Below, one piece after another: positions 1 to 64,000 of a DNA stretch of 64,000 nt. The stretch is from Arenicella chitinivorans. GTDB taxonomy: Bacteria; Pseudomonadota; Gammaproteobacteria; Arenicellales; Arenicellaceae. The number at the start of each line of letters is the position of its first letter. Position 1 is the first letter of the stretch. The DNA lies in contig NZ_BMXA01000002.1 in NCBI RefSeq assembly GCF_014651515.1, positions 1 to 64,000 of the forward strand, written 5' to 3'. The notes below the pieces were generated by a model, which did not search any database, was not told the origin of the DNA, and was given only the letters and a program-made list of their open reading frames with translations. The position numbers and the translations under genes are program-made.

Positions 1-61
1 GATACATGGCGAGCGAATTTCTCACTTGCGTGATGAAGGCTAAGTAGTAATTACTTTTGCT

Positions 62-1021
62 TTAAACGGGTGTTAGAGAACGGCTTGCTGCTTGGGCTAA
101 GTTACCACGGCAAACGCGCCGGTTTATATGTGCACTTCCAACCCAACTCTGAAACCGCGCCTCAAACTCGGTGGTGAGTATTATCCAAGATGCCATATCT
201 AAGTCGAGCCGCTGAAGAATGGGAGGGATCTGGTCTGGAATAGAGCCATGTTTGTCATGTCGAATACTGCGTCCGGTCCAGTCGACTAAATTGAGATAGT
301 CTTTGAGTCTGTAAGGGATACCGATTGCATGCTTCGTTATTCCCACAAATTGTTCTAATCCGGAGCACGCTGAAATGTCGTGTGTCAGCACTTCGATGCG
401 GTATTTGATAGCAGTGTGGTCAGACTCATCAGGCGAATTTGCCATTCGAGCTCGAATTGGGTTTAGGTCCACATAAGCCATACACGATAATAACGCGCGC
501 TCATCCAAGAGCGCCTGGCTCTTAAAACGGCCTTCCCAGAACCGACCTGTACACCGGTCTTCTTTGTTGGCTTGTCGCGCAATTGACTCATTCACAATGC
601 GCATAAACCAGGAAATATCCATCAGCCGATTGCGCCAGCATTTGATATCTCGCCGGAGCACCGCCCATTGTTGTTCACTCAGTGGTTCGCCAGCCAAGTA
701 GCGTTGTGAAAACAGTGTGCCAACAAAAAGGTTGCTCCATCGCTCGACCACTTCGCGTTCCGACCATGCTTCTGCAATATCGGGTCGAACATGTAGCACG
801 ACATGGTAGTGATTACTCATCACCGCGTACGAGCAGAGTTTAATAGCGAAGATGTCGGCTGTGCGACGAAGCTTCAACTCTAACCAGTCACGGCGGTGTT
901 CATAGCTCTTCGCTGTCACGCGGTCGAACCCGCATAGATAAGCACGCCGGACGCAGCGCGAAACACAATGATAAAAGAGGGTGTCACTGAGTGATACCAA
1001 CTGTTTGCGAGGAAGCGCCAT
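62..1021 (-). CDS. REP-associated tyrosine transposase (RAYT, Y1/HUH family)
   Basis: A 319-residue single-strand nuclease of the IS200-like Y1 superfamily. The HUH pair is visible in the stretch SNHYHVVLHV (about residue 70), and the likely catalytic tyrosine lies in CMAYVDLNPIRA. Family members cut and rejoin single-stranded REP-type hairpins, and they are usually single-copy domesticated genes rather than classical insertion sequences. I start at the ATG complementary to 1019-1021 because GGAGACAAGG sits directly before it; an in-frame ATG six codons upstream lacks such a site. The promoter side carries an array of GTGGGTGTCC repeats. Two fragments of a related transposase occur near 51.7 and 53 kb. 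It looks intact. Mobility is not shown. Confidence 0.9.
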   Translation of the reverse strand: MALPRKQLVSLSDTLFYHCVSRCVRRAYLCGFDRVTAKSYEHRRDWLELKLRRTADIFAIKLCSYAVMSNHYHVVLHVRPDIAEAWSEREVVERWSNLFVGTLFSQRYLAGEPLSEQQWAVLRRDIKCWRNRLMDISWFMRIVNESIARQANKEDRCTGRFWEGRFKSQALLDERALLSCMAYVDLNPIRARMANSPDESDHTAIKYRIEVLTHDISACSGLEQFVGITKHAIGIPYRLKDYLNLVDWTGRSIRHDKHGSIPDQIPPILQRLDLDMASWIILTTEFEARFQSWVGSAHINRRVCRGNLAQAASRSLTPV

Positions 1022-1100
1022 CCTTGTCTCCTGTTTCAATCCGTTGAGCTTATTAAAGTCTCATAGAGCCGGGTAGAATTCAAGAGATAAGAAGAGTTAA

Positions 1101-1231
1101 GTGGGTGTCCAACAAGAAACTCCCAACAAGAAACTCAAAGTGGGTGTCCAACAAGAAACTACATCCAACAATAAACTACACAACAAGAAACTCAAAGTGG
1201 GTGTCCAACAAGAAACTAACAAGAAACTAGT
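1101..1231 (+). repeat. GTGGGTGTCC / AACAAGAAACT repeat cluster upstream of the RAYT gene
   Basis: Three copies of GTGGGTGTCC (1101-1110, 1140-1149, 1197-1206) are each followed at once by AACAAGAAACT. That 11-mer recurs seven times in total, once with one change (AACAATAAACT). A partly matching copy follows at about 1234. The cluster lies 80 bp from the transposase start and fills most of the space to the next gene. It is probably the cognate repeat of the transposase. Confidence 0.75.
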
Positions 1232-1250
1232 TCAAGCAAGAAATCGACTA

Positions 1251-1278
1251 GTTAAGGTTCAGTTAATCTACGGTTAAG
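1251..1278 (+). promoter_or_regulatory. Three GTTAA half-sites at 11-bp spacing (PhoP/OmpR-type box)
   Basis: GTTAA begins at 1251, 1262 and 1273, an exact 11-bp period, which is the spacing of direct-repeat boxes bound by PhoP/OmpR-family regulators. A possible -10 element (TAGAGT) is at 1300-1305, and the MipA-like gene starts at 1346. An OmpR-family regulator is encoded 2 kb downstream, so control of this promoter by that regulator is a reasonable inference. Confidence 0.45.
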
Positions 1279-1345
1279 TTTTCATTCAGAGCACTGGCTT
1301 AGAGTAGCGAGAGTTAAATAACTCAACCTAAATCGGAACACTCTT

Positions 1346-2146
1346 ATGATTACTTTATTCAGATCAAAAACGACTGCCTTGATGGCTCTCTCGACGTTCA
1401 GCGCGGCCAGTGCATTTTCTCTTCCAAGCAACGCAGGCGATGCAATTGGCCCGGGTGACAGTAACAGCAAATGGGTTGTCGGTGCCACACTGGGTGCGTT
1501 CAGTAACCCCTACAGCGGTGAAGACGACGATGCTTGGATCTCTCCAAATTTGCGGTACAACGGCGAGCGTATTTTTTATCAAGACGGTAGCTTGAATGTA
1601 CACATCACGAGAAGCAATGGCTTTAGCGCGGGATTGAAATTTGCGCTGGACGCCGGTTTCTTGCTCGATAGCGACGACTATAAGAAGAATGAGAAGCTAG
1701 CCGGTCTAAATGAACGTGATGGCACAATTCTTGGCGGTATTTATGTGAATCATGATACTGATCTAGGCCGCCTGAGTTTTAATGTACTCACAGACGCCGG
1801 TAACGAGCACGATGGACGATCGGCGCTAATTAAGTATACGTTTGACCTAAAGGCTGGTGACTGGAACATCAATCCCGAGCTTGGTGCGCAGTGGTTGAGT
1901 GCAGACTACGTGAATCATTACGTCGGCGTCAGTGAGAGCGAAGCAACGACTACTCGGCCCGAGTTTAGTGCAGACGATACCTTTGTTGCGTTTGCTGGAA
2001 TTCGCGCTCGTTATGAGTTCACTGAAAATTGGGATATCAACGTTGAAACTGGCGTCAGCAAGCTCGGTTCTGAGTTCAAAGACAGCCCCATACTCGATGA
2101 GGACGTGGTGTACCAAGCGTCAATTGGCATTAACTATAACTTCTAA
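1346..2146 (+). CDS. MipA/OmpV family outer membrane protein
   Basis: A 266-residue predicted beta-barrel. An N-terminal signal peptide (about residues 1-30, ending near SNAGD) is followed by alternating amphipathic strands, and the chain ends in phenylalanine (INYNF), as outer membrane barrels usually do. Spaced WVVGATLGAF, NLRYNGERIFY and a late GIRARYEFTENW stretch match the MipA/OmpV layout. The family includes scaffold proteins for murein enzymes and porin-like proteins, so the exact role is unknown. It is the first gene of an envelope locus that also encodes lipoproteins and a two-component system. An 11-bp-spaced GTTAA triplet lies upstream. Confidence 0.85.
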   Translation: MITLFRSKTTALMALSTFSAASAFSLPSNAGDAIGPGDSNSKWVVGATLGAFSNPYSGEDDDAWISPNLRYNGERIFYQDGSLNVHITRSNGFSAGLKFALDAGFLLDSDDYKKNEKLAGLNERDGTILGGIYVNHDTDLGRLSFNVLTDAGNEHDGRSALIKYTFDLKAGDWNINPELGAQWLSADYVNHYVGVSESEATTTRPEFSADDTFVAFAGIRARYEFTENWDINVETGVSKLGSEFKDSPILDEDVVYQASIGINYNF

Positions 2147-2183
2147 TCAAATCAACGCGATAGATTTACCCTCGGAGTTCATA

Positions 2184-2540
2184 ATGAAGAATTTAACTAC
2201 CCTCTTTATCTTACTAACTTTAAGCGCATGTGCCTCAACCGTGCTGGAACCCGCGGCCTCAATGGTAAGACTTACCCATACGGAACCCAACCCCGAAAAC
2301 TGTCAATTCCTAGGTGACATTACAGGTGCTGAAGACAATATATTCATCTCCAGTGAAGAACTCGAGACTGGCGCTAGACACGATCTTAAAAATAAAGCCT
2401 ACGCCATGGGCGGCAATGTGGTTTATTTGCTCACACAACGGTCAGCACAATCAGGAATCTTCTATGATGACTTTGGCAGCCAAGATCAAACCAGCGTGGT
2501 TTTATCGGGCAATGTATACAAATGCTCAAGACAGTCTTGA
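2184..2540 (+). CDS. DUF4156 family lipoprotein
   Basis: A 118-residue protein that starts at an ATG 11 bp downstream of a CGGAG ribosome site and 37 bp after the MipA-like gene. The signal peptide ends in a lipobox (LSAC, Cys about residue 18), so it should be lipid-anchored. The body has the DUF4156 pattern: a short GDITG stretch, a central ...ARHDLKNKAYAMGGN... segment and a C-terminal Cys. DUF4156 proteins are small envelope lipoproteins without assigned function. It is probably co-transcribed with the preceding barrel gene. Confidence 0.75.
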   Translation: MKNLTTLFILLTLSACASTVLEPAASMVRLTHTEPNPENCQFLGDITGAEDNIFISSEELETGARHDLKNKAYAMGGNVVYLLTQRSAQSGIFYDDFGSQDQTSVVLSGNVYKCSRQS

Positions 2541-2717
2541 AGAATGGTCATATCAGCTTGATACCCAGTCTTAGTGAGCGCTAGATGTAGTGGGGTTGTC
2601 TGTGGTTATTGGAATTGAAACGCTAGTTTATATAGAGCTTGCATCAATGTTACGATGCATCTGGTCACCGTTACTAAAGCAACCCCATTAACATCTTTAT
2701 TTCTAAAGGTATAAACG

Positions 2718-3308
2718 TTGAAACGTCGCTTCCTTATTATTCTGCTGCTCTGTAGTGGAGCCGCAGATGCCGAAGATGCGGAAAAGCAAAACAAGGCTGA
2801 TCAAGGCCCAAAAAAGGGCGATGAAATATGGTTAGAGGAGAGAATTGCACCGACCACAACTTGGGTTGAAAGTTTGGTAAAGCCTTTGACAAGCTGGATG
2901 GAGCGACAAATTAACGAGCCCGAGCAGAAGGATGAGCAACAAGATGGGGGTCAGTCAGCTCAACCGCAGAACACCGTTGAGCCAGACCAAGCAAAGCGAG
3001 TTCACCCTGTAGGCGAAGTCGCACTAATTGGAATTGACCAAGCGGGTGAATTTGCCCGACAGCACATCGCCGGCGATGTGTTGTACGTCAAGCTGATAAC
3101 GAAGAGCAACAGATACCGCGTGAAACTCATTTCTAGAATCGGTGAGATCCACATTATCTATGTTGATGCCGTGTCGGGCAATATTGTTTCACGTGACAAA
3201 ACAGGGCTCGACCAAGCAACTCAAAAAACAATAAGCCAATCGGCGCCAGAACAGGGAGATTCGCCTGGATCTGAGTTAGGCGGTGAGAGTGAGGAGGACA
3301 ATCCATAA
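2718..3308 (+). CDS. PepSY-domain periplasmic protein
   Basis: A 196-residue protein starting at TTG, with AAAGG about 8 bp upstream and a signal peptide (RRFLIILLLCSGAADA). A low-complexity, acidic and Gln-rich linker (about residues 60-95) precedes one PepSY domain (about residues 100-155). That domain has the usual helix (DQAGEFARQHIAG) and a strand ending YVDAVSGNIV. PepSY domains bind or inhibit partner proteins in the envelope and are often encoded beside sensor kinases. Its stop codon overlaps the start of the regulator gene by one base, so the three genes form a tight operon. It may be a ligand or modulator for the kinase. Confidence 0.8.
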   Translation: MKRRFLIILLLCSGAADAEDAEKQNKADQGPKKGDEIWLEERIAPTTTWVESLVKPLTSWMERQINEPEQKDEQQDGGQSAQPQNTVEPDQAKRVHPVGEVALIGIDQAGEFARQHIAGDVLYVKLITKSNRYRVKLISRIGEIHIIYVDAVSGNIVSRDKTGLDQATQKTISQSAPEQGDSPGSELGGESEEDNP

Positions 3309-3985
3309 TGCGCATTTTGGTAGTCGAGGACGATCAAGAAATACAGGGGCAATTGCAACGAAAACTTGGCCATTTGGGCTATCAAGTCAGCGTGGCCGAA
3401 GATGGCGTTGAGGCGCTGTTTTACCTCTCAGAATATGAAATAGCATTGGCGATCGTCGATCTAGGTCTTCCGCGCATGGATGGCATGCAACTTATCCAAC
3501 AACTTCGCACAAACAACCATGATCTGCCGGTACTTATCCTAACTGCTCGAACTGGGTGGAAGTCCAAAGTCGAGGGCCTGAATTCCGGTGCGGATGATTA
3601 TCTAGTCAAGCCTTTTCAGTTTGAGGAGTTAGTGGCCCGCGTCAGTGCGTTGTTGCGCCGATCAACCGGCCGCACAAAGAGCAAGCTGCAGATTGGACCA
3701 ATATGCCTGGACTTAAGCAGTCAAATAATTTGTGTCAACAATGAGGAAGTGAACCTTACTGCATTCGAGTTCAAGGTGCTCGAGTACTTTATGATGAACC
3801 CCCAGAAAATCACCAGTAAGTTCACGCTCATCGATCAGCTGTATGGTGTGGATGAAGAAACGGAAAGCAATGTCATCGAAGTCATTATCGCAAGGCTACG
3901 TAAAAAGCTAGACCCAAGCGGTACATTACAACCCATCGAAACCTTGCGTGGACGCGGGTATCGATTCAGGCAACTCGCGGATTGA
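3308..3985 (+). CDS. OmpR/PhoP-family response regulator
   Basis: A 225-residue regulator. The receiver domain (1-118) has the acidic pair D8/D9, phospho-acceptor D51 in IVDLGLP, the LTAR switch region and the conserved lysine in DYLVKPF. A winged-helix DNA-binding domain (about 128-222) ends in the typical LRGRGYRF. The ATG overlaps the stop of the PepSY gene (TAATG). The sensor kinase gene follows 13 bp later. It is most like PhoP/QseB regulators, which bind 11-bp direct repeats, and such an array precedes the MipA-like gene. Confidence 0.93.
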   Translation: MRILVVEDDQEIQGQLQRKLGHLGYQVSVAEDGVEALFYLSEYEIALAIVDLGLPRMDGMQLIQQLRTNNHDLPVLILTARTGWKSKVEGLNSGADDYLVKPFQFEELVARVSALLRRSTGRTKSKLQIGPICLDLSSQIICVNNEEVNLTAFEFKVLEYFMMNPQKITSKFTLIDQLYGVDEETESNVIEVIIARLRKKLDPSGTLQPIETLRGRGYRFRQLAD

Positions 3986-3998
3986 ATCGACGGTCTTG

Positions 3999-5474
3999 AT
4001 GAACATGATTCAAACAAAGACACCGCGTCATTCACAAATAACAACCAAGCGGTCTTTGGGTTGGTTGTCGAACACTGCGTCCTCGTTTGCAAAGCTCTCG
4101 CTGACTAAGCGTATGTTTGTTCTGACTGCACTGATACTGGTCGTCTTCTTATGTACAACGGCGTTAATGCTGCGCGCCGCATTTTCGATCAGTCTCGAGA
4201 ATGTTATTCAAGAGAAACTCAGGTTGCATACTTATCAACTGTTGTCCTCTGGCAATAGCGACGATGGCGCAATGCGTTTGCCAGCTCGAATTACCGAACC
4301 ACGATTTAACCAAACGCGCGGAGACCTTCTTGCCTTTGTTAAACGGCTGGCCGACGACAATCAGCAATATGAGGTCTGGCGCAGTGTGTCGGCGATGGAA
4401 AAGCAATTTTCGTTTCCAGCGCCAGACGGTGGTCAATGGTACTTTGGGCGGGCGCGAGGGGGCGATGGCACAGAGTATTATGTGTCTAGTTACAACACCA
4501 CTTGGTCAAATCGTGACGGTGTTAAAACCAAGTACATTTTCACTGTGATGGAAGACTTCAGATATTATGAAGACGAGCTGTCAAAGTATCGAACCATCAT
4601 CGCAGCAGGTTTGCTCGCTTTCGGTCTGATATTTCTGTTGCTTCAGACTCTTATTCTGCGCGTCGGCCTTGGCCCTGTCAGAAAAATGGCGGCGGACGTA
4701 GAGAGTATGAGCACGGGTCAGGCTCGCTCGCTAGCAGGCAACTATCCTAGGGAATTAATACCACTGACCATGAATCTGAATCAACTTATCGAAAATGAGC
4801 GACATCAACGCGAACGTTACCGAGAGCGTATGGCAGATTTGTCTCATGGTTTAAAGACACCGCTCTCAGTACTCAAGGGACTGGGGTCTGATATCGACGA
4901 TGACGGGCAGCCTATCTCGCGAGTAAAATTGCTCGAAATTCTCACCAAACAAGTGGCTAGAATGACGAAGCTTGTTGAGTATCAACTTCAGCGCGCTATA
5001 CCCAGTGGTGCTCCTACTGTGGTCTCGAAAATAGCGGTGGCGAATAGCGCCACCGAAATCATTTCGGCGTTGAAAAAAGTGTATGCACAAAAGACCATTC
5101 TAGCGGAATTGGAAATAGAGACAGGGCTGTCTTTCTACGGTGACGAAAACGATCTTTTGGAAATGATTGGCAACCTTTTAGACAATGCGTTTAAACACAG
5201 CGAGCACAGGGTGCGTCTGACGGCGTTTAAAACGACCATCCAAAGCGGCCAGTCAGTATTGGACTTTATTGTTGAAGATGATGGCAGTGGGGTTCCTGAA
5301 GCGAATCGTTCGGCGATTTTAGAACGTGGGGTCCAGTTGGACTCCAGTGGCGAGGGGCAGGGGTTTGGACTGTCGATCGTGGCTGATATTGTTAATAGTT
5401 ATCGGGGCTCGCTTAGCGTAAAAGAATCCAACATGGGTGGCGCCCTATTTCAAATAACTATGCCAACCTTTTGA
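3999..5474 (+). CDS. PhoQ-like sensor histidine kinase
   Basis: A 491-residue inner-membrane kinase. The first transmembrane helix (about 38-60) is followed by a periplasmic sensor segment of about 140 residues, a second helix (TIIAAGLLAFGLIFLLLQTLIL, split here only by description), a HAMP linker, a HisKA domain with the phospho-accepting histidine in DLSHGLKTPL (about residue 282) and an HATPase domain (GNLLDNAFKHS, EDDGSGVP, GFGLSIV). I chose the ATG at 3999, just after the regulator stop; an earlier in-frame start would overlap the regulator. It is the partner of the preceding regulator. The sensed signal is unknown; PhoQ relatives sense cations or peptides. Confidence 0.9.
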   Translation: MNMIQTKTPRHSQITTKRSLGWLSNTASSFAKLSLTKRMFVLTALILVVFLCTTALMLRAAFSISLENVIQEKLRLHTYQLLSSGNSDDGAMRLPARITEPRFNQTRGDLLAFVKRLADDNQQYEVWRSVSAMEKQFSFPAPDGGQWYFGRARGGDGTEYYVSSYNTTWSNRDGVKTKYIFTVMEDFRYYEDELSKYRTIIAAGLLAFGLIFLLLQTLILRVGLGPVRKMAADVESMSTGQARSLAGNYPRELIPLTMNLNQLIENERHQRERYRERMADLSHGLKTPLSVLKGLGSDIDDDGQPISRVKLLEILTKQVARMTKLVEYQLQRAIPSGAPTVVSKIAVANSATEIISALKKVYAQKTILAELEIETGLSFYGDENDLLEMIGNLLDNAFKHSEHRVRLTAFKTTIQSGQSVLDFIVEDDGSGVPEANRSAILERGVQLDSSGEGQGFGLSIVADIVNSYRGSLSVKESNMGGALFQITMPTF

Positions 5475-5491
5475 TGAGTAGAGATAAAGAT

Positions 5492-5815
5492 ATGTGTAAT
5501 AAAGAGAATACTCTCCTTAGAAAAATAACCCTGAGCGTGCTGTTGACGACGTTTATCACCGCGTGCTCCACAGTGACTATTCGACCTAATGGGGGAGATA
5601 AAGACAATTCACCTCCCGACTACCTCGACAGTAAGCCGTTTTACTTCGGCGGGCCGATTGGCAAACATAAAGTCGATGTCAATGAAGCGTGCGAAGGCAG
5701 TGACGTCACGCAGATGCAGACAGTTACCACGTCTTCTGATTGGTTCCTTTCGTTGCTGACGCTCGGTATTTATACCCCTAGAACAGCGAAAGTATGGTGC
5801 AAGGAGGGGCAATGA
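5492..5815 (+). CDS. Bor/Iss-family lipoprotein
   Basis: A 107-residue lipoprotein. The signal peptide ends in the lipobox ITAC, and the mature part carries the Bor pattern: FYFGGPIGKHKVDVNEAC, then a tail that ends LLTLGIYTPRTAKVWC. Bor and Iss were first known from lambdoid phages and colicin plasmids, but chromosomal relatives are common small envelope lipoproteins. GAGA precedes the chosen ATG at 5492; an ATG at 5474 that overlaps the kinase stop (TGATG) is an alternative start. It lies in the same operon as the kinase, and the next lipoprotein gene overlaps its stop. Confidence 0.8.
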   Translation: MCNKENTLLRKITLSVLLTTFITACSTVTIRPNGGDKDNSPPDYLDSKPFYFGGPIGKHKVDVNEACEGSDVTQMQTVTTSSDWFLSLLTLGIYTPRTAKVWCKEGQ

Positions 5816-6195
5816 AAATGCGACCGTTTATTGCTTCTAACCACCGCAAGTCAACAGCAGTATTTGTCGCATTCGCATTGTGCGTACTGTCAGGGTGCAG
5901 CACAATTGAGTTTGTTCAACACGAGCAATCGGTAGAAAGTAAAAGCGTCAATCGCTGGCACCATTCCACCCTTAACGGCATGGTTGAGATTAGCAAGCCA
6001 CTCAACATTGAATCCATATGCGGAAAAAGAGCATGGACGACCGTTACCACTGAGTTCACGTTACTCAACGCTTTACCTGTCGTTCTGGTGCCCAGCACTT
6101 CTTTGGTTTCTTTCTACAGCGCATGGACCAATAAGGTCAACTGTTATGAAGTACCAATTGGCGACTATGAGCAAGCGGAGTCGCTAACCCCTTAA
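5812..6195 (+). CDS. Small lipoprotein, last gene of the two-component operon
   Basis: A 127-residue lipoprotein. AAGGAGG precedes an ATG that overlaps the Bor-type gene stop (ATGA). The signal peptide ends LSGC. The mature part has two further cysteines (ESICGK and NKVNCYEV) with a Trp and Thr-rich strand between them, loosely like the Bor fold, so it may be a diverged duplicate of its neighbour. I do not recognise a named family. Context suggests an envelope role controlled by the same two-component system. Confidence 0.7.
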   Translation: MKMRPFIASNHRKSTAVFVAFALCVLSGCSTIEFVQHEQSVESKSVNRWHHSTLNGMVEISKPLNIESICGKRAWTTVTTEFTLLNALPVVLVPSTSLVSFYSAWTNKVNCYEVPIGDYEQAESLTP

Positions 6196-6655
6196 CATGT
6201 GCGAAGGCGTCTCTAAGCCTCCTATCGAGACTTGAGGTGCCTCCATGGTCAGGGTCTTACTTTTCGCCTGTCCAACCATGCTGAGAATTTGGAGGGAGTT
6301 TTCTCAAAAAATGTGCCACCATAACTTTTTACATATATTCCCTTCAGGCACAAATCATTGAGCTAGTGCAGGGAAAGGTGAATCTATTTCGAGAAGGAAA
6401 AATAGAGGAAGAACAGGACACTCACAGCCTAAGGAAATTAATAATTAGGATGGGTGTCCAAAAGTTGTTACAAAAGTTGGTCATCGAGTATGCATGTTGT
6501 CATCGAATGATTGGCTTAATTGGTAAAAACTCGTTATACAGTCGGCAAAAAAGAATCTTAACCACGATTGATTCAGTAGCGTTTAGGTGGCGTCTGAGTC
6601 GATTTTTATCTGTGAATTGACTGGTTTTCAGCGCAGGGAGACTGCGTGCGCGTAA
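6196..6655. other. Intergenic stretch with a GGGTGTCC motif and short duplication
   Basis: No convincing gene is present; an 84-codon open frame at 6366-6620 has no ribosome site and no recognisable content. GGGTGTCC is at 6452-6459. It is followed at once by AAAAGTTGTTAC and then AAAAGTTGGTC, a near-tandem 12-bp duplication of the kind seen at other copies of the motif. Confidence 0.5.
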
Positions 6656-7621
6656 TCATAATTTCGTGTTACGGACGCACTTCACTCCGCTATTGAAATA
6701 ACCAGTTTTAGGTACAGAGTAAACGGTACTTCCATTCGAATCATTTGGACTAATCTGATTGAATCGTACTGCCCAAACCTCAGGCGTGTTGGTAACATTG
6801 GTGGTTGTCGTCAGCAGTTGTTCTCTATCTCTATAATCGTTATGGTATTCAAAGATGGCGTTTATCTCAAATTCTGTATGTGCTCGAACCTCTACCAAGC
6901 TAACTAGCTCCTTCAACGCCGGTACTCGCCAATCGCGAAACCCTCCCAGGTCTAGCTCATTGCAATAATTGGTGGCAGCAATTAAATTGCCGGGTCCTGA
7001 GCCAAAGGTGGCTTTCTCCCACATCAAACCAAATGAGAGATCTTCAATGGTGCCGTCATTGTGATCGATGAAAGTTGATCCACTTGAGTTTCCGGCGCGT
7101 ACACATCGAACGAATCTACTGTGGGTTCTCATTGCGTTACGTACTTGACCGTTCCAAACATCGATCGTCCGAGCTAAAGAACTATTAACAGGGTCGATGG
7201 TGTTCGACCAATAATCCCGGCTGGAATTTGGGGACGGAAAAGCTTGTACACTTAGGGCAGGAGCGAACCTGGTGTAGTCAGTGATGCCGATTAACTCTTT
7301 AATCGACGGTAAACGCCAATCGTTATGGTCTCGTAGGTTTAACTGGCGGCAATATTGATTCGCGTCCGACCAAGTACGATCAAATAGCGACTGCTCATGC
7401 CGTTGCCATTCTAGACCTGTTATCAGATCAACGGCCGTTTCTGAATGAATATAGTAGTCAGACCTAGGGGCTTCATCAGATTTTATTGGCGCATACACAG
7501 CGGGTGTACTGTCATCGAACAGAGGGATCACGACAACGTTGTTCTTGGCGTTCACAGTGCTTGCAAAACACAACAGTGTCAACATAGCAAGACAAGGTAA
7601 TCTCATCTTGAGAAACAGCAT
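6656..7621 (-). CDS. Secreted DUF1566 (Lcl C-terminal domain) protein, two repeats
   Basis: A 321-residue protein with a signal peptide (ending near VNA). It carries two copies of the DUF1566/Lcl_C module. Copy one (about 60-175) has TGLEWQ, the WSDANQYCRQL segment, DWRLPSIKELIGI and RFVRCVRAG. Copy two (about 185-320) has FGLMWEK, CNEL, DWRVPALKELVSLVE and GVKCVRN. The module is found in secreted and surface proteins of many proteobacteria and resembles fibrinogen/C-type lectin-like folds; its ligand is unknown. The gene is alone, opposite to its neighbours, and flanked by non-coding repeats. An ATG five codons in is an alternative start. Confidence 0.8.
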   Translation of the reverse strand: MLFLKMRLPCLAMLTLLCFASTVNAKNNVVVIPLFDDSTPAVYAPIKSDEAPRSDYYIHSETAVDLITGLEWQRHEQSLFDRTWSDANQYCRQLNLRDHNDWRLPSIKELIGITDYTRFAPALSVQAFPSPNSSRDYWSNTIDPVNSSLARTIDVWNGQVRNAMRTHSRFVRCVRAGNSSGSTFIDHNDGTIEDLSFGLMWEKATFGSGPGNLIAATNYCNELDLGGFRDWRVPALKELVSLVEVRAHTEFEINAIFEYHNDYRDREQLLTTTTNVTNTPEVWAVRFNQISPNDSNGSTVYSVPKTGYFNSGVKCVRNTKL

Positions 7622-7751
7622 AAGCAGGTTCCGTCTTAATCAAACATGCCTCCAGCATAACAATTAAAAATCTAATTTCACTCAGTGTGAATACCTATTT
7701 TTCAGCGAGGCATATTTAGCAGGGTGGCATGAGAAATCGGGTTTAGACGCT

Positions 7752-7981
7752 ATTCAAAGATCACGGTACCTGACTTTTCGTCGACTCTGGTTCGGTAACT
7801 AACGCCAACACAAATTCTAGTAATGGGAAGTTGCCAGTGGGTGTCCATCTTTTGGTGCATCTTTTGATTCAAAGATCACGGTAACTGACTTTTTGTCGAC
7901 TCTGGTTCGGCAACTAACGCCAACACAAATCCTAGTAATGGGAAGTCGCCAGTGGGTGTCCATTTTTTTGATGCATTTTTT
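7752..7981 (+). repeat. 115-bp tandem duplication containing GTGGGTGTCC
   Basis: Two direct copies (7752-7866 and 7867-7981) with few differences. Each carries GTGGGTGTCC near its end (7837-7846 and 7952-7961), followed by its own smaller duplication: CATCTTTTG twice in copy one, CATTTTTTTG twice in copy two. The repeat occupies the gap upstream of the large hybrid sensor gene and contains no gene. Confidence 0.85.
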
Positions 7982-8065
7982 TGTTCCTTATATTTTGCAA
8001 GCACTCAAATAACGCGCATACAATGACACCTGCAATTTGCGTGATTTCCCATTAGAGGCCAGTTG

Positions 8066-11000
8066 ATGGAAGTGATTGTGTCTAGACATAGCATATTACT
8101 GATTTGCGCATACTTGATGTGTTGCAGTCAACTTTATCCGGGCGCAAGTGCGTCAACTGGAAAGGGTTCAAGGGGCTCTACCGATATCGCGTGTGTCGAG
8201 ACCGAGTCGACTATGAAAGGAGTATCGCTCTTCTCGAATCTTGGATACCACGTGGGCGCGAATAAAATTGACGCTGATGATTCACAAAACGGTGTCAACG
8301 TACTAGATGATTTTGATTTTGTGGCAGTCAATAGCATATCGAGCAAGAAAGAGGAGACAGTCGATAAAGAAGATAGGTCAGAGCACTGGTTTTTATTTTG
8401 TTTAAAAAACTCATCAGACGATACTCATAACTTAGTCTTCGAGCTGGGCCCTCCAACGTTACAGGACGTCTATTTTTATCCGTCGAAGAAAAATTCGTCT
8501 TCTTTTCAAACAAGCAATAACAAACTTTTGAGCACTCGAGATATGCCGAATCCAGAATTCGGCTTTTCGATAAATTTGGGAGCCGGAGAAACGCAACAGT
8601 TCCTCTTCAGAGTTAAGTCTTCAGAAAATTTATTACAACAACGATTTAACGAGCAAAAAAACTTTTTAAGAGAACCAATATTATCTACTCGACTTTGGGA
8701 CCGAGTAAGTTATGACCTGAGTAAAAGCGTTCAGGATCACCTCTCGAGTATTTTTGTTGGTGTTTTTTTGACGTTAATGGTGCTCAATTTACTCGTATTT
8801 ATCATTGCGCGTCAGTTTACGTCGTTGCTCTATGTTCTGTGGAGCAGTTGCGTGTTTATGGTCTGGCTATCGCTCGACGGTCGCCTTGTAAAGTATTTTA
8901 GCGCTGACCATCTGCGTTTCAGTGAACTTGGAACCTTCGTCTTCTACCCCTTGGCAATCATTTTAGCTACGTTCTTCTTCAAGCAATTTCAAGATTTAAA
9001 AAACTACCCGCGTCTTAATTTGGTGGGCAACGTCATTACCATTGTTTCTATACCTCTGTTTTTCCTGTCTTTCACATACGGTGAGGAGGTTTTTACCATG
9101 GTTTTAGATTCAGTGGCTTTGGTATTCTCCTTTTATTTTGCGTTTTATGTTCCTGCCTATACATTAATCAAAGATGGCCAATCGGTTCCTAAGTATATCC
9201 TCATCAGTTTTACACCATTAAGTTTGAGTCTGTTGGATCAAGTTGCTTTTAGTTTTGGTATAACAAGCCAATATTATGTTCCATTTCCTATCGTTACTGG
9301 CGCAGTGATCGCGATGATTTTCATCTCTATTTTCACAATCCTGATCGCCTATCGTGAAAAGCAAGCGGCACAACAAGCCGCCGTAGAGCAGCTGAATATA
9401 TCGAATACGTTAAAGACCAATTACAACATTCAACTCGAAGCCGAACTTGAGCAAAAAACAGCTCACATTAAAAAAATAAATTCTGACTTGGAGCAAAAGG
9501 CAAACAAATTGCTCAAGATGGACGAGTCTAAGTCAAGGTTTTTTGCCAATATCAGTCATGAATTTCGTACGCCTCTCACACTTATCGAGGGGCCTTTAAA
9601 GATGCTGTTGGCACAGAATACTTTTCAAGAAAAATCGACGATTCAGGGCGTTCTTAAGAACTCTAACTCTCTAAAAAATCTTATCGATCAAATTCTTTTA
9701 CTAAGCGAAATAGACGAGAAATTATTGGGTTTAAAAGCGTCTCGAACGAATATAGTTGGCGCAGTCAAAGAACTATTGGCTCAGTTTACGAACTTAGCAG
9801 AGCAAAAAAAGATCAAGTTGGAGCTGGTGACCAATCTCGCTGAAGTTCACGCTTATGTTGATCTTGAGAAACTCCGAATCATCATCAGCAATTTATTAAG
9901 TAACGCAATCAAGTTCACGCATGAGAATGGCGAAATCATCGTTGATATTCGATCTACAGCACCAGCTCATAAAGATGAAAACGAGTTCAGTGGCGATGAA
10001 TACGTCGAAATTACAGTGTCTGATACGGGTGGCGGTATTCCTAGCGATGAAATTCCGTTTGTGTTTGACCGGTATTTTCAATCCGATTCCTCTGAGCTCG
10101 CTAAATCAGGCGTTGGTACCGGAATTGGCCTTGCACTGGTAAAAGAACTTATTGAATTGCATGCCGGGGAGGTCTCAGTAACCAACATTTCAGGTGATGA
10201 TGGAGTACGAAAAGGCGCTTCTTTTAAAATCAATTTACCACTTGGTAGGGCGCATTTAAATGACAATGATATTGCTTTTGAGAGCGAGTCAAATTGGGAT
10301 GCTCTCGCGATAATTACTCAGTCAGCCGAGCATTCTAGGATAGACGACAATCAGGTAACACCGAGTACCCGAAGGCGAAAAACCATACTCGTCGTAGACG
10401 ATAATAAAGAGATGCGTAGCTATATTCAGCGCTTCCTGGAAAATGAGTATGAAGTTTTAACGGCAAACGATGGCGTTTTGGCCGAAGAGGTTCTGCATAA
10501 GCAGCTACCTGACTTGATTATCACCGACTTAATGATGCCTAATCGAGATGGCCTAGAATTTGTCACGTCTATTAAAAAACAGCCGGTTTTCTCACAGGTG
10601 CCGGTGATTATGCTAACTGCGCGCGCAGGTATGCAAGACCGAATGAATGGCTTGATGGCAGCGGTAGATGACTATTTAGTCAAACCCTTTAACGGCGATG
10701 AGCTCAAGATTCGCATTCGTAACCTACTCAACAAGCAAGCGCAGTTTGCCGCTTTTTATCGGCAACAAGACTCCACACATGACGGCGGCTCAGAGGGTAA
10801 GGTCAAAAATAAATCGCTATCGTTTATTGAAAAAGTAAGAAAAGTTGTTAATCAACGGCTTACAGAGCCGAGTTTTGGCGTTGAAGAACTGGCCAAGGCC
10901 TTGCATGTTAGCGAAGCGACGTTGCGCAGAAGGGTAGCGGAAGAAGCTCAATTCACACCGGCTGCGTTTATTAGACATTGCCGGCTAGAACTCGCTCGAC

Positions 11001-11149
11001 AAAAGCTCTCGGAAGGGAGTGTTCGAAGCATTGCTGAGCTCACTCGATCCGTGGGTTTCAGTAAACCAGCTTATTTCGCGAGTCTTTATGAAAAAACATT
11101 TAATATGCCGATAGAATTTGCCCCCAGCGCAAATAGGATTAATTCATAG
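8066..11149 (+). CDS. Hybrid sensor: 7TM-DISM-like region, histidine kinase, receiver, AraC HTH
   Basis: A 1027-residue one-protein signalling system. Order: signal peptide; an extracytoplasmic domain of about 190 residues resembling 7TMR-DISM; about seven membrane helices (230-430); a coiled coil (about 440-490); HisKA with the histidine in FFANISHEFRTPL (about residue 498); HATPase (LLSNAIKFTHENG, DTGGGIP, GIGLALVKEL); a receiver with VVDDNKEM and phospho-acceptor D in IITDLMMP (about residue 820); and a C-terminal AraC-type HTH (EELAKALHVSEATLRRR, ...GFSKPAYFASLYEKTF). GAGG precedes the ATG. This architecture is best known from Bacteroidetes hybrid two-component systems and is less usual with a 7TM input. 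A likely target is the secreted protein gene that follows. Confidence 0.9.
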   Translation: MEVIVSRHSILLICAYLMCCSQLYPGASASTGKGSRGSTDIACVETESTMKGVSLFSNLGYHVGANKIDADDSQNGVNVLDDFDFVAVNSISSKKEETVDKEDRSEHWFLFCLKNSSDDTHNLVFELGPPTLQDVYFYPSKKNSSSFQTSNNKLLSTRDMPNPEFGFSINLGAGETQQFLFRVKSSENLLQQRFNEQKNFLREPILSTRLWDRVSYDLSKSVQDHLSSIFVGVFLTLMVLNLLVFIIARQFTSLLYVLWSSCVFMVWLSLDGRLVKYFSADHLRFSELGTFVFYPLAIILATFFFKQFQDLKNYPRLNLVGNVITIVSIPLFFLSFTYGEEVFTMVLDSVALVFSFYFAFYVPAYTLIKDGQSVPKYILISFTPLSLSLLDQVAFSFGITSQYYVPFPIVTGAVIAMIFISIFTILIAYREKQAAQQAAVEQLNISNTLKTNYNIQLEAELEQKTAHIKKINSDLEQKANKLLKMDESKSRFFANISHEFRTPLTLIEGPLKMLLAQNTFQEKSTIQGVLKNSNSLKNLIDQILLLSEIDEKLLGLKASRTNIVGAVKELLAQFTNLAEQKKIKLELVTNLAEVHAYVDLEKLRIIISNLLSNAIKFTHENGEIIVDIRSTAPAHKDENEFSGDEYVEITVSDTGGGIPSDEIPFVFDRYFQSDSSELAKSGVGTGIGLALVKELIELHAGEVSVTNISGDDGVRKGASFKINLPLGRAHLNDNDIAFESESNWDALAIITQSAEHSRIDDNQVTPSTRRRKTILVVDDNKEMRSYIQRFLENEYEVLTANDGVLAEEVLHKQLPDLIITDLMMPNRDGLEFVTSIKKQPVFSQVPVIMLTARAGMQDRMNGLMAAVDDYLVKPFNGDELKIRIRNLLNKQAQFAAFYRQQDSTHDGGSEGKVKNKSLSFIEKVRKVVNQRLTEPSFGVEELAKALHVSEATLRRRVAEEAQFTPAAFIRHCRLELARQKLSEGSVRSIAELTRSVGFSKPAYFASLYEKTFNMPIEFAPSANRINS

Positions 11150-11458
11150 TCTCGTCGATTCACATCAACTAGAAACACCGTAGGAATACCCATGCGTTGA
11201 GCCATCCGTTCTTCATAATAGCCTTGGTAGTGGCAATTCAGGCAGTGGATATCGATTGTGTTCTGATTCACCTGTACCAGCTCGCAACGTAACAAGAATA
11301 AATATAGTAAAGAAGCCTTGTGATGTCGCTTGCCTCAAACCTGTCAAAGTTAACCCTAAACCTTTCAAGGCGCCAGTTTGCTACTGACAGCACTGAATTG
11401 AGTGAGTAACTTAGCCACGGTAATTACGAAATTTACATTCAATGTAATGAGGTTAAAA
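11150..11458. other. Gap between the hybrid sensor and FG-GAP genes, possible gene fragment
   Basis: No complete gene. On the minus strand, about 11140-11295, an open frame reads like coding sequence (CLNCHYQGYYEERMAQRMG and a following IPTVFLVDVN) but runs on antisense into the sensor gene and has no evident start signal. It may be a relic of an unidentified gene. GAGG just before 11459 is the ribosome site of the next gene. Confidence 0.3.
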
Positions 11459-13378
11459 ATGAAATTTAGATCAAAATTTATGGCCATGGCTGTCGGTTTT
11501 GTTGCTCTTAATACGCTTAATACTTCAAGCGCAGAGCTACGCCCTAACCAGAAAACCACGTTTCCTGGGATTGCTAACTTAAGTGGTTTGCCGAGCGACA
11601 GTCGAGTTGAGCAAACTCATGATGACTTTTTCTTTCCTGAAAAATTCTTCGCCGATGTCGATGCTGACGGCTATAAGGACTATATTGGAATTGATGGTGC
11701 TAAGGTGCATATTATGCGCGGCACAAGCAACACAGCTGCGGACGGCCGCAGACGCTGGACAGACAATTTCCCTGCTTTTGAAGATGGCTCATTGTATGAG
11801 CACGAGGTTCGTGATATCACGAATGATAATAGAGCTGATTTGATTTCTTTTTCAAAAACCGAAGGCACTGTTATCGTTACGCAGGGTGATTGGACGCAAA
11901 GAAGAAAAGGCTTTAAAAAAATTAGATTTGCCATTTTCAACCAGAATAAGCAGGCGATATCACGTAACATCCCTTTGTTAGACTCGAAGCATAAGACCCT
12001 AGTCGATTTCAATAATAACGGTTATATTGACTACATTTCCACTTATGCATCGACGGCGGTAGTGATACAAGGAACAAATACAGGCTACTTAGATGCTTCT
12101 AAAGGCGAATATTCAACGGGCAGCCATTTTGATTTCAGCTTTCAGCGGTTTATCGATATAAACAACGATGGCTTACTGGACTTTGTAGGGGTCGAAGATG
12201 GCACCGCGGTGGTAGCCTTAGCAAACTCGAACGGCCGTTTTAATAATGCCCCTCCCATCCTTAGCGGCGATCACTTGCAATCTGACTTTAAAGAGTTCGC
12301 AGACGTCAACGGTGACACCTATCAAGATCTTGTTACCATAAAATATGAACCAGTGGCTGACTCAGGTGAAACGACGATCTACGTCACGCTTGGTACGGCT
12401 GAGGGGTTTCCAAGTAATAGCGTCGTAAAGGCAATACCGGTCGGTGCCTTCCCATACGACGCTGTGCAAATTGCCGATATTAATAATGATTCCCATGCTG
12501 ATTTTATTGGCCTAGTTACTTCAGGTAGTGTTTCTCGTGCTGATTTCATACCCGGCACATCTGACGGGGTGTTTGATTTTAGTTCTAAAGTAGAAATAGT
12601 GGACCCTACCTTTGCCGCCACTTCAACTCGAATTATGGATTTTAATCGAGATGGCTATCTTGATTTCTTTGGCCTAGAGGGACGAACAGCAACATTGATA
12701 CCAGGCATTCGAGCGGGCGGCTTTGATCTCGCGGAAAAGCAGGCCAGCATATCTTCTCATTTTGATGACTCCGTTGACAAACGTATTGAGGACCTTAATA
12801 ACGATGGCTTTCCAGATTTAATTTTATTAGGCGAGAAGCGAGCACTGAAAAATGGCGAGGTCTTTCCCTGCAGTTGCAAGCGTAAATCTTACCCTGGAAC
12901 ACATTTCGTCAAACGTAATTCGTACATGGGCACAACACATTTTATTTCCACGGCTGATGGAAAACGACCATCAGATCAAATACCTATAATGGCCCAATTT
13001 GATACTGGAAACATTTTTAAAGGTCAAAAATGTTATTGCGCCGTTGTGGATAATTTCAACGATCCATGGTACCCCAGTATCGGCAGAAAAAATAAATATG
13101 CTTCTTCTTGCATAGGTTTATGTGGAGAACAATGCGGCAAAAATGCGCGCGGCTTGACTGATTCAAGAAGACGCTACTTTGCTCTGGTTGTGCACGACGT
13201 TTGCCAAGCGTTTATTGGCTCTACAGCACCGATACATAACAAGGGGCTAGCCAATGCCTGTGGTGACGAAGGCATACGTGGAACCGACGCCTCGATACAT
13301 AGCAAAATCAATGAGCCTCATGGGTGCAAGGGGGGTGGCGTTCCTGAGGTACATCAAGATTTTATACCACCAAATTAA
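11459..13378 (+). CDS. Secreted FG-GAP/VCBS repeat protein with Cys-rich C-terminal domain
   Basis: A 639-residue exported protein. The chosen ATG has GAGG 6-7 bp upstream and opens a signal peptide ending near SSA. About eight calcium-binding-like FG-GAP/VCBS repeats follow (DVDADGYKDYIG, DITNDNRADLIS, DFNNNGYIDYIS, DINNDGLLDFVG, DVNGDTYQDLVT, DINNDSHADFIG, DFNRDGYLDFFG, DLNNDGFPDLIL), which should form a beta-propeller. From about residue 470 the chain changes to a domain with ten cysteines (PCSC, KCYC, CIGLCGEQC and others) and the motif HDVC. The tail is not a family I can name. HDxC recalls the active site of secreted phospholipase A2, but that is only a short match. Probable role: surface binding, perhaps enzymatic. 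Confidence 0.8.
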   Translation: MKFRSKFMAMAVGFVALNTLNTSSAELRPNQKTTFPGIANLSGLPSDSRVEQTHDDFFFPEKFFADVDADGYKDYIGIDGAKVHIMRGTSNTAADGRRRWTDNFPAFEDGSLYEHEVRDITNDNRADLISFSKTEGTVIVTQGDWTQRRKGFKKIRFAIFNQNKQAISRNIPLLDSKHKTLVDFNNNGYIDYISTYASTAVVIQGTNTGYLDASKGEYSTGSHFDFSFQRFIDINNDGLLDFVGVEDGTAVVALANSNGRFNNAPPILSGDHLQSDFKEFADVNGDTYQDLVTIKYEPVADSGETTIYVTLGTAEGFPSNSVVKAIPVGAFPYDAVQIADINNDSHADFIGLVTSGSVSRADFIPGTSDGVFDFSSKVEIVDPTFAATSTRIMDFNRDGYLDFFGLEGRTATLIPGIRAGGFDLAEKQASISSHFDDSVDKRIEDLNNDGFPDLILLGEKRALKNGEVFPCSCKRKSYPGTHFVKRNSYMGTTHFISTADGKRPSDQIPIMAQFDTGNIFKGQKCYCAVVDNFNDPWYPSIGRKNKYASSCIGLCGEQCGKNARGLTDSRRRYFALVVHDVCQAFIGSTAPIHNKGLANACGDEGIRGTDASIHSKINEPHGCKGGGVPEVHQDFIPPN

Positions 13379-13392
13379 ACCTTGCTTTAGGT

Positions 13393-13421
13393 AATCGGTT
13401 TGCCATCGCGGCAAACCGGTT
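13393..13421 (+). terminator. Hairpin after the FG-GAP gene
   Basis: CGGTTTGCC and GGCAAACCG form a perfect 9-bp stem around a 5-base loop, 15 bp after the stop codon. The downstream T-run is weak (TTATTCT). Confidence 0.6.
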
Positions 13422-13596
13422 ATTCTAAAAACGGTGAGTAGTACTCCAGGGTAGGGTAAAGTGGCATTATCTTAGGTGATAGAGCATTTCCCTAGTCCTA
13501 TATAGTTATTTCATTGATTCGAAAAAACATTCTCACTAGGGTTTCTTCATTAGCAAAGATAATCTGGCCAAATTGCGCTAATTTCTAGCCACTTAG

Positions 13597-13637
13597 AGTC
13601 AACCACCTTGATGAGTCAACCACCTTGATGGGTGTCC
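13597..13637 (+). repeat. 17-bp perfect tandem duplication abutting GGGTGTCC
   Basis: AGTCAACCACCTTGATG occurs at 13597-13613 and again at 13614-13630. The second copy runs straight into GGGTGTCC (13630-13637). Here the duplication lies on the 5' side of the motif; at the other loci it lies on the 3' side. The rest of 13422-13795 holds no gene. Confidence 0.75.
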
Positions 13638-13795
13638 AGCTAGGGTATTTAACCATGGCGCAATAAAGATTTATGAGCGTTTAGGAGCCAACATCGATAT
13701 CAAAGGCCTTTTCAGGTGGGATGTGGCATCGTAGGCTGAACGCTGTCGCTTCCTCGGAGCGCTCCGGTTATCGGCGTAACCTCACTGGTGAAAAT

Positions 13796-14326
13796 ATGGA
13801 ACAGATAATAAAAAGTTTACTTGAAAAAACGCCTGATTGCCTCACTGGATTTAAGGTATCCGTTTCCGATATCAAGCTACCAAGAAGTTGGAATACGGGA
13901 CTGTTGTTCACGACCAAGCAGTTGTCTTGCAAGTGTGGCAATCAAGAACTTGAGTTGAACACTAACCAGCAAGTTCGAGTAAGTGGCTTTTTCAAAAAAA
14001 GGGAGAAAACGGAACTTTTCCCACCAGTTAAAGTCAGTTGTCCTAACTGCGGATACGCCGCCACAATATTTGATCCCCAAATCCATGGTTGGAATGGCCA
14101 AATTGAGGATCACTCTTGCGAGTCTGAGAATAGCAATCTATCTCCACACCCTGAAAGCCCAGCAAAGGTTTTCGCCAACTATTCCTATCAGGGCGTAGAA
14201 AACTACGAAGGTCTAATAGCGGATGGTGTTGCCAACCCCGAGGATTATTTCGATACCTTCACGGTATTAATAGTCGAGCCAAAAACTGGTAACGTCGTTG
14301 AGGTTTTGTCTAGTGAGTGTGCCTAG
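13796..14326 (+). CDS. Uncharacterised protein with zinc-ribbon-like cysteine pairs
   Basis: A 176-residue cytosolic protein. The pair SCKCG (CxC) and the later CPNCG (CxxC) could form a zinc ribbon around residues 45-85, with an EDHSCES segment near 105. The C-terminal half (YSYQGVENYEGLIADGV...) has no metal motif. I do not recognise the family. The ATG at 13796 follows GGTGA; an earlier in-frame start at 13721 would lie in a stretch without coding character. It is the first of a series of short plus-strand genes with attC-like sequence behind them, so it is probably a captured cassette. Confidence 0.6.
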   Translation: MEQIIKSLLEKTPDCLTGFKVSVSDIKLPRSWNTGLLFTTKQLSCKCGNQELELNTNQQVRVSGFFKKREKTELFPPVKVSCPNCGYAATIFDPQIHGWNGQIEDHSCESENSNLSPHPESPAKVFANYSYQGVENYEGLIADGVANPEDYFDTFTVLIVEPKTGNVVEVLSSECA

Positions 14327-14329
14327 TAG

Positions 14330-14424
14330 GGCTAACATGCAAAGGCACGAGGAGACCGCAAAAAGACCCGCACATGGACTCTTTAAAATTACGTTCTGTT
14401 CGCCTTTGCTTTTGACATTATAGG
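14330..14424 (+). other. attC-like imperfect palindrome after a cassette-like gene
   Basis: GGCTAAC begins four bases after the stop codon and matches RYYYAAC at six of seven positions. GCAAAGGC (14339-14346) pairs perfectly with GCCTTTGC (14402-14409), and CATTATAGG closes the outer arm imperfectly. Length and placement fit an integron attC site, but the right core (TTATAGG) is poor. Confidence 0.4.
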
Positions 14425-14431
14425 TATCGTG

Positions 14432-14728
14432 ATGAATCGTAAAGTACCCTTGTGGTTATTCCTACTTTCACTTGTATTAGTATTTACGGGTTTTGGGCTA
14501 TGGGGTAAATCGAACATCGATAGCTATGATCGTGAATACGGCTTGCATGCTCGAGATTACTACTCCAAAGTTAGTGTCTTGGAACATTTAAATCGAAACG
14601 AAGTAGAAGAAGCAAAGAAAATTTTGAAGGAAGAAACAGAAGCAATCGGCATGGCTATCGCCGTGTGTCTAATGAATCGTTGTTCCTTAGAGGTTGAAAA
14701 AGTTCGAGATGAGTATAGAAACCGGTAA
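14432..14728 (+). CDS. Small single-pass membrane protein, unknown family
   Basis: A 98-residue protein: one strong N-terminal membrane helix (VPLWLFLLSLVLVFTGFGLW) and a charged, helical C-terminal part with an EVEEAKKILKEETEAIG segment and two cysteines (AVCLMNRC). It could be an anchored periplasmic domain. ATG at 14432 is preferred over a GTG one codon earlier. No family recognised. It ends inside the left core of the next attC-like palindrome. Confidence 0.55.
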   Translation: MNRKVPLWLFLLSLVLVFTGFGLWGKSNIDSYDREYGLHARDYYSKVSVLEHLNRNEVEEAKKILKEETEAIGMAIAVCLMNRCSLEVEKVRDEYRNR

Positions 14729-14800
14729 CAGGGCAAGCCACCTTTACGCGCGGTGCTCGCTGGGACGAAGTAAACGGCGCCCGCATTTGCGGTGTTATAC
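14724..14800 (+). other. attC-like palindrome
   Basis: GGTAACA overlaps the stop codon of the preceding gene and GTTATAC closes the element at 14794-14800; TAACAGGGC and GCCC...TGTTA are complementary at the ends. An inner CCGCATTTGCGG hairpin precedes the right core. A similar CCGCAAAGCGGTGTTACGC lies at about 18477-18495, before the TerB-like gene. Confidence 0.35.
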
Positions 14801-14821
14801 AAATAGGTAGGCAGGTAGAGT

Positions 14822-15298
14822 ATGAAGTTAGATAAATTAATTTCTAAAGTGTTCTTGCCAGATGATGAAAGTTGGCTCCGCCATGCAAATCCCTGGTCGA
14901 TCTGGACCCGATTTGCAACGCTTCCCTTTATGGTTCTCAGCATTTGGTCACGAGTGTGGATCGGGTGGTACTGTGTCATTCCAATATCTATTCTGATATT
15001 TTGGATTTGGATAAACCCGACTTTGTTTGGAAAGCCGACCAACTATAAGAGCTGGGGTGCTAAGGCAGTACTGGGTGAGCGTCTGTTTATGAAAAGGAAT
15101 GAGGTACCGATACCCCAAGGCCACCAGAACATGATAGTGATATTAAATGTACTGCAAACTATCGGAGGAGTAATACTTGTTTATGGTGTCTGGAAATTAG
15201 ATATTTATCTTACAATTCATGGTACAACCTTCGTGTATTTGGCGAAAATGTGGTTCTTGGATCGTATGGTGTGGTTATACGAAGATTCCGTAACCTAA
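14822..15298 (+). CDS. DUF6653-like membrane protein
   Basis: A 158-residue protein with about four membrane helices (two at 35-65, two at 105-140). The opening LRHANPWSIWTRFATLP followed by NPTLFGKPTNYKSWGAKAVLGE, with PIPQGH later, fits the DUF6653 group as I remember it. Function unknown. GGTAGAG lies just before the ATG. It sits alone between two non-coding segments, as integron cassettes do. Confidence 0.6.
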   Translation: MKLDKLISKVFLPDDESWLRHANPWSIWTRFATLPFMVLSIWSRVWIGWYCVIPISILIFWIWINPTLFGKPTNYKSWGAKAVLGERLFMKRNEVPIPQGHQNMIVILNVLQTIGGVILVYGVWKLDIYLTIHGTTFVYLAKMWFLDRMVWLYEDSVT

Positions 15299-15400
15299 AA
15301 TACATAAGAAGTTGTCAATTAGAATGGACGCAACCGTTGTTATGCCACTTTGTTCGGCCTTCTATTTCGGCTGATCAACGTGCAAAAAAAGTGAGTTGGA

Positions 15401-15823
15401 ATGATTGAATTAGTTCTTGTAGTTAATGCAGTTTGGTTTGGTTTGGGCTTTCATCTATTTGCCTTTCGCAGAATGATCTTTGCGAAGATCATTGTGCCGA
15501 AGGAGTATCGAGAAACGCCAGTTTTCGAAACCTTGGCTGCGACGGGGCCATTTTTGGGCGGGTTCAATTTCGCTTTCTGCGTTCTAAGCGTAATTTTATT
15601 GTTCAATGTCTCTCTATTTCCGGAACTAGAACAACGAATTATTCTCTTTGCTGTAATCGCTATAGCGCATGGATCGCAATTTGTGGCCAACCTTCCAATT
15701 GCATTAGAGAATAGAAAAGGCAAAGGAGTATGGCAGATAAAAGGCTTAATGCGGTTTATCTTCATAACGGATTTCTCTTTGATGCTCACCAATGCGGTAG
15801 TGGTAGTGATCTATGCTTGGTGA
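15401..15823 (+). CDS. Four-helix membrane protein, unknown
   Basis: A 140-residue hydrophobic protein with four predicted helices (about 2-20, 50-70, 80-100, 118-138). A charged FRRMIFAKIIVPKEYRET segment follows the first helix, and HGSQFVANLP lies in the third. Small proteins of this shape are common in gene cassettes. Its TGA overlaps a possible ATG (TGATG) of the GFA-family gene, but that gene more likely starts later at its own ribosome site. Confidence 0.55.
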   Translation: MIELVLVVNAVWFGLGFHLFAFRRMIFAKIIVPKEYRETPVFETLAATGPFLGGFNFAFCVLSVILLFNVSLFPELEQRIILFAVIAIAHGSQFVANLPIALENRKGKGVWQIKGLMRFIFITDFSLMLTNAVVVVIYAW

Positions 15824-15873
15824 TGCCCGACTGTCCCATAACTACCCATTACGCGACTAGGCGAGGAGTAATT

Positions 15874-16284
15874 TTGCTAACTGGAAAATGTAACTGCGGT
15901 TCTGTTGAGTACAATGCTGATACGGATGTATCAGACGTTTTTGTTTGCCATTGCTCTATCTGCCGTTCTTTAACTGGCAGTGGTGGTATTGCCGTTGTTA
16001 TTGTTAAAAACACAGATTTTCGTTGGCTTAAAGGCCAAGACTCAATAACGTATTGGTCTAAGCCTGAGCATGACTGGCACGCAAACTTTTGTAAGGTATG
16101 CGGTTCTTCACTGCCGGGGAAAAATGATGAACATCAAATGTATATTCCGGTCGGCACGCTTACGTCTGGTCACGAAAATTTAAAAGTAGCGCACAATTTG
16201 TATGTCGCATCAAAAGCATCTTGGCAGATAATTGGTGATTCAGGCATTCAGCATCCCGAGGGTTATGGTAGTAAAAATGCCTAA
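15874..16284 (+). CDS. GFA-family (glutathione-dependent formaldehyde-activating-like) zinc protein
   Basis: A 136-residue protein with the GFA zinc signature: GKCNCGSVEY at the start, CHCSICR in the middle (about residue 30) and CKVCGSSL near residue 75. These six or seven cysteines bind two zinc ions in the family; substrates of most members are unknown. A strong GGCGAGGAG precedes TTG at 15874, which I take as the start; an ATG at 15823 would add a stretch with no similarity. GFA genes are frequent in integron cassettes, which fits the setting. Confidence 0.75.
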   Translation: MLTGKCNCGSVEYNADTDVSDVFVCHCSICRSLTGSGGIAVVIVKNTDFRWLKGQDSITYWSKPEHDWHANFCKVCGSSLPGKNDEHQMYIPVGTLTSGHENLKVAHNLYVASKASWQIIGDSGIQHPEGYGSKNA

Positions 16285-16376
16285 TAAATTGCGCCAACAT
16301 CGTTCATGCCCTGAAAAACCAACCACCATGCAGTGCCCGTTTTTGCGGCGCTAGATTTACACCAAAGAGGTTACTA

Positions 16377-16859
16377 ATGAAATACCATTTAGCACAATTG
16401 AATATTGCTCGTTTTCGTCTACCTCAAGAACATCCAGATAATAAGGATTTTATTGACAATTTGGATAGAGTTAACGCTCTCGCTGAAACTCAAGAAGGCT
16501 TTGTTTGGCGCTTTACTGGCGAAGGTAATGACGCGATGGACGTTCAGGCTTTCGACGATCCGAATATCGCTTCCAATATGTCGTTATGGACTGACCTTAA
16601 CGCGCTTGGTGCTTTCGTTTACAGGAACAAAGAGCACAGAGAAATAATGCGTCGAAGGAGTTCTTGGTTTGATAAGATTGATTTCTACCTAGTTCTTTGG
16701 TGGGTTCAAGCGGGTCATATCCCTACCTTGGAAGAAGCAAAAGAGAGACTTGAATTGCTTTCAAAAGAGGGTCCGACTGAAAATGCATTTACTTTTAAGG
16801 AGCCTTTCCCATCACCCAATGAAAGTAAAGTCAGCCCGATTCTCGATGAGTGTGCTTAG
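16377..16859 (+). CDS. DUF3291 family protein
   Basis: A 160-residue protein of the DUF3291 type: YHLAQLNIARFR at the N terminus, then LDRVNALAETQEGFVWRF, a NMSLWTDLNALGAFVYR core with HREIMRRRSSWF, and a DFYLVLWWVQAGHIPTLEEAKERL end. The fold is a dimeric alpha-beta barrel like antibiotic monooxygenases; the reaction is unknown. RBS AGAGG lies 8 bp before the ATG. DUF3291 genes are well known passengers of chromosomal integrons. Confidence 0.85.
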   Translation: MKYHLAQLNIARFRLPQEHPDNKDFIDNLDRVNALAETQEGFVWRFTGEGNDAMDVQAFDDPNIASNMSLWTDLNALGAFVYRNKEHREIMRRRSSWFDKIDFYLVLWWVQAGHIPTLEEAKERLELLSKEGPTENAFTFKEPFPSPNESKVSPILDECA

Positions 16860-16951
16860 CACTCTAACAAACCAAATTGGCTTCGCCTTCAGCTCTGCGG
16901 GACGTTCACGTTTTCACTCTCCTAGGTTGGGCGCACCATGCGCAAGATAGT

Positions 16952-17293
16952 TTGAGAGTATTTATAAGCAATCTAACTTTAATGGTCTCATCACTAGGTT
17001 TAAGCGTTCTGTTGGTTATTTGGGGAATGTCTTTGAGCCAAGAGACGTCCGTGCTAACAATGCACGAATTAAGCATATCTGCGCCACAAGACATCCTAGG
17101 TTTAGGCTACTGGCCAATTTGGGCAATCATAGCGTCTTTCCAAATTGGCTTAATTATTCTAAGCGCTTTCAGAAAAGTGGCTTGGTCAAAATTATATTTG
17201 GGTTGCATTTTTATCTGTGCTGCTGCATTTGTAACCGCAACAGATTCATCTTTTAGCGAGTACGTTGTTTTAGAGGAAAAGGTATTAGGTTGA
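16952..17293 (+). CDS. Small membrane protein, unknown; start uncertain
   Basis: About 113 residues with three to four hydrophobic helices (MVSSLGLSVLLVIWGMS, WPIWAIIASFQIGLIILSAF, LYLGCIFICAAAFVTA). I put the start at the TTG of 16952, because the upstream bases 16862-16932 look like an attC-type element rather than coding sequence; an ATG at 16982 is the other candidate. No family recognised. Confidence 0.45.
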   Translation: MRVFISNLTLMVSSLGLSVLLVIWGMSLSQETSVLTMHELSISAPQDILGLGYWPIWAIIASFQIGLIILSAFRKVAWSKLYLGCIFICAAAFVTATDSSFSEYVVLEEKVLG

Positions 17294-17369
17294 GGTCAAA
17301 AGTAAATAGTAAGGCAAAACATAAACGCTTTTTTTGGGATGCGCTGTCCCTTAAAGTTACGGAGGACAT

Positions 17370-18353
17370 ATGTCAAAGACGTTAGAGGAGGTCGCAAATG
17401 ATCTTGTTGATCTACTTAATGGCGAAACAGATAAGCTAAAGAAAAAATACGATAAGAACGTTGTCGATGAATTAAACGAGATATTCACTGGAGACCCAAA
17501 GGCGCTTCAGAAAAAATACCAAAATGAAGCTTACGATAAATATGTTGAAAAGTTCTCTTCCTCCATTCCCTTGTGGAAGTTGAATGATAAAGAGTGGGTG
17601 CATTGTAGAAAGGAAGTTTGGCAGCGAATTATTGAAAGAGAGAAAGGGGAGCGTAATGATTTTGTCAAATCCTATTGGGAAGAAGCCGGCCGCTTCTTTC
17701 TAAGAGCGAAACCCAGAAAGAACGACTCAGTAATATATGTCTACCGGCGTATGGCATACACGCCGTTTTCATCTGTGGAAGAAATACGAGAGCTCTATAT
17801 GAACGAGCATGTTTCGCTGAGAAGAAATTTGCATGAACAACTCCTATCCTACGCATCTCGAACATACAGAGCCGTTCCTGAAGAGTTTTATCGGGTAAAA
17901 CTTATCGCTGATGCTTTGTATTGCAAGGAATATGTGGCAAAAAAATCCCCTATGGGACACGCAAATACACCCAAATTTTCGGTTTTTTATCCTCGAGATT
18001 TTATAATTCGTTATACAGGAGAAGTCAGAAAGTACCTTAATCGTTCTGATTCAACCCATCTTGAGAAACTCAGTCAAGTTCAGAATCTGCAATGGAATGG
18101 CCATGAAAGAAGCTTTGCGGAAGTCACTATCGATTATTTTCTGGGGAGTTTAGAATACGCAGTAAATAACAACACTGATGAATATGGTGGCGTGATCACT
18201 GAGACAGGCATTGAAGGAGTTAATCAAATGTGCGAACTGATTGAATCTTATAGTCCAGATATACACGATGAAAATCGAGATAAATATGTCGAAGTGGCAT
18301 GCAGTAGTATCCTGGAGAATGATGCGGTTAAGAAAGTTCGTGCAAGGGTGTGA
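17370..18353 (+). CDS. Uncharacterised 327-residue cytosolic protein
   Basis: A strong ACGGAGGACAT ribosome site precedes the ATG. The protein is charged and mostly helical, with no signal peptide or membrane helix. Visible features are a lysine-rich helical start (LNGETDKLKKKYDKN), a WKLNDKEWVHCRKEVWQRI segment (about 69-87), HEQLLSYASRTYRAVPEEF near 155 and a C-terminal CELIESYSPD part. I do not recognise a family and see no nuclease or kinase motif. It is one of the longer genes in the cassette-like run. Confidence 0.6.
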   Translation: MSKTLEEVANDLVDLLNGETDKLKKKYDKNVVDELNEIFTGDPKALQKKYQNEAYDKYVEKFSSSIPLWKLNDKEWVHCRKEVWQRIIEREKGERNDFVKSYWEEAGRFFLRAKPRKNDSVIYVYRRMAYTPFSSVEEIRELYMNEHVSLRRNLHEQLLSYASRTYRAVPEEFYRVKLIADALYCKEYVAKKSPMGHANTPKFSVFYPRDFIIRYTGEVRKYLNRSDSTHLEKLSQVQNLQWNGHERSFAEVTIDYFLGSLEYAVNNNTDEYGGVITETGIEGVNQMCELIESYSPDIHDENRDKYVEVACSSILENDAVKKVRARV

Positions 18354-18534
18354 CAAGACCATGAAATTTTCTTCCTACGGTCACCGGACGCTAATAGCCT
18401 AGCTACGTTTTATGCGTTTAGTGCCGAATACATGATTTCTATTTAGACACACAAAGTCACAGGCGCTCCTCGATTTCCGCAAAGCGGTGTTACGCGAATT
18501 TGGAAAGCGAATGATTTAAACAAAGGAGAAGTAA

Positions 18535-19488
18535 ATGGAAAACGTAGTTAAGATGGCTGGTAATTTTGCAGCGCACGCTATCTTGAGCGTATCTGACGGG
18601 GAAACGTTAATACCGATAGTTGGATTATTAGACGCTGAAGATCAACAGAGTATGAGAAGAATGGTAATGGGCTCTGTTGAGGCATTGGCTGCGGGTGAAC
18701 ACCTGCTAAACAATTTCACTCCAGAGTACAAAGGTGCCGCTTTTATTAAGGATGGATTGGTAACTTTAGAGACTGGAAAGACTGATTCGCTAATTGTAGA
18801 TATAAGGTTTAGCGATGATAGCGCAAAGAAAATTCAGTTTTTAATACCCTACAGAAATGCCAATCACGAGAAAGGCTTTGCAGTCCACAGATTAAAGATT
18901 TCTGAAGCCACAGGCTTTTCTCAAGATGAATTTAATTTGCTAGCCGATGCATTTTTTGATGGATTAGAGTCTCATCCTGAGGGAGGAAAAATATGGAACG
19001 AAAAATATGTAGACCAAGCAGGAGTTAGTACTGGGCATTACGGTGAAGAAAATACAGAATTTTCCAATGAAGATTTCGAAAAGCTAAAACAAGCTCCTTT
19101 TTTGATATTCTTTTTAGTTGCAGCAGCTGATGGCAGTATCGATAAAAAAGAAGTGAGAGAATTTATGGAAGTGCTTTCGAATCCAGAGATTTTGAACAAC
19201 CCACTTTTGAATAGAATAATTACGAATGTAATTAACCAGATACCGAGCGTAATTTCAGATATGGCCACTAAAGAAATAGACTATATTTCGGAACTAGCTC
19301 AATTAAAATTTATAGCAGATAGCAGTCTACCTGATGATCAAGCAAATCATTTCAAAATTTCTTTGCTGCTTCTGGGTAAGAAAATTGCTGAAGCTTCCGG
19401 TGGATTTTTTGGCTTTGGAAGTAAGATTAGTAAAGAAGAAAAAGGTGCGCTGGCAGCAATTGCTGTGTGTTTAGGTATCAGGGCTTAA
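18535..19488 (+). CDS. Protein with C-terminal TerB-like domain
   Basis: A 317-residue soluble protein. The N-terminal half (1-150) is alpha-beta and unassigned. The C-terminal half begins PFLIFFLVAAADGSIDKKE (about residue 182), the signature of the TerB-like helical, metal-binding fold, and ends FGFGSKISKEEKGALAAIAVCLG, a second helix of the same kind. TerB-like domains occur in tellurite-resistance and stress or phage-defence systems, but no ter genes are adjacent. AAAGGAGAAG precedes the ATG. Its role here is unknown. Confidence 0.65.
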   Translation: MENVVKMAGNFAAHAILSVSDGETLIPIVGLLDAEDQQSMRRMVMGSVEALAAGEHLLNNFTPEYKGAAFIKDGLVTLETGKTDSLIVDIRFSDDSAKKIQFLIPYRNANHEKGFAVHRLKISEATGFSQDEFNLLADAFFDGLESHPEGGKIWNEKYVDQAGVSTGHYGEENTEFSNEDFEKLKQAPFLIFFLVAAADGSIDKKEVREFMEVLSNPEILNNPLLNRIITNVINQIPSVISDMATKEIDYISELAQLKFIADSSLPDDQANHFKISLLLLGKKIAEASGGFFGFGSKISKEEKGALAAIAVCLGIRA

Positions 19489-19694
19489 GCAATGCACGAC
19501 GGATGCCGGTTTTGAATTCCGCATAACTTTAAGTTAGTTCTGGATTGGACCAATGGTTGGGACACACAGCCATCAGAGTGCAAAATTTGGCAGAAAAGAT
19601 TGTAATGCAAACTTAACAAGCACGGTCCATTTAGATGTTTCGCAAGTACGATATCGTTAATTAATAAATTCTAAGAAACATAAAACGAGGCCTG

Positions 19695-20297
19695 ATGATG
19701 GAAATTTCACTAAAACAAAACCTTCGTATCATAGCTCTCCTGCTGTTTTTGGTTGTGACCACGCAGGCTGTGTACACGGCCTTGCATGTGGTTGCGAATG
19801 ACGTCCCACGTCGGTGGCTCTGGGGCTTGGAGGCTCTGATTTTTGTATTGCTAGCGGCCTTTGCGGGCTCTATGTTGGTGCAAATAAAAAACTACGCACT
19901 GGGCTTTGCCGCGGTGTTTGCCAGTGCGGTATTGAACGTTGTGCAAGTCGGTGTTGGTTTGACTCAATTTGGTCCATTTTTCGAGGCAGCCAAGAGTGCA
20001 GAAGCATTTGCTCCCGCTGCAAGTGCCGTAGTTGCTTATTCGTTCTTTATTTATAACGCCGCTAAAGTGTTGCTGGGTTTATCGGCTGTTGTATTTGGCC
20101 TGGTGGTTGCCAAGCAGGGCGCAAACTTCCTGGGCAAGCTAACCGCTTTGGTTGGTCTTGTCGCGATCGTGGCCAATACGATCGCCATGATGTTTGGTCG
20201 TATTGACGCCGTACCGTCTGGCGCGACTGGTGTGCTCGCGACCCTATTATTGGCAGTTTGTGTGCTTAAGTTAGAAGCCGAAGACAAAGCAACTTAA
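19695..20297 (+). CDS. Six-helix membrane protein, unknown
   Basis: A 200-residue, alanine- and valine-rich membrane protein with about six helices. ACGAGG lies before the ATG; the next ATG is one codon later. Its codon use is richer in G and C than that of the neighbouring short genes, so it may come from a different source or belong to the resident chromosome. No family recognised. Confidence 0.6.
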   Translation: MMEISLKQNLRIIALLLFLVVTTQAVYTALHVVANDVPRRWLWGLEALIFVLLAAFAGSMLVQIKNYALGFAAVFASAVLNVVQVGVGLTQFGPFFEAAKSAEAFAPAASAVVAYSFFIYNAAKVLLGLSAVVFGLVVAKQGANFLGKLTALVGLVAIVANTIAMMFGRIDAVPSGATGVLATLLLAVCVLKLEAEDKAT

Positions 20298-20474
20298 TTG
20301 TTGAGTACGCCGAAAAAATAAGGCAACTAGGGCGTCCAGGGTTCAGATAATTACTGATTCGAGACGCCTTATATCTTGGAAAAAAATCTCCTTGATTCGG
20401 GTTCAGAACAATAAGGACGCGATTGCGAGCGTGCACGGTTGTTATCAACGTCAGCTGGATTGAACTCCAACAGC

Positions 20475-20500
20475 GATTCTTCGCTGCGCTCAGAATGACA
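20475..20500. repeat. Dispersed palindromic repeat
   Basis: GATTCTTCGCTGCGCTCAGA, then ATGACA: ATTCT and AGAAT form the stem. The sequence matches a repeat type that turns up in many unrelated proteobacterial genomes. It is the only notable element in the 300-bp gap 20298-20597. Confidence 0.55.
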
Positions 20501-20597
20501 AGGATATTTGTGGCGAGTAGAACGGAAATTGTTTTTCGTTTCCTTCCAGCGACCTTGGTTTGATTCGAATGGTTAATAACTAGCTCGTGCTGCCCAG

Positions 20598-20768
20598 CTA
20601 AAACCAATTTTTAATGGTGCACCACCAATCGCACGAGGGGGTATCATCTTCCACTTCGGTATCGGTGTTATCGTCTTCACTCGCTAACACCGCGTTCGAA
20701 CTAAGCGAACCAATAGTTACTGACATAGTTAACAACGCACTTAGTAGCAAAAGTTTGAGGTTTTTCAT
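20598..20768 (-). CDS. Small secreted acidic peptide ending in a Cys/Trp-rich tail
   Basis: A 56-residue product. GAGAAA precedes the ATG at 20768. The signal peptide (about 1-30) is followed by a probable cleavage after VLA. The mature peptide would be about 26 residues: an acidic half (SEDDNTDTEVEDD) and a C-terminal CDWWCTIKNWF. It is the only minus-strand gene among the cassette-like plus-strand genes. The family is unknown. An extracellular peptide, bacteriocin-like product or periplasmic micro-protein are all possible. Confidence 0.55.
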   Translation of the reverse strand: MKNLKLLLLSALLTMSVTIGSLSSNAVLASEDDNTDTEVEDDTPSCDWWCTIKNWF

Positions 20769-20905
20769 TATTTTCTCGGACCTAGGGGCATTTCCATGTT
20801 TAGATAGTAGACCTAACATAACAAATGTGGCCGGCTATAGGCTAAATATAAGCGTCTAAGTAATCGCTTTGCCTGACTTTGGCGTTCAATATCGTGGCAT
20901 CCGAT

Positions 20906-20941
20906 GGGTGTCCAACTTTAGTTTGTTAACTTTAGTTTGTT
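20906..20941 (+). repeat. GGGTGTCC followed by a perfect 14-bp tandem duplication
   Basis: GGGTGTCC at 20906-20913, then AACTTTAGTTTGTT at 20914-20927 and again at 20928-20941. It lies in the 303-bp gap 20769-21071, together with an attC-like element. Confidence 0.75.
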
Positions 20942-20969
20942 AGAATCGATACTTGAAAATTGAGAAAGT

Positions 20970-21064
20970 GCATAACAAAACAGCTGATGCCTGCCTGCGA
21001 GTGAGAACGGACCTCTATATGGGGCTCTTGCTATTAAGCACGCCCAGTGAGCACGGCGGTAGGT
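20970..21064 (+). other. attC-like element before a small membrane protein gene
   Basis: GCATAAC (six of seven to RYYYAAC) at 20970-20976 and GGTAGGT (six of seven to GTTRRRY) at 21058-21064, 95 bp apart. The next gene starts 8 bp later. The fold of the interior was not computed. Confidence 0.35.
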
Positions 21065-21071
21065 ATATCTT

Positions 21072-21362
21072 ATGAAAAGCGATAGTTTCACTGAAGAAGA
21101 GCTGAATTATATAAAGGAGCTGTCGCTGCAACAGTCTACGTTAAAGCAAGTCTATTTTTATGCTTGTGTTTTAATAGCCCCTTTAGCTTTTGCTATTTAC
21201 GGGTTCATAAACAGCGACGTGCTTGCAATGCTAATTGCGTTTTTAGGGCTTATGGTATTTGTGGCTTGGTTTTTATCCCAATCATTGAGCGGGGGCAGGT
21301 TGTTGAATGTGATCTGTCAAAAAATCGTGCAAAATTTGGAATCCAGTTCCAATGAACAATGA
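21072..21362 (+). CDS. Two-helix membrane protein, unknown
   Basis: A 96-residue protein: a charged N-terminal helix (EEELNYIKELSLQQSTLKQ), a hairpin of two membrane helices (about 27-70) and a cytosolic C-terminal helix with ICQKIVQNLES. No clear ribosome site, only GGTAGG further upstream in the attC-like end. Cassette-like setting. Confidence 0.5.
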   Translation: MKSDSFTEEELNYIKELSLQQSTLKQVYFYACVLIAPLAFAIYGFINSDVLAMLIAFLGLMVFVAWFLSQSLSGGRLLNVICQKIVQNLESSSNEQ

Positions 21363-21364
21363 GT

Positions 21365-21464
21365 AGCTAACAAAGGCGATGGTTAATAATCCACTAGCAA
21401 GCTGTGTTTTTATGCCATTCGTGTCTGACCACAATGTGTGCGTCAAACTATGGCTGCGTTAAAA
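21365..21464 (+). other. attC-like element, VCR-like layout
   Basis: AGCTAAC starts two bases after the stop codon and the element closes with GCGTTAAAA (GTTAAAA, six of seven to GTTRRRY). The 100-bp size and the TAACAA...GCGTTA ends resemble the repeats of Vibrio chromosomal integrons. Confidence 0.4.
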
Positions 21465-21539
21465 GTGAGGAATAAGGTTTTGGCTCAGCTCTGTTTCTTT
21501 CTCCCCAATTTCTATTTGCGACACTAGCCAATTTTCCAG

Positions 21540-21947
21540 ATGAAAGAGATCATTAAATACGCTGCAATTTACTTCATTGTTGTATTTTCTTTCGGGTTTG
21601 TTTTGGGAACGATTAGGGTGCTTTTATTGGTCCCCAATCTAGGCGAGCAAACTGCAGAATTAATTGAGGCGCCATTTATGGTGTTGGTGAGTTTTATGGC
21701 GGCGTGCTTTATTCGGAACTTGTCAAAAGAAAAGCTGAATTCAAACGATCTCCTGCTGGTTGGCTTTTTAGCACTGGGGTATTTGTTGGCCGTTGAGCTT
21801 TCGGTTGTACTCTGGGTGCGCGAGCTATCGGTCAGCGAATTTGTTCAATCAAGATATTCGATTGCGGGTATTGCGTACTTAGTGTCACTAATTCTGTATT
21901 CTCTATTTCCGTACTTTGTTTCAAAGCAATCCAAGGTAACTCAGTAG
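21540..21947 (+). CDS. Four-helix membrane protein of cassette type
   Basis: A 135-residue membrane protein with four helices (about 6-28, 43-60, 72-92, 108-128) and the segment GTIRVLLLVPNLGEQTAELIEAPFM split between helices one and two. Similar short proteins are frequent in integron cassettes. No catalytic motif is visible. It is the last gene of the plus-strand run; the gene that follows is on the other strand. Confidence 0.55.
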   Translation: MKEIIKYAAIYFIVVFSFGFVLGTIRVLLLVPNLGEQTAELIEAPFMVLVSFMAACFIRNLSKEKLNSNDLLLVGFLALGYLLAVELSVVLWVRELSVSEFVQSRYSIAGIAYLVSLILYSLFPYFVSKQSKVTQ

Positions 21948-22031
21948 TTGCCAAGCACATAGCCGCATTGTGGCTTCTCGCTTGTTTATTGCAGCTTGTC
22001 ATCATTTTTATATGTGCCTCCACATCTATCG

Positions 22032-22865
22032 TTAAATTCTCGGCAGCCACATACCCATAGTTGCGCCGAATATGCCGAGCATCATAATCAGACACAGCAT
22101 CACGATTGTGGTGGCGGTGGCCAATTTTTGGATTGCCGAACCTGTAGTTTGTGCTCGAAAATAACACTCGAGAAAGAGTATTGGCATGATATAGACCGTT
22201 AGGTACAACACGGTTAGGAAGGGACCTGAGAAACTCAGTGGGTCAAAACCAACCGGTTTTCCATGTATGCTCAACCAAGCCATCATTCCCACGCGAAAAA
22301 ACCACACGCCGCTAACCGCCACAAACAAACGTAAAGCCCAGCGGCGATGATTCGCAAACTTCCTCTGCCGAGCAAACCGAAATGCCAAAGCCGCACAGGT
22401 CAGAATGATGGCACCATTAAGCATTAGCGTTACATGACCGACTAGGTCACCGACCACTTTTTCATGGCGCGTGATAATCATGAACGCACCGCTTAAACTC
22501 ATAATGACGGCGGTTAATACATAGAGTCTGCCGTTCCACCTGTGCAGTGCCGGCACTTTACTGCGGATGACCGGTAAAAGTTGCAACAAACCGCCAAGTG
22601 TTATAACGGCCGCCAATAACACGTGGCCAATGACAGCGATGTTCCCCCAATAGTCTCCTTCAATATGGCCAGCTGGCATTACCGTGTTAAATCGGGCCGT
22701 GTCGTTGCTGAGCGTGGCTGTATAGTACAACGCCACAATATAGTAGGAAAAAATAACTTGCCCAACGAGTACGGTCGCAAACCAGAACTTGGCAGCCAAG
22801 TTGAGCGCTATGGAGGGGAACGGAGCAGATTGCCATTTAGAGAGTGGCGTCGATTGTGTTGTCAT
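22032..22865 (-). CDS. DUF2306 membrane protein
   Basis: A 277-residue integral membrane protein with about seven helices. Conserved histidines sit in helix contexts typical of DUF2306 and cytochrome-b-like transporters: GHVLLAAVITLGG, HRWNGRLYVLTAV, HVTLMLNGAI and NHRRWALRLFV. The family has no proven function. It is divergent from an AraC-family regulator gene, which may control it. Confidence 0.75.
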   Translation of the reverse strand: MTTQSTPLSKWQSAPFPSIALNLAAKFWFATVLVGQVIFSYYIVALYYTATLSNDTARFNTVMPAGHIEGDYWGNIAVIGHVLLAAVITLGGLLQLLPVIRSKVPALHRWNGRLYVLTAVIMSLSGAFMIITRHEKVVGDLVGHVTLMLNGAIILTCAALAFRFARQRKFANHRRWALRLFVAVSGVWFFRVGMMAWLSIHGKPVGFDPLSFSGPFLTVLYLTVYIMPILFLECYFRAQTTGSAIQKLATATTIVMLCLIMMLGIFGATMGMWLPRI

Positions 22866-23072
22866 AGTTTTTAGGATCTACTTGGTTTTAGTGTGACTAA
22901 CAGGGTGCCCTATACACCTTAGGCTAGTGTTCCGGGCGATGTGTTAGACTTCTTTTAGGTGCTGTGGTTTTTTCAACAGATTGGCCAAGTATCGTGATGT
23001 TAAGAATACATATCTTGCCGTTTTGGAAATCGACCAGTTTTGTTTTCTGCGGCATGTGTCTTGGTAAAGGTT

Positions 23073-24134
23073 ATGAGAACTAATAGTTTAATTCGGCCAG
23101 TGAACAGTTCGGCTCCTATGGAGGGTAGTGCGCCAGGAACCGAGGTGGTTTTTGAGAGACTATCCCACCGTTTCAAGCACATTGAACCGCTCGTTCTTGT
23201 TTGGTGGTGTTTTGTCATATCCACTCTGTGCTCGACCGCCAGCAGATTCTCCGCAGACCCTCCTAGTTTACTAACGGTTGGCTTGGTCACAGTAGGGTCT
23301 GGCGGTTGTGCCTGGTTTTGGTTGCTAAGTCGGTTACTGTTCCGTGACACTCAGAAACTAAGTAGGCGTGTTGTCAGTGTTGTTCCAATCGTTATTCTTA
23401 TTGAAGCTACTGGCGCTCTGACGTCCGTCTCTGGCCCCGGTGGTTTTGAAAATGAAGCTGGGCGAGTTCTTGGGAACGCGGCCTCCATGGTATGCATTGC
23501 GGCGATCGTATTTACGTTTATCGATGTGTTGCACGGATTTAAGCAGGTGCGCTCTGAGTCAGAGCGGCAATTTAGAGTGGTCTATATTGCTGCATTCAGT
23601 CTTTTGATACTGGTTGCCATCCTTTGGGCTTCGGGTGCGAATGCGAACTCAATTGCTGCAAAATGGAATGGGGCTTTATTAACCTTCTGCGCCTTGTTTG
23701 CTGTGTTCGGTAGTCGAATCGCGTTGCAATATCGGCTGCGTAATCCTCATCCCGCAGTACGCCATGACGCGGCCGACGGTGAGGCAACTGCACAATTAGC
23801 ACAGCGCATACTGCAGGCCATTAACGACGAGAAGGTGCTGACTACCTGTAATTTAAAAGTCTCTGACTTTGCTGATCAAATTGGTGAGCAGGAATATAAG
23901 GTGACGCGCTGTATAACTGGTCACCTTCAGTTCCGAAACTTTAACCATTTTTTAAATAGTTATCGGATTGATCGCGCTAAACGGATTTTCAATGATCAAG
24001 CGAAGTCAAATCTCAGTATCGCAACAGTGGCCTACGACTGTGGTTTTAACTCTCTAGGCCCATTTAATCGTGCTTTTCGGCAACAGACGGGCGTCACACC
24101 TCGAGAATATCGTCAGTCACAATCTGTGATTTAG
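23073..24134 (+). CDS. Membrane-bound AraC-family regulator
   Basis: A 353-residue protein with an N-terminal membrane region of about six helices (45-220) and a C-terminal AraC/XylS domain (about 250-350: KVSDFADQIGEQEYKVTRCI, SIATVAYDCGFNSLGPFNRAF, TGVTPREYR). Regulators of this build sense signals at the membrane. I chose ATG 23073 (AAAGG close by); ATG 23118 is possible. It is transcribed away from the DUF2306 gene. Confidence 0.8.
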   Translation: MRTNSLIRPVNSSAPMEGSAPGTEVVFERLSHRFKHIEPLVLVWWCFVISTLCSTASRFSADPPSLLTVGLVTVGSGGCAWFWLLSRLLFRDTQKLSRRVVSVVPIVILIEATGALTSVSGPGGFENEAGRVLGNAASMVCIAAIVFTFIDVLHGFKQVRSESERQFRVVYIAAFSLLILVAILWASGANANSIAAKWNGALLTFCALFAVFGSRIALQYRLRNPHPAVRHDAADGEATAQLAQRILQAINDEKVLTTCNLKVSDFADQIGEQEYKVTRCITGHLQFRNFNHFLNSYRIDRAKRIFNDQAKSNLSIATVAYDCGFNSLGPFNRAFRQQTGVTPREYRQSQSVI

Positions 24135-24166
24135 TGAGTTTTGAAGACAGTGCGTTTTTGCTTTAC

Positions 24167-24186
24167 ATATTCTTATATAGGAATAT
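24167..24186. promoter_or_regulatory. Inverted-repeat operator before the ArsR-type gene
   Basis: ATATTCTTATATAGGAATAT is a near-perfect dyad with arms ATATTC and GAATAT, ending 9 bp before the start codon of the ArsR-family gene. Self-binding at such a site is typical of the family. Confidence 0.55.
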
Positions 24187-24195
24187 AATGAGATA

Positions 24196-24537
24196 ATGCC
24201 CCGCACCGCGAATACCTACGATACGTTTACGGCGATTGCAGAACCGAAACGAAGAGAGCTGATCGAAAAATTGATCGGCCAAGAGTTGAGTGTTAACGAG
24301 TTAGTTCAAAAAACTCAGTGGAGTCAGCCAATGGTTTCGAAGCACCTGAGTGTGTTGAAGGCCGCTGGGTTGGTGACTGAACGGCGGAGTGGACGGCATC
24401 GGTTCTATTCTGTGAGAGCGGAAAAGTTGCAGCCCATTCAAATATGGGTACGCCAGTTTGAGCGACATTGGATTAGACAGTTCGATCAACTCGACGAATA
24501 TCTTTCTGAAATACAAAAAAAGGATGAAATCAGATGA
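24196..24537 (+). CDS. ArsR-family transcriptional regulator
   Basis: A 113-residue winged-helix protein: AIAEPKRRELIEKLIG (helices 1-2), ELSVNELVQKTQWSQPMVSKHLSVLKAAGLV (helix-turn-helix) and RRSGRHRFYSV (wing). No metal-binding cysteines are present, so it is the metal-free type that pairs with SRPBCC genes. It overlaps the next gene by 4 bp (ATGA) and has a dyad operator just upstream. Confidence 0.9.
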   Translation: MPRTANTYDTFTAIAEPKRRELIEKLIGQELSVNELVQKTQWSQPMVSKHLSVLKAAGLVTERRSGRHRFYSVRAEKLQPIQIWVRQFERHWIRQFDQLDEYLSEIQKKDEIR

Positions 24538-25034
24538 ATGCCATAACGGTAGTACCAGCAACATTAAAGCGAGCGTTCAACGCGCCACAAAAATTGGTCT
24601 ACGAAGCATGGACTCAGGAACAACACTTATGTCAGTGGCAAGTACCGAATTCCGAGGTTTCCTGCGTTTACCGGTCAGCAGACATCCGCTCCGGAGGTTC
24701 GGCTTTATATAAAATGGTGATGCCCAGTGGCAAGGAAATGTGGCTATTAACCAAATATCATGACTTAAATCCGTATGATCGAATTGTTTTTACGCAATAC
24801 GAGTCCAATGAAAATGGCGATGTTTTGTCGCCCTCAATGCCAAACTGGCCGAAGGAAATTCGAGCGACGATTAATTTGAATGAGGTAGACGGTGTCACTT
24901 ATATGGAGTTCGTCTGGCAACCAGTGAATCCAACGCAAGCCGAAGCAGACGCTTGGGAGTCATCTCGTGCACAGTTTAGTAACGGTTGGGGCGGTAGCTT
25001 TGAGTTGCTCGCTGGATACTTGGCACAGAACTGA
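24534..25034 (+). CDS. SRPBCC (AHSA1-like) protein
   Basis: A 166-residue START-like protein. LKRAFNAPQKLVYEAWTQEQHLCQWQ at the start (quoted in parts: FNAPQKLVYEAWT, then a W-rich LCQW), YRSADIRSGGSALYKM, a helix near the end (AQFSNGWGGSFELLAGYL). AHSA1-like proteins bind hydrophobic ligands; those encoded with ArsR regulators are thought to act in stress or xenobiotic response. Translationally coupled to the regulator. Confidence 0.85.
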   Translation: MNAITVVPATLKRAFNAPQKLVYEAWTQEQHLCQWQVPNSEVSCVYRSADIRSGGSALYKMVMPSGKEMWLLTKYHDLNPYDRIVFTQYESNENGDVLSPSMPNWPKEIRATINLNEVDGVTYMEFVWQPVNPTQAEADAWESSRAQFSNGWGGSFELLAGYLAQN

Positions 25035-25139
25035 CCGCCCCGAGGGTCGAAAAATATCACCTGGTGTGGCGGTCCTATTATTTAAGCGGGTTAAGATTCA
25101 CACAAGGAGATTGCAAGCGAACTGCGCTGACGGTCAGGT

Positions 25140-25570
25140 ATGACGACGAAACTTGAAGCAAGCTACAGACTGGCAGTGGCCAATCAGCTGTCGTTTGTGG
25201 CGGCATTTCTCGGAGGCGTGTCTGCCATAATTCTGGTGCGCGTGTTGATCTTCACCGCCAATAAAGGAGCAATTGAACATCTCGTCGGCGCGTCGTCAAC
25301 TATGGCGTGTGGGCATTTGATTGCGGTGATTTCTGCCTAGCGGTTAACGATTTGCTTTAATCCGGACTTGCCATTCGTCCCTGATCCGAGCAAGTTAGAA
25401 ACTTTATGGAACGGCATGATCGCGGGCTATAGCATTGGGGTTTTAGGGTTGATCGCGAGTATTGGGTGTCTGGCTGGGTTAGGTCAAAGAGAATGGGGTT
25501 GATTACCAGCACCTTTGCATTAATCGCGGTGATCTATTTTTCAACGACAAGTATTTACAGCCCATACTAA
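25140..25570 (+). pseudogene. Decayed membrane-protein gene
   Basis: The frame opening at 25140 encodes two membrane helices and meets TAG at 25338-25340. The same frame continues beyond it with coding character (FNPDLPFVPDPSKLETLWNG, then a hydrophobic GYSIGVLGLIASIGCLAGLG) to about 25501. A further shift then gives ITSTFALIAVIYFSTTS and a stop at 25570. So a product of about 140 residues is broken by one in-frame stop and one frameshift. The ancestor was a polytopic membrane protein of unknown family. Confidence 0.5.
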
Positions 25571-25607
25571 GCTTTGAAATCTGAGTTGGGCGGCATACTG
25601 GTCAAAC

Positions 25608-25636
25608 AAAAAGCCCCCGGCATGCCGAGGGCTTCT
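25608..25636 (-). terminator. Rho-independent terminator of the BON protein gene
   Basis: AAGCCCCCGG and CCGAGGGCTT form a 10-bp stem (one mismatch) with a CATG loop. On the minus strand the stem is followed by TTTTTG. It lies 24 bp after the BON gene stop. Confidence 0.8.
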
Positions 25637-25659
25637 GAGTGAAGTCAGTCAAACTCAGC

Positions 25660-26298
25660 TTAACTTTGCTCTTCAACAATCCGTAGATTGTTGTTCACCT
25701 TGGTGACCGACTTGGTATTCTCAGCGATCGCCTCGACTAAATCGCGCTCGGCGTCGCTATTCACTTCACCGTGTAAGGTGACTTCTGAATAGTGTGTATC
25801 AACATTGATGTCTAAGCCTTTCACCGTGTCTTCCAGCAGAAGCTTTGACTTAATGGTCGCCGTGGTGGTGGCGTCCTCCCAGTGTTGTGAGAAGCTTTTG
25901 CCTTCGGTTTCGTGCTGTTTCGCGTTCATCTCAGTGTCGACCACCAATTTATTGGTGACGCCTTCAACACCTTTGACACCCTTGGTAATCTCTTCGGCTA
26001 ACTCGGCTTCGACTTCGCTGTTAACGGTGCCGGATAGAATCACGTGGTTTGCCGCAGTTTTGGTGTTGATTTCGAACGAATTCAGGTTGGTATTCAAAAG
26101 AAGCGCAGTTTCCACTTTGCCATCCAACCAGGCCTGGTACGCTTCGCCTTGCCATTTTAGAACGGTCTCTTTGTTGGCATTTTTGTGCGTTTTGATCTCA
26201 TGTTGGCCAGCCAATGCTGAACCTGATACGGCGAGCGCCAAACCCATAGCAAGGGCGACTGGCTTGATAATGATTGATGTGCGTTTTTGCTTATTCAT
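25660..26298 (-). CDS. OsmY-like periplasmic protein with two BON domains
   Basis: A 212-residue exported protein. AGGAGTG precedes the ATG, and the signal peptide ends SALAG. Two BON domains follow (about 60-125 and 140-205), each with the pattern ...VILSGTVNSEVEAELAEEI... or ...VTLHGEVNSDAERDLVEAI... and a VNNNLRI-type end. BON domains bind phospholipid or membranes; OsmY is induced by osmotic stress. The gene stands alone with its own terminator. The regulation was not read from the promoter. Confidence 0.85.
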   Translation of the reverse strand: MNKQKRTSIIIKPVALAMGLALAVSGSALAGQHEIKTHKNANKETVLKWQGEAYQAWLDGKVETALLLNTNLNSFEINTKTAANHVILSGTVNSEVEAELAEEITKGVKGVEGVTNKLVVDTEMNAKQHETEGKSFSQHWEDATTTATIKSKLLLEDTVKGLDINVDTHYSEVTLHGEVNSDAERDLVEAIAENTKSVTKVNNNLRIVEEQS

Positions 26299-26507
26299 AG
26301 AATTCACTCCTGAAAACAATTTGAGTTAAAGAAATCGCGCTGCCTACTGCGGCGCGGGCCTGACACAAAACAAGCAATCGCTGTGCCAATTTAAATAACG
26401 CTTTAAATATCAGTCATTTAGAGTGAATCATTTTGTCGCATCCTGTCGTATCAAACGCCAGTGGTGGATATGCCCCAGTCTATTTGGGGTAATACTGTGC
26501 CACGATG

Positions 26508-26933
26508 TCAATTGCGCATTTCAGTGATCTCAAGCACAGCACGCTGACCGCGCAAGATGGTTTCATCAAGATCGTGGTGTGTTACCTGCTGCTGATCAAT
26601 TCGAGCAACGAGTGACGAGATTGCGACCAGAAACTGCGCGGATCGTTCTCGTTCCTCAGGATACAGAAGCCCGGTTTTGGTGTGTAAGTACTCCAGATTC
26701 GCACGCAGGCGAAAGAGGCGATACAGATCGGGCGCTTGGTGGGCCTGTAAGCTGGTAAACACGGGTCCGCCGAGCTCGTTCACTGCGTCAGTCAGTAACG
26801 GTATGAGTTTGTTTCTCAGCCAGCGTGCACGTAGCCGTCGAAACGCGCCATGTTTGTATTGATGTATGCCGGTGACAAGCAAAGCTAAAATTAATAGGGC
26901 GAAACTGAGCTTGAACCAAAACAGCGAGGACAT
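26508..26933 (-). CDS. Uncharacterised protein with N-terminal membrane anchor
   Basis: A 141-residue protein: one membrane helix (about 5-24, FWFKLSFALLILALLVTGI), a basic segment (KHGAFRRLRARWLRNK) and an all-helical soluble part (DLYRLFRLRANLEYLHTKTGLL near 70-90). The family is not recognised. It lies 37 bp downstream of the FAN1-like nuclease gene on the same strand and may be co-transcribed with it. Confidence 0.6.
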   Translation of the reverse strand: MSSLFWFKLSFALLILALLVTGIHQYKHGAFRRLRARWLRNKLIPLLTDAVNELGGPVFTSLQAHQAPDLYRLFRLRANLEYLHTKTGLLYPEERERSAQFLVAISSLVARIDQQQVTHHDLDETILRGQRAVLEITEMRN

Positions 26934-26970
26934 GCGAATAATCGATCTGGGTTGCGGGATGCTTACTGTA

Positions 26971-29112
26971 TCAGGTTTGCAGGCGTTCGGTCTGAATCAG
27001 TCTTAATAGGTGTGCAGTTGCGCGTGCGTCATTGAGTGCGCGGTGTGCGCCGACCAAGTCGATATCGAAATGCGAGGTTAGTGCCCCTAAACTGTAGGAT
27101 TTTAATCCGGGAAAGGTTTGTCGCGTGTTTTTGACGGTACAGAACTTCGGTTTGCGAAATGACTGACCTAGATCCTCGTAAGCGGCTTTGATAAAGCCGT
27201 AATCAAAGCCGACGTTATGCGCAACAAAAATAGCATCATTGAGTTGACCTCGCAGCGTGTCAGCAATATCGGCGAATCGCGGTGCGTCGCGCACCATGGC
27301 GTCGTCGATGCCGGTTAGTTGGGTAATGTGTCTGGGGATCGGGCGACCGGGATTCACTAAACTGGACCATTCACTGATAATTTCCAAGCCGCGCACGTGA
27401 ACCACGGCGACTTCGGTGATGGCATTGCCTCCGCGTCGACCACCGGTGGTTTCGATGTCGACTACCGCGTAGGTCTGATTCGGGTCGGTGGCCCAAGTGA
27501 CTTGTGTCAGGTCGACTTGAAACCCAGCGCGGCGGAGCCGATTAATGCTGACCAGCTGGTTAGGCCGCAACACATCGCCGGGGGCTTTAACTTCTTCGAA
27601 TCGCAGTCGATCTTGCTCGAGCACCAACAAATCAGGGTAGCCATCATGTGTATTACGGTAATCTTGCGCCATACGTCTGAGTACATGTGCTATTGCGCCT
27701 GGCGGACTGTGTTTTACACACATGGCGATTTTTTCAATTAGGTCCGAACGCCAGCGGAACAGGCCAGTGGGTTGCCCATAATGTTTAGTGGCGCGTTGAA
27801 TCAGAGGCTGCAACGCGAGCGCTGGTTGATCATAGGTAGTCAATATCGACTCAATTTCGCCTTGGTTACGGCGATAAAAATCGGCCGCCTGCAGCGCGGC
27901 TGGCAAATGATCAAACTCGGTATGGGTCAGCTGTTTGTCACCGAGGAGTAAGTCCCAAAAAGCCAGACCAAATAGGGCTCGCCATAGTTTGTTCTCACTA
28001 AATGTGGCTTGGATGCCGCGACGCTGATAGGCATCAATCACACCGGCTTCGACGTCGTTAATGTAGGCTTCGTCCAGGTCGACTTGGTGCGTTGCCTCGC
28101 GCAGCATATCGGTATACACGCTGGTGCGCTTACCATGGTATTTGCGGGCCACAAAATCTTCGATAAATACCCGGGTGCTGGCCGGAAGCGCGGTGTCCGC
28201 AAGTTGTTCGAGCGTTGATCTCAGCGTGTCTCGGTCACCCGAGCGATACCACTCGCGCACCCATTTCTCGATCGCTTGCGGGTCATCCGAACGACGCCAA
28301 AGGGCGATAGCTTGCGCTGGGTCTTCTCGCACGTAAGCATCCCCGAGTGCGAGCACCAAACGGTCATGGGCGGTCTTTGCCTGGCTGCCGATAACATCAT
28401 GCTCACGAACCTTGTCGGCGATGGCGTTGCGCAGTTCCGGCTGTTGGCGAAAATCTCGATGCCAAATTTGCAGCCGAAAAGTACTGACTGCGTCATGACG
28501 AGTGGCAAACCGCGCACTGGCTGGATTGCTGTTATTGCGGGTACGTAAAATACCCAGATCACGCATGGCGAACTTTTGCAGTCGATGTTTTAGGCTGCCG
28601 TAGAACAGAAACAATAGGTAATCAATGGTGCTGGTCTGGGTACAGCAGACAAATTCGCCATACAGTTCGGGGCCGACATCGCTCTTAGGGCAAACGTAAG
28701 TCTGCACCAGCTCAATGACGTCCGCTTTGGAGCTGCTGCGATTCACCGTCATGCCGCGCGTGGTGAGCACCTTAAGTAGTTGTGGTTTGGTGAGTTGCTT
28801 ATGGAGTGCCTGCCAGTCAGTGGCTTTGGCCCTGCGTAATAACCCCGCTTGTTGTGCCGCATGGATGGCCTGTGCGGTGTTCCGGATCTCAGGGTAAGCC
28901 AATGAACTGGCTTTCAGGTATTTTGGTTTGCGGCTTAAGCAGCGAACCAGTAGACACTGGGCGTCTTGGTTAAGCGCGTCAAAGGTCTCGAGATACTGCG
29001 TATGCTCGGGCAGCAAGAGATGTGCACAGGTCTCACGCACATAGGCGAACAATTCCTGAGCATGGTCCAGATAGTATTTCTCCGGCAGTTTGGCGGGCGA
29101 GATTGACGGCAT
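26971..29112 (-). CDS. FAN1-like VRR-NUC nuclease fused to a DnaQ-type 3'-5' exonuclease
   Basis: A 713-residue protein. N-terminal helical DNA-binding part includes a SAP-like segment (TKPQLLKVLTTRGMTVN, about 110-140). A TPR-like helical middle follows, then the VRR-NUC nuclease (about 465-525) with the PD-(D/E)xK residues in DGYPDLLVLE and RFEEVKAPGD. From about residue 535 comes a DEDDh exonuclease: VDIETTG, AHNVGFDYGF and HRALNDARAT carry the acidic and histidine residues. FAN1 resolves interstrand crosslinks and branched DNA; DnaQ-type domains trim 3' ends. The bacterial FAN1 known to me (Pseudomonas) lacks the exonuclease. A LexA-like box lies just upstream. Confidence 0.85.
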   Translation of the reverse strand: MPSISPAKLPEKYYLDHAQELFAYVRETCAHLLLPEHTQYLETFDALNQDAQCLLVRCLSRKPKYLKASSLAYPEIRNTAQAIHAAQQAGLLRRAKATDWQALHKQLTKPQLLKVLTTRGMTVNRSSSKADVIELVQTYVCPKSDVGPELYGEFVCCTQTSTIDYLLFLFYGSLKHRLQKFAMRDLGILRTRNNSNPASARFATRHDAVSTFRLQIWHRDFRQQPELRNAIADKVREHDVIGSQAKTAHDRLVLALGDAYVREDPAQAIALWRRSDDPQAIEKWVREWYRSGDRDTLRSTLEQLADTALPASTRVFIEDFVARKYHGKRTSVYTDMLREATHQVDLDEAYINDVEAGVIDAYQRRGIQATFSENKLWRALFGLAFWDLLLGDKQLTHTEFDHLPAALQAADFYRRNQGEIESILTTYDQPALALQPLIQRATKHYGQPTGLFRWRSDLIEKIAMCVKHSPPGAIAHVLRRMAQDYRNTHDGYPDLLVLEQDRLRFEEVKAPGDVLRPNQLVSINRLRRAGFQVDLTQVTWATDPNQTYAVVDIETTGGRRGGNAITEVAVVHVRGLEIISEWSSLVNPGRPIPRHITQLTGIDDAMVRDAPRFADIADTLRGQLNDAIFVAHNVGFDYGFIKAAYEDLGQSFRKPKFCTVKNTRQTFPGLKSYSLGALTSHFDIDLVGAHRALNDARATAHLLRLIQTERLQT

Positions 29113-29136
29113 TTCTTTGATTCGGTTTTATTTCGA

Positions 29137-29156
29137 TACTATATTTATATACAGTA
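29137..29156 (-). promoter_or_regulatory. LexA (SOS) box upstream of the FAN1-like gene
   Basis: TACTATATTTATATACAGTA matches the gammaproteobacterial SOS consensus TACTGTATATATATACAGTA at 18 of 20 positions. The ACAG half is intact and the other half reads CTAT instead of CTGT. It lies 25-44 bp upstream of the nuclease start, overlapping the expected promoter. Confidence 0.6.
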
Positions 29157-29254
29157 TATTTCAAGCGACTCAGTCAGACGTTTATTCCGCTTGCGGCTCG
29201 TGCTAAGTTCTCGCCTTTAAACCTTCAATTCACTCAACATACAGAGGCGACACG

Positions 29255-30142
29255 GTGGCACAGCAGCGCGCAATGTTTTTTGGTCTGGCGGCCGTTTTAT
29301 GTTGGTCTACGGTAGCCACTGCGTTTAAGCTCAGTTTGCAGCACTTGACGCCGACCCAATTGATCCTGGTCGCATCATTGACGTCATGGCTATTCTTACT
29401 CGGTGTGCTGGCGGTGCAGGGCAAGTTTCGCGCTTTATTCCGCCAATCGTCACGTCACTATCTAAACGCGTTGCTGTTTGGTTTACTCAACCCCGCACTT
29501 TATTACTGCCTATTGTTCACTGCGTATGCGCGCTTGCCAGCGCAGGAAGCGCAGGCGATTAATTACAGCTGGGCGATTGTGATGTCATTTTTGGCGGTGC
29601 CAATTCTCGGTCAAAAATTAACCCGAGCAGATTTGTTTGCCGCGCTCATTTGTTACTTCGGTGTGGTGATTATTGCGACGCGCGGTGATGTATTAGGCAT
29701 GCAGTTTGAAGATACATTCGGGTTGGTGTGTGCCTTATTGAGTACCTTGGTGTGGGCATTGTATTGGATTCTCAACCGTCGTCAGGAGCAGGATGCGATT
29801 TTAGGTTTGTGCTTGAATTTCAGTTTTGCATTGCCGGTGTTGGGTTTGTACGCGTGGTGGAGCGGTGAATTGCTGGCACTGTTTAATTCGGTTGCCTGGC
29901 AGGGTTGGGCTGGTGGTATCTATGTTGGGATGTTTGAAACTGGCTTGGCATTTTTGTTCTGGTTGCAAGCAATGAAATTGGCGACCAATACTTCGCGGAT
30001 CGCCAATCTGATTTTTATTTCACCGTTTGTGTCTTTGGTGTTGATCGCGGTGATTCTGAAAGAACCAATCTTGATCAGTACCCTGGTCGGTCTGGGTTTA
30101 ATTCTCACTGGCCTAGTGGTGCAGCAGCGCTATTCGCAGTAG
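29255..30142 (+). CDS. EamA/DMT-family transporter
   Basis: A 295-residue inner-membrane carrier with ten helices in two EamA repeats (about 5-140 and 150-290). Characteristic pieces: LCWSTVATAFKLSL at the start, PALYYCLLFTAYARLPAQEAQAINYSW (in two parts: a YYCLL helix and an AQAINYSW helix) and NTSRIANLIFISPFVSLVLIAVIL near the end. Substrates of the family are metabolites such as amino acids and nucleosides. GTG start, with GAGG upstream. Divergent from the SOS-box nuclease. Confidence 0.85.
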   Translation: MAQQRAMFFGLAAVLCWSTVATAFKLSLQHLTPTQLILVASLTSWLFLLGVLAVQGKFRALFRQSSRHYLNALLFGLLNPALYYCLLFTAYARLPAQEAQAINYSWAIVMSFLAVPILGQKLTRADLFAALICYFGVVIIATRGDVLGMQFEDTFGLVCALLSTLVWALYWILNRRQEQDAILGLCLNFSFALPVLGLYAWWSGELLALFNSVAWQGWAGGIYVGMFETGLAFLFWLQAMKLATNTSRIANLIFISPFVSLVLIAVILKEPILISTLVGLGLILTGLVVQQRYSQ

Positions 30143-30258
30143 GGTGGATTCGGACCACAGGTCAAGATGTGCTCTAATAGGCGCATAATTCAAACTCGCG
30201 GTGTTCGCCGATTAAGCGTGTTCACTGCGTAGTGTCGTAGTCGACGAAGAGGCAATGA

Positions 30259-31434
30259 ATGCGAGATAAAACCAAGCTGGTGACGGTGGGGCGAGATAAA
30301 GCCGCGACCGGTGCCAGTGTGAATCCCCGAATAGCACGTGCGTCAACCATATTATTTGATTCGGTAGCCGACATGCAGCGGGCGTTTGCGGGCAAGGACC
30401 AAGGTGTGGAGTTTTACGGTCGACGTGGTACGCAAACCACCTTTGCACTCACTCAGGCGATGCGCCAACTGGAAAACGCGGCGGGCAGCTACATTTACCC
30501 CTGTGGCACAGCCGCCATCACGGCCGCATTGCAATCGTTTCTAGCGGCTGGCGATCATCTGCTGGTGGTGGATTCGGTTTACGAGCCGACGCGCGAGTTT
30601 TGTGATGGGACTTTAGCGCGCTTCGGAGTCGAAACCACGTATTACGACCCCTTGGTTGGCGCCGATATTATTGAATTGATAAAACCCAATACCAAGGTGA
30701 TTTTCCTTGAATCACCCGGTAGCTTAACGATGGAAGTACAGGACGTTCCCGCGTTAGCTCACGTGGCCCGTCAGCGCGGCATTACCACGATCATTGATAA
30801 TACCTACGCCAGTCCACTAAATTTTAAGCCTTTGGATGTTGGTGTGGATATTGTGGTGCATTCGGCGACCAAGTATTTAAATGGCCATTCCGATGTGATG
30901 CTCGGCGTCGCCAGCGCCACAGAGTCGCACTGGCCACAATTGCAGGCACGCAGTTATGAATTGGGCTTGTGTACCTCGGTGGATGACATTTACACCACCT
31001 TGCGTGGATTGCGGACGCTGGACGTGCGTTTACGTGAGCAGGCGAGCAACGCTAAGACCATTGCCGATTGGTTGTCCTCACACGAGGCTGTCGATCACTT
31101 GCGGCACCCGGCGTTTGCGACTTGCCCGGGGCACGAATATTTTGTGCGTGATATGGCTGGTGCCAGTGGTTTATTCGCCTTTGTCTTGAAGCAAAACCAA
31201 ACGGCGGCGGTAAATGCGATGGTGGATGGCATGCGGTATTTCAAGCTGGGATTTTCCTGGGGCGGGTATGAAAGCCTAATACTCGCCGCATCCAGTTTTA
31301 AACGACGACGCACGGCGACAGCTTGGGACGAGTCCAAGTGTTTGGTGCGTTTAAGTATCGGTCTGGAAGACCCGCAGGACCTGATTGATGATCTACGCGA
31401 TGGTCTGGATCGCTATGCGGAGGCACTACAATGA
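30259..31434 (+). CDS. metC: Cystathionine beta-lyase
   Basis: A 391-residue PLP enzyme of the Cys/Met metabolism family. The pyridoxal lysine is in HSATKYLNGHSDVMLG, the cofactor-binding tyrosine in EFYGRRGT, and DNTYASPLNF lies before. It cleaves cystathionine to homocysteine, pyruvate and ammonia in methionine synthesis. The segment FSWGGYESLI near the C terminus favours beta-lyase over gamma-synthase. AAGAGG precedes the ATG by 7 bp. It overlaps the NhaC-type antiporter gene by 4 bp. Confidence 0.88.
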   Translation: MRDKTKLVTVGRDKAATGASVNPRIARASTILFDSVADMQRAFAGKDQGVEFYGRRGTQTTFALTQAMRQLENAAGSYIYPCGTAAITAALQSFLAAGDHLLVVDSVYEPTREFCDGTLARFGVETTYYDPLVGADIIELIKPNTKVIFLESPGSLTMEVQDVPALAHVARQRGITTIIDNTYASPLNFKPLDVGVDIVVHSATKYLNGHSDVMLGVASATESHWPQLQARSYELGLCTSVDDIYTTLRGLRTLDVRLREQASNAKTIADWLSSHEAVDHLRHPAFATCPGHEYFVRDMAGASGLFAFVLKQNQTAAVNAMVDGMRYFKLGFSWGGYESLILAASSFKRRRTATAWDESKCLVRLSIGLEDPQDLIDDLRDGLDRYAEALQ

Positions 31435-32816
31435 CGCAACTTCCTGCCTGGTTAAGCATTCTGCCGGCCTTAGTGGCGATCGCCTATGTGATGTGGCGCC
31501 GAGATGTGGTGATCGCACTGGTATTGGCTATCTTCACGTCTGAGTGGTTATTGCTGATGGACGGCGGACGCTACGCTCCAACCACTGGTTTGCTGAATAC
31601 CATAGAACGCGTGGTCGCCGTATTTGCGGATCAAGGCAATACCCGCTTATTACTGTTCTGTGTGCTGGTCGGTGCGTTGCTCGCTTATATGCGGTTCTCA
31701 GGCGGGGTACGTGCCACAGTCAACCGCTTGGTCAAGTCAGGCATTGCCACCACACCACGTCGAACCGGGCTGGTGACCTTCGGCACCGGCGTGGTGATAT
31801 TTATTGAGTCCAATTTAAGTGTCCTCACGGCGGGAATTCTGTCTCGAGGGCTGTTTGATAAGTTCAATATGAGTCGGGAGCGCTTGGCTTACATCATCGA
31901 CTCCACCAGTGCGCCGGTGTGTATCTTGATTCTGTTGAATGCCTGGGGCGCATTTGTACTTGGGCTGATTGCATCTTATTTTGATCAACAAGACGCGGTG
32001 TCAATTCTGGTATCGACCATTCCATTAAATGTCTATGCGTGGTCTACCTTGCTGCTGGTGCTGTATACCGTGATTAGCGGCAAGGTGCATGGCCCGATGG
32101 CACGTACTGAAGCCAGCAATGCGCCTGTGACCGAAGTGGAGTTCGAACATCAGGCTGGCCGTGCGCGTGACATGCTGATACCCCTGGCGGTGCTGGTTGT
32201 CTCCATGCTTGGGTTTATGGTCTGGACCGGTGGCGGCGATATTATGGCGGGTAGCGGTTCGAAGTCGGTATTGTATGCCACTGCGCTGGCCACCACGGTT
32301 GCGTATCTGATGCTGGTGACGCAGGCGCGTTTTACCGGTCGGCAGGTATTGGACGAGGGGTTTAAAGGCATGGGCGAGCTGCTGCCATTGGTGGCAATTT
32401 TATTGTTATCGATTGCCCTTGGGGCCAGTGTCAAGGCGTTGGGGACAGGCGTGTTTATCGCGGGATTGGTGGCGGATTATTTACCCTTGTTTATGGTGCC
32501 CGCGATTGTGTTTATTGCCGGGGCATTTGCGTCGTTTACTACTGGCACCTCATGGGGCACGTTTGCTTTGTTGGTTCCGATTGCGATACCGATTGCTTTG
32601 AACCTCGGTTTGCCGCCGTCATTGATGTTGGCCGCGGTATTAGGCGGTGGTGTGTTTGGGGATCACTGCTCGCCGGTGTCGGACACCACTGCGGTGTCTT
32701 CCCTTGCTGCGGGTTGCGATATTCTGGATCACGTGCGCACGCAGCTGCCTTACGCACTGGTGTGTGGCGTCATTACAGTGGTGGCGTACCTCATCATGGG
32801 GTATATGGTGGTATAA
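31431..32816 (+). CDS. NhaC-family Na+/H+ antiporter-like transporter
   Basis: A 461-residue membrane protein with about twelve helices. The GVVIFIESNLSVLT region, LNAWGAFVLGLI, FTTGTSWGTFALLVPIAIPIA (split: TTGTSWGTFA) and GGGVFGDHCSPVSDTTAVSS are hallmarks of the family. It may exchange sodium or an organic ion for protons. Its coupling to metC (ATGA overlap) recalls transporters linked to amino-acid metabolism, so the true substrate is open. Confidence 0.85.
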   Translation: MTQLPAWLSILPALVAIAYVMWRRDVVIALVLAIFTSEWLLLMDGGRYAPTTGLLNTIERVVAVFADQGNTRLLLFCVLVGALLAYMRFSGGVRATVNRLVKSGIATTPRRTGLVTFGTGVVIFIESNLSVLTAGILSRGLFDKFNMSRERLAYIIDSTSAPVCILILLNAWGAFVLGLIASYFDQQDAVSILVSTIPLNVYAWSTLLLVLYTVISGKVHGPMARTEASNAPVTEVEFEHQAGRARDMLIPLAVLVVSMLGFMVWTGGGDIMAGSGSKSVLYATALATTVAYLMLVTQARFTGRQVLDEGFKGMGELLPLVAILLLSIALGASVKALGTGVFIAGLVADYLPLFMVPAIVFIAGAFASFTTGTSWGTFALLVPIAIPIALNLGLPPSLMLAAVLGGGVFGDHCSPVSDTTAVSSLAAGCDILDHVRTQLPYALVCGVITVVAYLIMGYMVV

Positions 32817-33308
32817 ATGCAGCGCATTCGTTATAGGGTCGCCGGTTTTTCCTTGCTCGAACTTATGGTCGTGGTGGCGGTGATTGCCATACTGGCGACC
32901 TTGGCCTTGCCGTCCAATTTGGGCCGCATCACGCAACAGCGAATGGTTGAAACGATCGAGCTGGTGGAGCCCTACAAGGCTTATGTGGCAGCGTATTACC
33001 GTGGCAATACTGGCACATTCCCCACTGATAATGCCGCTGCTGGGCTACCGGAGCCAAGTAAGATTAAAGGGAATTATCTGCGTAAGCTGGAGATTCGGGA
33101 CGGTGTGATGCATTTGACGCTGGGTCAGAAATTGCCCGAGTCCTTGCACGATAAAGTGCTATCCATTCGACCGGTATTCGTGAAAGACGAACCGAGTACG
33201 CCGATCTCGTGGATCTGTGGTCATGAGTCCGTGCCGTCTGGTATGCACGCAGCGGGGACGAATTTGACCGATCTGGATACGATGTTTCTGCCTGGCCGGT
33301 GTCGTTAA
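32817..33308 (+). CDS. Type IV pilin-like (pseudopilin) protein
   Basis: A 163-residue prepilin. A short basic leader (MQRIRYRVAG) is followed by FSLLELMVVVAVIAILATLA with glutamate at +5, the type III signal peptide cleaved by prepilin peptidase after Gly. The mature part is about 153 residues and ends in a Cys-bounded loop (ISWICGHE...LPGRC), which fits major or minor type IV pilins. It starts directly after the antiporter stop (TAA ATG), unusual company. No other pilus genes are in the window. Confidence 0.82.
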   Translation: MQRIRYRVAGFSLLELMVVVAVIAILATLALPSNLGRITQQRMVETIELVEPYKAYVAAYYRGNTGTFPTDNAAAGLPEPSKIKGNYLRKLEIRDGVMHLTLGQKLPESLHDKVLSIRPVFVKDEPSTPISWICGHESVPSGMHAAGTNLTDLDTMFLPGRCR

Positions 33309-33320
33309 ACCGGCGCCTGC

Positions 33321-35183
33321 TTACATTGACTCAAGTTCTTCCCAGCGTTCAAACGCGGCATCGAGTTCGGCTTGCAGTTCTTTAAGTTCAGTGCCGGTTG
33401 TGGCAATGGTATCCGCATCCTGCTGGTAGAAGCTTGGATCGGCCATGGTATTCGTTAGCGTTTGTACTTTACTTTCCAGTTCACTGATTTTGCCCGGCAG
33501 GTGGTCTAACTCATACTGCAGTTTGTAGCTCAGTTTTTTTGGTTTCGCGGCCGCAGCGGAGGGTTTGACGTTGCTTTCTTTGGCGGCCGGAGCCTCGGTT
33601 TCCGAGGTGGCGTGATCGCGTTTTTGTGCCAACCAATCTTGATAGCCACCAATGTATTCGTACACCTGGCCATCGCCTTCAAACGCGATGGTTGAGGTAA
33701 CAACGTTGTCCAGAAAAGTACGATCATGGCTGACCAACAGCAAAGTCCCGGTGTAGTCCATCAAGAGTTGTTCGAGTAACTCCAGGGTTTCGTAATCAAG
33801 GTCGTTGGTTGGCTCGTCCAATACCAGGAAGTTGAACGGGCGGGTAAACAGCTTGGCTAACATCAATCGATTGCGCTCACCGCCAGACAATTTGGCTGCA
33901 GGGGCACGGGCGCGAGCCGGACTGAACAGAAAGTCCTGCAAATAGCCCATGATGTGTTTGCGTTGACCGTTGATCTCGATTTCAGTGTTCCCGGACACAT
34001 TATCTTGCACACTTAGATCATCACGAATCGCCGCGCGGTGTTGGTCGAGATAAGCGATCTCAAGATTGGTGCCGATTTTGATTTGTCCTGACTGCGGTGG
34101 ATTCTCCCCAGTGAGTATTTTGATCAAGGTGGATTTGCCGCAACCATTCGGGCCAATAATGCCGACTTTATCGCCGCGCAGAATGCGGCAGCTGAAATCC
34201 TTAATGATGGGTTTACCATCGTACGTAACATGCAAATGCTCAGCCTCGATCACCACCTTGCCGGATTTACCAGACTGGTTCAGGCTGATGCTGGCGGTGC
34301 CTTGACGTTCACGCCGCTGTCGGCGCTCTTCCCGCATTTTTTTCAGGGCGCGAACCCGGCCTTCGTTGCGTGTGCGCCGTGCTTGTATGCCTTGTCGAAT
34401 CCACACCTCTTCTTGCGCCAGTTTCTTATCGAATTTGGCGTTGTGCGTGGCCTCGTCTTCCAGTGCTTTGGCTTTGGTCGCGAGGTAGCGTTGAAAATTG
34501 CCAGGGTAGGAGGTGATCAATCCGCGGTCCAGCTCCACGATTCGCGTACACAGCGCGTCAATAAAACTGCGATCATGCGACACAATGATCAGCGTAACAT
34601 TGAGGCTGAGAAGTAAGTTTTCCAGCCATAAAATGGTATCGATATCCAAGTGGTTGGTTGGCTCGTCGAGCAGCAGGATATCGGGTTCGTCAACCAGTGC
34701 GCGTGCCATCAGAACGCGACGTTTCATGCCGCCGGACAATTGAGCAAACGGTGTGCCGGGTTCCAGGTCAAATTTAGAGCACAGAGTTTGTACACGTCGA
34801 TCCAGCGTCCAGCCATCGTGGTCGTTCAAGGCGTGTTGAAGTTCCTGCGACGCGGCTTGCTGTTCGCTGTCCAATAAGTAATATTGTGCCAGCGTCTCGC
34901 CCGCCTCGGCGTTACCCAGCGCGATGACGCTGCGGATATCGTAGTCGATGTCGTTGGGTACTTCCTGAATTAAGCGGCCGGTACGTGCTCCTTGCTGAAT
35001 CAACACGTCGCCATCATCTGGCAACACGCTCCCGTCAATGAGTTTGAGTAAGGTGGATTTACCGGCGCCGTTGCGACCAATCAATCCGATACGTTCGTTC
35101 GGTTCGATAATCAGGTCGGCATGCTCTAAAATAGCATCCGCGCCGAAGCTGATGCTGACGTTCTTTAAGGCGATTATGGACAT
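33321..35183 (-). CDS. uup: ABC-F ATPase Uup
   Basis: A 620-residue protein with two ABC ATPase domains and no membrane part. Domain one: GRNGAGKST, LSGGMKRRV and LLDEPTNHLD. Domain two: GPNGCGKST, LSGGERNRL and LDEPTNDLD. Between them is the basic linker typical of ABC-F (ARRTRNEGRVRALKKMREER and on). The C terminus is a coiled coil (about 550-620), which in Uup binds DNA. Uup acts on ribosomes or branched DNA intermediates and limits transposon precise excision. It is convergent with the pilin gene at a 12-bp distance. Confidence 0.93.
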   Translation of the reverse strand: MSIIALKNVSISFGADAILEHADLIIEPNERIGLIGRNGAGKSTLLKLIDGSVLPDDGDVLIQQGARTGRLIQEVPNDIDYDIRSVIALGNAEAGETLAQYYLLDSEQQAASQELQHALNDHDGWTLDRRVQTLCSKFDLEPGTPFAQLSGGMKRRVLMARALVDEPDILLLDEPTNHLDIDTILWLENLLLSLNVTLIIVSHDRSFIDALCTRIVELDRGLITSYPGNFQRYLATKAKALEDEATHNAKFDKKLAQEEVWIRQGIQARRTRNEGRVRALKKMREERRQRRERQGTASISLNQSGKSGKVVIEAEHLHVTYDGKPIIKDFSCRILRGDKVGIIGPNGCGKSTLIKILTGENPPQSGQIKIGTNLEIAYLDQHRAAIRDDLSVQDNVSGNTEIEINGQRKHIMGYLQDFLFSPARARAPAAKLSGGERNRLMLAKLFTRPFNFLVLDEPTNDLDYETLELLEQLLMDYTGTLLLVSHDRTFLDNVVTSTIAFEGDGQVYEYIGGYQDWLAQKRDHATSETEAPAAKESNVKPSAAAAKPKKLSYKLQYELDHLPGKISELESKVQTLTNTMADPSFYQQDADTIATTGTELKELQAELDAAFERWEELESM

Positions 35184-35254
35184 GGTGTTGTGACGGCGTG
35201 CAAAACGGAGTGCAGTGTATCATTAAACCATTGTTTAGGTAGTGAGAGGTAACC

Positions 35255-36055
35255 ATGCTGGTCGAACAAATTGCGGTTGGAAACAGTCTGCGAAATTACA
35301 TGTATTTGGTGGCGTGCGCGGAAACGCGTGAAGCGGTCGCCATCGATCCACTGGATCATGCAACGCTGCTTGAACGAGCGCGAAACTTAGGCTGGGACAT
35401 TCGTGGTGTACTCAATACCCATGAGCATCACGACCATATTGGGGGCAACGAACCAGTGATTCGGGCGACCGGGGCGACGTTGTATGCGCATCATCACGCG
35501 ACTGACAAAATTCCCAATGTGGACGTTGGTTTGCGCGCTGGCGACGGCGTTCAGGTTGGCACGTCGGTCGAGCTGATTACGCTTGATACACCGGGTCACA
35601 CCTTTTGCCATTCTTGCTTTTACTATCTGGGTGATAACCAGGCCGCGCCGGCGTTATTTAGTGGCGACACCTTGTTCAATGCGGGCGTCGGTAACTGCCA
35701 CAACGGCGGGAATCCGCAAACCATGTACCAGACTTTCGCGGAGCAGATTTTCAAATTGCCGGACGCCACTAGGGTGTATCCGGGCCACGACTACATCGTT
35801 AATAATCTTGAATTCACGTTGCGCTATGAGCCGGATAACGCGGCGGCGCAGAGTCTATTGGCAGCCATGCAACAATGGCCAAGTGACACGCACTTTATCT
35901 CCAATATCGGCATGGAACGTTTGGTCAATACTTTTTTTCGACTCGACAGCGGGTCGTTAGTCGCCGGATTGAGTCAGCAATACCCTGATTTGGGTGTGTC
36001 GCCCAGTGCGGAAGCGATATTTCTCAAACTGCGCGAATTGCGAAACTCGTGGTGA
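35255..36055 (+). CDS. gloB: Hydroxyacylglutathione hydrolase (glyoxalase II)
   Basis: A 266-residue metallo-beta-lactamase-fold enzyme. THEHHDHIGGN is the metal-binding HxHxDH motif, with further ligands at TPGHTFCH, FSGDTLFNAGVG and YPGHDY. The C-terminal helical domain (about 170-266) binds glutathione. It hydrolyses S-lactoylglutathione to lactate in methylglyoxal detoxification. It diverges from uup, with 71 bp between the starts. Confidence 0.92.
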   Translation: MLVEQIAVGNSLRNYMYLVACAETREAVAIDPLDHATLLERARNLGWDIRGVLNTHEHHDHIGGNEPVIRATGATLYAHHHATDKIPNVDVGLRAGDGVQVGTSVELITLDTPGHTFCHSCFYYLGDNQAAPALFSGDTLFNAGVGNCHNGGNPQTMYQTFAEQIFKLPDATRVYPGHDYIVNNLEFTLRYEPDNAAAQSLLAAMQQWPSDTHFISNIGMERLVNTFFRLDSGSLVAGLSQQYPDLGVSPSAEAIFLKLRELRNSW

Positions 36056-36071
36056 CGAGGCAGCTGTGATC

Positions 36072-37298
36072 CTAAAGTTGGGTCAGTTTTAATTGCAGGT
36101 ACGCTTTTTCGACCTGATTGCGACTCAAGCGAATGGCATTTTGGTAGTCGCGTCGGGCCTGCTCAGGCTGACCTGCGCGGGCAGATAGGTCAGCACGGGC
36201 CGCGTGAAACGGTTGGTAGTCTTCTAGTGCGGATTCAAGTTGTACAAGCTGTTTCAGTATGTCGTTGACGGGCACTATTTGTGCTGCAGCGACCAATTCG
36301 TTCAGTTTGACCACAGGTGATGGTACCAATTCATACAAGCGTTGGTATAAGCGCACAATTTGATGCCAATCAGTGGTGTGCCAAGAGTCGGCTTCACAGT
36401 GCACAGCGCTAATTGCTGCTTCAAGCTGGTACGGCCCCGGGTTCCCTTGGCTTAACGCGCCGATCAGTCGTGTTCGGCCTTTTGCGATCTGCGTTTGGTC
36501 CCACTGTTGTCGGTCTTGCTCTGCCAGCGGTACATAGGCGCCTTTTGCTGATTGTCGTGCTTGTTGGCGGGCTTGATGTAAGGTCATCAAAGCCAGCAAG
36601 CCATTGGCCTCCGGGTGTGGCAGCAACTGACAGACTAAGTGGGCCAGTCGCAGTGCTTCATTCGCTAAATCTGTTCGGCTCAGGGTTTGTCCCTCAAACG
36701 CTGTGTGTGATTCGTTATAGATTAAATAGATTACCGCCAGCACGGACGCCAGTCGTGTTGGTAGGTCTTCGCCGCTGGGTACAGCGTAGGCGATACCCGC
36801 AGCCCGGATTTTTTGCTTGGCACGGACTAAGCGCTGCTGCATGGCGGTTTCCGACACAAGATAAGCCCGAGCAATCTCACGTGGATTCAATCCGCACAGC
36901 GTTTTTAGTGTCAGCGCAACTTGAGCAGCTCGGTTTAAGGCTGGATGGCAACAGGTAAAAATGAGCTTCAGGCGTTCGTCGGGGATTTCTTGCTGTGCTT
37001 CGTCTGAGGTCGCTGAATCGAGCGAATCGATCGCGAATTGCTGCTGTAAGGTTTGGTGACGTTGTTGCTGACGCCACACGTCGACCAGGTTGCGCTTGGC
37101 AGTGGTGATTAACCACGCCTCGGGTGTATCTGGTAGCGTACCGACCGACCAGTCAGTCGTGGCTTTGATGAAAGCGTCCTGTAAGGCGTCCTCGGCGAGC
37201 TGGATGTCACCACACTGCGCCACCAAGTAAGCAAGAATACGGCCCGATTTGGCGCGATACAAGCGCGCCAAATCGGTTTGCCTGACTTTGCTAGTCAA
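36072..37298 (-). CDS. ECF42-type RNA polymerase sigma factor
   Basis: A 408-residue sigma factor. Region 2 (about 10-75: AEDALQDAFIKATTDW, WLITTAKRNLVDVWR) and region 4 (about 110-165: LKTLCGLNPREIARAYLVSETAMQQRL) are followed by a long C-terminal extension (about 190-408) of helical repeats with LAVIYLIYNESHTA. That extension and the neighbouring YCII gene define group ECF42. The extension is thought to regulate the sigma factor in place of an anti-sigma factor. It overlaps the YCII gene by 8 bp. Confidence 0.88.
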   Translation of the reverse strand: MTSKVRQTDLARLYRAKSGRILAYLVAQCGDIQLAEDALQDAFIKATTDWSVGTLPDTPEAWLITTAKRNLVDVWRQQQRHQTLQQQFAIDSLDSATSDEAQQEIPDERLKLIFTCCHPALNRAAQVALTLKTLCGLNPREIARAYLVSETAMQQRLVRAKQKIRAAGIAYAVPSGEDLPTRLASVLAVIYLIYNESHTAFEGQTLSRTDLANEALRLAHLVCQLLPHPEANGLLALMTLHQARQQARQSAKGAYVPLAEQDRQQWDQTQIAKGRTRLIGALSQGNPGPYQLEAAISAVHCEADSWHTTDWHQIVRLYQRLYELVPSPVVKLNELVAAAQIVPVNDILKQLVQLESALEDYQPFHAARADLSARAGQPEQARRDYQNAIRLSRNQVEKAYLQLKLTQL

Positions 37299-37632
37299 AT
37301 TGCATGACAGGTCTGACTTCGATACTGCCGTAACGCGCGCTCGGTATCTGCGCTGCCCAGTGCAGTGCGGTATCCAGCGTGTCGCAGTCTAAAATATAGT
37401 ATCCGCCGAGCTGCTCCTTGGTTTCGGCAAAGGGGCCGTCGGTGATTTCAGCTTTGCCGTTGCGCAGACGCACGGTGGTGGCGGTTGAGACCGGTTGCAA
37501 CGCATTGCCATCGTCAACCAGCACACCAGCGGCGGCAGCTTTTTCGCCAAACTCTGTGTATTGTTGAATCAAGGTGTTTAAATCAACATCGTCTGCATCT
37601 TCTGCTGCATAGATAAGTGCCATGTATTGCAT
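37291..37632 (-). CDS. YCII/DGPF-domain protein, partner of the ECF42 sigma factor
   Basis: A 113-residue single-domain protein. MQYMALIYAAEDADDVD opens the fold, the central DGPFAETKEQLGGYYILD is the DGPF signature, and it ends GSIEVRPVM. CAGGAGA precedes ATG 37632. YCII proteins have a ferredoxin-like fold. In ECF42 systems they are the conserved targets, often tied to oxidative or antibiotic stress. Translationally coupled to the sigma gene. Confidence 0.9.
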   Translation of the reverse strand: MQYMALIYAAEDADDVDLNTLIQQYTEFGEKAAAAGVLVDDGNALQPVSTATTVRLRNGKAEITDGPFAETKEQLGGYYILDCDTLDTALHWAAQIPSARYGSIEVRPVMQFD

Positions 37633-37839
37633 AAAAATTCTCCTGTATCGATTGATGAGCGAAACCGACCATAAAACGGTTTCAGTCATCAGACGAATAA
37701 ACTAACCGAATTTCGACACTTTTGTTAAAAAAAAGGCTCATATTTTTTTCAATTCCTTATAATCACCGATCTATGCCGCTTTACGGCTGTGTCAAATGTG
37801 GTTCACCGCACTCAAATTCAATTATTGGAGAGAATAACA

Positions 37840-38763
37840 ATGTCGTTTGATGATCGTGATGGGTCCATCTGGATGGATGGCGAGTTTGTTGATTGGCGCG
37901 AGGCGAAAGTCCATGTGCTGACTCATACCTTACATTACGGAGTCGGTGTGTTTGAAGGTGTGCGCGCATACGCAACAGATCAAGGTCCAGCGATCTTTCG
38001 ATTGACGCGGCACACTGAGCGTTTGCTGCAATCAGCCAAAATCATGGGCATGACGATTCCGTTTTCGGTGGACGAAATTAACGCCGCGCAATGTGAAATT
38101 ATTCGTAAAAATCAGCTTAAATCAGCTTACTTGCGACCAATGGCGTTTTACGGCTCGGAAGCCATGGGCTTGCATGCCAAAGGCTTGAAGGTGCATTTGA
38201 GTATCTCGGCCTGGGAATGGGGCGCGTATTTAGGTGACGAAGCGCTGGAAAATGGCATCCGGGTCAAAACATCGTCGTTCAATCGTCACCATGTAAACAG
38301 CACGATGGCGAAGGCCAAAACCAATGGGCATTACACCAACTCGATCATGGCGCTGCAAGAAGCCGAGAATGCTGGATATGACGAAGCGCTGATGCTGGAT
38401 ACCAACGGTTACGTGGCCGAAGGCAGCGGTGAGAACATTTTTATTGTGCGTCGCGGCAAGGTGTACACGCCGAGCCTGACCTCCGCGCTGGAAGGCATTA
38501 CGCGCGATACCGTGGTGCAGTTGATGCAAGAGGACATGGGGCTGGAAGTGATCGAGAAGCAGATCACACGCGATGAAGTCTACACCGCAGATGAAGCTTT
38601 TTTCACTGGCACAGCGGCTGAAGTGACGCCGATTAATTCACTCGATGATCGTGTGATTGGTAGCGGTAAGCGTGGTGAAGTAACCACGGACATCCAGCGT
38701 CGCTATTTCGATGTGGTCAACGGTAGGAATCCGGACCGCATGGATTGGTTGACTGTCGTTTAG
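37840..38763 (+). CDS. ilvE: Branched-chain amino acid aminotransferase
   Basis: A 307-residue class IV PLP transaminase. The start is the ATG after TTGGAGAG. Motifs: HYGVGVFEGVRAY, the pyridoxal lysine in NSTMAKAKTNGHYTNS (about residue 160), DTNGYVAEGSGENIF and the FFTGTAAEVTPI segment near the end. It makes valine, leucine and isoleucine from their 2-oxo acids. LPS core genes follow in the same direction. Confidence 0.95.
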   Translation: MSFDDRDGSIWMDGEFVDWREAKVHVLTHTLHYGVGVFEGVRAYATDQGPAIFRLTRHTERLLQSAKIMGMTIPFSVDEINAAQCEIIRKNQLKSAYLRPMAFYGSEAMGLHAKGLKVHLSISAWEWGAYLGDEALENGIRVKTSSFNRHHVNSTMAKAKTNGHYTNSIMALQEAENAGYDEALMLDTNGYVAEGSGENIFIVRRGKVYTPSLTSALEGITRDTVVQLMQEDMGLEVIEKQITRDEVYTADEAFFTGTAAEVTPINSLDDRVIGSGKRGEVTTDIQRRYFDVVNGRNPDRMDWLTVV

Positions 38764-38794
38764 GCACGTCCTGGTTGCGGGCTACGATAGCCGC

Positions 38795-39817
38795 ATGTCT
38801 GAGCAAACAAAAAAATACCTGATCATCGGCCCAGCCTGGGTCGGTGACATGGTGATGGCGCAGAGCCTGTTCATCGATATCAAGTCGCGCGAACCCGACG
38901 CGCAGATCGATGTGCTGGCACCAGCTTGGACGGCCGCGATGACGGACCGTATGCCGCAAGTCGGTGAGCTGATCGCGGGGAATTTCAATCATGGAAAATT
39001 AAGTTTAGGCGAACGGATTCGGCTCGGTAAATCTTTGCGTGATCGTGGTTATTCCAACGCCATTGTGCTACCAAATTCTCTTAAATCTGCGTTGGTGCCA
39101 GCGGTCGCTCGGATTCCACAGCGCACCGGCTGGCTTGGTGAACAGCGTTGGGGCTTATTGAACGATATCCGACGACTTGATAAACAGCGTTGGCCAATGA
39201 CGGTGCAGCGTTTTATTGCGCTGGGTGAGTCGAAGGCGGCGCCAGTGCGCGCCATCGACAAGGTGCCTCCACCGCTGCTCGAGGTGGATGCGAACGCGGT
39301 GCTGACCGTGTTGCAGGCAAATCAACTTGATACCGAGAAACCGATTCTGGTCTTGTGCCCTGGTGCCGAGTTTGGTCCGTCCAAACAGTGGCCAGCAGCG
39401 CACTACGCAGCGGTAGCCAAGGCGTACTTACAACTCGATTGGCAGGTTTGGTTGATGGGATCGGATAAAGATGTGCTGGTGTGCGATGAGATCAACGGAG
39501 CTAGCGGTGGCCAGTGTCACGTTCTGGCGGGTAAAACCAGTCTTCCCGAAGCCGTCGATCTTATGTCACTCGCGAGCTTGGTGGTGAGCAATGATTCGGG
39601 GTTGATGCACATTGCCGCCGCGTTGCAAAAGCCGCTAGTCGCCGTCTATGGGTCGACTGATCCGGGACATACACCGCCGTTGAGTCATAATCATGCAATA
39701 GCGCGCTTGGGATTAGATTGCAGTCCTTGTTTTAAGCGCGAGTGCCCCTTAGAGCACCTGAATTGCCTCACACAGCTGTCGCCGCAACGGGTGATCGAGT
39801 TGAGTCAAACACTGTAA
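38795..39817 (+). CDS. waaF: LPS heptosyltransferase II
   Basis: A 340-residue GT9 glycosyltransferase. IIGPAWVGDMVMAQSLF at the N terminus, LCPGAEFGPSKQWPAAHYA in the middle, VSNDSGLMHIAAAL and AVYGSTDPGHTPPLS near the end are WaaF signatures. It adds the second L-glycero-D-manno-heptose to the inner core on the cytosolic face. The stop overlaps the waaC start (TAATG). Confidence 0.93.
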   Translation: MSEQTKKYLIIGPAWVGDMVMAQSLFIDIKSREPDAQIDVLAPAWTAAMTDRMPQVGELIAGNFNHGKLSLGERIRLGKSLRDRGYSNAIVLPNSLKSALVPAVARIPQRTGWLGEQRWGLLNDIRRLDKQRWPMTVQRFIALGESKAAPVRAIDKVPPPLLEVDANAVLTVLQANQLDTEKPILVLCPGAEFGPSKQWPAAHYAAVAKAYLQLDWQVWLMGSDKDVLVCDEINGASGGQCHVLAGKTSLPEAVDLMSLASLVVSNDSGLMHIAAALQKPLVAVYGSTDPGHTPPLSHNHAIARLGLDCSPCFKRECPLEHLNCLTQLSPQRVIELSQTL

Positions 39818-40857
39818 TGCGGGTTCTGGTCGTCAAACTCACGTCGATGGGTGATGCAGTACACTTACTGCCGGCGTTGACCGATTTGCGGACGCATCAT
39901 CCGGATGCGGTCGTGGATTGGATGGTGGAAGACAGCTTTGCCGAAATACCGCATTGGCATTCCAGTGTCGATCGAGTTATACCCGTGGCGACACGGCGCT
40001 GGCGTCGATTTAATCGCGCGAGTCTGACTGAGTTCACGCAGTTCTGGCGGCGATTACGGAAAGTCCGTTACGACGTGATTGTTGATGCCCAGGGTCTGAT
40101 GAAGAGCGCGATTTTTGCTCGATTTGCACGGCTTCAGCGTGGTGGTGTACGTGCTGGCTTTAGTGGTGATTCGATCAAAGAGTCACCGGCTGCGTGGCTG
40201 TATAATAAATGCGTTCCCGTTCCGCGCGACCAGCACGCGATCACTCGACTGCGTCGGTTGGTTGCTGGTGCGTTGTCCTATCCGGTACCCGATAACGCGC
40301 CTGATTACGATATTCATTTGCCAGAATTGCGCTCGCGCACGAGTTTTGACCCTAACGGCCAGTTAAAACCGGTGCTGTTGCTGCATGGCACGACTTGGCC
40401 GACCAAGCATTTGCCGGACCAGTTATGGCGAGACCTGGCCGCGCATATTACAACGCAGGGTTTTCCGGTTGCGGTAACCTGGGGCAATGCCGCAGAAAAG
40501 GCACGCGCTGAATGGATTGCGCAAGGCGACGCGCCGGTGACCGTTATCCCAAAGGCACCGCTGACGGAGGTCGCACACCTCCTGTCTCGCGCCGCTGGTG
40601 CAGTGGCAGTGGACACCGGTCTTGGTCATTTGGCGGCCGCGTTAAGCCTGCCCTGTGTGTCCATTTACGGCTCAACCAATGCCGGGTTAACGGGGACTCG
40701 CGGCGCACGGCAGGTACCGCTGCAAAGTGACTATGCCTGCTCGCCTTGTTTATTAAAGAAATGCCCCAAACTTACAGCGCAAATCACAACGCCGCCATGT
40801 TATCAGCAGTTTGATGCGGCGATCATCTGGCAACAGTTGCAGCAACAAATTATCTAA
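39817..40857 (+). CDS. waaC: LPS heptosyltransferase I
   Basis: A 346-residue GT9 glycosyltransferase. MRVLVVKLTSMGDAVHLLPAL is the WaaC N terminus (quoted only to 20: MRVLVVKLTSMGDAVHLLPA). VDAQGLMKSA, LLHGTTWPTKHLPDQLW, VDTGLGHLAAAL and SIYGSTNAGLTGTRG follow. It adds the first heptose to Kdo-lipid A. The start is the ATG overlapping the waaF stop. Confidence 0.93.
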   Translation: MRVLVVKLTSMGDAVHLLPALTDLRTHHPDAVVDWMVEDSFAEIPHWHSSVDRVIPVATRRWRRFNRASLTEFTQFWRRLRKVRYDVIVDAQGLMKSAIFARFARLQRGGVRAGFSGDSIKESPAAWLYNKCVPVPRDQHAITRLRRLVAGALSYPVPDNAPDYDIHLPELRSRTSFDPNGQLKPVLLLHGTTWPTKHLPDQLWRDLAAHITTQGFPVAVTWGNAAEKARAEWIAQGDAPVTVIPKAPLTEVAHLLSRAAGAVAVDTGLGHLAAALSLPCVSIYGSTNAGLTGTRGARQVPLQSDYACSPCLLKKCPKLTAQITTPPCYQQFDAAIIWQQLQQQII

Positions 40858-40909
40858 ACTGCGTAAAAATTAGGCGTATAATTCGCCCAAACAACCCATA
40901 TTTATAGCC

Positions 40910-43000
40910 ATGCATTTCGCGTTCTGTCTCTACAAACACTTTCCATACAGCGGCCTGTCCTTGGATATGTTGCGCATTGCGAATGAGTGTACGCAGCGCG
41001 GGCACAAGGCCACGGTGTTTACCGGCAGTTGGGAAGGGGATATTCCACCTGGGCTTGAAGTGGTGGTCATTAAGCATTTTGGCTTTACCAACCACACGCG
41101 TGCGCACACCTTTCACCGCAAGCTGAAACGTGAACTTGCAAAGTACGAATTCGATGTCATCGTCGGTTTTAATAAGATTCCAGGTATGGATATCTATTAC
41201 TGCGGTGACTATTGCTATGTTGGTCGCTCATTTCTACGACACTCTTTCTTCTATCGATTTACACCGCGATTTTTGTATTTTTCGAGTTTTGAGCGTGGTG
41301 TGTTCGATGCGTCGTCCAAGACCAATATTTTGTCGCTCTCAAACCGCGAGAAGCTGATTTATCAGCAGTATTATTTGACGCAGGATTCGCGCTTTTTATG
41401 CTTGCCACCGACGCTGGAGAAAGAGCGTTGGGCAAACCTAGAAGACTTGCCGGATCGGCAGACTCTGCGCACATCGCTGGGAATTCAGGAAGATGAGAAC
41501 CTGGTGCTCTTGATTGGTTCTGGTTTTGCGACTAAAGGTTTGGATCGCGCGATCATCGCCTTGGCCTCATTGCCGTCAGAATTGCTGGCCAAGACTAAGT
41601 TGTTCGTGGTTGGTCAGGATAAGATTGATTCTTTTCAACGATCAGCCAAGAGACTCGATGTGGCCGATCATATCCACTTTCTCGGCGGTCGCAAAGACGT
41701 CCCTGCACTCATGAAAGCGGGGGATATGTTGTTGCATCCAGCCTACGCTGAAACCACTGGCGGTGTGCTCCTAGAAGCGATTGTGTCTGGCTTGCCCGTG
41801 TTGGCGACGCCGGTGTGCGGTTATGCGCCACATATTAAAACCGCCAATGCCGGTTACGTGCTGCGCAAACGATTCTCGCAGGAAGAGCTGAATGAAAAGC
41901 TGCAAAAAATGCTGCTGTCGGAACGTAAAGAAGAATGGCGCGAGAACGGTATCAAGTACGGTCAGAATCCGAGTCTGTATGTGATGCCACAACGTGCAGT
42001 CGATTTTATTGAGCAGACGTGCGAGCAGTTGCGTTCGGCATTGCCGAATCACGAATCGCAGAAGCGAGATGAATCGCTTTACATCACGAATGAGTTGCGC
42101 CAAGCGTTGCAAGGTGAAGACTCGTTCTATCAGATGATGAATATCGAAGGCAAAGTGTACCGTGAGGCACTCGGGCGTCGGACTTTGCGCTTTACACGTG
42201 GGGATAAGGATTATTTCTTGAAGATGCACACCGGTGTAGGCTGGGGCGAAATCATCAAAAATATTACTTATCTGCGAGCACCGGTGGTCGGCGCCCTTAA
42301 CGAATGGCACGGTGTGCACCGTCTTAAGGATTTGGAAATCGACACGATGACGGTCGCGGCCTACGGTATTCGTGGCCGCAACCCGGCAACTAAGCACTCG
42401 TTTATTGTGACCGAGGCATTGCCGACTGAAACCAGTCTGGAAGACTTCTGTGCCGATTGGAAGCAAAATCCGCCACGTACACTGAAAGAGATCCGCCTTA
42501 AGCGCTGGATACTGAATAAGGTGGTGGAGACGGCACGCGTGATTCATGAGAATGGTGCCAATCATCGTGATTTCTATTTATGCCACTTTTTATTAGACGC
42601 GCATTTCGACGTCGATGACACAGTCTCGCCTGAGAGCAAGCTTTATTTGATCGACCTGCACCGTATTCAGATGCGGCGTAAAACACCAGAACGCTGGGCC
42701 GTTAAAGACATTGCGGGGCTATATTACTCGAGTAAAGACATTGGCTTAACTCAGCGTGATTTGCTGCGATTTATGAAATTGTACCGAGGCAAGCCTTTGC
42801 GTGAAATTCTGCGTACCGAAATGGGCTTCTGGCGTAAGGTAGAGAGTCGTGGCAATAAGTTGTATGAGTCAGAAAAGCGCAAAGCACTGGCGATGGAGAA
42901 AGTGCTGCGTCAGAAAGCCAAAGAACGGCTGCTGGAATCATTGCCAGATGACGCGAATCAAGCGACAACGAAGTCTGGTCGAGCCGTTATCGGAAAATAG
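40910..43000 (+). CDS. LPS core glucosyltransferase WaaG fused to heptose kinase WaaP
   Basis: A 696-residue two-domain protein. Residues 1-375 are a GT4 enzyme like WaaG (FCLYKHFPYSGLSLDMLRIA, then EVVVIKHFGFTNHTRAHTF, GSGFATKGLDRAI, HPAYAETTGGVLLEAIVSG). Residues about 395-690 are a kinase like WaaP/RfaP (REALGRRTLRF, YFLKMHTGVGWGEI, ANHRDFYLCHFLL, LIDLHRIQ). In enterobacteria these are separate adjacent genes: WaaG adds glucose to heptose II and WaaP phosphorylates heptose I. Joining them may channel the core intermediate. The reading frame is continuous and there is no internal ribosome site that I can see. Confidence 0.88.
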   Translation: MHFAFCLYKHFPYSGLSLDMLRIANECTQRGHKATVFTGSWEGDIPPGLEVVVIKHFGFTNHTRAHTFHRKLKRELAKYEFDVIVGFNKIPGMDIYYCGDYCYVGRSFLRHSFFYRFTPRFLYFSSFERGVFDASSKTNILSLSNREKLIYQQYYLTQDSRFLCLPPTLEKERWANLEDLPDRQTLRTSLGIQEDENLVLLIGSGFATKGLDRAIIALASLPSELLAKTKLFVVGQDKIDSFQRSAKRLDVADHIHFLGGRKDVPALMKAGDMLLHPAYAETTGGVLLEAIVSGLPVLATPVCGYAPHIKTANAGYVLRKRFSQEELNEKLQKMLLSERKEEWRENGIKYGQNPSLYVMPQRAVDFIEQTCEQLRSALPNHESQKRDESLYITNELRQALQGEDSFYQMMNIEGKVYREALGRRTLRFTRGDKDYFLKMHTGVGWGEIIKNITYLRAPVVGALNEWHGVHRLKDLEIDTMTVAAYGIRGRNPATKHSFIVTEALPTETSLEDFCADWKQNPPRTLKEIRLKRWILNKVVETARVIHENGANHRDFYLCHFLLDAHFDVDDTVSPESKLYLIDLHRIQMRRKTPERWAVKDIAGLYYSSKDIGLTQRDLLRFMKLYRGKPLREILRTEMGFWRKVESRGNKLYESEKRKALAMEKVLRQKAKERLLESLPDDANQATTKSGRAVIGK

Positions 43001-43005
43001 CCGCT

Positions 43006-43698
43006 ATGGATCACATGCAGTGGCCACAACAAGCGGTTGAGTCTGCGGCTGGTTGGCGATTTTTTCGAATCTGCGAGGCCGACAGTTGTCGTGTATTTGG
43101 CACCGACCGTGCTACGTTGGATGCCTGTATGGCGTCACAGGCTCAAACCCTTAAGCATGACCGAACCACGACAGTGTGTCGCTATCAGGGTCCCGGCGGT
43201 GCATTGATCCTCAAGCGCTACAACCCGCGTAGTTTCTGGCACAAGATTAAGCGTGCGTTTCGCCGTTCGCGAGCACGACGGTGCTGGCAGATGAGCTATG
43301 CTTTCGCCGCCAGCGGCCTGCGCGTTGCCCGCCCGCTCATGATGCTCGAGCACCGCTTTGGACCGATTCGGCGCACTGCCTACTTCGTGAGTGAGTCGGT
43401 TGATGGTGATGAAGTATTGCACTGCCTGCCAAACTTAACCGCGACGCAACAGGTGGCCGTGGCCGAGGCCGTTCGAGAGGCGTTTGCACGTATGCGAGCT
43501 GCGCGCATTACTCATGGTGATATGAAAGCCAGCAATCTTATCTGGACCGGGTCTGAGTTGGTGTTTATTGATTTGGACGCCGCGCAAACGCACTGGACCA
43601 CTTGGGGTTGGCGTCGTAAACACGCTAAAGATCGTCGGCGTTTTCTTAAGAACTGGCAAGATCAACCAGACCTCTTGGCTTTGTTCGACAATATCTAA
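43006..43698 (+). CDS. LPS core kinase (Kdo/WaaP-like family)
   Basis: A 230-residue small kinase. ALILKRYNPRSFWHKIKRAF carries the ATP-binding lysine, and THGDMKASNLIW is the catalytic loop (HGDxKxxN), followed by FIDLDAAQ, the metal-binding DxD-like segment. It follows the WaaG-WaaP fusion by 5 bp, so it probably phosphorylates a second site of the inner core. Members of the family are similar to WaaY, InaA and KdkA and cannot be told apart here. Confidence 0.8.
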   Translation: MDHMQWPQQAVESAAGWRFFRICEADSCRVFGTDRATLDACMASQAQTLKHDRTTTVCRYQGPGGALILKRYNPRSFWHKIKRAFRRSRARRCWQMSYAFAASGLRVARPLMMLEHRFGPIRRTAYFVSESVDGDEVLHCLPNLTATQQVAVAEAVREAFARMRAARITHGDMKASNLIWTGSELVFIDLDAAQTHWTTWGWRRKHAKDRRRFLKNWQDQPDLLALFDNI

Positions 43699-43701
43699 GA
43701 C

Positions 43702-44319
43702 ATGAACAAACCTAAGCAGGGGATCATAGATCACTGGGATCCAGCAAAAGGGTATGGGTTTATTCAAGCCATCCAAAACTCTAACCGAGTGTTTTGTCAT
43801 ATAACCGATTGTGATTTTCAGCGGCACCCGGAGAAAGGTGAGGCAGTAGAGTTTCGCGAGGCGGTGGACAAAAACGGACGTTACCGTGCCGTGCGGGTTC
43901 GGCGCGTTGGCCAGAGCCGCAGCCTGTTTGAGTTTTGGCGAGTTACGTTGGTCTTGTGTTATGCAATCGCGCTTGGTGTGCTCATAGCGCTGCAACGGAT
44001 CACCGCTTGGGTGCCCGTGTTCGTGTTGTGCGTGAGTGTGGTTAATTACCTGGTTTATTGGCAGGACAAGCGCGCAGCTCAGTTGAATCTATGGCGCACA
44101 CGAGAGAAAACTCTGCACCTGTTGGCTTTGTTTGGTGGTTGGCCAGGTGCACTGTTTGCGCAGCGCCAGCTACGACACAAGTCCCGTAAAACTCGTTTTC
44201 AGATTATTTTCTGGGTGAGCGTGTTGCTGCATTGTGTTCTGATTGCTGCGTTGGCTACAAATTCGGGGCAGCAGTGGCTCAAGCAGGCATGGCACATAGT
44301 TGGACCACTGTTTAGCTGA
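43702..44319 (+). CDS. Cold-shock domain fused to DUF1294 membrane protein
   Basis: A 205-residue protein. Residues 1-68 form a cold-shock-like OB fold (KGYGFIQAI, RVFCHITDC, PEKGEAVEFREAV). A membrane part with four helices follows, with the DUF1294 pattern (VNYLVYWQDKRAA, LHLLALFGGWPGALFAQRQL, RHKSRKTRFQIIFW). The fusion is a known arrangement; the role of DUF1294 is unknown. It is separated from the kinase gene by 3 bp and convergent with the patatin gene. Confidence 0.85.
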   Translation: MNKPKQGIIDHWDPAKGYGFIQAIQNSNRVFCHITDCDFQRHPEKGEAVEFREAVDKNGRYRAVRVRRVGQSRSLFEFWRVTLVLCYAIALGVLIALQRITAWVPVFVLCVSVVNYLVYWQDKRAAQLNLWRTREKTLHLLALFGGWPGALFAQRQLRHKSRKTRFQIIFWVSVLLHCVLIAALATNSGQQWLKQAWHIVGPLFS

Positions 44320-44356
44320 TGGCGAGCTGATAATTTTGTACTCAGAATTTGGCGCG

Positions 44357-45508
44357 TTACTTCTTGAGAAACTCAATAATGTCATCTTTTTGTGCCATGG
44401 CATCATCGTAACCGAGTTCGATAAGTTCACGACAGAATGTTTTGGTGAACATCAAGTAGCTAATTAGGCGACGACTATTGGCTTTGGCCATGCCGAGAAA
44501 GCGCAGTGCAATGCGGAAGCTCTTGGGGAGTTCTAGAAAATGGCACATGGCGATATTGGCGATGTCTTTGGATGGACTGATCACCAAGTGTTCGATGATA
44601 CGCAATGAGTCATTATTGTCGTCGCCGCTGGCCTGCAGGGTACGGTTCATACGCTCCATACGTTCGATATCCGAATGCAGACTGTTCAGAAATAAGGTGT
44701 CAAGGACATAGCCGGCAATCTGGCCCAGCGTTGGGCGGTAGCGTGGAGGCTCAAATTCATTTGCGGCTACTTTGGTGCGTAAACCGATGATGAGTATTTT
44801 TTCGGCACCCAGATGCAGCGCCGGACTGATCGGCGATATCTGACGCATTGAGCCGTCTCCAAAATGCTCTTCACCGATTTTGACCGACGGAAACAATACT
44901 GGGATCGCTGACGATGCCATCAAATGGTCGATGCTCATTTTTTCGCGCTGGCCTTCTCGGTGTGTGCGTAACCAGTTTTCGATTTCAGGTACACCGTCGT
45001 AGAACGTCGTCGATTCGCCGGAGGTATAACTGCAGGCCGTTAGCGCATAGCCATGCAGGTGACCTTCTGCAATTGATTCATCGATTCGATCAAAACTGAT
45101 GTACTTATTCAGTAAGTCGCGCAATGGCCGGTTATCTAAGATCGAGCTGGGTCCTTGGTGCCAAGTGCCGGGGCCTAGGTTGGACCACGCCCAGCGCACG
45201 ATGCGTTTGAAAAGGCTTTTGGCGTCGGCGTAGAACACATGATGCAATTCGAAATTGGACCACACGGCAATAATTTGAGCCACGCCAGCATGAAATCGAG
45301 ATGCGTTGGACGCCAGCGCCACAGCATTAATCGAGCCTGCCGAAGTGCCACAAATGATTGGGAACGGGTTATCGCATCCCTCGGGTACTAGTTCAGCAAT
45401 AGCCTTGAGAACACCAACCTGGTATGCCGCGCGTGCGCCACCGCCACCCAAGAGCAATGCCGAACGTCGTTGCTTTGATGCTGGGTTTGGTGAGTCAGTC
45501 TGCGGCAC
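44357..45508 (-). CDS. Patatin-like phospholipase
   Basis: A 383-residue hydrolase with the patatin signature: the oxyanion-hole loop LGGGGARAAYQVG, the nucleophile serine in GTSAGSINA and the aspartate in FGDGSMRQ. The extended C-terminal part (LPKSFRIALRFLGMAKANSRRLISYL and on) is helical. It probably releases fatty acids from phospholipids or acts on lipid droplets. No signal peptide is visible. Confidence 0.87.
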   Translation of the reverse strand: MPQTDSPNPASKQRRSALLLGGGGARAAYQVGVLKAIAELVPEGCDNPFPIICGTSAGSINAVALASNASRFHAGVAQIIAVWSNFELHHVFYADAKSLFKRIVRWAWSNLGPGTWHQGPSSILDNRPLRDLLNKYISFDRIDESIAEGHLHGYALTACSYTSGESTTFYDGVPEIENWLRTHREGQREKMSIDHLMASSAIPVLFPSVKIGEEHFGDGSMRQISPISPALHLGAEKILIIGLRTKVAANEFEPPRYRPTLGQIAGYVLDTLFLNSLHSDIERMERMNRTLQASGDDNNDSLRIIEHLVISPSKDIANIAMCHFLELPKSFRIALRFLGMAKANSRRLISYLMFTKTFCRELIELGYDDAMAQKDDIIEFLKK

Positions 45509-45541
45509 AGCGTTGCGTATCTGAGTGTGAAAGAACCCTAC

Positions 45542-47044
45542 TTAGCCAATGGCTGGGATTTCGTGTCCGCGGCGACCGCGTAATGGAATGCGAGGAGACT
45601 TTTGCTGGTCCTGGTGACGCTTTTCCATGGCAGCCACTTTGGCCGCTTCGCGCTGTTCCGCAGTTTGTGCAGCATCGTCATCACGCGTGCGGCGTTTTTC
45701 TTTTGGCACTCGATTCGGGTTGCCTTTCTCACGTCGTACCCGTTCATCGCTACTGTCGCTTTTGGCGCGGTGTTTGCTGCGTCCTTCCGGTTTGTCCTTC
45801 TTGCCGCCTTTGCCTTTTCGATCGTCGCGTTTACGATTCGAACGCAAGGCAGATAGATCCGGTTTGATCGGGTCTTTGAATATTAAGTCAGAGATGTCGC
45901 GATTGACCGGTATGCTGTGCTCAATATATTCCTCGATGTCGACGATGTTCATGGCATAGGTTTCGCAGATCAGGCTGATTGCTGTTCCACTGGCTCCTGC
46001 ACGTGCGGTGCGGCCAATACGGTGGACGTAGTCCTCGGCATCGGTCGGCAGGTCGAAGTTAACCACGTAGTTGACGTCTGGGATGTGCAGGCCGCGTGCT
46101 GCCACATCGGTTGCGATCAGGATGTTGCATTTGCCGTCTTTAAAGTTGCCAAGCAGTTTTTCGCGTTTTTTCTGTGGCACATCGCCAGATAATAAGGCGC
46201 AACTGAAGTTGTTGGCGTTCAACCAAGCTTCGATTTTTTCCGCCATATGTTTGGTGTTAATGAATACCACGCCTTTGTCGTCACCGGCTTTTTGAATCAA
46301 GCCCATCAGCAGTGGGATCTTTTCCTCGTTAGACGGCATGTAAGCGATCTGGTCAATGCGATCCGCCGTGATTTCTGCTTCAATTTTAACTACTTCGGGT
46401 TCGCTCATGTGTTCGTATGCCAGTTCCGCAACGCGGTGTGACAAGGTGGCTGAGAACAAGAGATTAAGGCGCTCTTCTGGGGCTGGCATAGCGCGAAACA
46501 GATAGCGGATATCCGAGATAAAGCCAAGATCGAACATTCGGTCGGCTTCGTCGAGCACGATGACTTCCAGAGCATCCAGCGCGAACACGCCTTGTTTGAA
46601 GTAGTCAATGATACGGCCAGGTGTGCCAATCAATACGTCCACACCTTCTTCGATGTGTTTACGTTGTTTGTCGTAATCTGTACCGCCATAGGCGATTCCG
46701 AGCTTAAGATCAGTGAATTGGACCAGCGGTTTGCCGTCTTCCAGAATTTGAATTGCTAGCTCGCGTGTCGGTGCCACAATTAAGGCGCGGACCGGGTTTT
46801 TCTTTTTTGATTCTTTCGGTTTGTTGGTTAATAACCGGTGCAGACAGGCAATCAAGAAGGCGGCAGTTTTGCCAGTGCCGGTTTGTGCCTGCCCGCTGAT
46901 ATCCTTGCCTTCAAGGGCCAGTGGCAGGGTCATTGCCTGAATGGGCGTACAAAACTCAAAACCAGTGGCATCGATGCCTTTTTGTACGTCTGGATGTATT
47001 GCGAGCTCGGCAAACCGAGTATCGCTTAGATGTGTGTCTGTCAT
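45542..47044 (-). CDS. rhlB: DEAD-box RNA helicase RhlB
   Basis: A 500-residue helicase. Motifs: FEFCTPIQAMTLPL (Q-motif), AQTGTGKT (I), PTRELAIQ (Ia), LDEADRMF (II, DEAD), FSATL (III), ATDVAARGL (V) and HRIGRTARAG (VI). A lysine- and arginine-rich tail (about 400-500) is longer than in E. coli RhlB (421 residues in total). RhlB works with RNase E in mRNA decay. It is divergent from trxA, as in enterobacteria, which supports the assignment. Confidence 0.9.
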   Translation of the reverse strand: MTDTHLSDTRFAELAIHPDVQKGIDATGFEFCTPIQAMTLPLALEGKDISGQAQTGTGKTAAFLIACLHRLLTNKPKESKKKNPVRALIVAPTRELAIQILEDGKPLVQFTDLKLGIAYGGTDYDKQRKHIEEGVDVLIGTPGRIIDYFKQGVFALDALEVIVLDEADRMFDLGFISDIRYLFRAMPAPEERLNLLFSATLSHRVAELAYEHMSEPEVVKIEAEITADRIDQIAYMPSNEEKIPLLMGLIQKAGDDKGVVFINTKHMAEKIEAWLNANNFSCALLSGDVPQKKREKLLGNFKDGKCNILIATDVAARGLHIPDVNYVVNFDLPTDAEDYVHRIGRTARAGASGTAISLICETYAMNIVDIEEYIEHSIPVNRDISDLIFKDPIKPDLSALRSNRKRDDRKGKGGKKDKPEGRSKHRAKSDSSDERVRREKGNPNRVPKEKRRTRDDDAAQTAEQREAAKVAAMEKRHQDQQKSPRIPLRGRRGHEIPAIG

Positions 47045-47521
47045 TGTGTCAGGTGTCTATCGTGCCTGAGACCGTCCTGAAGACGGCCAGTAATTTTCTA
47101 ACTGATTTAAGAAACTGAATCTGATTGGCCTCGGCGACATTGAAATCCATACCGCCATGCAGCTTATTGCAGGGCGCGCCAATTTTTTTCATCGTTGGAT
47201 CGAGGCGTTAGCCAGAGGTGACCAAATTCGTGATATTTTTATACTTGCAATATATAAAATAATCCGCACACTATACCTTAAGGGAGCTGTGAATTAATCA
47301 TGAATATTCAATGCTGGTCTAATTTCCTGTCGTTTTTTCGGAAATTAGACTCAATAGCGTGAATACCCAATTGAAAAACCACGCTCAGCGCAGACTTCAG
47401 GTGCTATTGCAGTGTATATCGCTGCATTATACGCTTAGCCGGAGACGCTGACACGCGGTTTAGCAGTTTGATTAATTCACCGCTTCCTTTTTCTATTTTA
47501 ACCAATTCAGGCGAATTACAT
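47045..47521. promoter_or_regulatory. Divergent rhlB/trxA promoter region with a strong hairpin
   Basis: No long gene. GTCTAATTTCC (47317-47327) and GGAAATTAGAC (47340-47350) form a perfect 11-bp stem with a 12-base loop containing six T. A 20-codon open frame (ATG 47300, ending 47362) runs through it with AGGGAG upstream, but at a long distance. I could not fix promoter elements. Confidence 0.45.
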
Positions 47522-47848
47522 ATGTCTCAAAACACCGTAGAAATTACCGACGCAAGCTTTGAATCGGATGTGCTAAAAGCTGATAAACCCGTGCTGGTCG
47601 ACTACTGGGCAGAGTGGTGTGGGCCTTGCAAAATGCTGGCGCCAATTCTGGACGAAGTTGCAGCTGAATACGGTGATAAGCTTACCGTAGCAAAGCTTGA
47701 TATTGACAGTAACCCGAATACGCCACCAAAGTTTGGTATCCGTGGGATTCCGACTTTGATGTTGTTCAAAGAAGGTGATGTCGCGGCCACCAAGGTTGGT
47801 GCGATGTCTAAATCGCAATTGACTGCGTTTCTTGACGAAAATATCTAG
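47522..47848 (+). CDS. trxA: Thioredoxin 1
   Basis: A 108-residue thioredoxin. [10 protein letters not shown] has the redox pair C33/C36, then [19 protein letters not shown] with the cis-proline in IPT. It reduces protein disulfides with thioredoxin reductase. The ATG at 47522 is taken because the protein then has the standard length; a longer upstream frame would add 18 residues without similarity. It precedes rho, as in E. coli. Confidence 0.95.
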
Positions 47849-47860
47849 TGCGATGTTTAC

Positions 47861-47890
47861 CACACCGTGCGTCCATTGACGCACGGTGTG
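47861..47890 (+). terminator. Perfect 13-bp hairpin between trxA and rho
   Basis: CACACCGTGCGTC and GACGCACGGTGTG pair fully around a CATT loop, 12 bp after the trxA stop. There is no T-run, so it may be a processing or attenuation structure. The rest of the 396-bp leader to rho (47849-48244) holds no gene I can support; autoregulation of rho through a long leader is known in E. coli. Confidence 0.6.
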
Positions 47891-48244
47891 CCCATTGCGC
47901 AACGGAGCTGCCCATAGATATCTCACGCATAGCTGGACAACCTAGTATTTTGCGTGATATTGTCGGAAACAATTAAGGAGGGTTTGCAATCGCCGAACCC
48001 CTGTTCCCGAAAAGATTTCCAAGAATACGTCGTCAACATACGTGCCGAATGTGGCAATTGGTATGAAATCCGCCATTTGCTGCCCCGTTGAGACGGTATG
48101 TGTCCAGCCTTAAAAAACAGGGCTTGGGCGCTCAATAACATTTACGAATTTCATCACTAACAACCCTCGCCTGTGCGCATCTGATTTATTTCTGTTTAAT
48201 TCCGCATCGTATTGGCCATTCAACCCGTGTAAGCATTCCCAATC

Positions 48245-49507
48245 ATGTCAGCATCTTTAACCGATCTTAAGAAGAAATCCGCCACCGAACTCACTGAAAT
48301 AGGCCGCTCTATGGAGCTTGATGGCCTAGGCCGCATGCGCAAGCAGGATCAGATTTTCACGATCCTCAAGTCAATGGCGAAAAAAGGGGAGGACATCGAA
48401 GGCGAAGGCGTGGTTGAAATTTTGCAAGACGGATTCGGCTTTCTGCGTTCCGCCGACAGTTCGTATCTGGCAGGGCCAGATGACATTTATGTCAGCCCAA
48501 GTCAGATCCGCCGCTTTAACCTGCGTACCGGGGATACCGTCGCTGGTTTGGTTCGTCCTCCGAAGGACTCAGAGCGGTATTTTGCACTGCTGAAAGTTGA
48601 GACCATCAATGGCTCCACGCCAGAAGAAGCGCGCAACAAAATATTATTTGAAAACCTGACACCGCTGCATCCGAACAAACGTATGAAGCTGGAGCAGGAG
48701 AATGGTACGTCGGAAGACTTGACCGGTCGTGTGATCGATTTGATCGCGCCACTGGGTAAAGGTCAGCGTGGTTTGATTGTGTCGTCGCCAAAAAGCGGTA
48801 AAACGGTCATGCTGCAACAGATTGCTCAGGCCATCACCACCAACAACCCAGATGTGGAACTGATGGTGTTACTGATTGATGAACGCCCGGAAGAAGTAAC
48901 CGAGATGCAACGCTCGGTGCGTGGTGAAGTGATTTCATCAACGTTCGACGAACCAGCAGCGCGTCACGTACAAGTCGCCGAAATGGTGATCGAAAAAGCC
49001 AAGCGTTTGGTAGAGCATAAGAAAGACGTGGTGATTTTGCTCGACTCAATCACCCGTTTAGCGCGTGCCTACAACACCGTGGCACCGGCCTCCGGCAAAG
49101 TACTGACCGGTGGTGTGGACGCCAACGCATTGCAACGTCCAAAGCGCTTCTTCGGCGCAGCACGTAACATCGAAGAGGGCGGCAGCCTCACGATTCTGGC
49201 CACCGCGCTGATCGAAACTGGCTCAAAAATGGACGAAGTGATTTACGAAGAATTCAAAGGCACCGGCAACATGGAAGTGCACCTGGACCGCAAAATTGCT
49301 GAAAAACGCGTTTACCCATCCATCATCGTTAACAAATCTTCCACACGCCGGGAAGAACTTTTGATGGACCCAGAAGAACTGCAAAAAGTCTGGATTCTAC
49401 GCAAACTTCTGCACCCAATGAACGAAATCGAAGCCATCGAATTCCTATTGGACAAGCTAAAAGCCACCAAAGCGAACTCCGAGTTTTTTGGATCTATGAA
49501 GCGGTAA
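48245..49507 (+). CDS. rho: Transcription termination factor Rho
   Basis: A 420-residue hexameric RNA helicase. The N-terminal RNA-binding domain has [20 protein letters not shown] (OB fold), the Walker A is [13 protein letters not shown], Walker [17 protein letters not shown], the Q- and R-loop area [18 protein letters not shown], and it ends SEFFGSMKR. It terminates untranslated transcripts. The last 30 codons and the terminator are partly repeated at 53141-53272. Confidence 0.97.
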
Positions 49508-49592
49508 ACTTTGTGAAAATGCGCGCAGTGGTTTGGCTGCGCGTTTGCTGTTGTTAGTTGTTTGGTGTGTGACCAAATACAGTAACTGGCCA
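49416..49592 (+). repeat. rho 3' end repeat, copy 1 (functional)
   Basis: This stretch holds the last 30 codons of rho, its terminator and the bases after it. It recurs as a direct repeat at 53141-53272, where about 45 bp between two TTTGG pentamers are missing. It marks the left edge of a variable region. Confidence 0.85.
49522..49546 (+). terminator. Terminator hairpin after rho
   Basis: CGCGCAG and CTGCGCG form a 7-bp stem with an 8-base loop, followed by TTTGCTGTT. It lies 15 bp after the rho stop. Confidence 0.6.
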
Positions 49593-49687
49593 GAACTCAA
49601 GTGAGGGCCTGACTGATCTTTTGTCCTAAGCGGCCATTCTCAAGTCTCAATTTCATTTGAACCATAGTTATTGCCTAGCAAAAATAT

Positions 49688-51388
49688 TTAAGGTGCTAAT
49701 GCATTCGATAGCACCTCAAACTCAGGCAGCTCAAAAGCTTCCTCTAACTTGACTATTTTAAAATTGTTCTTTGGCATTTCTATAACTGCACTACTTGAAC
49801 CAATCCAAATATGCTCGCCCCAGGACCGCGATGCTTGATTAATTGTCTTTTCCAAGTGATAGCTAAGATAGGATCCAAGAGGTACCCTTTTACCTTGTTC
49901 TTTATATTGCCTCTTAATGTCTTCTAACAATTTATCGGAGCAGTATTTTGCTAGAAGATTTATGTCGTCTTGTCCATTGATATGTTTTTCGCCCCACTCA
50001 TTTTTTAATCTACAGCCAGAGTTAAGCTTCTCGAAAATATTCTCGTCTTCTAAACGCTGCTTTATATTTCTGGTTTCTTCGATCTTGGGAACTTTCCATT
50101 CCGTCCAGTAGTATGAAGACTGAGTATAAACGCCAGTAATCGGTACGCCGACCTCACATAGCACGTTGAGAAGGTCATTGCTATCTAGGATCAGCACCTC
50201 GTCTAAATACTCTACAATCCTGCGGAGCACCATTGCTTTTTCCTTTAGAAACTTAGGGTTTATAAAAAACTTTCGGAATTCTGTAACTGAAAGCAAGTTA
50301 AGTAGGTCGTAATGAATGTACTTGTGTAGAACGCTAGCTTCGTTATCCCTACTATCTGAAATGCCCAGGTATTTCAGTAGTAGTTGCTCGAATTCTTCAG
50401 GTTTCTCTACGACTTTCAAACCAGCAAAATTTTTATTTAAAAAACGTGATATTTGGTCAAACCCTTGGGCATAAAATAAACAGCCAAAGCCATGCTTATC
50501 AATAAAATGAGGCGTTGCACCATACTCTATAAGCAATTTCAGTTGCTTTAAAAAAATGTCTTCATCCGACTCGCTACACCCAACGGCTTGATGAAGGTTA
50601 TTAAAGAAATATTCAATTGGCTGTCTCCCATGGTGGTCTTTATGGTTTACGTCGACGCCTAGCGACAGCAACGACTGTAGCTCCCTTAGACATTCTTGGT
50701 CCGGCGTAAAATAAAAGTCACAAAGTAAATTTTTACCGCTATGGTGGTCAATAATATTTGCATCTCCGCCATTATTTAGCATCTTTATTACTAACCCTGT
50801 GTTCATACAGAAGGCGGCTACCACGCCGTCACCTGCTTCCGGACAACTTCCGTCCAAAACGAGGTCTGTAGTTATTTTTCCTTGCTCGATCAATATTTCA
50901 AAAATCTTTGTGTCATGATCTGGGTCGTATCGGTCAAAAATACGATCAATATGGCGTTCACCTTGGAATGTGTCCAACACATCAACATCATTGCTTTTTA
51001 GGTACGCGGTTGCTTTTCTTACTCCTCCTTGAAAAATTAATCCAGCCTCATAATTTTTAGATATGAGTGAAAACCCGTTGAGCACCAATTTGAGAGATTT
51101 TTTTTTCCCATTTTCAAAAGCTAATCGTTTCTCTGATTCATCAGAGAAACATTCTACGATTGAAAGTTTAGGTGAAAATGATGAGAGCCAATCTGTGACC
51201 AACTTCGTCTGGTCATGCCCTCCGGCCCATAACGTGAAATTGACTACTTCATCAACGCTACAGTTTTGAATTGAAAAATTTTCATTTTCAATTTCTATAA
51301 TCTTTTTATTCCTAAGTAAATCAAGCAGTTTCTCTTGCTGTTGAGCATCTTCAAAGTATGCGTCAATTGTTGCTGTGAATTCAGACAT
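49688..51388 (-). CDS. Ankyrin-repeat-like protein
   Basis: A 566-residue soluble protein. The central part (about 165-345) has ankyrin-type units such as NTGLVIKMLNNGGDANIID, LQSLLSLGVDVNHKDHHG and LKLLIEYGATPHFIDKHG. The N-terminal (1-150) and C-terminal (350-566) parts are not assigned. Low GC compared with rho. It is the cargo of the first module between rho and the 80-bp repeat. Accessory ankyrin proteins often act in interactions with other cells or as immunity or toxin-linked factors, but nothing in it proves this. Confidence 0.65.
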   Translation of the reverse strand: MSEFTATIDAYFEDAQQQEKLLDLLRNKKIIEIENENFSIQNCSVDEVVNFTLWAGGHDQTKLVTDWLSSFSPKLSIVECFSDESEKRLAFENGKKKSLKLVLNGFSLISKNYEAGLIFQGGVRKATAYLKSNDVDVLDTFQGERHIDRIFDRYDPDHDTKIFEILIEQGKITTDLVLDGSCPEAGDGVVAAFCMNTGLVIKMLNNGGDANIIDHHSGKNLLCDFYFTPDQECLRELQSLLSLGVDVNHKDHHGRQPIEYFFNNLHQAVGCSESDEDIFLKQLKLLIEYGATPHFIDKHGFGCLFYAQGFDQISRFLNKNFAGLKVVEKPEEFEQLLLKYLGISDSRDNEASVLHKYIHYDLLNLLSVTEFRKFFINPKFLKEKAMVLRRIVEYLDEVLILDSNDLLNVLCEVGVPITGVYTQSSYYWTEWKVPKIEETRNIKQRLEDENIFEKLNSGCRLKNEWGEKHINGQDDINLLAKYCSDKLLEDIKRQYKEQGKRVPLGSYLSYHLEKTINQASRSWGEHIWIGSSSAVIEMPKNNFKIVKLEEAFELPEFEVLSNALAP

Positions 51389-51450
51389 TAAGAGCCCTTT
51401 TTAGACGAGTGAATGGTTAGATAGATCAAATCCATGAATCGCGTCCTGGA

Positions 51451-51530
51451 GTATACAGCGGTCAAAGTTAGATATGCCGAACAAGCCAGAGAATGCGAAT
51501 TACTTTATCAACAAGTCTAATCACCTACAG
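51451..51530 (+). repeat. 80-bp repeat, copy 1 (right edge of the first module)
   Basis: Starts GTATACAGCGGTCAAAG and contains GATATGCCGAACAAGCCAGA. A second copy of about 80 percent identity is at 55106-55185 in the same orientation. It carries no gene. Confidence 0.8.
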
Positions 51531-51539
51531 CATAAGAAT

Positions 51540-51547
51540 GGACACCC
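51540..51547 (-). repeat. GGGTGTCC motif on the minus strand
   Basis: GATGGGTGTCC read on the minus strand, directly after the first 80-bp repeat. No obvious duplication here. CATTCTTATG follows it and also lies beside the motif at 52750. Confidence 0.5.
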
Positions 51548-51626
51548 ATCATAGTAAAGTATTCAAGGACCATTATGTCTACATTGTCAGTACTGTCATG
51601 ATCCAGTTTAATTAAAAAACGTGGAT

Positions 51627-51773
51627 TCAAGAGAGCAATAGACGCCGATGTTCATAGCTGGTGCCTGAGTATCGATCGACACCACATAAATAGGCACGCC
51701 GAACGCAACGCGCTACGCAGTGGTAATAAGGTGTGTCGGCCAACGACACAAGAGTGCTTCTTGGTAAGGTCAT
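51627..51773 (-). pseudogene. N-terminal fragment of a RAYT transposase
   Basis: A 48-codon frame that begins LPRSTLVSLADTPYYHCVAR after a start MT and continues CVRRAYLCGVDRYSG and SYEHRR, then hits a stop. It matches residues 3-45 of the transposase at 62-1021 closely. The HUH motif and all that follows are missing. The matching C-terminal piece lies 1.2 kb on the wrong side for a simple deletion. Confidence 0.75.
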
Positions 51774-51848
51774 AACAATCCTTGTTTATTCATCCTTGAA
51801 TAACTTTATTCTGTCAGGGAAGCGGGTTTATGGCAAGATGGTTCTGAT

Positions 51849-51856
51849 GGGTGTCC
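51849..51856 (+). repeat. GGGTGTCC motif
   Basis: GATGGGTGTCC in non-coding sequence 76 bp from the transposase fragment. No adjacent duplication seen. Confidence 0.45.
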
Positions 51857-52011
51857 CGGTAAGATCTCGAGCAACGCTTGAATACTTAAGCATTGATCCA
51901 ATGCTTTTTCAGAGTATTTTTTATTAGCACACATAATTAGCACGATTATTAAACGGAGCAAGCCGCCATCGATGGCCAGGCTGTATTTCCAACGGAAATG
52001 AAGGTATAACT

Positions 52012-52060
52012 CCGCCTTCCTGGGCGGGTTCGTTATCGGGTTTTAACACCCGTCTATTTC
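52012..52060 (+). terminator. Hairpin CCGCC/GGCGG, first of a pair
   Basis: CCGCC (52012-52016) and GGCGG (52023-52027), followed by TTCGTTATCGGGTTTTAACACCCG with a second small hairpin. A related element is at 52684. Both could end plus-strand transcripts; the stretch 51774-52011 before the first holds no recognised gene. Confidence 0.4.
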
Positions 52061-52089
52061 AATAGAGTCGGGCTCGTGGTTCTGACTGC

Positions 52090-52368
52090 TTACCCTAAGA
52101 GACGTTTCCGGTCCTTCATATACCATCGTACCGCAGTCACTATAGACGAAAATAGCGTCATGAATGCCAATGCTTCATACCTTTTAGCAAACATCTGCTT
52201 TAGAGGTATCTCTATACATTTAGCAGGACCAACCATTGTAAGCTCTGAAACCTGATAAGCACCAAACGTCAAAATTGCGATGAAAGCCAGCATGCCAAAA
52301 ATCAGCACTACCTGTACTCTTTTTGAAAGATTTATTACATAAAAAAATTCATGAAGCCAATTCGGCAT
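52090..52368 (-). CDS. Small two-helix membrane protein
   Basis: A 92-residue protein. AAGGTG precedes the ATG at 52368 by about 7 bp. Two membrane helices (about 20-42 and 65-82) flank a short outer loop (MVGPAKCIEIPLKQM), and the end is basic (WYMKDRKRL). No family recognised. It follows another small membrane protein gene on the same strand. Confidence 0.5.
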   Translation of the reverse strand: MPNWLHEFFYVINLSKRVQVVLIFGMLAFIAILTFGAYQVSELTMVGPAKCIEIPLKQMFAKRYEALAFMTLFSSIVTAVRWYMKDRKRLLG

Positions 52369-52447
52369 CGCAAACACCTTGTAATTCAACGGAGTCAGAC
52401 ACAGCCCGAGTCAGGTATATGTAATTCGGGTGTTTACCTAGGTACGA

Positions 52448-52591
52448 CTAATCTTTTTTTTTAAATTCCAGATATCCCGGAACCATTTTTTTAATATTGA
52501 TGAGGGCAATAGCGATTGCAGCAATTACACCAGATAGCACATCAGCTAGAACGCTGAACAATTTCTCAAGAACTAGAAGCAAAATTTCCAT
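52448..52591 (-). CDS. 47-residue hydrophobic peptide
   Basis: The frame reads MEILLLVLEKLFSVLADVLS, then GVIAAIAIALINIKKMV, ending FKKKD. One membrane helix with an acidic-to-basic polarity, as in type I toxins or phage coat-like peptides. No strong ribosome site. Together with the 92-residue gene it may form a two-gene unit. Confidence 0.4.
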   Translation of the reverse strand: MEILLLVLEKLFSVLADVLSGVIAAIAIALINIKKMVPGYLEFKKKD

Positions 52592-52683
52592 AGGACAAGA
52601 ATACTACCAATCCACCCTAGAAGGAAATGCAAGCAATGAATTTGGACTTAGAGCGTTCGCGGCTGACTGGAAGCATTAAAAAT

Positions 52684-52720
52684 CCGCCTTGTTGGGCGGG
52701 TTCATTATTGGTTTTTTAGG
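52684..52720 (+). terminator. Hairpin CCGCC/GGCGG, second of a pair
   Basis: CCGCC (52684-52688) and GGCGG (52695-52699), then TTCATTATTGGTTTTTTAGG with a T-run. It resembles the element at 52012 (about 70 percent over 45 bases). Confidence 0.5.
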
Positions 52721-52749
52721 CCCGACTTTTTAAAGTAACGAATATAAAG

Positions 52750-52757
52750 GGACACCC
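52750..52757 (-). repeat. GGGTGTCC motif on the minus strand
   Basis: GTGGGTGTCC on the minus strand, next to CATTCTTATG. The stretch 52760-52936 holds nothing else that I can support. Confidence 0.45.
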
Positions 52758-52936
52758 ACCATAAGAATGGCTTAAGAAAAGGTCACCAATCCCTACTTTG
52801 CGCGCGAGATTGATCGCTTTGTTTTGTTTAAAATTGACGTAGAAGTATCAGGGATGGGGTTTTAGGCAGCCATTTCCAGATTCAAGACGAGCGAAGGCCT
52901 CGCTTTACGCGATCCGGTCGTTTATTTGTAGATGCC

Positions 52937-53128
52937 TCAGCCTAGCAGCTGGCGATGAATAACCGTCGATGGGATTCGTTGATAGTGTTTGTCGGAACAC
53001 ACCTGTCTGACGATGTGTTCTGAGCCGACCCAATACTGGAACTGGGCCTCAAATTGGGTCGTGAGCACTTGCCACGCATCTGCATTCAGGCTGAGTCGCG
53101 CTAGGATAGACGGCAGAAAAAGGGTCGG
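52937..53128 (-). pseudogene. C-terminal fragment of a RAYT transposase
   Basis: The minus strand reads PSILARLSLNADAWQVLTTQ, then FEAQFQYWVGSEHIVRQVC and a stop at 52937. It matches the last 55 residues of the transposase at 62-1021 (PPILQRLDLDMASWIILTTE, FEARFQSWVGSAHINRRVC). It abuts the second rho 3' copy. Confidence 0.75.
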
Positions 53129-53140
53129 GGCCGATTTAGA

Positions 53141-53272
53141 CAATGAACGAAATCGAAGCCATCGAATTCCTATTGGACAAGCTAAAAGCTACCAAAGCCG
53201 ACTCCGAGTTCTTTGGCTGCGCGCTGACTGTTGTTAGTTGTTTGGGTGAGCCCAAATACAATAGCGAGGCAG
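53141..53272 (+). repeat. rho 3' end repeat, copy 2 (non-functional)
   Basis: Repeats the last rho codons from ...[18 protein letters not shown]... with few changes, lacks about 45 bp between two TTTGG sites (rho stop and left terminator arm), then follows copy 1 to about 49592. A remaining open frame (53143-53520) is not a gene. Confidence 0.85.
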
Positions 53273-53310
53273 CATTCAAAGAAGCTGAGTGGCTGGTAAT
53301 TGTCCTTTTC

Positions 53311-53340
53311 CGTCATTGCGAGCGTAGCGCGGCGACTCTA
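53311..53340. repeat. Dispersed repeat CGTCATTGCGAGCG-type
   Basis: CGTCATTGCGAGCGTAGCGC followed by GGCGACTCTA. This sequence type is widespread in proteobacteria as a short dispersed repeat. It lies in the gap 53273-53522 before the TPR gene. Confidence 0.6.
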
Positions 53341-53484
53341 AATATTTCTGCGAACACTTACACTCGAATTTATCTCAAAACATGCCTAGTTCGATTATAT
53401 CTTGGAGCTATCCTTACATTTAATATTAGTTATTTCCACAATAGACACGGTATAAGGTCAGGCTGTACACATGGTCTACTTCTG

Positions 53485-53500
53485 TATATATATATATATA
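53485..53500 (+). repeat. (TA)8 tract upstream of the TPR lipoprotein gene
   Basis: Eight TA units 22 bp before the chosen start codon. Tracts like this change length by slippage and can vary expression when they sit in a promoter or leader. Confidence 0.7.
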
Positions 53501-53522
53501 TTGAAATTCAATTTATTTGAGA

Positions 53523-55019
53523 ATGGGCTGCGGCTCAAAGAACGGAATGCCGAGAAATAGGTCAAAATTAAGTACTTTTTGGAAATCATTACTAGATACA
53601 CCTCATAGATGCCGGTTGAGAGTTTTATTAGTAATTCTATTTGCATTTACATTGAGCGGTTGTAAGCAGGAAGGAGTGACCAATGTTCCTTCGGGGCTGA
53701 GTGATAGCTATAACGGTATGGCGTTTAACCTCAGTGCGAAAGGCAAGTATGAAGAGGCTGCCCCATTGTTTCGGAAAGCCCTTGAGAATAATCAGCGTAT
53801 GCTGGGTGAAGCACATCCTGATACGGCCACCAGCTACGATTATGTGGCATCTAATCTAGATGACCAAGGTAAGTTTGAAGAGGCCGAACCCTTGTATCGT
53901 AAAGGACTTGAGATCCGTCAGCGTGTGCTGGGTGAAGAGCATCCTGACACGGCCACCAGCTACAACAATTTGGCGTCTAACCTGGGAGACCAAGGTAAGA
54001 TTGAAGAAGCTGAATCTTTGTACCGTAAAGGGTTCAAAATCCGTCAGCGAGTGCTCGGTGAAGAGCATCCTGACACGGCCAGCAGCTACAACAATATGGC
54101 GTATAACTTCAGAGCGCAAGGCAGGTATGAGGAGGCTGCACCGTTGTTTCGTAAGGCCCTTGAAATCCGTCAGCGTGTACTGGGTCAAGAGCATCCTCAT
54201 ACGGCGGGCAGCTACAACAATATGGCGTCTATCCTCAATGCGCAAGGCAAGTATAAAGAGGCCGAACCATTGTATCGTAAAAGCCTTGAGATCCATCAAC
54301 GCGTGCTGGGTGCAGAGCACCCGCATACGGCCACCAGCTACAACAATGTGGGCTATAACCTCAATGCGCAAGGCAGGTATAAAGAGGCCGAACCACTGTA
54401 TCGTAAAGGCCTTGAAATCCGTAAGCTTGTGTTGGGCGAAGGACATCCTGATACGGCGGGCAGCTACAATGGTGTGGCATCCAACCTCAAGGACCAAGGC
54501 AAATACCAAGAAGCCGATTTTTTTTATCGTAAATCCCTTGAAATCCGTCAGCGTGCGCTGGGCGAAGAGCATCCACTTACGGCGCAAAGCTATAGCAATG
54601 TAGGGATGAATCTAGAGAGCCAAGGCAAATATACAGAAGCCGAACCATTGTATCGGAAAGGCCTTGAAATCCGTCAGCGCATGCTAGGCAATGAGCATCC
54701 TGAAACGGCCAAAAGTTACAACAATATAGGGACAAATCTAGATGGCCAAGGCAAGTATGAAGACGCTGAGCCATTCTACCGAAGAATCCTTGAAATCCGT
54801 CAGCGTGCGTTGGGTGGAGAGCATCCTGATACGGCGATCAGTTACAACAATTTAGGAATGAATCTAGAGAAGCAAGGCAAGTTTAAAGAGGCCGAACCTC
54901 TGCTTCGTAAAAGCTACAATATAATTTCTGCGGCGTTAGGCGAGAACCATCCGTCAACTAAAATAATTCGGAAAAACTTAGAATCGAATAGTTCGAAAAA
55001 TAATTCAATTGAAAAATAG
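53523..55019 (+). CDS. TPR lipoprotein with ten near-identical 42-residue repeats
   Basis: A 498-residue protein. The signal peptide is preceded by a basic N terminus and ends in the lipobox LSGC (about residue 48). Ten TPR units of the kinesin-light-chain type follow, each like SYNNLASNLGDQGKIEEAES, then LYRKGLEIRQRVLGEEHPDT with a final A and two residues. The 126-bp DNA repeats are close to one another, which makes long shadow frames on both strands. ATG at 53523 is my choice; 53547 is possible. It may be a membrane-anchored scaffold for protein contacts. It is the cargo of the second module. Confidence 0.82.
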   Translation: MGCGSKNGMPRNRSKLSTFWKSLLDTPHRCRLRVLLVILFAFTLSGCKQEGVTNVPSGLSDSYNGMAFNLSAKGKYEEAAPLFRKALENNQRMLGEAHPDTATSYDYVASNLDDQGKFEEAEPLYRKGLEIRQRVLGEEHPDTATSYNNLASNLGDQGKIEEAESLYRKGFKIRQRVLGEEHPDTASSYNNMAYNFRAQGRYEEAAPLFRKALEIRQRVLGQEHPHTAGSYNNMASILNAQGKYKEAEPLYRKSLEIHQRVLGAEHPHTATSYNNVGYNLNAQGRYKEAEPLYRKGLEIRKLVLGEGHPDTAGSYNGVASNLKDQGKYQEADFFYRKSLEIRQRALGEEHPLTAQSYSNVGMNLESQGKYTEAEPLYRKGLEIRQRMLGNEHPETAKSYNNIGTNLDGQGKYEDAEPFYRRILEIRQRALGGEHPDTAISYNNLGMNLEKQGKFKEAEPLLRKSYNIISAALGENHPSTKIIRKNLESNSSKNNSIEK

Positions 55020-55105
55020 TGAGTTTGGCCCACTCGCTTAAAAAGAACGCAATCAAAATTTCGACGCCCCAGTCGTGTCTAACAACCGCGCAATGGCGGC
55101 CTAGA

Positions 55106-55185
55106 GTATACAGCGGTCAAAATCAGATATGCCGAACAAGCCAGAGACTGCTAATGACTTGATCAACAAATCTTATGCCCTACAA
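55106..55185 (+). repeat. 80-bp repeat, copy 2 (right edge of the second module)
   Basis: Starts GTATACAGCGGTCAAAA and contains GATATGCCGAACAAGCCAGA. It ends 7 bp before the stop codon of the phosphoesterase gene, which is probably the resident neighbour. Confidence 0.8.
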
Positions 55186-55192
55186 ATATAGA

Positions 55193-56407
55193 TCAACCAC
55201 ACGCCTCATCAACAACCCGCATCATAGCGTCATGCTCGCCGCCGCGTAGGCTTTCTTTGACGGGTTCGTTGCGCGGATGGCAATGCAGTTCGAATGGCAT
55301 GGATAAGGGGGCGATTTCGAGTTGGATTTCCCCTTGCGCATTAATGTGCCCCAACAGGATTTTGGAGTAGTCGCTGTTGGTGAGTAGGTCTTGGTGGCCG
55401 AGGCCCTGGCCGACCACGATGTTGTCGATGCCTTGTACTTCGCGACGGTCGTAGATATGAATGTGGCCGCTGATCAAGGTTTTTACGCCGAGTTCGTGCA
55501 GGGTTGCAATTAACCAGTCACGCTCACCATCACTCCCTAGGTCGTGATGACTGCCGGGTAGGGGGTCGTACAAGGGGCGGTGCGTGTAGGCGATGGAATG
55601 TGCTACGGTGGTGTCTTGCTTTAGGGCGTCGACTAATGCGCCGCGCGAGCCAGCGCCGAACGGTAGAAAATTTGCGGCGGTGTCTAAATTGATAAAGCGC
55701 GTCTTGCCGAGCGTAAAGGCGTGGTTCAGTGGGCTGACTTCAGACAGGAATTGATCATAGATCGAACCGTCTTCATGAAAGTCGTGGTTGCCAATGCTTA
55801 TATAGACGGGAATTGGGCTTTGGTTGAATAGATCAATCGCGCGTCGGTAATCGCCGGGTTGGTAATTAAAATCGCCGAGATGGAGGAAAAAATCAGCGCC
55901 CAGTTGATGGCCGCGTTGCAAACACCAGGCGAGTTCTTGATCACCACCGGTGTCGCCGATGGCGGCAAATGTGTAGTTTTCGGTCTGTGGTAAGCGGCAC
56001 ACCAGTTCTAGTTTTTGCTGAGCGGTAAAATCCAGCTCCACGGTGTGAGTGATGCCATCAATCGTATGGCTCACGAGTGCGGCTGGATCGCTGCATTGGA
56101 TAGTCGCATTGTTTGCTAGATTGCGAATCTGGAGTTGCTTCTTGCCACCGTTTGCGCAGGTCAAATGGAGTGTCGGCTCCGGCGCGAAGGCGCGAAAGTG
56201 CGCGACATTGGTGTTGTCTTCGGGTGTGACTAGAATCAGATTGTGTAGCCGTGCGTTCAAGCCATTGTCGACCTCAACCGTGCTAGCAGGGTCGCGTGGG
56301 TCCCAATCCAGTGTCGGCAGTCGTACACCGCGATACGCGCTGTAACCCAGTGTTGCGGCAGAACCGCCGAGCAATGACAACAAAAAAGCGCGGCGTGGTA
56401 GTTTCAT
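55193..56407 (-). CDS. Exported calcineurin-like metallophosphoesterase
   Basis: A 404-residue protein. The N terminus (KLPRRAFLLSLLGGSAATLG) has the twin-arginine look. A beta-sandwich part (about 35-140) precedes the phosphoesterase domain: AIGDTGGD, LGDFNYQ, GNHDFH, YTHRPLYDP and SGHIHIYDR hold the metal ligands. Its substrate is unknown. It starts 2 bp after the stop of the membrane-protein gene upstream on the same strand. Confidence 0.85.
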   Translation of the reverse strand: MKLPRRAFLLSLLGGSAATLGYSAYRGVRLPTLDWDPRDPASTVEVDNGLNARLHNLILVTPEDNTNVAHFRAFAPEPTLHLTCANGGKKQLQIRNLANNATIQCSDPAALVSHTIDGITHTVELDFTAQQKLELVCRLPQTENYTFAAIGDTGGDQELAWCLQRGHQLGADFFLHLGDFNYQPGDYRRAIDLFNQSPIPVYISIGNHDFHEDGSIYDQFLSEVSPLNHAFTLGKTRFINLDTAANFLPFGAGSRGALVDALKQDTTVAHSIAYTHRPLYDPLPGSHHDLGSDGERDWLIATLHELGVKTLISGHIHIYDRREVQGIDNIVVGQGLGHQDLLTNSDYSKILLGHINAQGEIQLEIAPLSMPFELHCHPRNEPVKESLRGGEHDAMMRVVDEACG

Positions 56408-56409
56408 AT

Positions 56410-57915
56410 TTAGTCTGAATTAGTTTGATAAATGAACAGAGCACGCCCCTTTACGCCTTCAAAGATCTTGACGGGGCGTCCGTAGATGTACCATAGGGTT
56501 TGGCGAAAATCATCCTCGAGCTTGCTTTTGGGATTCACGCTGAGTGCCACATAGTCATAGTCGTTGAGTTGTTTGGTGTCTAGCAGGAAGCGCAAATGAA
56601 CGTTGTTGTGATTGCTCATCAGTGTTTCCACCACGTCATCGCCACTGTAGTACATCAACAGTCGGTCATTGCTAAAGTACGATGCGTGTTCCGGTAATTC
56701 AGATCTAAGCCAGTGTGCTGCCTCTTTGATGTGCAGTTTCTTACTGGAGACATCCATCCCTTCAAGGGACACAGCGGTAAGCAAGCCGAGGGCCAATATG
56801 CTGCCGATCCGCTTGAGCCAGGTGCTTTGCTGATACGACTGCAGTATCCGTTCAATCATAAACGGTGCGAGTAGTAACAAGGTGAGCGCGGTCGCCATTG
56901 TATAGCGCCCAACCAGAAAGTTGTTGTACAGGCTGAAGCACACCAACACGATGAAATTGGTGACCACGTAGACGATCCAGATACGCTTGGCGAAGTAACT
57001 GTTAAAGCCGATGTTCTTCCAGTAAGCGATCAGCGCAAACACAAAATAAAACAACGCCATTCGACGGATCAGCTCGTAGGCCACGTTGCCAATATTACCT
57101 GCGAAGACACCAGCGTAATTCAACAGTGTGAGCTCCTCGCCACCGAGCTGTTTTTTTGTGCTGGCAACAAACAAATCAAAGACAGTGTGAATATCCTTGC
57201 CAGAGTCTTGTGCCACCTTAATCATGGCAGCGTATTTATCGTTTACATACCAGGCCATTAAGGCAAGACTAACGGCGAGAATCAGGATCGATAAACCGGT
57301 GAACAGTAAGCGACGATTGGTGAACTTACCAGTCGAAAACAGCAGTAGGAAGTACGGCGCGATCAACAAGAAAGCGATTCCTTCAAAGCGAAACAAGCAA
57401 CTCAATGCGGCAAACGCCAGCCAGCCGATCAGATGTTGTTTATTGAGCGTGCTGCAATAGCGGAAAATGAAATACAGCGACCATAAGTAACAACTCAGGT
57501 AGGCAAAGTCACGGATCAGGAATGAACGGAATTTGGTAATGCTCGGAAAAAAGAGAATCACCACCATGGCGATTACAATAATCCGTCGGTTGTTATTGGA
57601 AAGCTCGCCAACAATGCACACGTAGGCCAGAGTGAGCGAAGTGACCAGTATGGTATTTAGAATATACGCCGCTGGCTCAACACCGATGGACAATAGTTTT
57701 GCGACCCCAGCGATTAAAACCGAGTAATAGGGCCAACTGTAGTAGTCAAAGGCTTGAGACCAGTCTCCACGCAGCATCATCTCGGCAATGGCCAAGTAAG
57801 TGACGCCGTCATTATTCATGACTGGGTCTAGAAACACGCACCAGGCCGACAGCGCGATGTTGGCTGCAATCATCAGCAGCACAAGCAGCGGTCGGTCACG
57901 ATACAATTGGTACAT
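56410..57915 (-). CDS. Polytopic membrane protein, GT39/ArnT-like glycosyltransferase
   Basis: A 501-residue protein with about eleven helices and a C-terminal soluble part (about 410-501). The first outer loop has DPVMNNDGVTYLAIAEMM, an acidic loop position as in GT-C sugar transferases. FRFEGIAFLLIAPYFLLL and LVGRYTMATALTLLLL lie in later helices. It probably moves a sugar from a lipid carrier onto an envelope acceptor. It is operonic with the phosphoesterase. Confidence 0.7.
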   Translation of the reverse strand: MYQLYRDRPLLVLLMIAANIALSAWCVFLDPVMNNDGVTYLAIAEMMLRGDWSQAFDYYSWPYYSVLIAGVAKLLSIGVEPAAYILNTILVTSLTLAYVCIVGELSNNNRRIIVIAMVVILFFPSITKFRSFLIRDFAYLSCYLWSLYFIFRYCSTLNKQHLIGWLAFAALSCLFRFEGIAFLLIAPYFLLLFSTGKFTNRRLLFTGLSILILAVSLALMAWYVNDKYAAMIKVAQDSGKDIHTVFDLFVASTKKQLGGEELTLLNYAGVFAGNIGNVAYELIRRMALFYFVFALIAYWKNIGFNSYFAKRIWIVYVVTNFIVLVCFSLYNNFLVGRYTMATALTLLLLAPFMIERILQSYQQSTWLKRIGSILALGLLTAVSLEGMDVSSKKLHIKEAAHWLRSELPEHASYFSNDRLLMYYSGDDVVETLMSNHNNVHLRFLLDTKQLNDYDYVALSVNPKSKLEDDFRQTLWYIYGRPVKIFEGVKGRALFIYQTNSD

Positions 57916-58350
57916 GGCGAATCGGGTGTTGACGTTAAGCGTGGTGTTTGTGAGTGGCTAACACGTCACGCAGGCTTGCGCCGATACTGAGGGAAAAGCA
58001 AAGTGTGATCATCGGACGGGTTTTCTAAAGGACACCACGATTATTGTTGTTTAGTAAATGACGGATGGTTAACTCAAGGTTGGTACAATGATCCTCGATT
58101 TAACGCGTGCTCTGATACGTACCAAAGACCCTGTATACTGACCCTGACGCAATCAATTCGCCCTACTGCCACGACGGTCAACCCTTCGTTCCGTCGCAAA
58201 CTTAACTGCTCGAGCGCACGATTGACTATGACCTGTATTTGTCTGACCACCCAATACGGTCGCGACAACCAGCGCTAAATAGTATCATAGTCTGATTGGA
58301 TTCAACCACTGCCGAGGCAGTGGATTTTGATACGTTAACGGACGATTTTT
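57916..58350. other. Non-coding gap between the membrane-protein gene and galE
   Basis: 435 bp. A 64-codon minus-strand frame (58074-58268) has no ribosome site or known content. No terminator is visible. The promoters of the divergent neighbours must lie here, but I could not place them. Confidence 0.4.
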
Positions 58351-59370
58351 ATGCAAAAAATTCTGGTAACAGGCGGTGCAGGGTATATCGGCAGTCACAC
58401 CGTTGTGGCGTTGTTGCAGCAGGGCTACGAGACGGTGATAGTGGATAACTTTAGTAACAGTCATCCACGAGTATTGGACCGTATCGCGCAGATTTGTGGT
58501 CAGCGGCCAGGCTTGGTTGACGCAGATTTACGTGATGCAAACGCTCTCGACGCGATATTTCAGGCGCATGACATCGCAGCGGTGATTCATTTCGCGGGGT
58601 TAAAAGCGGTCGGTGAGTCGGTGGCTGACCCGGTCCGTTATTACGACAATAATGTTCAAGGTGCGTTGCAGCTCATCAACGTCATGTCAAATCATGGTTG
58701 TCATCGATTGGTGTTTAGTTCGTCGGCGACGGTATACGGGAATGCATTGAGCATGCCGATCAACGAACAGGCTGGGTTACAGGCAACTAATCCGTATGGT
58801 TGGACCAAACTGATGATTGAGCAAATCCTGCGTGACACCTGTACGGCTGATTCCACGTGGCGAGTAGCCTTGTTGCGCTACTTTAATCCGGTAGCAGCAC
58901 ACGAAAGTGGCCTAATTGGCGAGGACCCGAATGGTATTCCCAATAATTTAGTACCATTCGTGGCCCAAGTTGCCGTTGGACGTCGTGAACACGTGGCGGT
59001 TTTTGGGGATGACTACGACACACCCGACGGGACCGGTGTGCGCGATTATATCCATGTGCAAGATCTGGCTGATGCGCATCTCAGCGCCTTGCGGGCACTT
59101 GATGGTCTGGATGGTTGTCGAGCGTTTAACATTGGTACCGGTAACGGGCACTCGGTACTGGAAGTTATCCGTGCGTTTAGTGTGGCCTGCGGTCATGAAA
59201 TTCCGTATCAGGTGGTCGCGCGTCGCCCTGGTGATGTAGCAACCAGTTATGCAGATGTGAGTCGAAGTCGCAAAGAGTTGGGATGGCAAGCTAAATTTGA
59301 CTTGCCGCAGATGATGCAAGATCACTGGCGCTGGCAATCGCGCAATCCGAAGGGGTATGGTTCCGACTGA
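58351..59370 (+). CDS. galE: UDP-glucose 4-epimerase
   Basis: A 339-residue short-chain dehydrogenase. GGAGYIGSHTV binds NAD, FSSSATVYG carries the catalytic Ser/Thr, and YGWTKLMIE the YxxxK pair. LRYFNPVAAHESGLIGEDP and VRDYIHVQDLADAH are GalE hallmarks. It interconverts UDP-glucose and UDP-galactose for surface sugars. Confidence 0.94.
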   Translation: MQKILVTGGAGYIGSHTVVALLQQGYETVIVDNFSNSHPRVLDRIAQICGQRPGLVDADLRDANALDAIFQAHDIAAVIHFAGLKAVGESVADPVRYYDNNVQGALQLINVMSNHGCHRLVFSSSATVYGNALSMPINEQAGLQATNPYGWTKLMIEQILRDTCTADSTWRVALLRYFNPVAAHESGLIGEDPNGIPNNLVPFVAQVAVGRREHVAVFGDDYDTPDGTGVRDYIHVQDLADAHLSALRALDGLDGCRAFNIGTGNGHSVLEVIRAFSVACGHEIPYQVVARRPGDVATSYADVSRSRKELGWQAKFDLPQMMQDHWRWQSRNPKGYGSD

Positions 59371-59433
59371 ATGGAAAGCATTTCAGACCTTAGTCTGATA
59401 CGGTTCGATTGATTTCTTGAGTACAAAAAAGAA

Positions 59434-59454
59434 ACGCCAGGGATGCCCTGGCGT
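59434..59454 (-). terminator. Bidirectional-looking hairpin between galE and the FAH gene
   Basis: ACGCCAGGG and CCCTGGCGT form a 9-bp stem with a 3-base loop. On the minus strand TTTCTTTTTT follows, so it would end the trpBA-FAH transcript; on the plus strand the T-run is missing. The rest of 59371-59843 has no gene but two similar small hairpins, TCAGAC-CTTA-GTCTGA (59383) and TCAGAC-TTTA-GTCTAA (59723). Confidence 0.65.
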
Positions 59455-59843
59455 AAAATGAAAAACATGTAGGGTGTAGGGTTACAGAAGAGTGGTGGTG
59501 TGGTCTTTCTGTTTTGATCAGAAACTTATTCGGAAGTGTCTGATAAATAAGGACTATTCACTCAATCCTGATTCTAGGCGTAGCTAAGTGACTACAGATA
59601 GCTGAGGCGACATTACCGGCTTAGAACCCTCAAAAAAATTGTATGAACAAAGAAGTTGCGTAGAAACCGTGGTTGGGTTATTGGGTTGGGTAGGGGCCAC
59701 GGTTACTGCGCAACCTCAATGTTCAGACTTTAGTCTAACCGACAGAATAAAGTCGAATCAATAGAAAAATTAAAAAAAATACACCAAAAACTCATTTTAT
59801 TTGTAGTTACAGAGTGATCACGCGGTCCCTGCTTTGTTGTGCG

Positions 59844-60515
59844 CTATTTGACCAAAAGCTTATCAAACAAGATGTCTTGATTCAGTGCGCCGCGCAAGCT
59901 GTCGCCTGCTTGTAATGGGCCAACTCCGGCCGGCGTACCCGTGAGGACGACATCGCCGGGCTCAAGCGTCACAACTTGAGTTATTTCCAGCAACAGATCA
60001 GTCATGGGTGTCAGCATGAGTTGACTATTACTGTGTTGTTTCTGTTCTTCATTAACCCAGAGGCGAAGTTCCAGGTTGTTGGGTTGCCAGCCGTTATCCA
60101 CGGGTAAAAAAGGGCTGAGCACGCAGCTGTTGTCGAAGGCTTTTGCGCGTTCCCAAGGGAGACCTTCCTGCTTTAACTCAGCTTGCACGTCACGCAATGT
60201 TAAGTCGATGCCTAAGCCGACGCCAACCACTGCGCTCAGCAAATTATCACTGAATCTATTCAGGGTATCGCCGATCAGTAGGGCGATTTCAAGCTCATGG
60301 TGCAGTGCGCCGAGGCGTGATAAATGGCTGATCTCAAGCGCGTGCTGTGTGCTACAAAGCGCGCTGCGTGGTTTGAAAAAAAGGACCGGTTGGCGTGGCA
60401 CCTTTGAGTTCATTTCCTGTATGTGATCGGCGTAGTTTTTGCCCACGCAGACTGCTTTTCCGCTCGGTAAACCGCAGGCGGAACCATCGCGCCATAGGTG
60501 CTGATAGGGTGTCAT
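59844..60515 (-). CDS. Fumarylacetoacetate hydrolase family protein
   Basis: A 223-residue FAH-fold enzyme. GKNYADHIQEM, FFKPRSAL, HHELEIALLIG (metal ligands His-Glu-Glu), WERAKAFDNSC, TGTPAGVGPLQAGD are typical of the YcgM-like branch of acylpyruvate hydrolases and oxaloacetate decarboxylases. The ATG lies right after the trpA stop, so it is part of the trp unit here; no link to tryptophan synthesis is known to me. Confidence 0.85.
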   Translation of the reverse strand: MTPYQHLWRDGSACGLPSGKAVCVGKNYADHIQEMNSKVPRQPVLFFKPRSALCSTQHALEISHLSRLGALHHELEIALLIGDTLNRFSDNLLSAVVGVGLGIDLTLRDVQAELKQEGLPWERAKAFDNSCVLSPFLPVDNGWQPNNLELRLWVNEEQKQHSNSQLMLTPMTDLLLEITQVVTLEPGDVVLTGTPAGVGPLQAGDSLRGALNQDILFDKLLVK

Positions 60516-60516
60516 C

Positions 60517-61314
60517 TTAAGCGGCGTCGGTGGCTGGCAGCAGTTGCGCAAAGAATCGGGTCAGGGCAGTTTTACCGCCGCTTTCCCAAGCTTTTAGCGC
60601 CGCGGTGCCGATGACGGCGATGTCAGCGTGCTGCCCAATAAACGCCACATCATCAGCAGTGCTGACACCAAAGCCGACTGCCAAGGGAAGATCGGTAAAA
60701 TCTCGGCAACGATCGATAAACTCAGCGACGGCGCCAGTCATCTCAGTGTGTGTGCCAGTGACACCTTTGCGGGCGACGGTGTATATAAACCCATCGGCGG
60801 ATTTCGCCAGTTCCGTTAAGCGAGCATCACTGTTGGTCGGTGTCATGAGGACAATTGGGCTAAGCCCCAGCTCGGCGGCAATGCCGTGCAATTCACCGGC
60901 TTCTTCTACCGGTAGGTCAGGCAAGATAAAGCCGACGGCACCGGCGTCTTTTAAGCGCGCGAGAAATGCTTGATGGCCCGTTTTAAACACCGTGTTGTAG
61001 TAGCCCATCATCACGACCTTAAATGAAAAGTGTTCCGTGACTTTGCGCATGAACGCGAAGCAATCATCGACGTGCACGCCATTGGCGATGGCTTCCTGGT
61101 TGGCTTTGACAAATAGCGGCCCGTCAGCCGAAGGCTCGGAAAACGGAAACTGCAGTTCCACCAGGTCCACGCCAAACGATTCCATCACTTCAAGCGCGGC
61201 CCAGTTGTCGTCAAACGATGGGTATCCGCACACCACGTGCGTCATGACCATGGCGGGCCGGCTTGATCCGTCAGTCAGCTGTTTGCGCTCAGCTAGATAC
61301 TTATTCAGTTCCAT
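60517..61314 (-). CDS. trpA: Tryptophan synthase alpha subunit
   Basis: A 265-residue TIM barrel. VDLVELQFPFSEPSADGPL has the catalytic glutamate, FILPDLPVEEAGEL the aspartate, YTVARKGVTGTH the flexible loop and VGFGVSTADDVAFI follows. It cleaves indole-3-glycerol phosphate to indole. The start is the ATG that overlaps the end of trpB by 14 bp; longer frames would reach far into trpB. Confidence 0.95.
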   Translation of the reverse strand: MELNKYLAERKQLTDGSSRPAMVMTHVVCGYPSFDDNWAALEVMESFGVDLVELQFPFSEPSADGPLFVKANQEAIANGVHVDDCFAFMRKVTEHFSFKVVMMGYYNTVFKTGHQAFLARLKDAGAVGFILPDLPVEEAGELHGIAAELGLSPIVLMTPTNSDARLTELAKSADGFIYTVARKGVTGTHTEMTGAVAEFIDRCRDFTDLPLAVGFGVSTADDVAFIGQHADIAVIGTAALKAWESGGKTALTRFFAQLLPATDAA

Positions 61315-62554
61315 ATTCGTTTGATTTCTGTCGTATGAATTGTTTCCAGTGCTTATCGCCCAAGGCGTCGGCAATGGTGAAAATGTCTTTGTCGCCCCGA
61401 CCTGACATGTTGATCAGCACCACGTCGTTCGGGCTCATCGATTCGGCTTCTAAAATTGCCTGTGCAAAACCGTGTGAGCTTTCTAACGCCGGAATCAGTC
61501 CTTCAGTGCGCATGGTGAGCTTCAAAGCCTCGGTGACTTGATCATCGGTGACCGCTTCGAAGCGTACCCGATTTTGTTCCCAAAGGTGCACTAAGATTGG
61601 GTTTACCCCAATGTAGTCCAGTCCGGCGGCTACCGAATGTGTGTGCAGCATATTGCCATCGTCGTTCTGCAGGAAGTAGGTTTTCATGCCCTGCGCAACA
61701 CCTACCGAGGCGTCTTTGTACGCGAGTCTTGCGGCGTGGTTGCCTTTACCAGGGCCAAAACCACCGGCTTCGCAGCCGACTAATTCTGTGTTGGCATCGT
61801 CCATAAAACCTTGGAACAAGCCAATGGCATTTGAGCCGCCGCCAACACAGGCGAAGACACGATCGGGAACGCGCCCAGCAGAAGCCATAATCTGCTCGCG
61901 CGCTTCATGGCCGATAATCGATTGAAACCAGCTGACCATTTCCGGGAAAGGGTGCGGTCCACACGCGGTGCCAAGAACATAGTGCGTGTTGTCCATGTTG
62001 GTCACCCAGTCACGCAAACATTCATTGATGGCGTCTTTCAGCGTTTGTTGGCCATCTGTGACCGCCACCACTTCGGAACCCATGTTTTCCATCCAAAAAA
62101 CATTGGGGCGTTGTCGTGCGACATCCACGGCGCCCATATAAATTTTACTTTCAAAGCCAAACCGAGCAGCCATGGTCGCGGTGGCATAGCCGTGTTGTCC
62201 TGCACCCGTTTCGGCAATGACGCGGGTTTTGCCCATGCGTTTAACCAGCAGACCTTGCCCCATCACATTATTGATTTTGTGTGAGCCAGTGTGGTTCAGG
62301 TCTTCACGTTTGACGTAGATCTGTGCGCCCCCAAGTTTGGCCGACAGGTTGGCCAAATGGGTAACCGGAGTTGGGCGACCAGAATAAGCCTGCATTAATG
62401 CCACAAACTCCGACCAAAAATTGGGGTCGTTACGGGCTTTGCGGAATTCGGCTTTCAGCTCCTCAATGGTGCTGTGTAAGATTTCGGGCAGGAAGGTACC
62501 GCCATATTGGCCATAATAGCCTTCACGGCCTTCGCTAAAGTTGAATAGATCCAT
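61301..62554 (-). CDS. trpB: Tryptophan synthase beta subunit
   Basis: A 417-residue PLP enzyme. HTGSHKINNVMGQ has the pyridoxal lysine, ETGAGQHGYATA the substrate glutamate loop, and CVGGGSNAIG the phosphate site. It joins indole and serine to tryptophan. I start at the ATG opening MDLFNFSEGREGYYGQYGGT because it matches TrpB homologues. No trpF is upstream: the preceding gene is divergent. Confidence 0.95.
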   Translation of the reverse strand: MDLFNFSEGREGYYGQYGGTFLPEILHSTIEELKAEFRKARNDPNFWSEFVALMQAYSGRPTPVTHLANLSAKLGGAQIYVKREDLNHTGSHKINNVMGQGLLVKRMGKTRVIAETGAGQHGYATATMAARFGFESKIYMGAVDVARQRPNVFWMENMGSEVVAVTDGQQTLKDAINECLRDWVTNMDNTHYVLGTACGPHPFPEMVSWFQSIIGHEAREQIMASAGRVPDRVFACVGGGSNAIGLFQGFMDDANTELVGCEAGGFGPGKGNHAARLAYKDASVGVAQGMKTYFLQNDDGNMLHTHSVAAGLDYIGVNPILVHLWEQNRVRFEAVTDDQVTEALKLTMRTEGLIPALESSHGFAQAILEAESMSPNDVVLINMSGRGDKDIFTIADALGDKHWKQFIRQKSNEYGTE

Positions 62555-62712
62555 GTGATCGTTGAATCGGTGTGTGGCAGCTAATCGTATCACTGGCTGC
62601 AAGGATTAACCAGACAGTGATAGCGGTTTGACCAGCTGGGTTTGGGTTTTTGTTTGCGCCGCTTAGACGGCATGATGTAAGTTACTGGATTGCTCATGAT
62701 CATGGCGTGACT

Positions 62713-63483
62713 ATGGACACCGTAATTCTGATTAAGCTGATCTCCAATTTGCTCTACCCGCTGGGTCTGAGTTGTAGTCTGTTGGTGCTTGGCTTATTGG
62801 CGCGTTGGCGTCAGCGACGCCGGATCGCAGGCTGCAGTATTGTACTCAGTGTGCTGGTCCTGCTACTTTCATCCAACCCGATGGTGGCGCGGTGGCTGGC
62901 AGGCAAGCTTGAAAGTCAGTACCCGCAGCAACCGCTACAGTTGATTGCCAATCATGATGCGATTTTGGTTCTGGGCGGCGGTATTCGAATTCCGACTGCG
63001 CCAGCCATGCATCCCCAGCTGGGTGTGAGTTCCGATCGATTATGGTATGCCGCGCAGTTGTATCGAGCGGGCAAAGCGCCGCGTGTTTTTTTACTGGGTG
63101 GTAACGTGTATCCGCAGCCTGGATTGCAGCCGGAAGCGTTCTATGCCCGAGATCTACTCGTGCAATGGGGCGTTCCGGTGGACGCGATTGTGCTTGAAAC
63201 GCAAAGTCGAACTACAGAGCAAAACCGCGATGGACTGCGTCCTCTCATTCAGCAGTATGAGCTGAAATCAGCGTTGTTAGTCACGTCTGCATTACACATG
63301 CCACGTGCCAAAGTGTTATTCGATGATTTACCCTTACGCTTGACGCCCGCGTCGGCCGATGTGCTGGTGCGTGAGGTGGCGTATCCAACCCTGTTTGAAT
63401 GGTTGCCGTCGGCGTCGGCGTTGTTGCTGTCGACCAAGGCGTTGCACGAGTACTACGGTGGTTGGTTTGCACGCATAAATTAG
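62713..63483 (+). CDS. YdcF/ElyC-like (DUF218) membrane protein
   Basis: A 256-residue protein with two N-terminal membrane helices (about 8-28, 38-55) and a DUF218 domain (about 80-250): AILVLGGGIR, VFLLGGNV, LETQSRTTEQN, LLVTSALHMPRA. ElyC of this family acts in peptidoglycan or undecaprenyl-linked envelope biogenesis. ATG 62713 is chosen because the earlier frame is not similar. It ends in a 4-bp overlap with the convergent transferase gene. Confidence 0.85.
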   Translation: MDTVILIKLISNLLYPLGLSCSLLVLGLLARWRQRRRIAGCSIVLSVLVLLLSSNPMVARWLAGKLESQYPQQPLQLIANHDAILVLGGGIRIPTAPAMHPQLGVSSDRLWYAAQLYRAGKAPRVFLLGGNVYPQPGLQPEAFYARDLLVQWGVPVDAIVLETQSRTTEQNRDGLRPLIQQYELKSALLVTSALHMPRAKVLFDDLPLRLTPASADVLVREVAYPTLFEWLPSASALLLSTKALHEYYGGWFARIN

Positions 63484-64000
63484 AGGTCGCGTATTTGATT
63501 GAATGCGCGGATACGTAACGGTGTATGACCGGCGTGCACCACTGCCGAGATCAAATCATCGCCAAGCGCAAATTGCTGTAAACGCCACGCTCGATTTTGC
63601 GGATCAAAAAAGTTCAGCGCCTGTGCGTCACCGTTGCTTAAGTCCTGCTCATTCATCTTGAAGTTGATGCCCTTGCCAGTGGCCTTGCCGAACGCTTCTT
63701 TGCGGGTCCAGATGGCCAGAAAGCGTCGTGCATCAACATCGCCGTTACGCGTCACAAATTGCTGTTCGGCGTTAGTAAATCGATCTGCTGCGATGGCCGC
63801 AAAATTATTTTTCCGAGCGTACGATTCAATGTCCACGCCGACTTCCCGCCGACGACAGAACGCGAACAGGCCGTGGCGTTGACTCTGATGCTGCGTGTCG
63901 GTGAAATTAAAATGCAGATCGTGCTCCTTATGGCTGAGGGATGGCTTATTCATTGACGAGTAGCTCAACTGCACGGCATTGGGTGTGGTGGTGGTGTACG
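63480..64000 (-). CDS. 4'-phosphopantetheinyl transferase (partial, N terminus outside the window)
   Basis: An Sfp-type transferase. Visible are LHFNFTDT, EVGVDIESYAR (metal-binding aspartate and glutamate), and FLAIWTRKEAFGKATGKGI (WxxKEA). It moves phosphopantetheine from coenzyme A to carrier proteins of fatty-acid, polyketide or peptide synthesis. The frame stays open to the window end without a stop, and the first residues seen match the middle of the family (NAVQLSYSSMNKPSLS), so the start lies beyond base 64000. Confidence 0.85.
   Translation of the reverse strand, partial: YTTTTPNAVQLSYSSMNKPSLSHKEHDLHFNFTDTQHQSQRHGLFAFCRRREVGVDIESYARKNNFAAIAADRFTNAEQQFVTRNGDVDARRFLAIWTRKEAFGKATGKGINFKMNEQDLSNGDAQALNFFDPQNRAWRLQQFALGDDLISAVVHAGHTPLRIRAFNQIRDL

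Follow-up and report, generated by a model that had tools for sequence, protein, structure and literature searches.

End-anchored tandem duplications at the probable terminal signal of a TnpA_Y1 transposon family

Among described systems, the TnpA_Y1 proteins of subclass 2.3 come closest to the transposase considered here, sharing with it and its relatives a length of 325 aa, the motifs NHYH and YVDLNP, several diverged copies per genome and Alteromonadales hosts (PMC6006769). For this subclass, that 2018 survey (Quentin et al., PMC6006769) found no REP-like flanking sequence; the present analysis defines for it a signal that faces outward at the element termini, together with duplications anchored there. 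TIRYT or TIRtron elements (Di Nocera et al. 2013, PMC3733652), 20 of 26 of which the survey placed in subclass 2.1, likewise carry a Y1 transposase gene between terminal inverted repeats and not REP hairpins, and some possess a short conserved core. The core common to some TIRYTs, however, is GGGGWSAS, whereas here it is TGGGTGTC, and the TIRYT passages of that paper do not report the anchored tandem duplication present here. REP/RAYT systems (E. coli TnpAREP, PMC8266576; structure 4er8) resemble the present elements in their HUH Y1 enzyme and fold, and in having ends that can occur away from the gene, but a REP folds into a hairpin with a GT[AG]G foot, whereas folding of 12 ends here gave z below -2 in two and no shared hairpin. 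HUH Y1 chemistry and fold matches also link the elements to IS200/IS605 (IS608, ISDra2), although here, unlike in that family, the same signal stands at both ends in inverted orientation. In IS200/IS605, both cuts are made on one strand. Subterminal hairpins are a further trait of the family (PMC6006769). Judged by the titles of the papers listed, searches of the open-licence literature yielded no description of GGGTGTCC or GGGTGTC element ends.

In the window, by which we mean the whole 64-kb stretch of Arenicella chitinivorans DNA that was analysed, GGGTGTCC occurs 11 times (Table 1), against 0.97 copies expected and a maximum of 5 in 100 shuffles. The original prediction had counted 12 copies, but located them correctly throughout, and it rightly confined them to accessory stretches, with none in 25-49.5 kb or 55-64 kb. 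Genome-wide, there are 92 copies against 35 of the reversed control, and 46 of them directly follow RRT (purine-purine-T), as against 0 for the reversed pattern. The number of remaining copies, also 46, is about that expected from the reversed control. An exact direct repeat of at least 8 nt follows 21 of the 46 copies with the prefix AGT, GAT, GGT or AAT and 1 of the 46 with other prefixes, compared with 1.9% of 20,000 random 43-mers from the same loci, a baseline that is if anything high because the pool is element-rich; adjacent duplications are thus enriched, as had been proposed. The six tandem repeats originally named are all present where stated, five of them 3' of GGGTGTCC; the exception is a 17-mer on the 5' side of the motif at 13630, where the word 3' of the motif is not repeated. 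A complete HUH transposase gene does adjoin the densest motif cluster (1103-1206).

Table 1. Features of the window bearing on the motif and the transposase
Feature	Position	Strand	Remark
GGGTGTCC, plus-strand copies	1103, 1142, 1199, 6452, 7839, 7954, 13630, 20906, 51849	+	
GGGTGTCC, minus-strand copies	51540, 52750	-	
Complete predicted TnpA_Y1 (HUH) transposase gene, 325 aa	62..1039	-	NHYH, residues 76-79; Tyr189 in YVDLNP
Probable outer end of transposase element, upstream side	1103..1121	+	AGT + GGGTGTCC + AACAAGAAACT
Nested tandem copies of element end	1109..1229	+	14-nt unit at 1109 and 1123; 11-nt unit at 1207 and 1218; larger units bring the motif again at 1142 and 1199
Solitary end	6452..6479	+	GAT + GGGTGTCC, then CAAAAGTTG TTA CAAAAGTTG
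115-bp tandem duplication, motif in each copy (7839, 7954)	7752..7983	+	each copy with its own doubled word, CATCTTTTG and CATTTTTTTG; last word copy ends at 7983
Doubled 17-mer (13596-13629) 5' of motif, then motif	13596..13637	+	exception to the anchored-end rule
Solitary end	20906..20942	+	GAT + GGGTGTCC, then AACTTTAGTTTGTT twice
Outward motif beside transposase remnant (51633-51773, minus strand)	51540..51547	-	
Outward motif on opposite side of remnant 51633-51773	51849..51856	+	type-B upstream end
Type-B downstream end near second transposase remnant (52988-53116, minus strand)	52750..52757	-	

The window protein fits TnpA_Y1 subclass 2.3 in length, motifs and hosts, as far as sequence comparison can place it. 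Its likely start is a conserved Met at residue 7, YVDLNP spans residues 189-194, and N76, H77, H79, Y189, N193 and P194 are invariant among 18 aligned proteins. One genome copy of the transposase (L071) has NHFH in place of NHYH. The C-terminal part of the protein is conserved among relatives, extra C-terminal domains being a trait of subclass 2.3. The modelled structure (pLDDT 74.3, pTM 0.76) has a predicted HUH Y1 fold: 4er8 (E 2e-4), a REP-associated tyrosine transposase, is its best PDB match and the sole one with E below 0.001, and ISDra2 and IS608 chains come next (E 0.02-0.1). A sequence search of solved structures returned no matches, and curated cut-offs were missed by the window protein for Y1_Tnp (20 bits, 23 needed) and by four of four proteins for NF047646 (39.5-44.6 bits, cut-off 80).

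Comparison with related genes alters the standing of the motif, which had been taken as free-standing. GGGTGTCC is very probably the core of a terminal inverted-repeat signal, approximately TTANRR-TGGGTGTC-Y-N8, that faces outward at both ends of a roughly 1.2-kb mobile element; the element would encode an HUH tyrosine transposase fitting subclass 2.3, end about 9 nt beyond TGGGTGTC, and belong to a transposon family spread over many genomes, most of them gammaproteobacterial. In a first set of 80 relatives, no outward 8-mer is commoner than TGGGTGTC on either side of the gene (42/75 and 26/78). In a second set of 140 genes, which overlaps the first in genera and some genomes and from which two shared genes were removed, it occurs outward at 73/140 and 31/136, inward at 3 and 3, and as its reversed control at 2 and 0. 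The variant form TGG[ACG]TG[TG]C, picked after the second set had been seen, lies outward upstream of 165/215 and downstream of 147/214 of the 220 related genes, against 12 and 7 inward; an outward motif flanks both gene sides in 131 of 209 copies, and in the other 78 no recognised motif is present on one side or on both. The consensus reads TGG[G]TG[T]C. Its information fades at about position 17 at both element ends, and copy-to-copy identity stays above half through position 16 and drops to 0.23 at position 17. Most downstream ends lie 200-400 nt past the gene, and upstream motifs are mostly 46-115 nt from it, the window end at 1103 standing 64 nt from the transposase ORF start. A genome-wide REP-like family was also considered and set aside: across 15 gene-bearing genomes, TGGGTGTC is not generally more frequent than its reversed control; three of them (G043, G050 and G054) do show a clear excess.

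Tandem duplications are common at these ends. In the second set they accompany 56 of 154 exact motifs (a run of N in one of the 56) and 68 of 182 variant ones, against an 8-nt repeat at 5.1% of 8,400 random positions. After removal of three duplicate or N-containing ends from 526, 190 of 523 ends bear a repeat, compared with a mean of 11.2 and a maximum of 18 in 40 composition-preserving shuffle rounds, and 333 bear none; ends from one genome or from related species are not independent, and these are counts of ends, not of events. The same test centred outside the end found repeats at 43/523 and 28/523, and centred inside the element (-45 to -25) at 78-100/523, as would be expected from long units. 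Ordinary replication slippage in AT-rich intergenic DNA, in which the transposase would play no part, could draw on the AT-rich flanks, on the 5.1% background and on a few arrays that look like simple sequence (L198, L291, L332). It is nonetheless very improbable given the excess over composition-preserving shuffles, the repetition of words with a lower AT content, among them CGGATTGCCCTCC (L137) and CTCCCAGGCCA (L247), and a boundary fixed at the element end.

Among the 182 duplicated ends left once repeats running off the stretch were excluded from the 190, the outer boundary falls 9-15 nt beyond the motif in the middle 80%, with a median of 11 nt, which is about 2 nt beyond where element homology stops; its standard deviation is 3.6, whereas random placement gives 7.2 (minimum 5.5 in 2,000 runs). 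The 10-90% ranges are 17-23 for the outer end and -11 to 9 for the inner start, and the inner boundary is variable, lying anywhere from within the terminal word to 1.2 kb inward. Because the outer boundary is fixed at or just past the element end and the inner one floats, the repeats are inner-truncated copies of the element end, from 7 nt to 1.2 kb long, stacked on that end. Copies spaced 50, 68 and 135 bp stop at the same word, and in one relative (L292) a whole element is stacked, the second copy beginning 3 nt after the first and being 27 nt shorter. One exact and one variable end also mark LINE 5' truncation and the one-ended transposition of Helitrons and IS91, which involve other enzymes and substrates and serve as analogy only. 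The original prediction had suggested a nick at or beside the motif, whereas the fixed point lies about 9-15 nt 3' of it, and had regarded the duplicated words as copied local sequence, with the motif alone shared; they are instead the element's own end. Copy-to-copy identity runs on through the duplicated word and falls at its end, the word has a weak consensus of its own, and the two terminal words of a given element agree at 4.54 of 9 positions versus 3.40 of 9 for shuffled partners.

We consider the best overall explanation to be the terminal signal of an HUH element combined with end-anchored stacking by its transposase, at a probability of roughly 0.45 on sequence evidence; window copy 13630 does not fit it. 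The original suspicion of the HUH transposase stands, and the data are compatible with breakage next to the motif and subsequent re-copying or re-joining. How the stacking might proceed can be sketched tentatively, at somewhat below even odds. The transposase would cleave single-stranded DNA where the element stops, so that the element acquires a free 3'-OH and the flank a 5'-phosphotyrosine; a strand with the same 3'-OH, often only an end piece, would attack the phosphotyrosine, which would make the outer junction exact. The 5' side would be joined imprecisely, often with extra bases, and repeated rounds would yield nested arrays. A preferred inner point, TGGGTG|TC, suggests that the enzyme sometimes makes the inner cut as well: it is the inner start of 25 of 97 perfect tandems, against 5.3 (maximum 14) in 500 simulated runs that assume a uniform inner start. 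A nick at TGGGTG|TC followed by extension and re-ligation was rejected as the sole route, since the fixed point is the outer end and the inner start varies, even though TGGGTG|TC is enriched. An unlikely extension is a bacterial single-strand transposon family whose enzyme produces just the outer end of each strand, and in which end pieces down to about 20-30 nt are themselves mobile, stacking on the parent end and landing elsewhere.

The junctions also accommodate a somewhat less probable reading, host repair of transposase nicks, whereby the next replication fork breaks at the nick and its broken end invades the sister copy at a point further in, from which the element end is copied again and so duplicated in place, with no need for moving end pieces. 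The same anchored outer and floating inner boundaries are predicted, the perfect tandems at 97 of 182 junctions could also arise in this way, and the unmatched bases at the other 85, some of which may reflect later mutation, are in keeping with it, as is the whole-element tandem in L292. Overlaps of 4 nt exceed the simulated share (7/90 versus 1.7%) and zero overlap falls below it (38/90 versus 52%), so annealing or slippage may contribute in part. The small 4-nt excess favours repair, but overlap is otherwise near chance, which counts against it. Also against repair, the preferred inner point looks enzymatic, and solitary ends without shared upstream sequence hint at movement but do not prove it.

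An improbable alternative is that selection maintains the arrays, by whatever route duplicated, as multiple binding sites, for instance for promoter control upstream of the transposase. In its favour, one locus (L131) has five TGGGTGTC copies upstream of the gene in which motif and terminal word are identical and the spacers differ; downstream and solitary ends are duplicated as well, however, and selection does not itself explain a fixed outer boundary. No empty site was found for any window copy, nor was a usable one obtained for two Colwellia insertions (joined flanks against 39 genomes) or for eight stretches around sites in the own genome (against 18 genomes). The single empty site came from Pseudoalteromonas CF6-2 (chromids), where filled sites carry extra flank bases, so that element boundaries are approximate.

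A defined end signal makes cleavage by subclass 2.3 enzymes directly testable, and the small repeats at the ends may record how this transposon family moves. The dissemination of REPs is described as poorly understood in PMC8266576, and how Y1 enzymes spread such short repeats is an open question to which inner-truncated copies, as a readable junction record, could contribute. If end pieces as small as 20-30 nt or so are indeed mobile, few transposing units would be smaller, and new tandem repeats could originate from them. The end-anchored arrays illustrate one possible route by which such repeats are born.

The 8-mer GGGTGTCC, to which the original prediction assigned 12 copies at nine loci, is indeed present in the window, its copies numbering 11 against 0.97 expected, and the tandem repeats named with it were likewise found. 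Genome-wide, the motif occurs 92 times and its reversed control 35 times. A purine-purine-T prefix (AGT, GAT, GGT or AAT) precedes 46 copies of the motif and none of the control; the 46 copies with any other prefix come close in number to the reversed control. An exact repeat of at least 8 nt lies directly 3' of the motif in 21/46 copies with one of the four prefixes versus 1/46 of the remainder, and thus the predicted coupling to adjacent tandem duplications is real genome-wide and concentrated in one half of the copies.

The same genome holds 15 matches to the HUH transposase protein encoded in the window, seven of them near full length and of two types, with AGT mostly preceding the motif at type A ends and GAT at type B ends. 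By its motifs and length, as tabulated in PMC6006769, the window transposase fits TnpA_Y1 subclass 2.3; that survey reports that automatic and manual searches alike turned up nothing REP-like for subclasses 2.1 and 2.3. A structural model (pLDDT 74.3) predicted from an alignment of 18 relatives has as its top match 4er8, a REP-associated tyrosine transposase, and four transposase proteins compared with curated profiles all score under the cut-off. Relatives at E 1e-30 occur in 68/197 genomes from the order of a Colwellia and 54/369 from the window's class; annotated plasmid-collection records (H1-H13) call them 'transposase' or 'hypothetical protein'. Motif copies or transposase genes lie less than ~3 kb from the starts of contigs C1, C2, C9, C11 and C12, so these repeats may break assembly.

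Transposase genes and type-B-like solitary ends in the window's genome
Feature	Location	Strand	Remarks
HUH transposase ORF	window 62-1039	minus	325 aa; NHYH and YVDLNP motifs
Type A transposase copies	window, C1, C11, C6, C2 near 1016 kb		
Type B transposase copies	C9; C12		C12 copy with two in-frame TGA
Solitary end	C9:9401		~8 kb from nearest type-B gene copy
Solitary end	C12:4124		~1 kb from a type-B gene copy
Solitary end	C1:688		~150 bp from another type-B end
Solitary end	C1:2670		one side of ~140 bp mini-element

The motif is the end of the element. Flanking the best 80 of at least 573 relatives, in records mostly gammaproteobacterial by title, the commonest outward 8-mer was TGGGTGTC (upstream 42/75, downstream 26/78). 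In a second set of 140 genes the exact word pointed outward at 73/140 upstream and 31/136 downstream ends and inward at three of each, the reversed word occurring twice and never. With variants, both sets give 165/215 and 147/214 outward motifs versus 12 and 7 inward, and 131/209 elements carry an outward motif at both ends; because variants were picked after the second set had been seen, counts of the exact word give the cleaner evidence. Counting from the motif's first T as 0, identity between element copies at different places (60 pairs, 31 loci) exceeds half through position 16 and falls to 0.23 at 17, and the consensus, taken over 205 upstream and 211 downstream ends, weakens where identity drops. 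The last nine letters of an element's two ends agree at 4.54/9 versus 3.40/9 for shuffled partners (132 pairs; largest value in 200 shuffles, 3.80/9). The duplicated words, originally read as copied local sequence, therefore belong to the element.

The tandem duplications are anchored at that end. In the first set a tandem repeat follows 50/138 motifs, against 5.2% of 15,600 controls; in the second it follows 56/154 exact motifs (one of these repeats being a run of N) and 68/182 variants, against 5.1% of 8,400 controls; over both sets and the window's genome the terminal word is repeated at 190/523 ends versus a shuffled mean of 11.2. Across 182 duplicated ends, those running off the stretch being left out, the central 80% of outer limits fall at 17-23 (median 19) and the central 80% of inner starts at -11 to 9. 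The outer-limit spread is 3.6 versus 7.2 for random placement, with 0/2,000 simulations under 5.5. Inner starts concentrate at TGGGTG|TC (25/97 perfect tandems versus 5.3 simulated, maximum 14 in 500 runs), unit-end overlap is close to chance with a slight excess at 4 nt, and unmatched bases separate the copies in 85/182.

Long units and short ones seem to form a single series. At locus L292, 3 nt separate a 1,236-bp copy from the copy after it, which lacks 27 nt at its inner end; both finish at the same terminal word, as do copies at 50, 68 and 135 bp spacing. An insertion that strain CF6-2 lacks is common to two Pseudoalteromonas shioyasakiensis chromids (87.0% identity), where it sits between the genes for isocitrate dehydrogenase and acetolactate synthase; counting variants, its upstream end bears 6 and 2 motif copies and its downstream end 2 in each. 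By eye (loci L380, L381, L390), the site comes directly after a terminator-like hairpin, which could be a target preference in Pseudoalteromonas.

Other repeats and small genes were also seen. In the window's genome, a minisatellite with GGATAGAGGGAGA-like units (C1:669931-670135; L015 1501-1705) is bounded by two motif copies ~200 bp apart; a type-A transposase gene is ~3.4 kb away. In the window, the coding region of a TPR protein (53517-55019) consists of about nine 126-bp tandem repeats, and 13721-21947 looks like a cassette-type stretch: its small ORFs follow one another on a single strand, several having no Pfam match and others matching DUF6653, GFA and DUF3291.

Upstream sequence is shared with another end at 23/46 ends of the window's genome. 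Among the other 23, four match the type-B end by eye over the last ~23-32 nt only, and 19, including window 6452, 13630 and 20906, are alike in prefix and motif only. Such solitary ends are suggestive, not proof, that end pieces move; it is possible but rather unlikely that the enzyme makes only the outer end of each strand, so that end pieces of ~20-30 nt would themselves be mobile.

No description of this element's end behaviour was found in the open-licence literature searched. E. coli TnpAREP (PMC8266576) cuts single-stranded DNA to leave a 3'-OH and a 5'-phosphotyrosine, a link resolved by strand transfer. By analogy, strand transfer onto the flank would give an exact outer junction, and an inner junction left to the host would be joined imprecisely; such cutting and transfer at the element end are the favoured explanation of the duplications, though somewhat less likely than not. 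Repair of a nick there by re-copying from the sister, a possible but rather doubtful alternative, yields much the same product as strand transfer. End-anchored duplication itself is real and systematic, and the element is TIRYT-like, related to known Y1 elements and bearing terminal inverted repeats.
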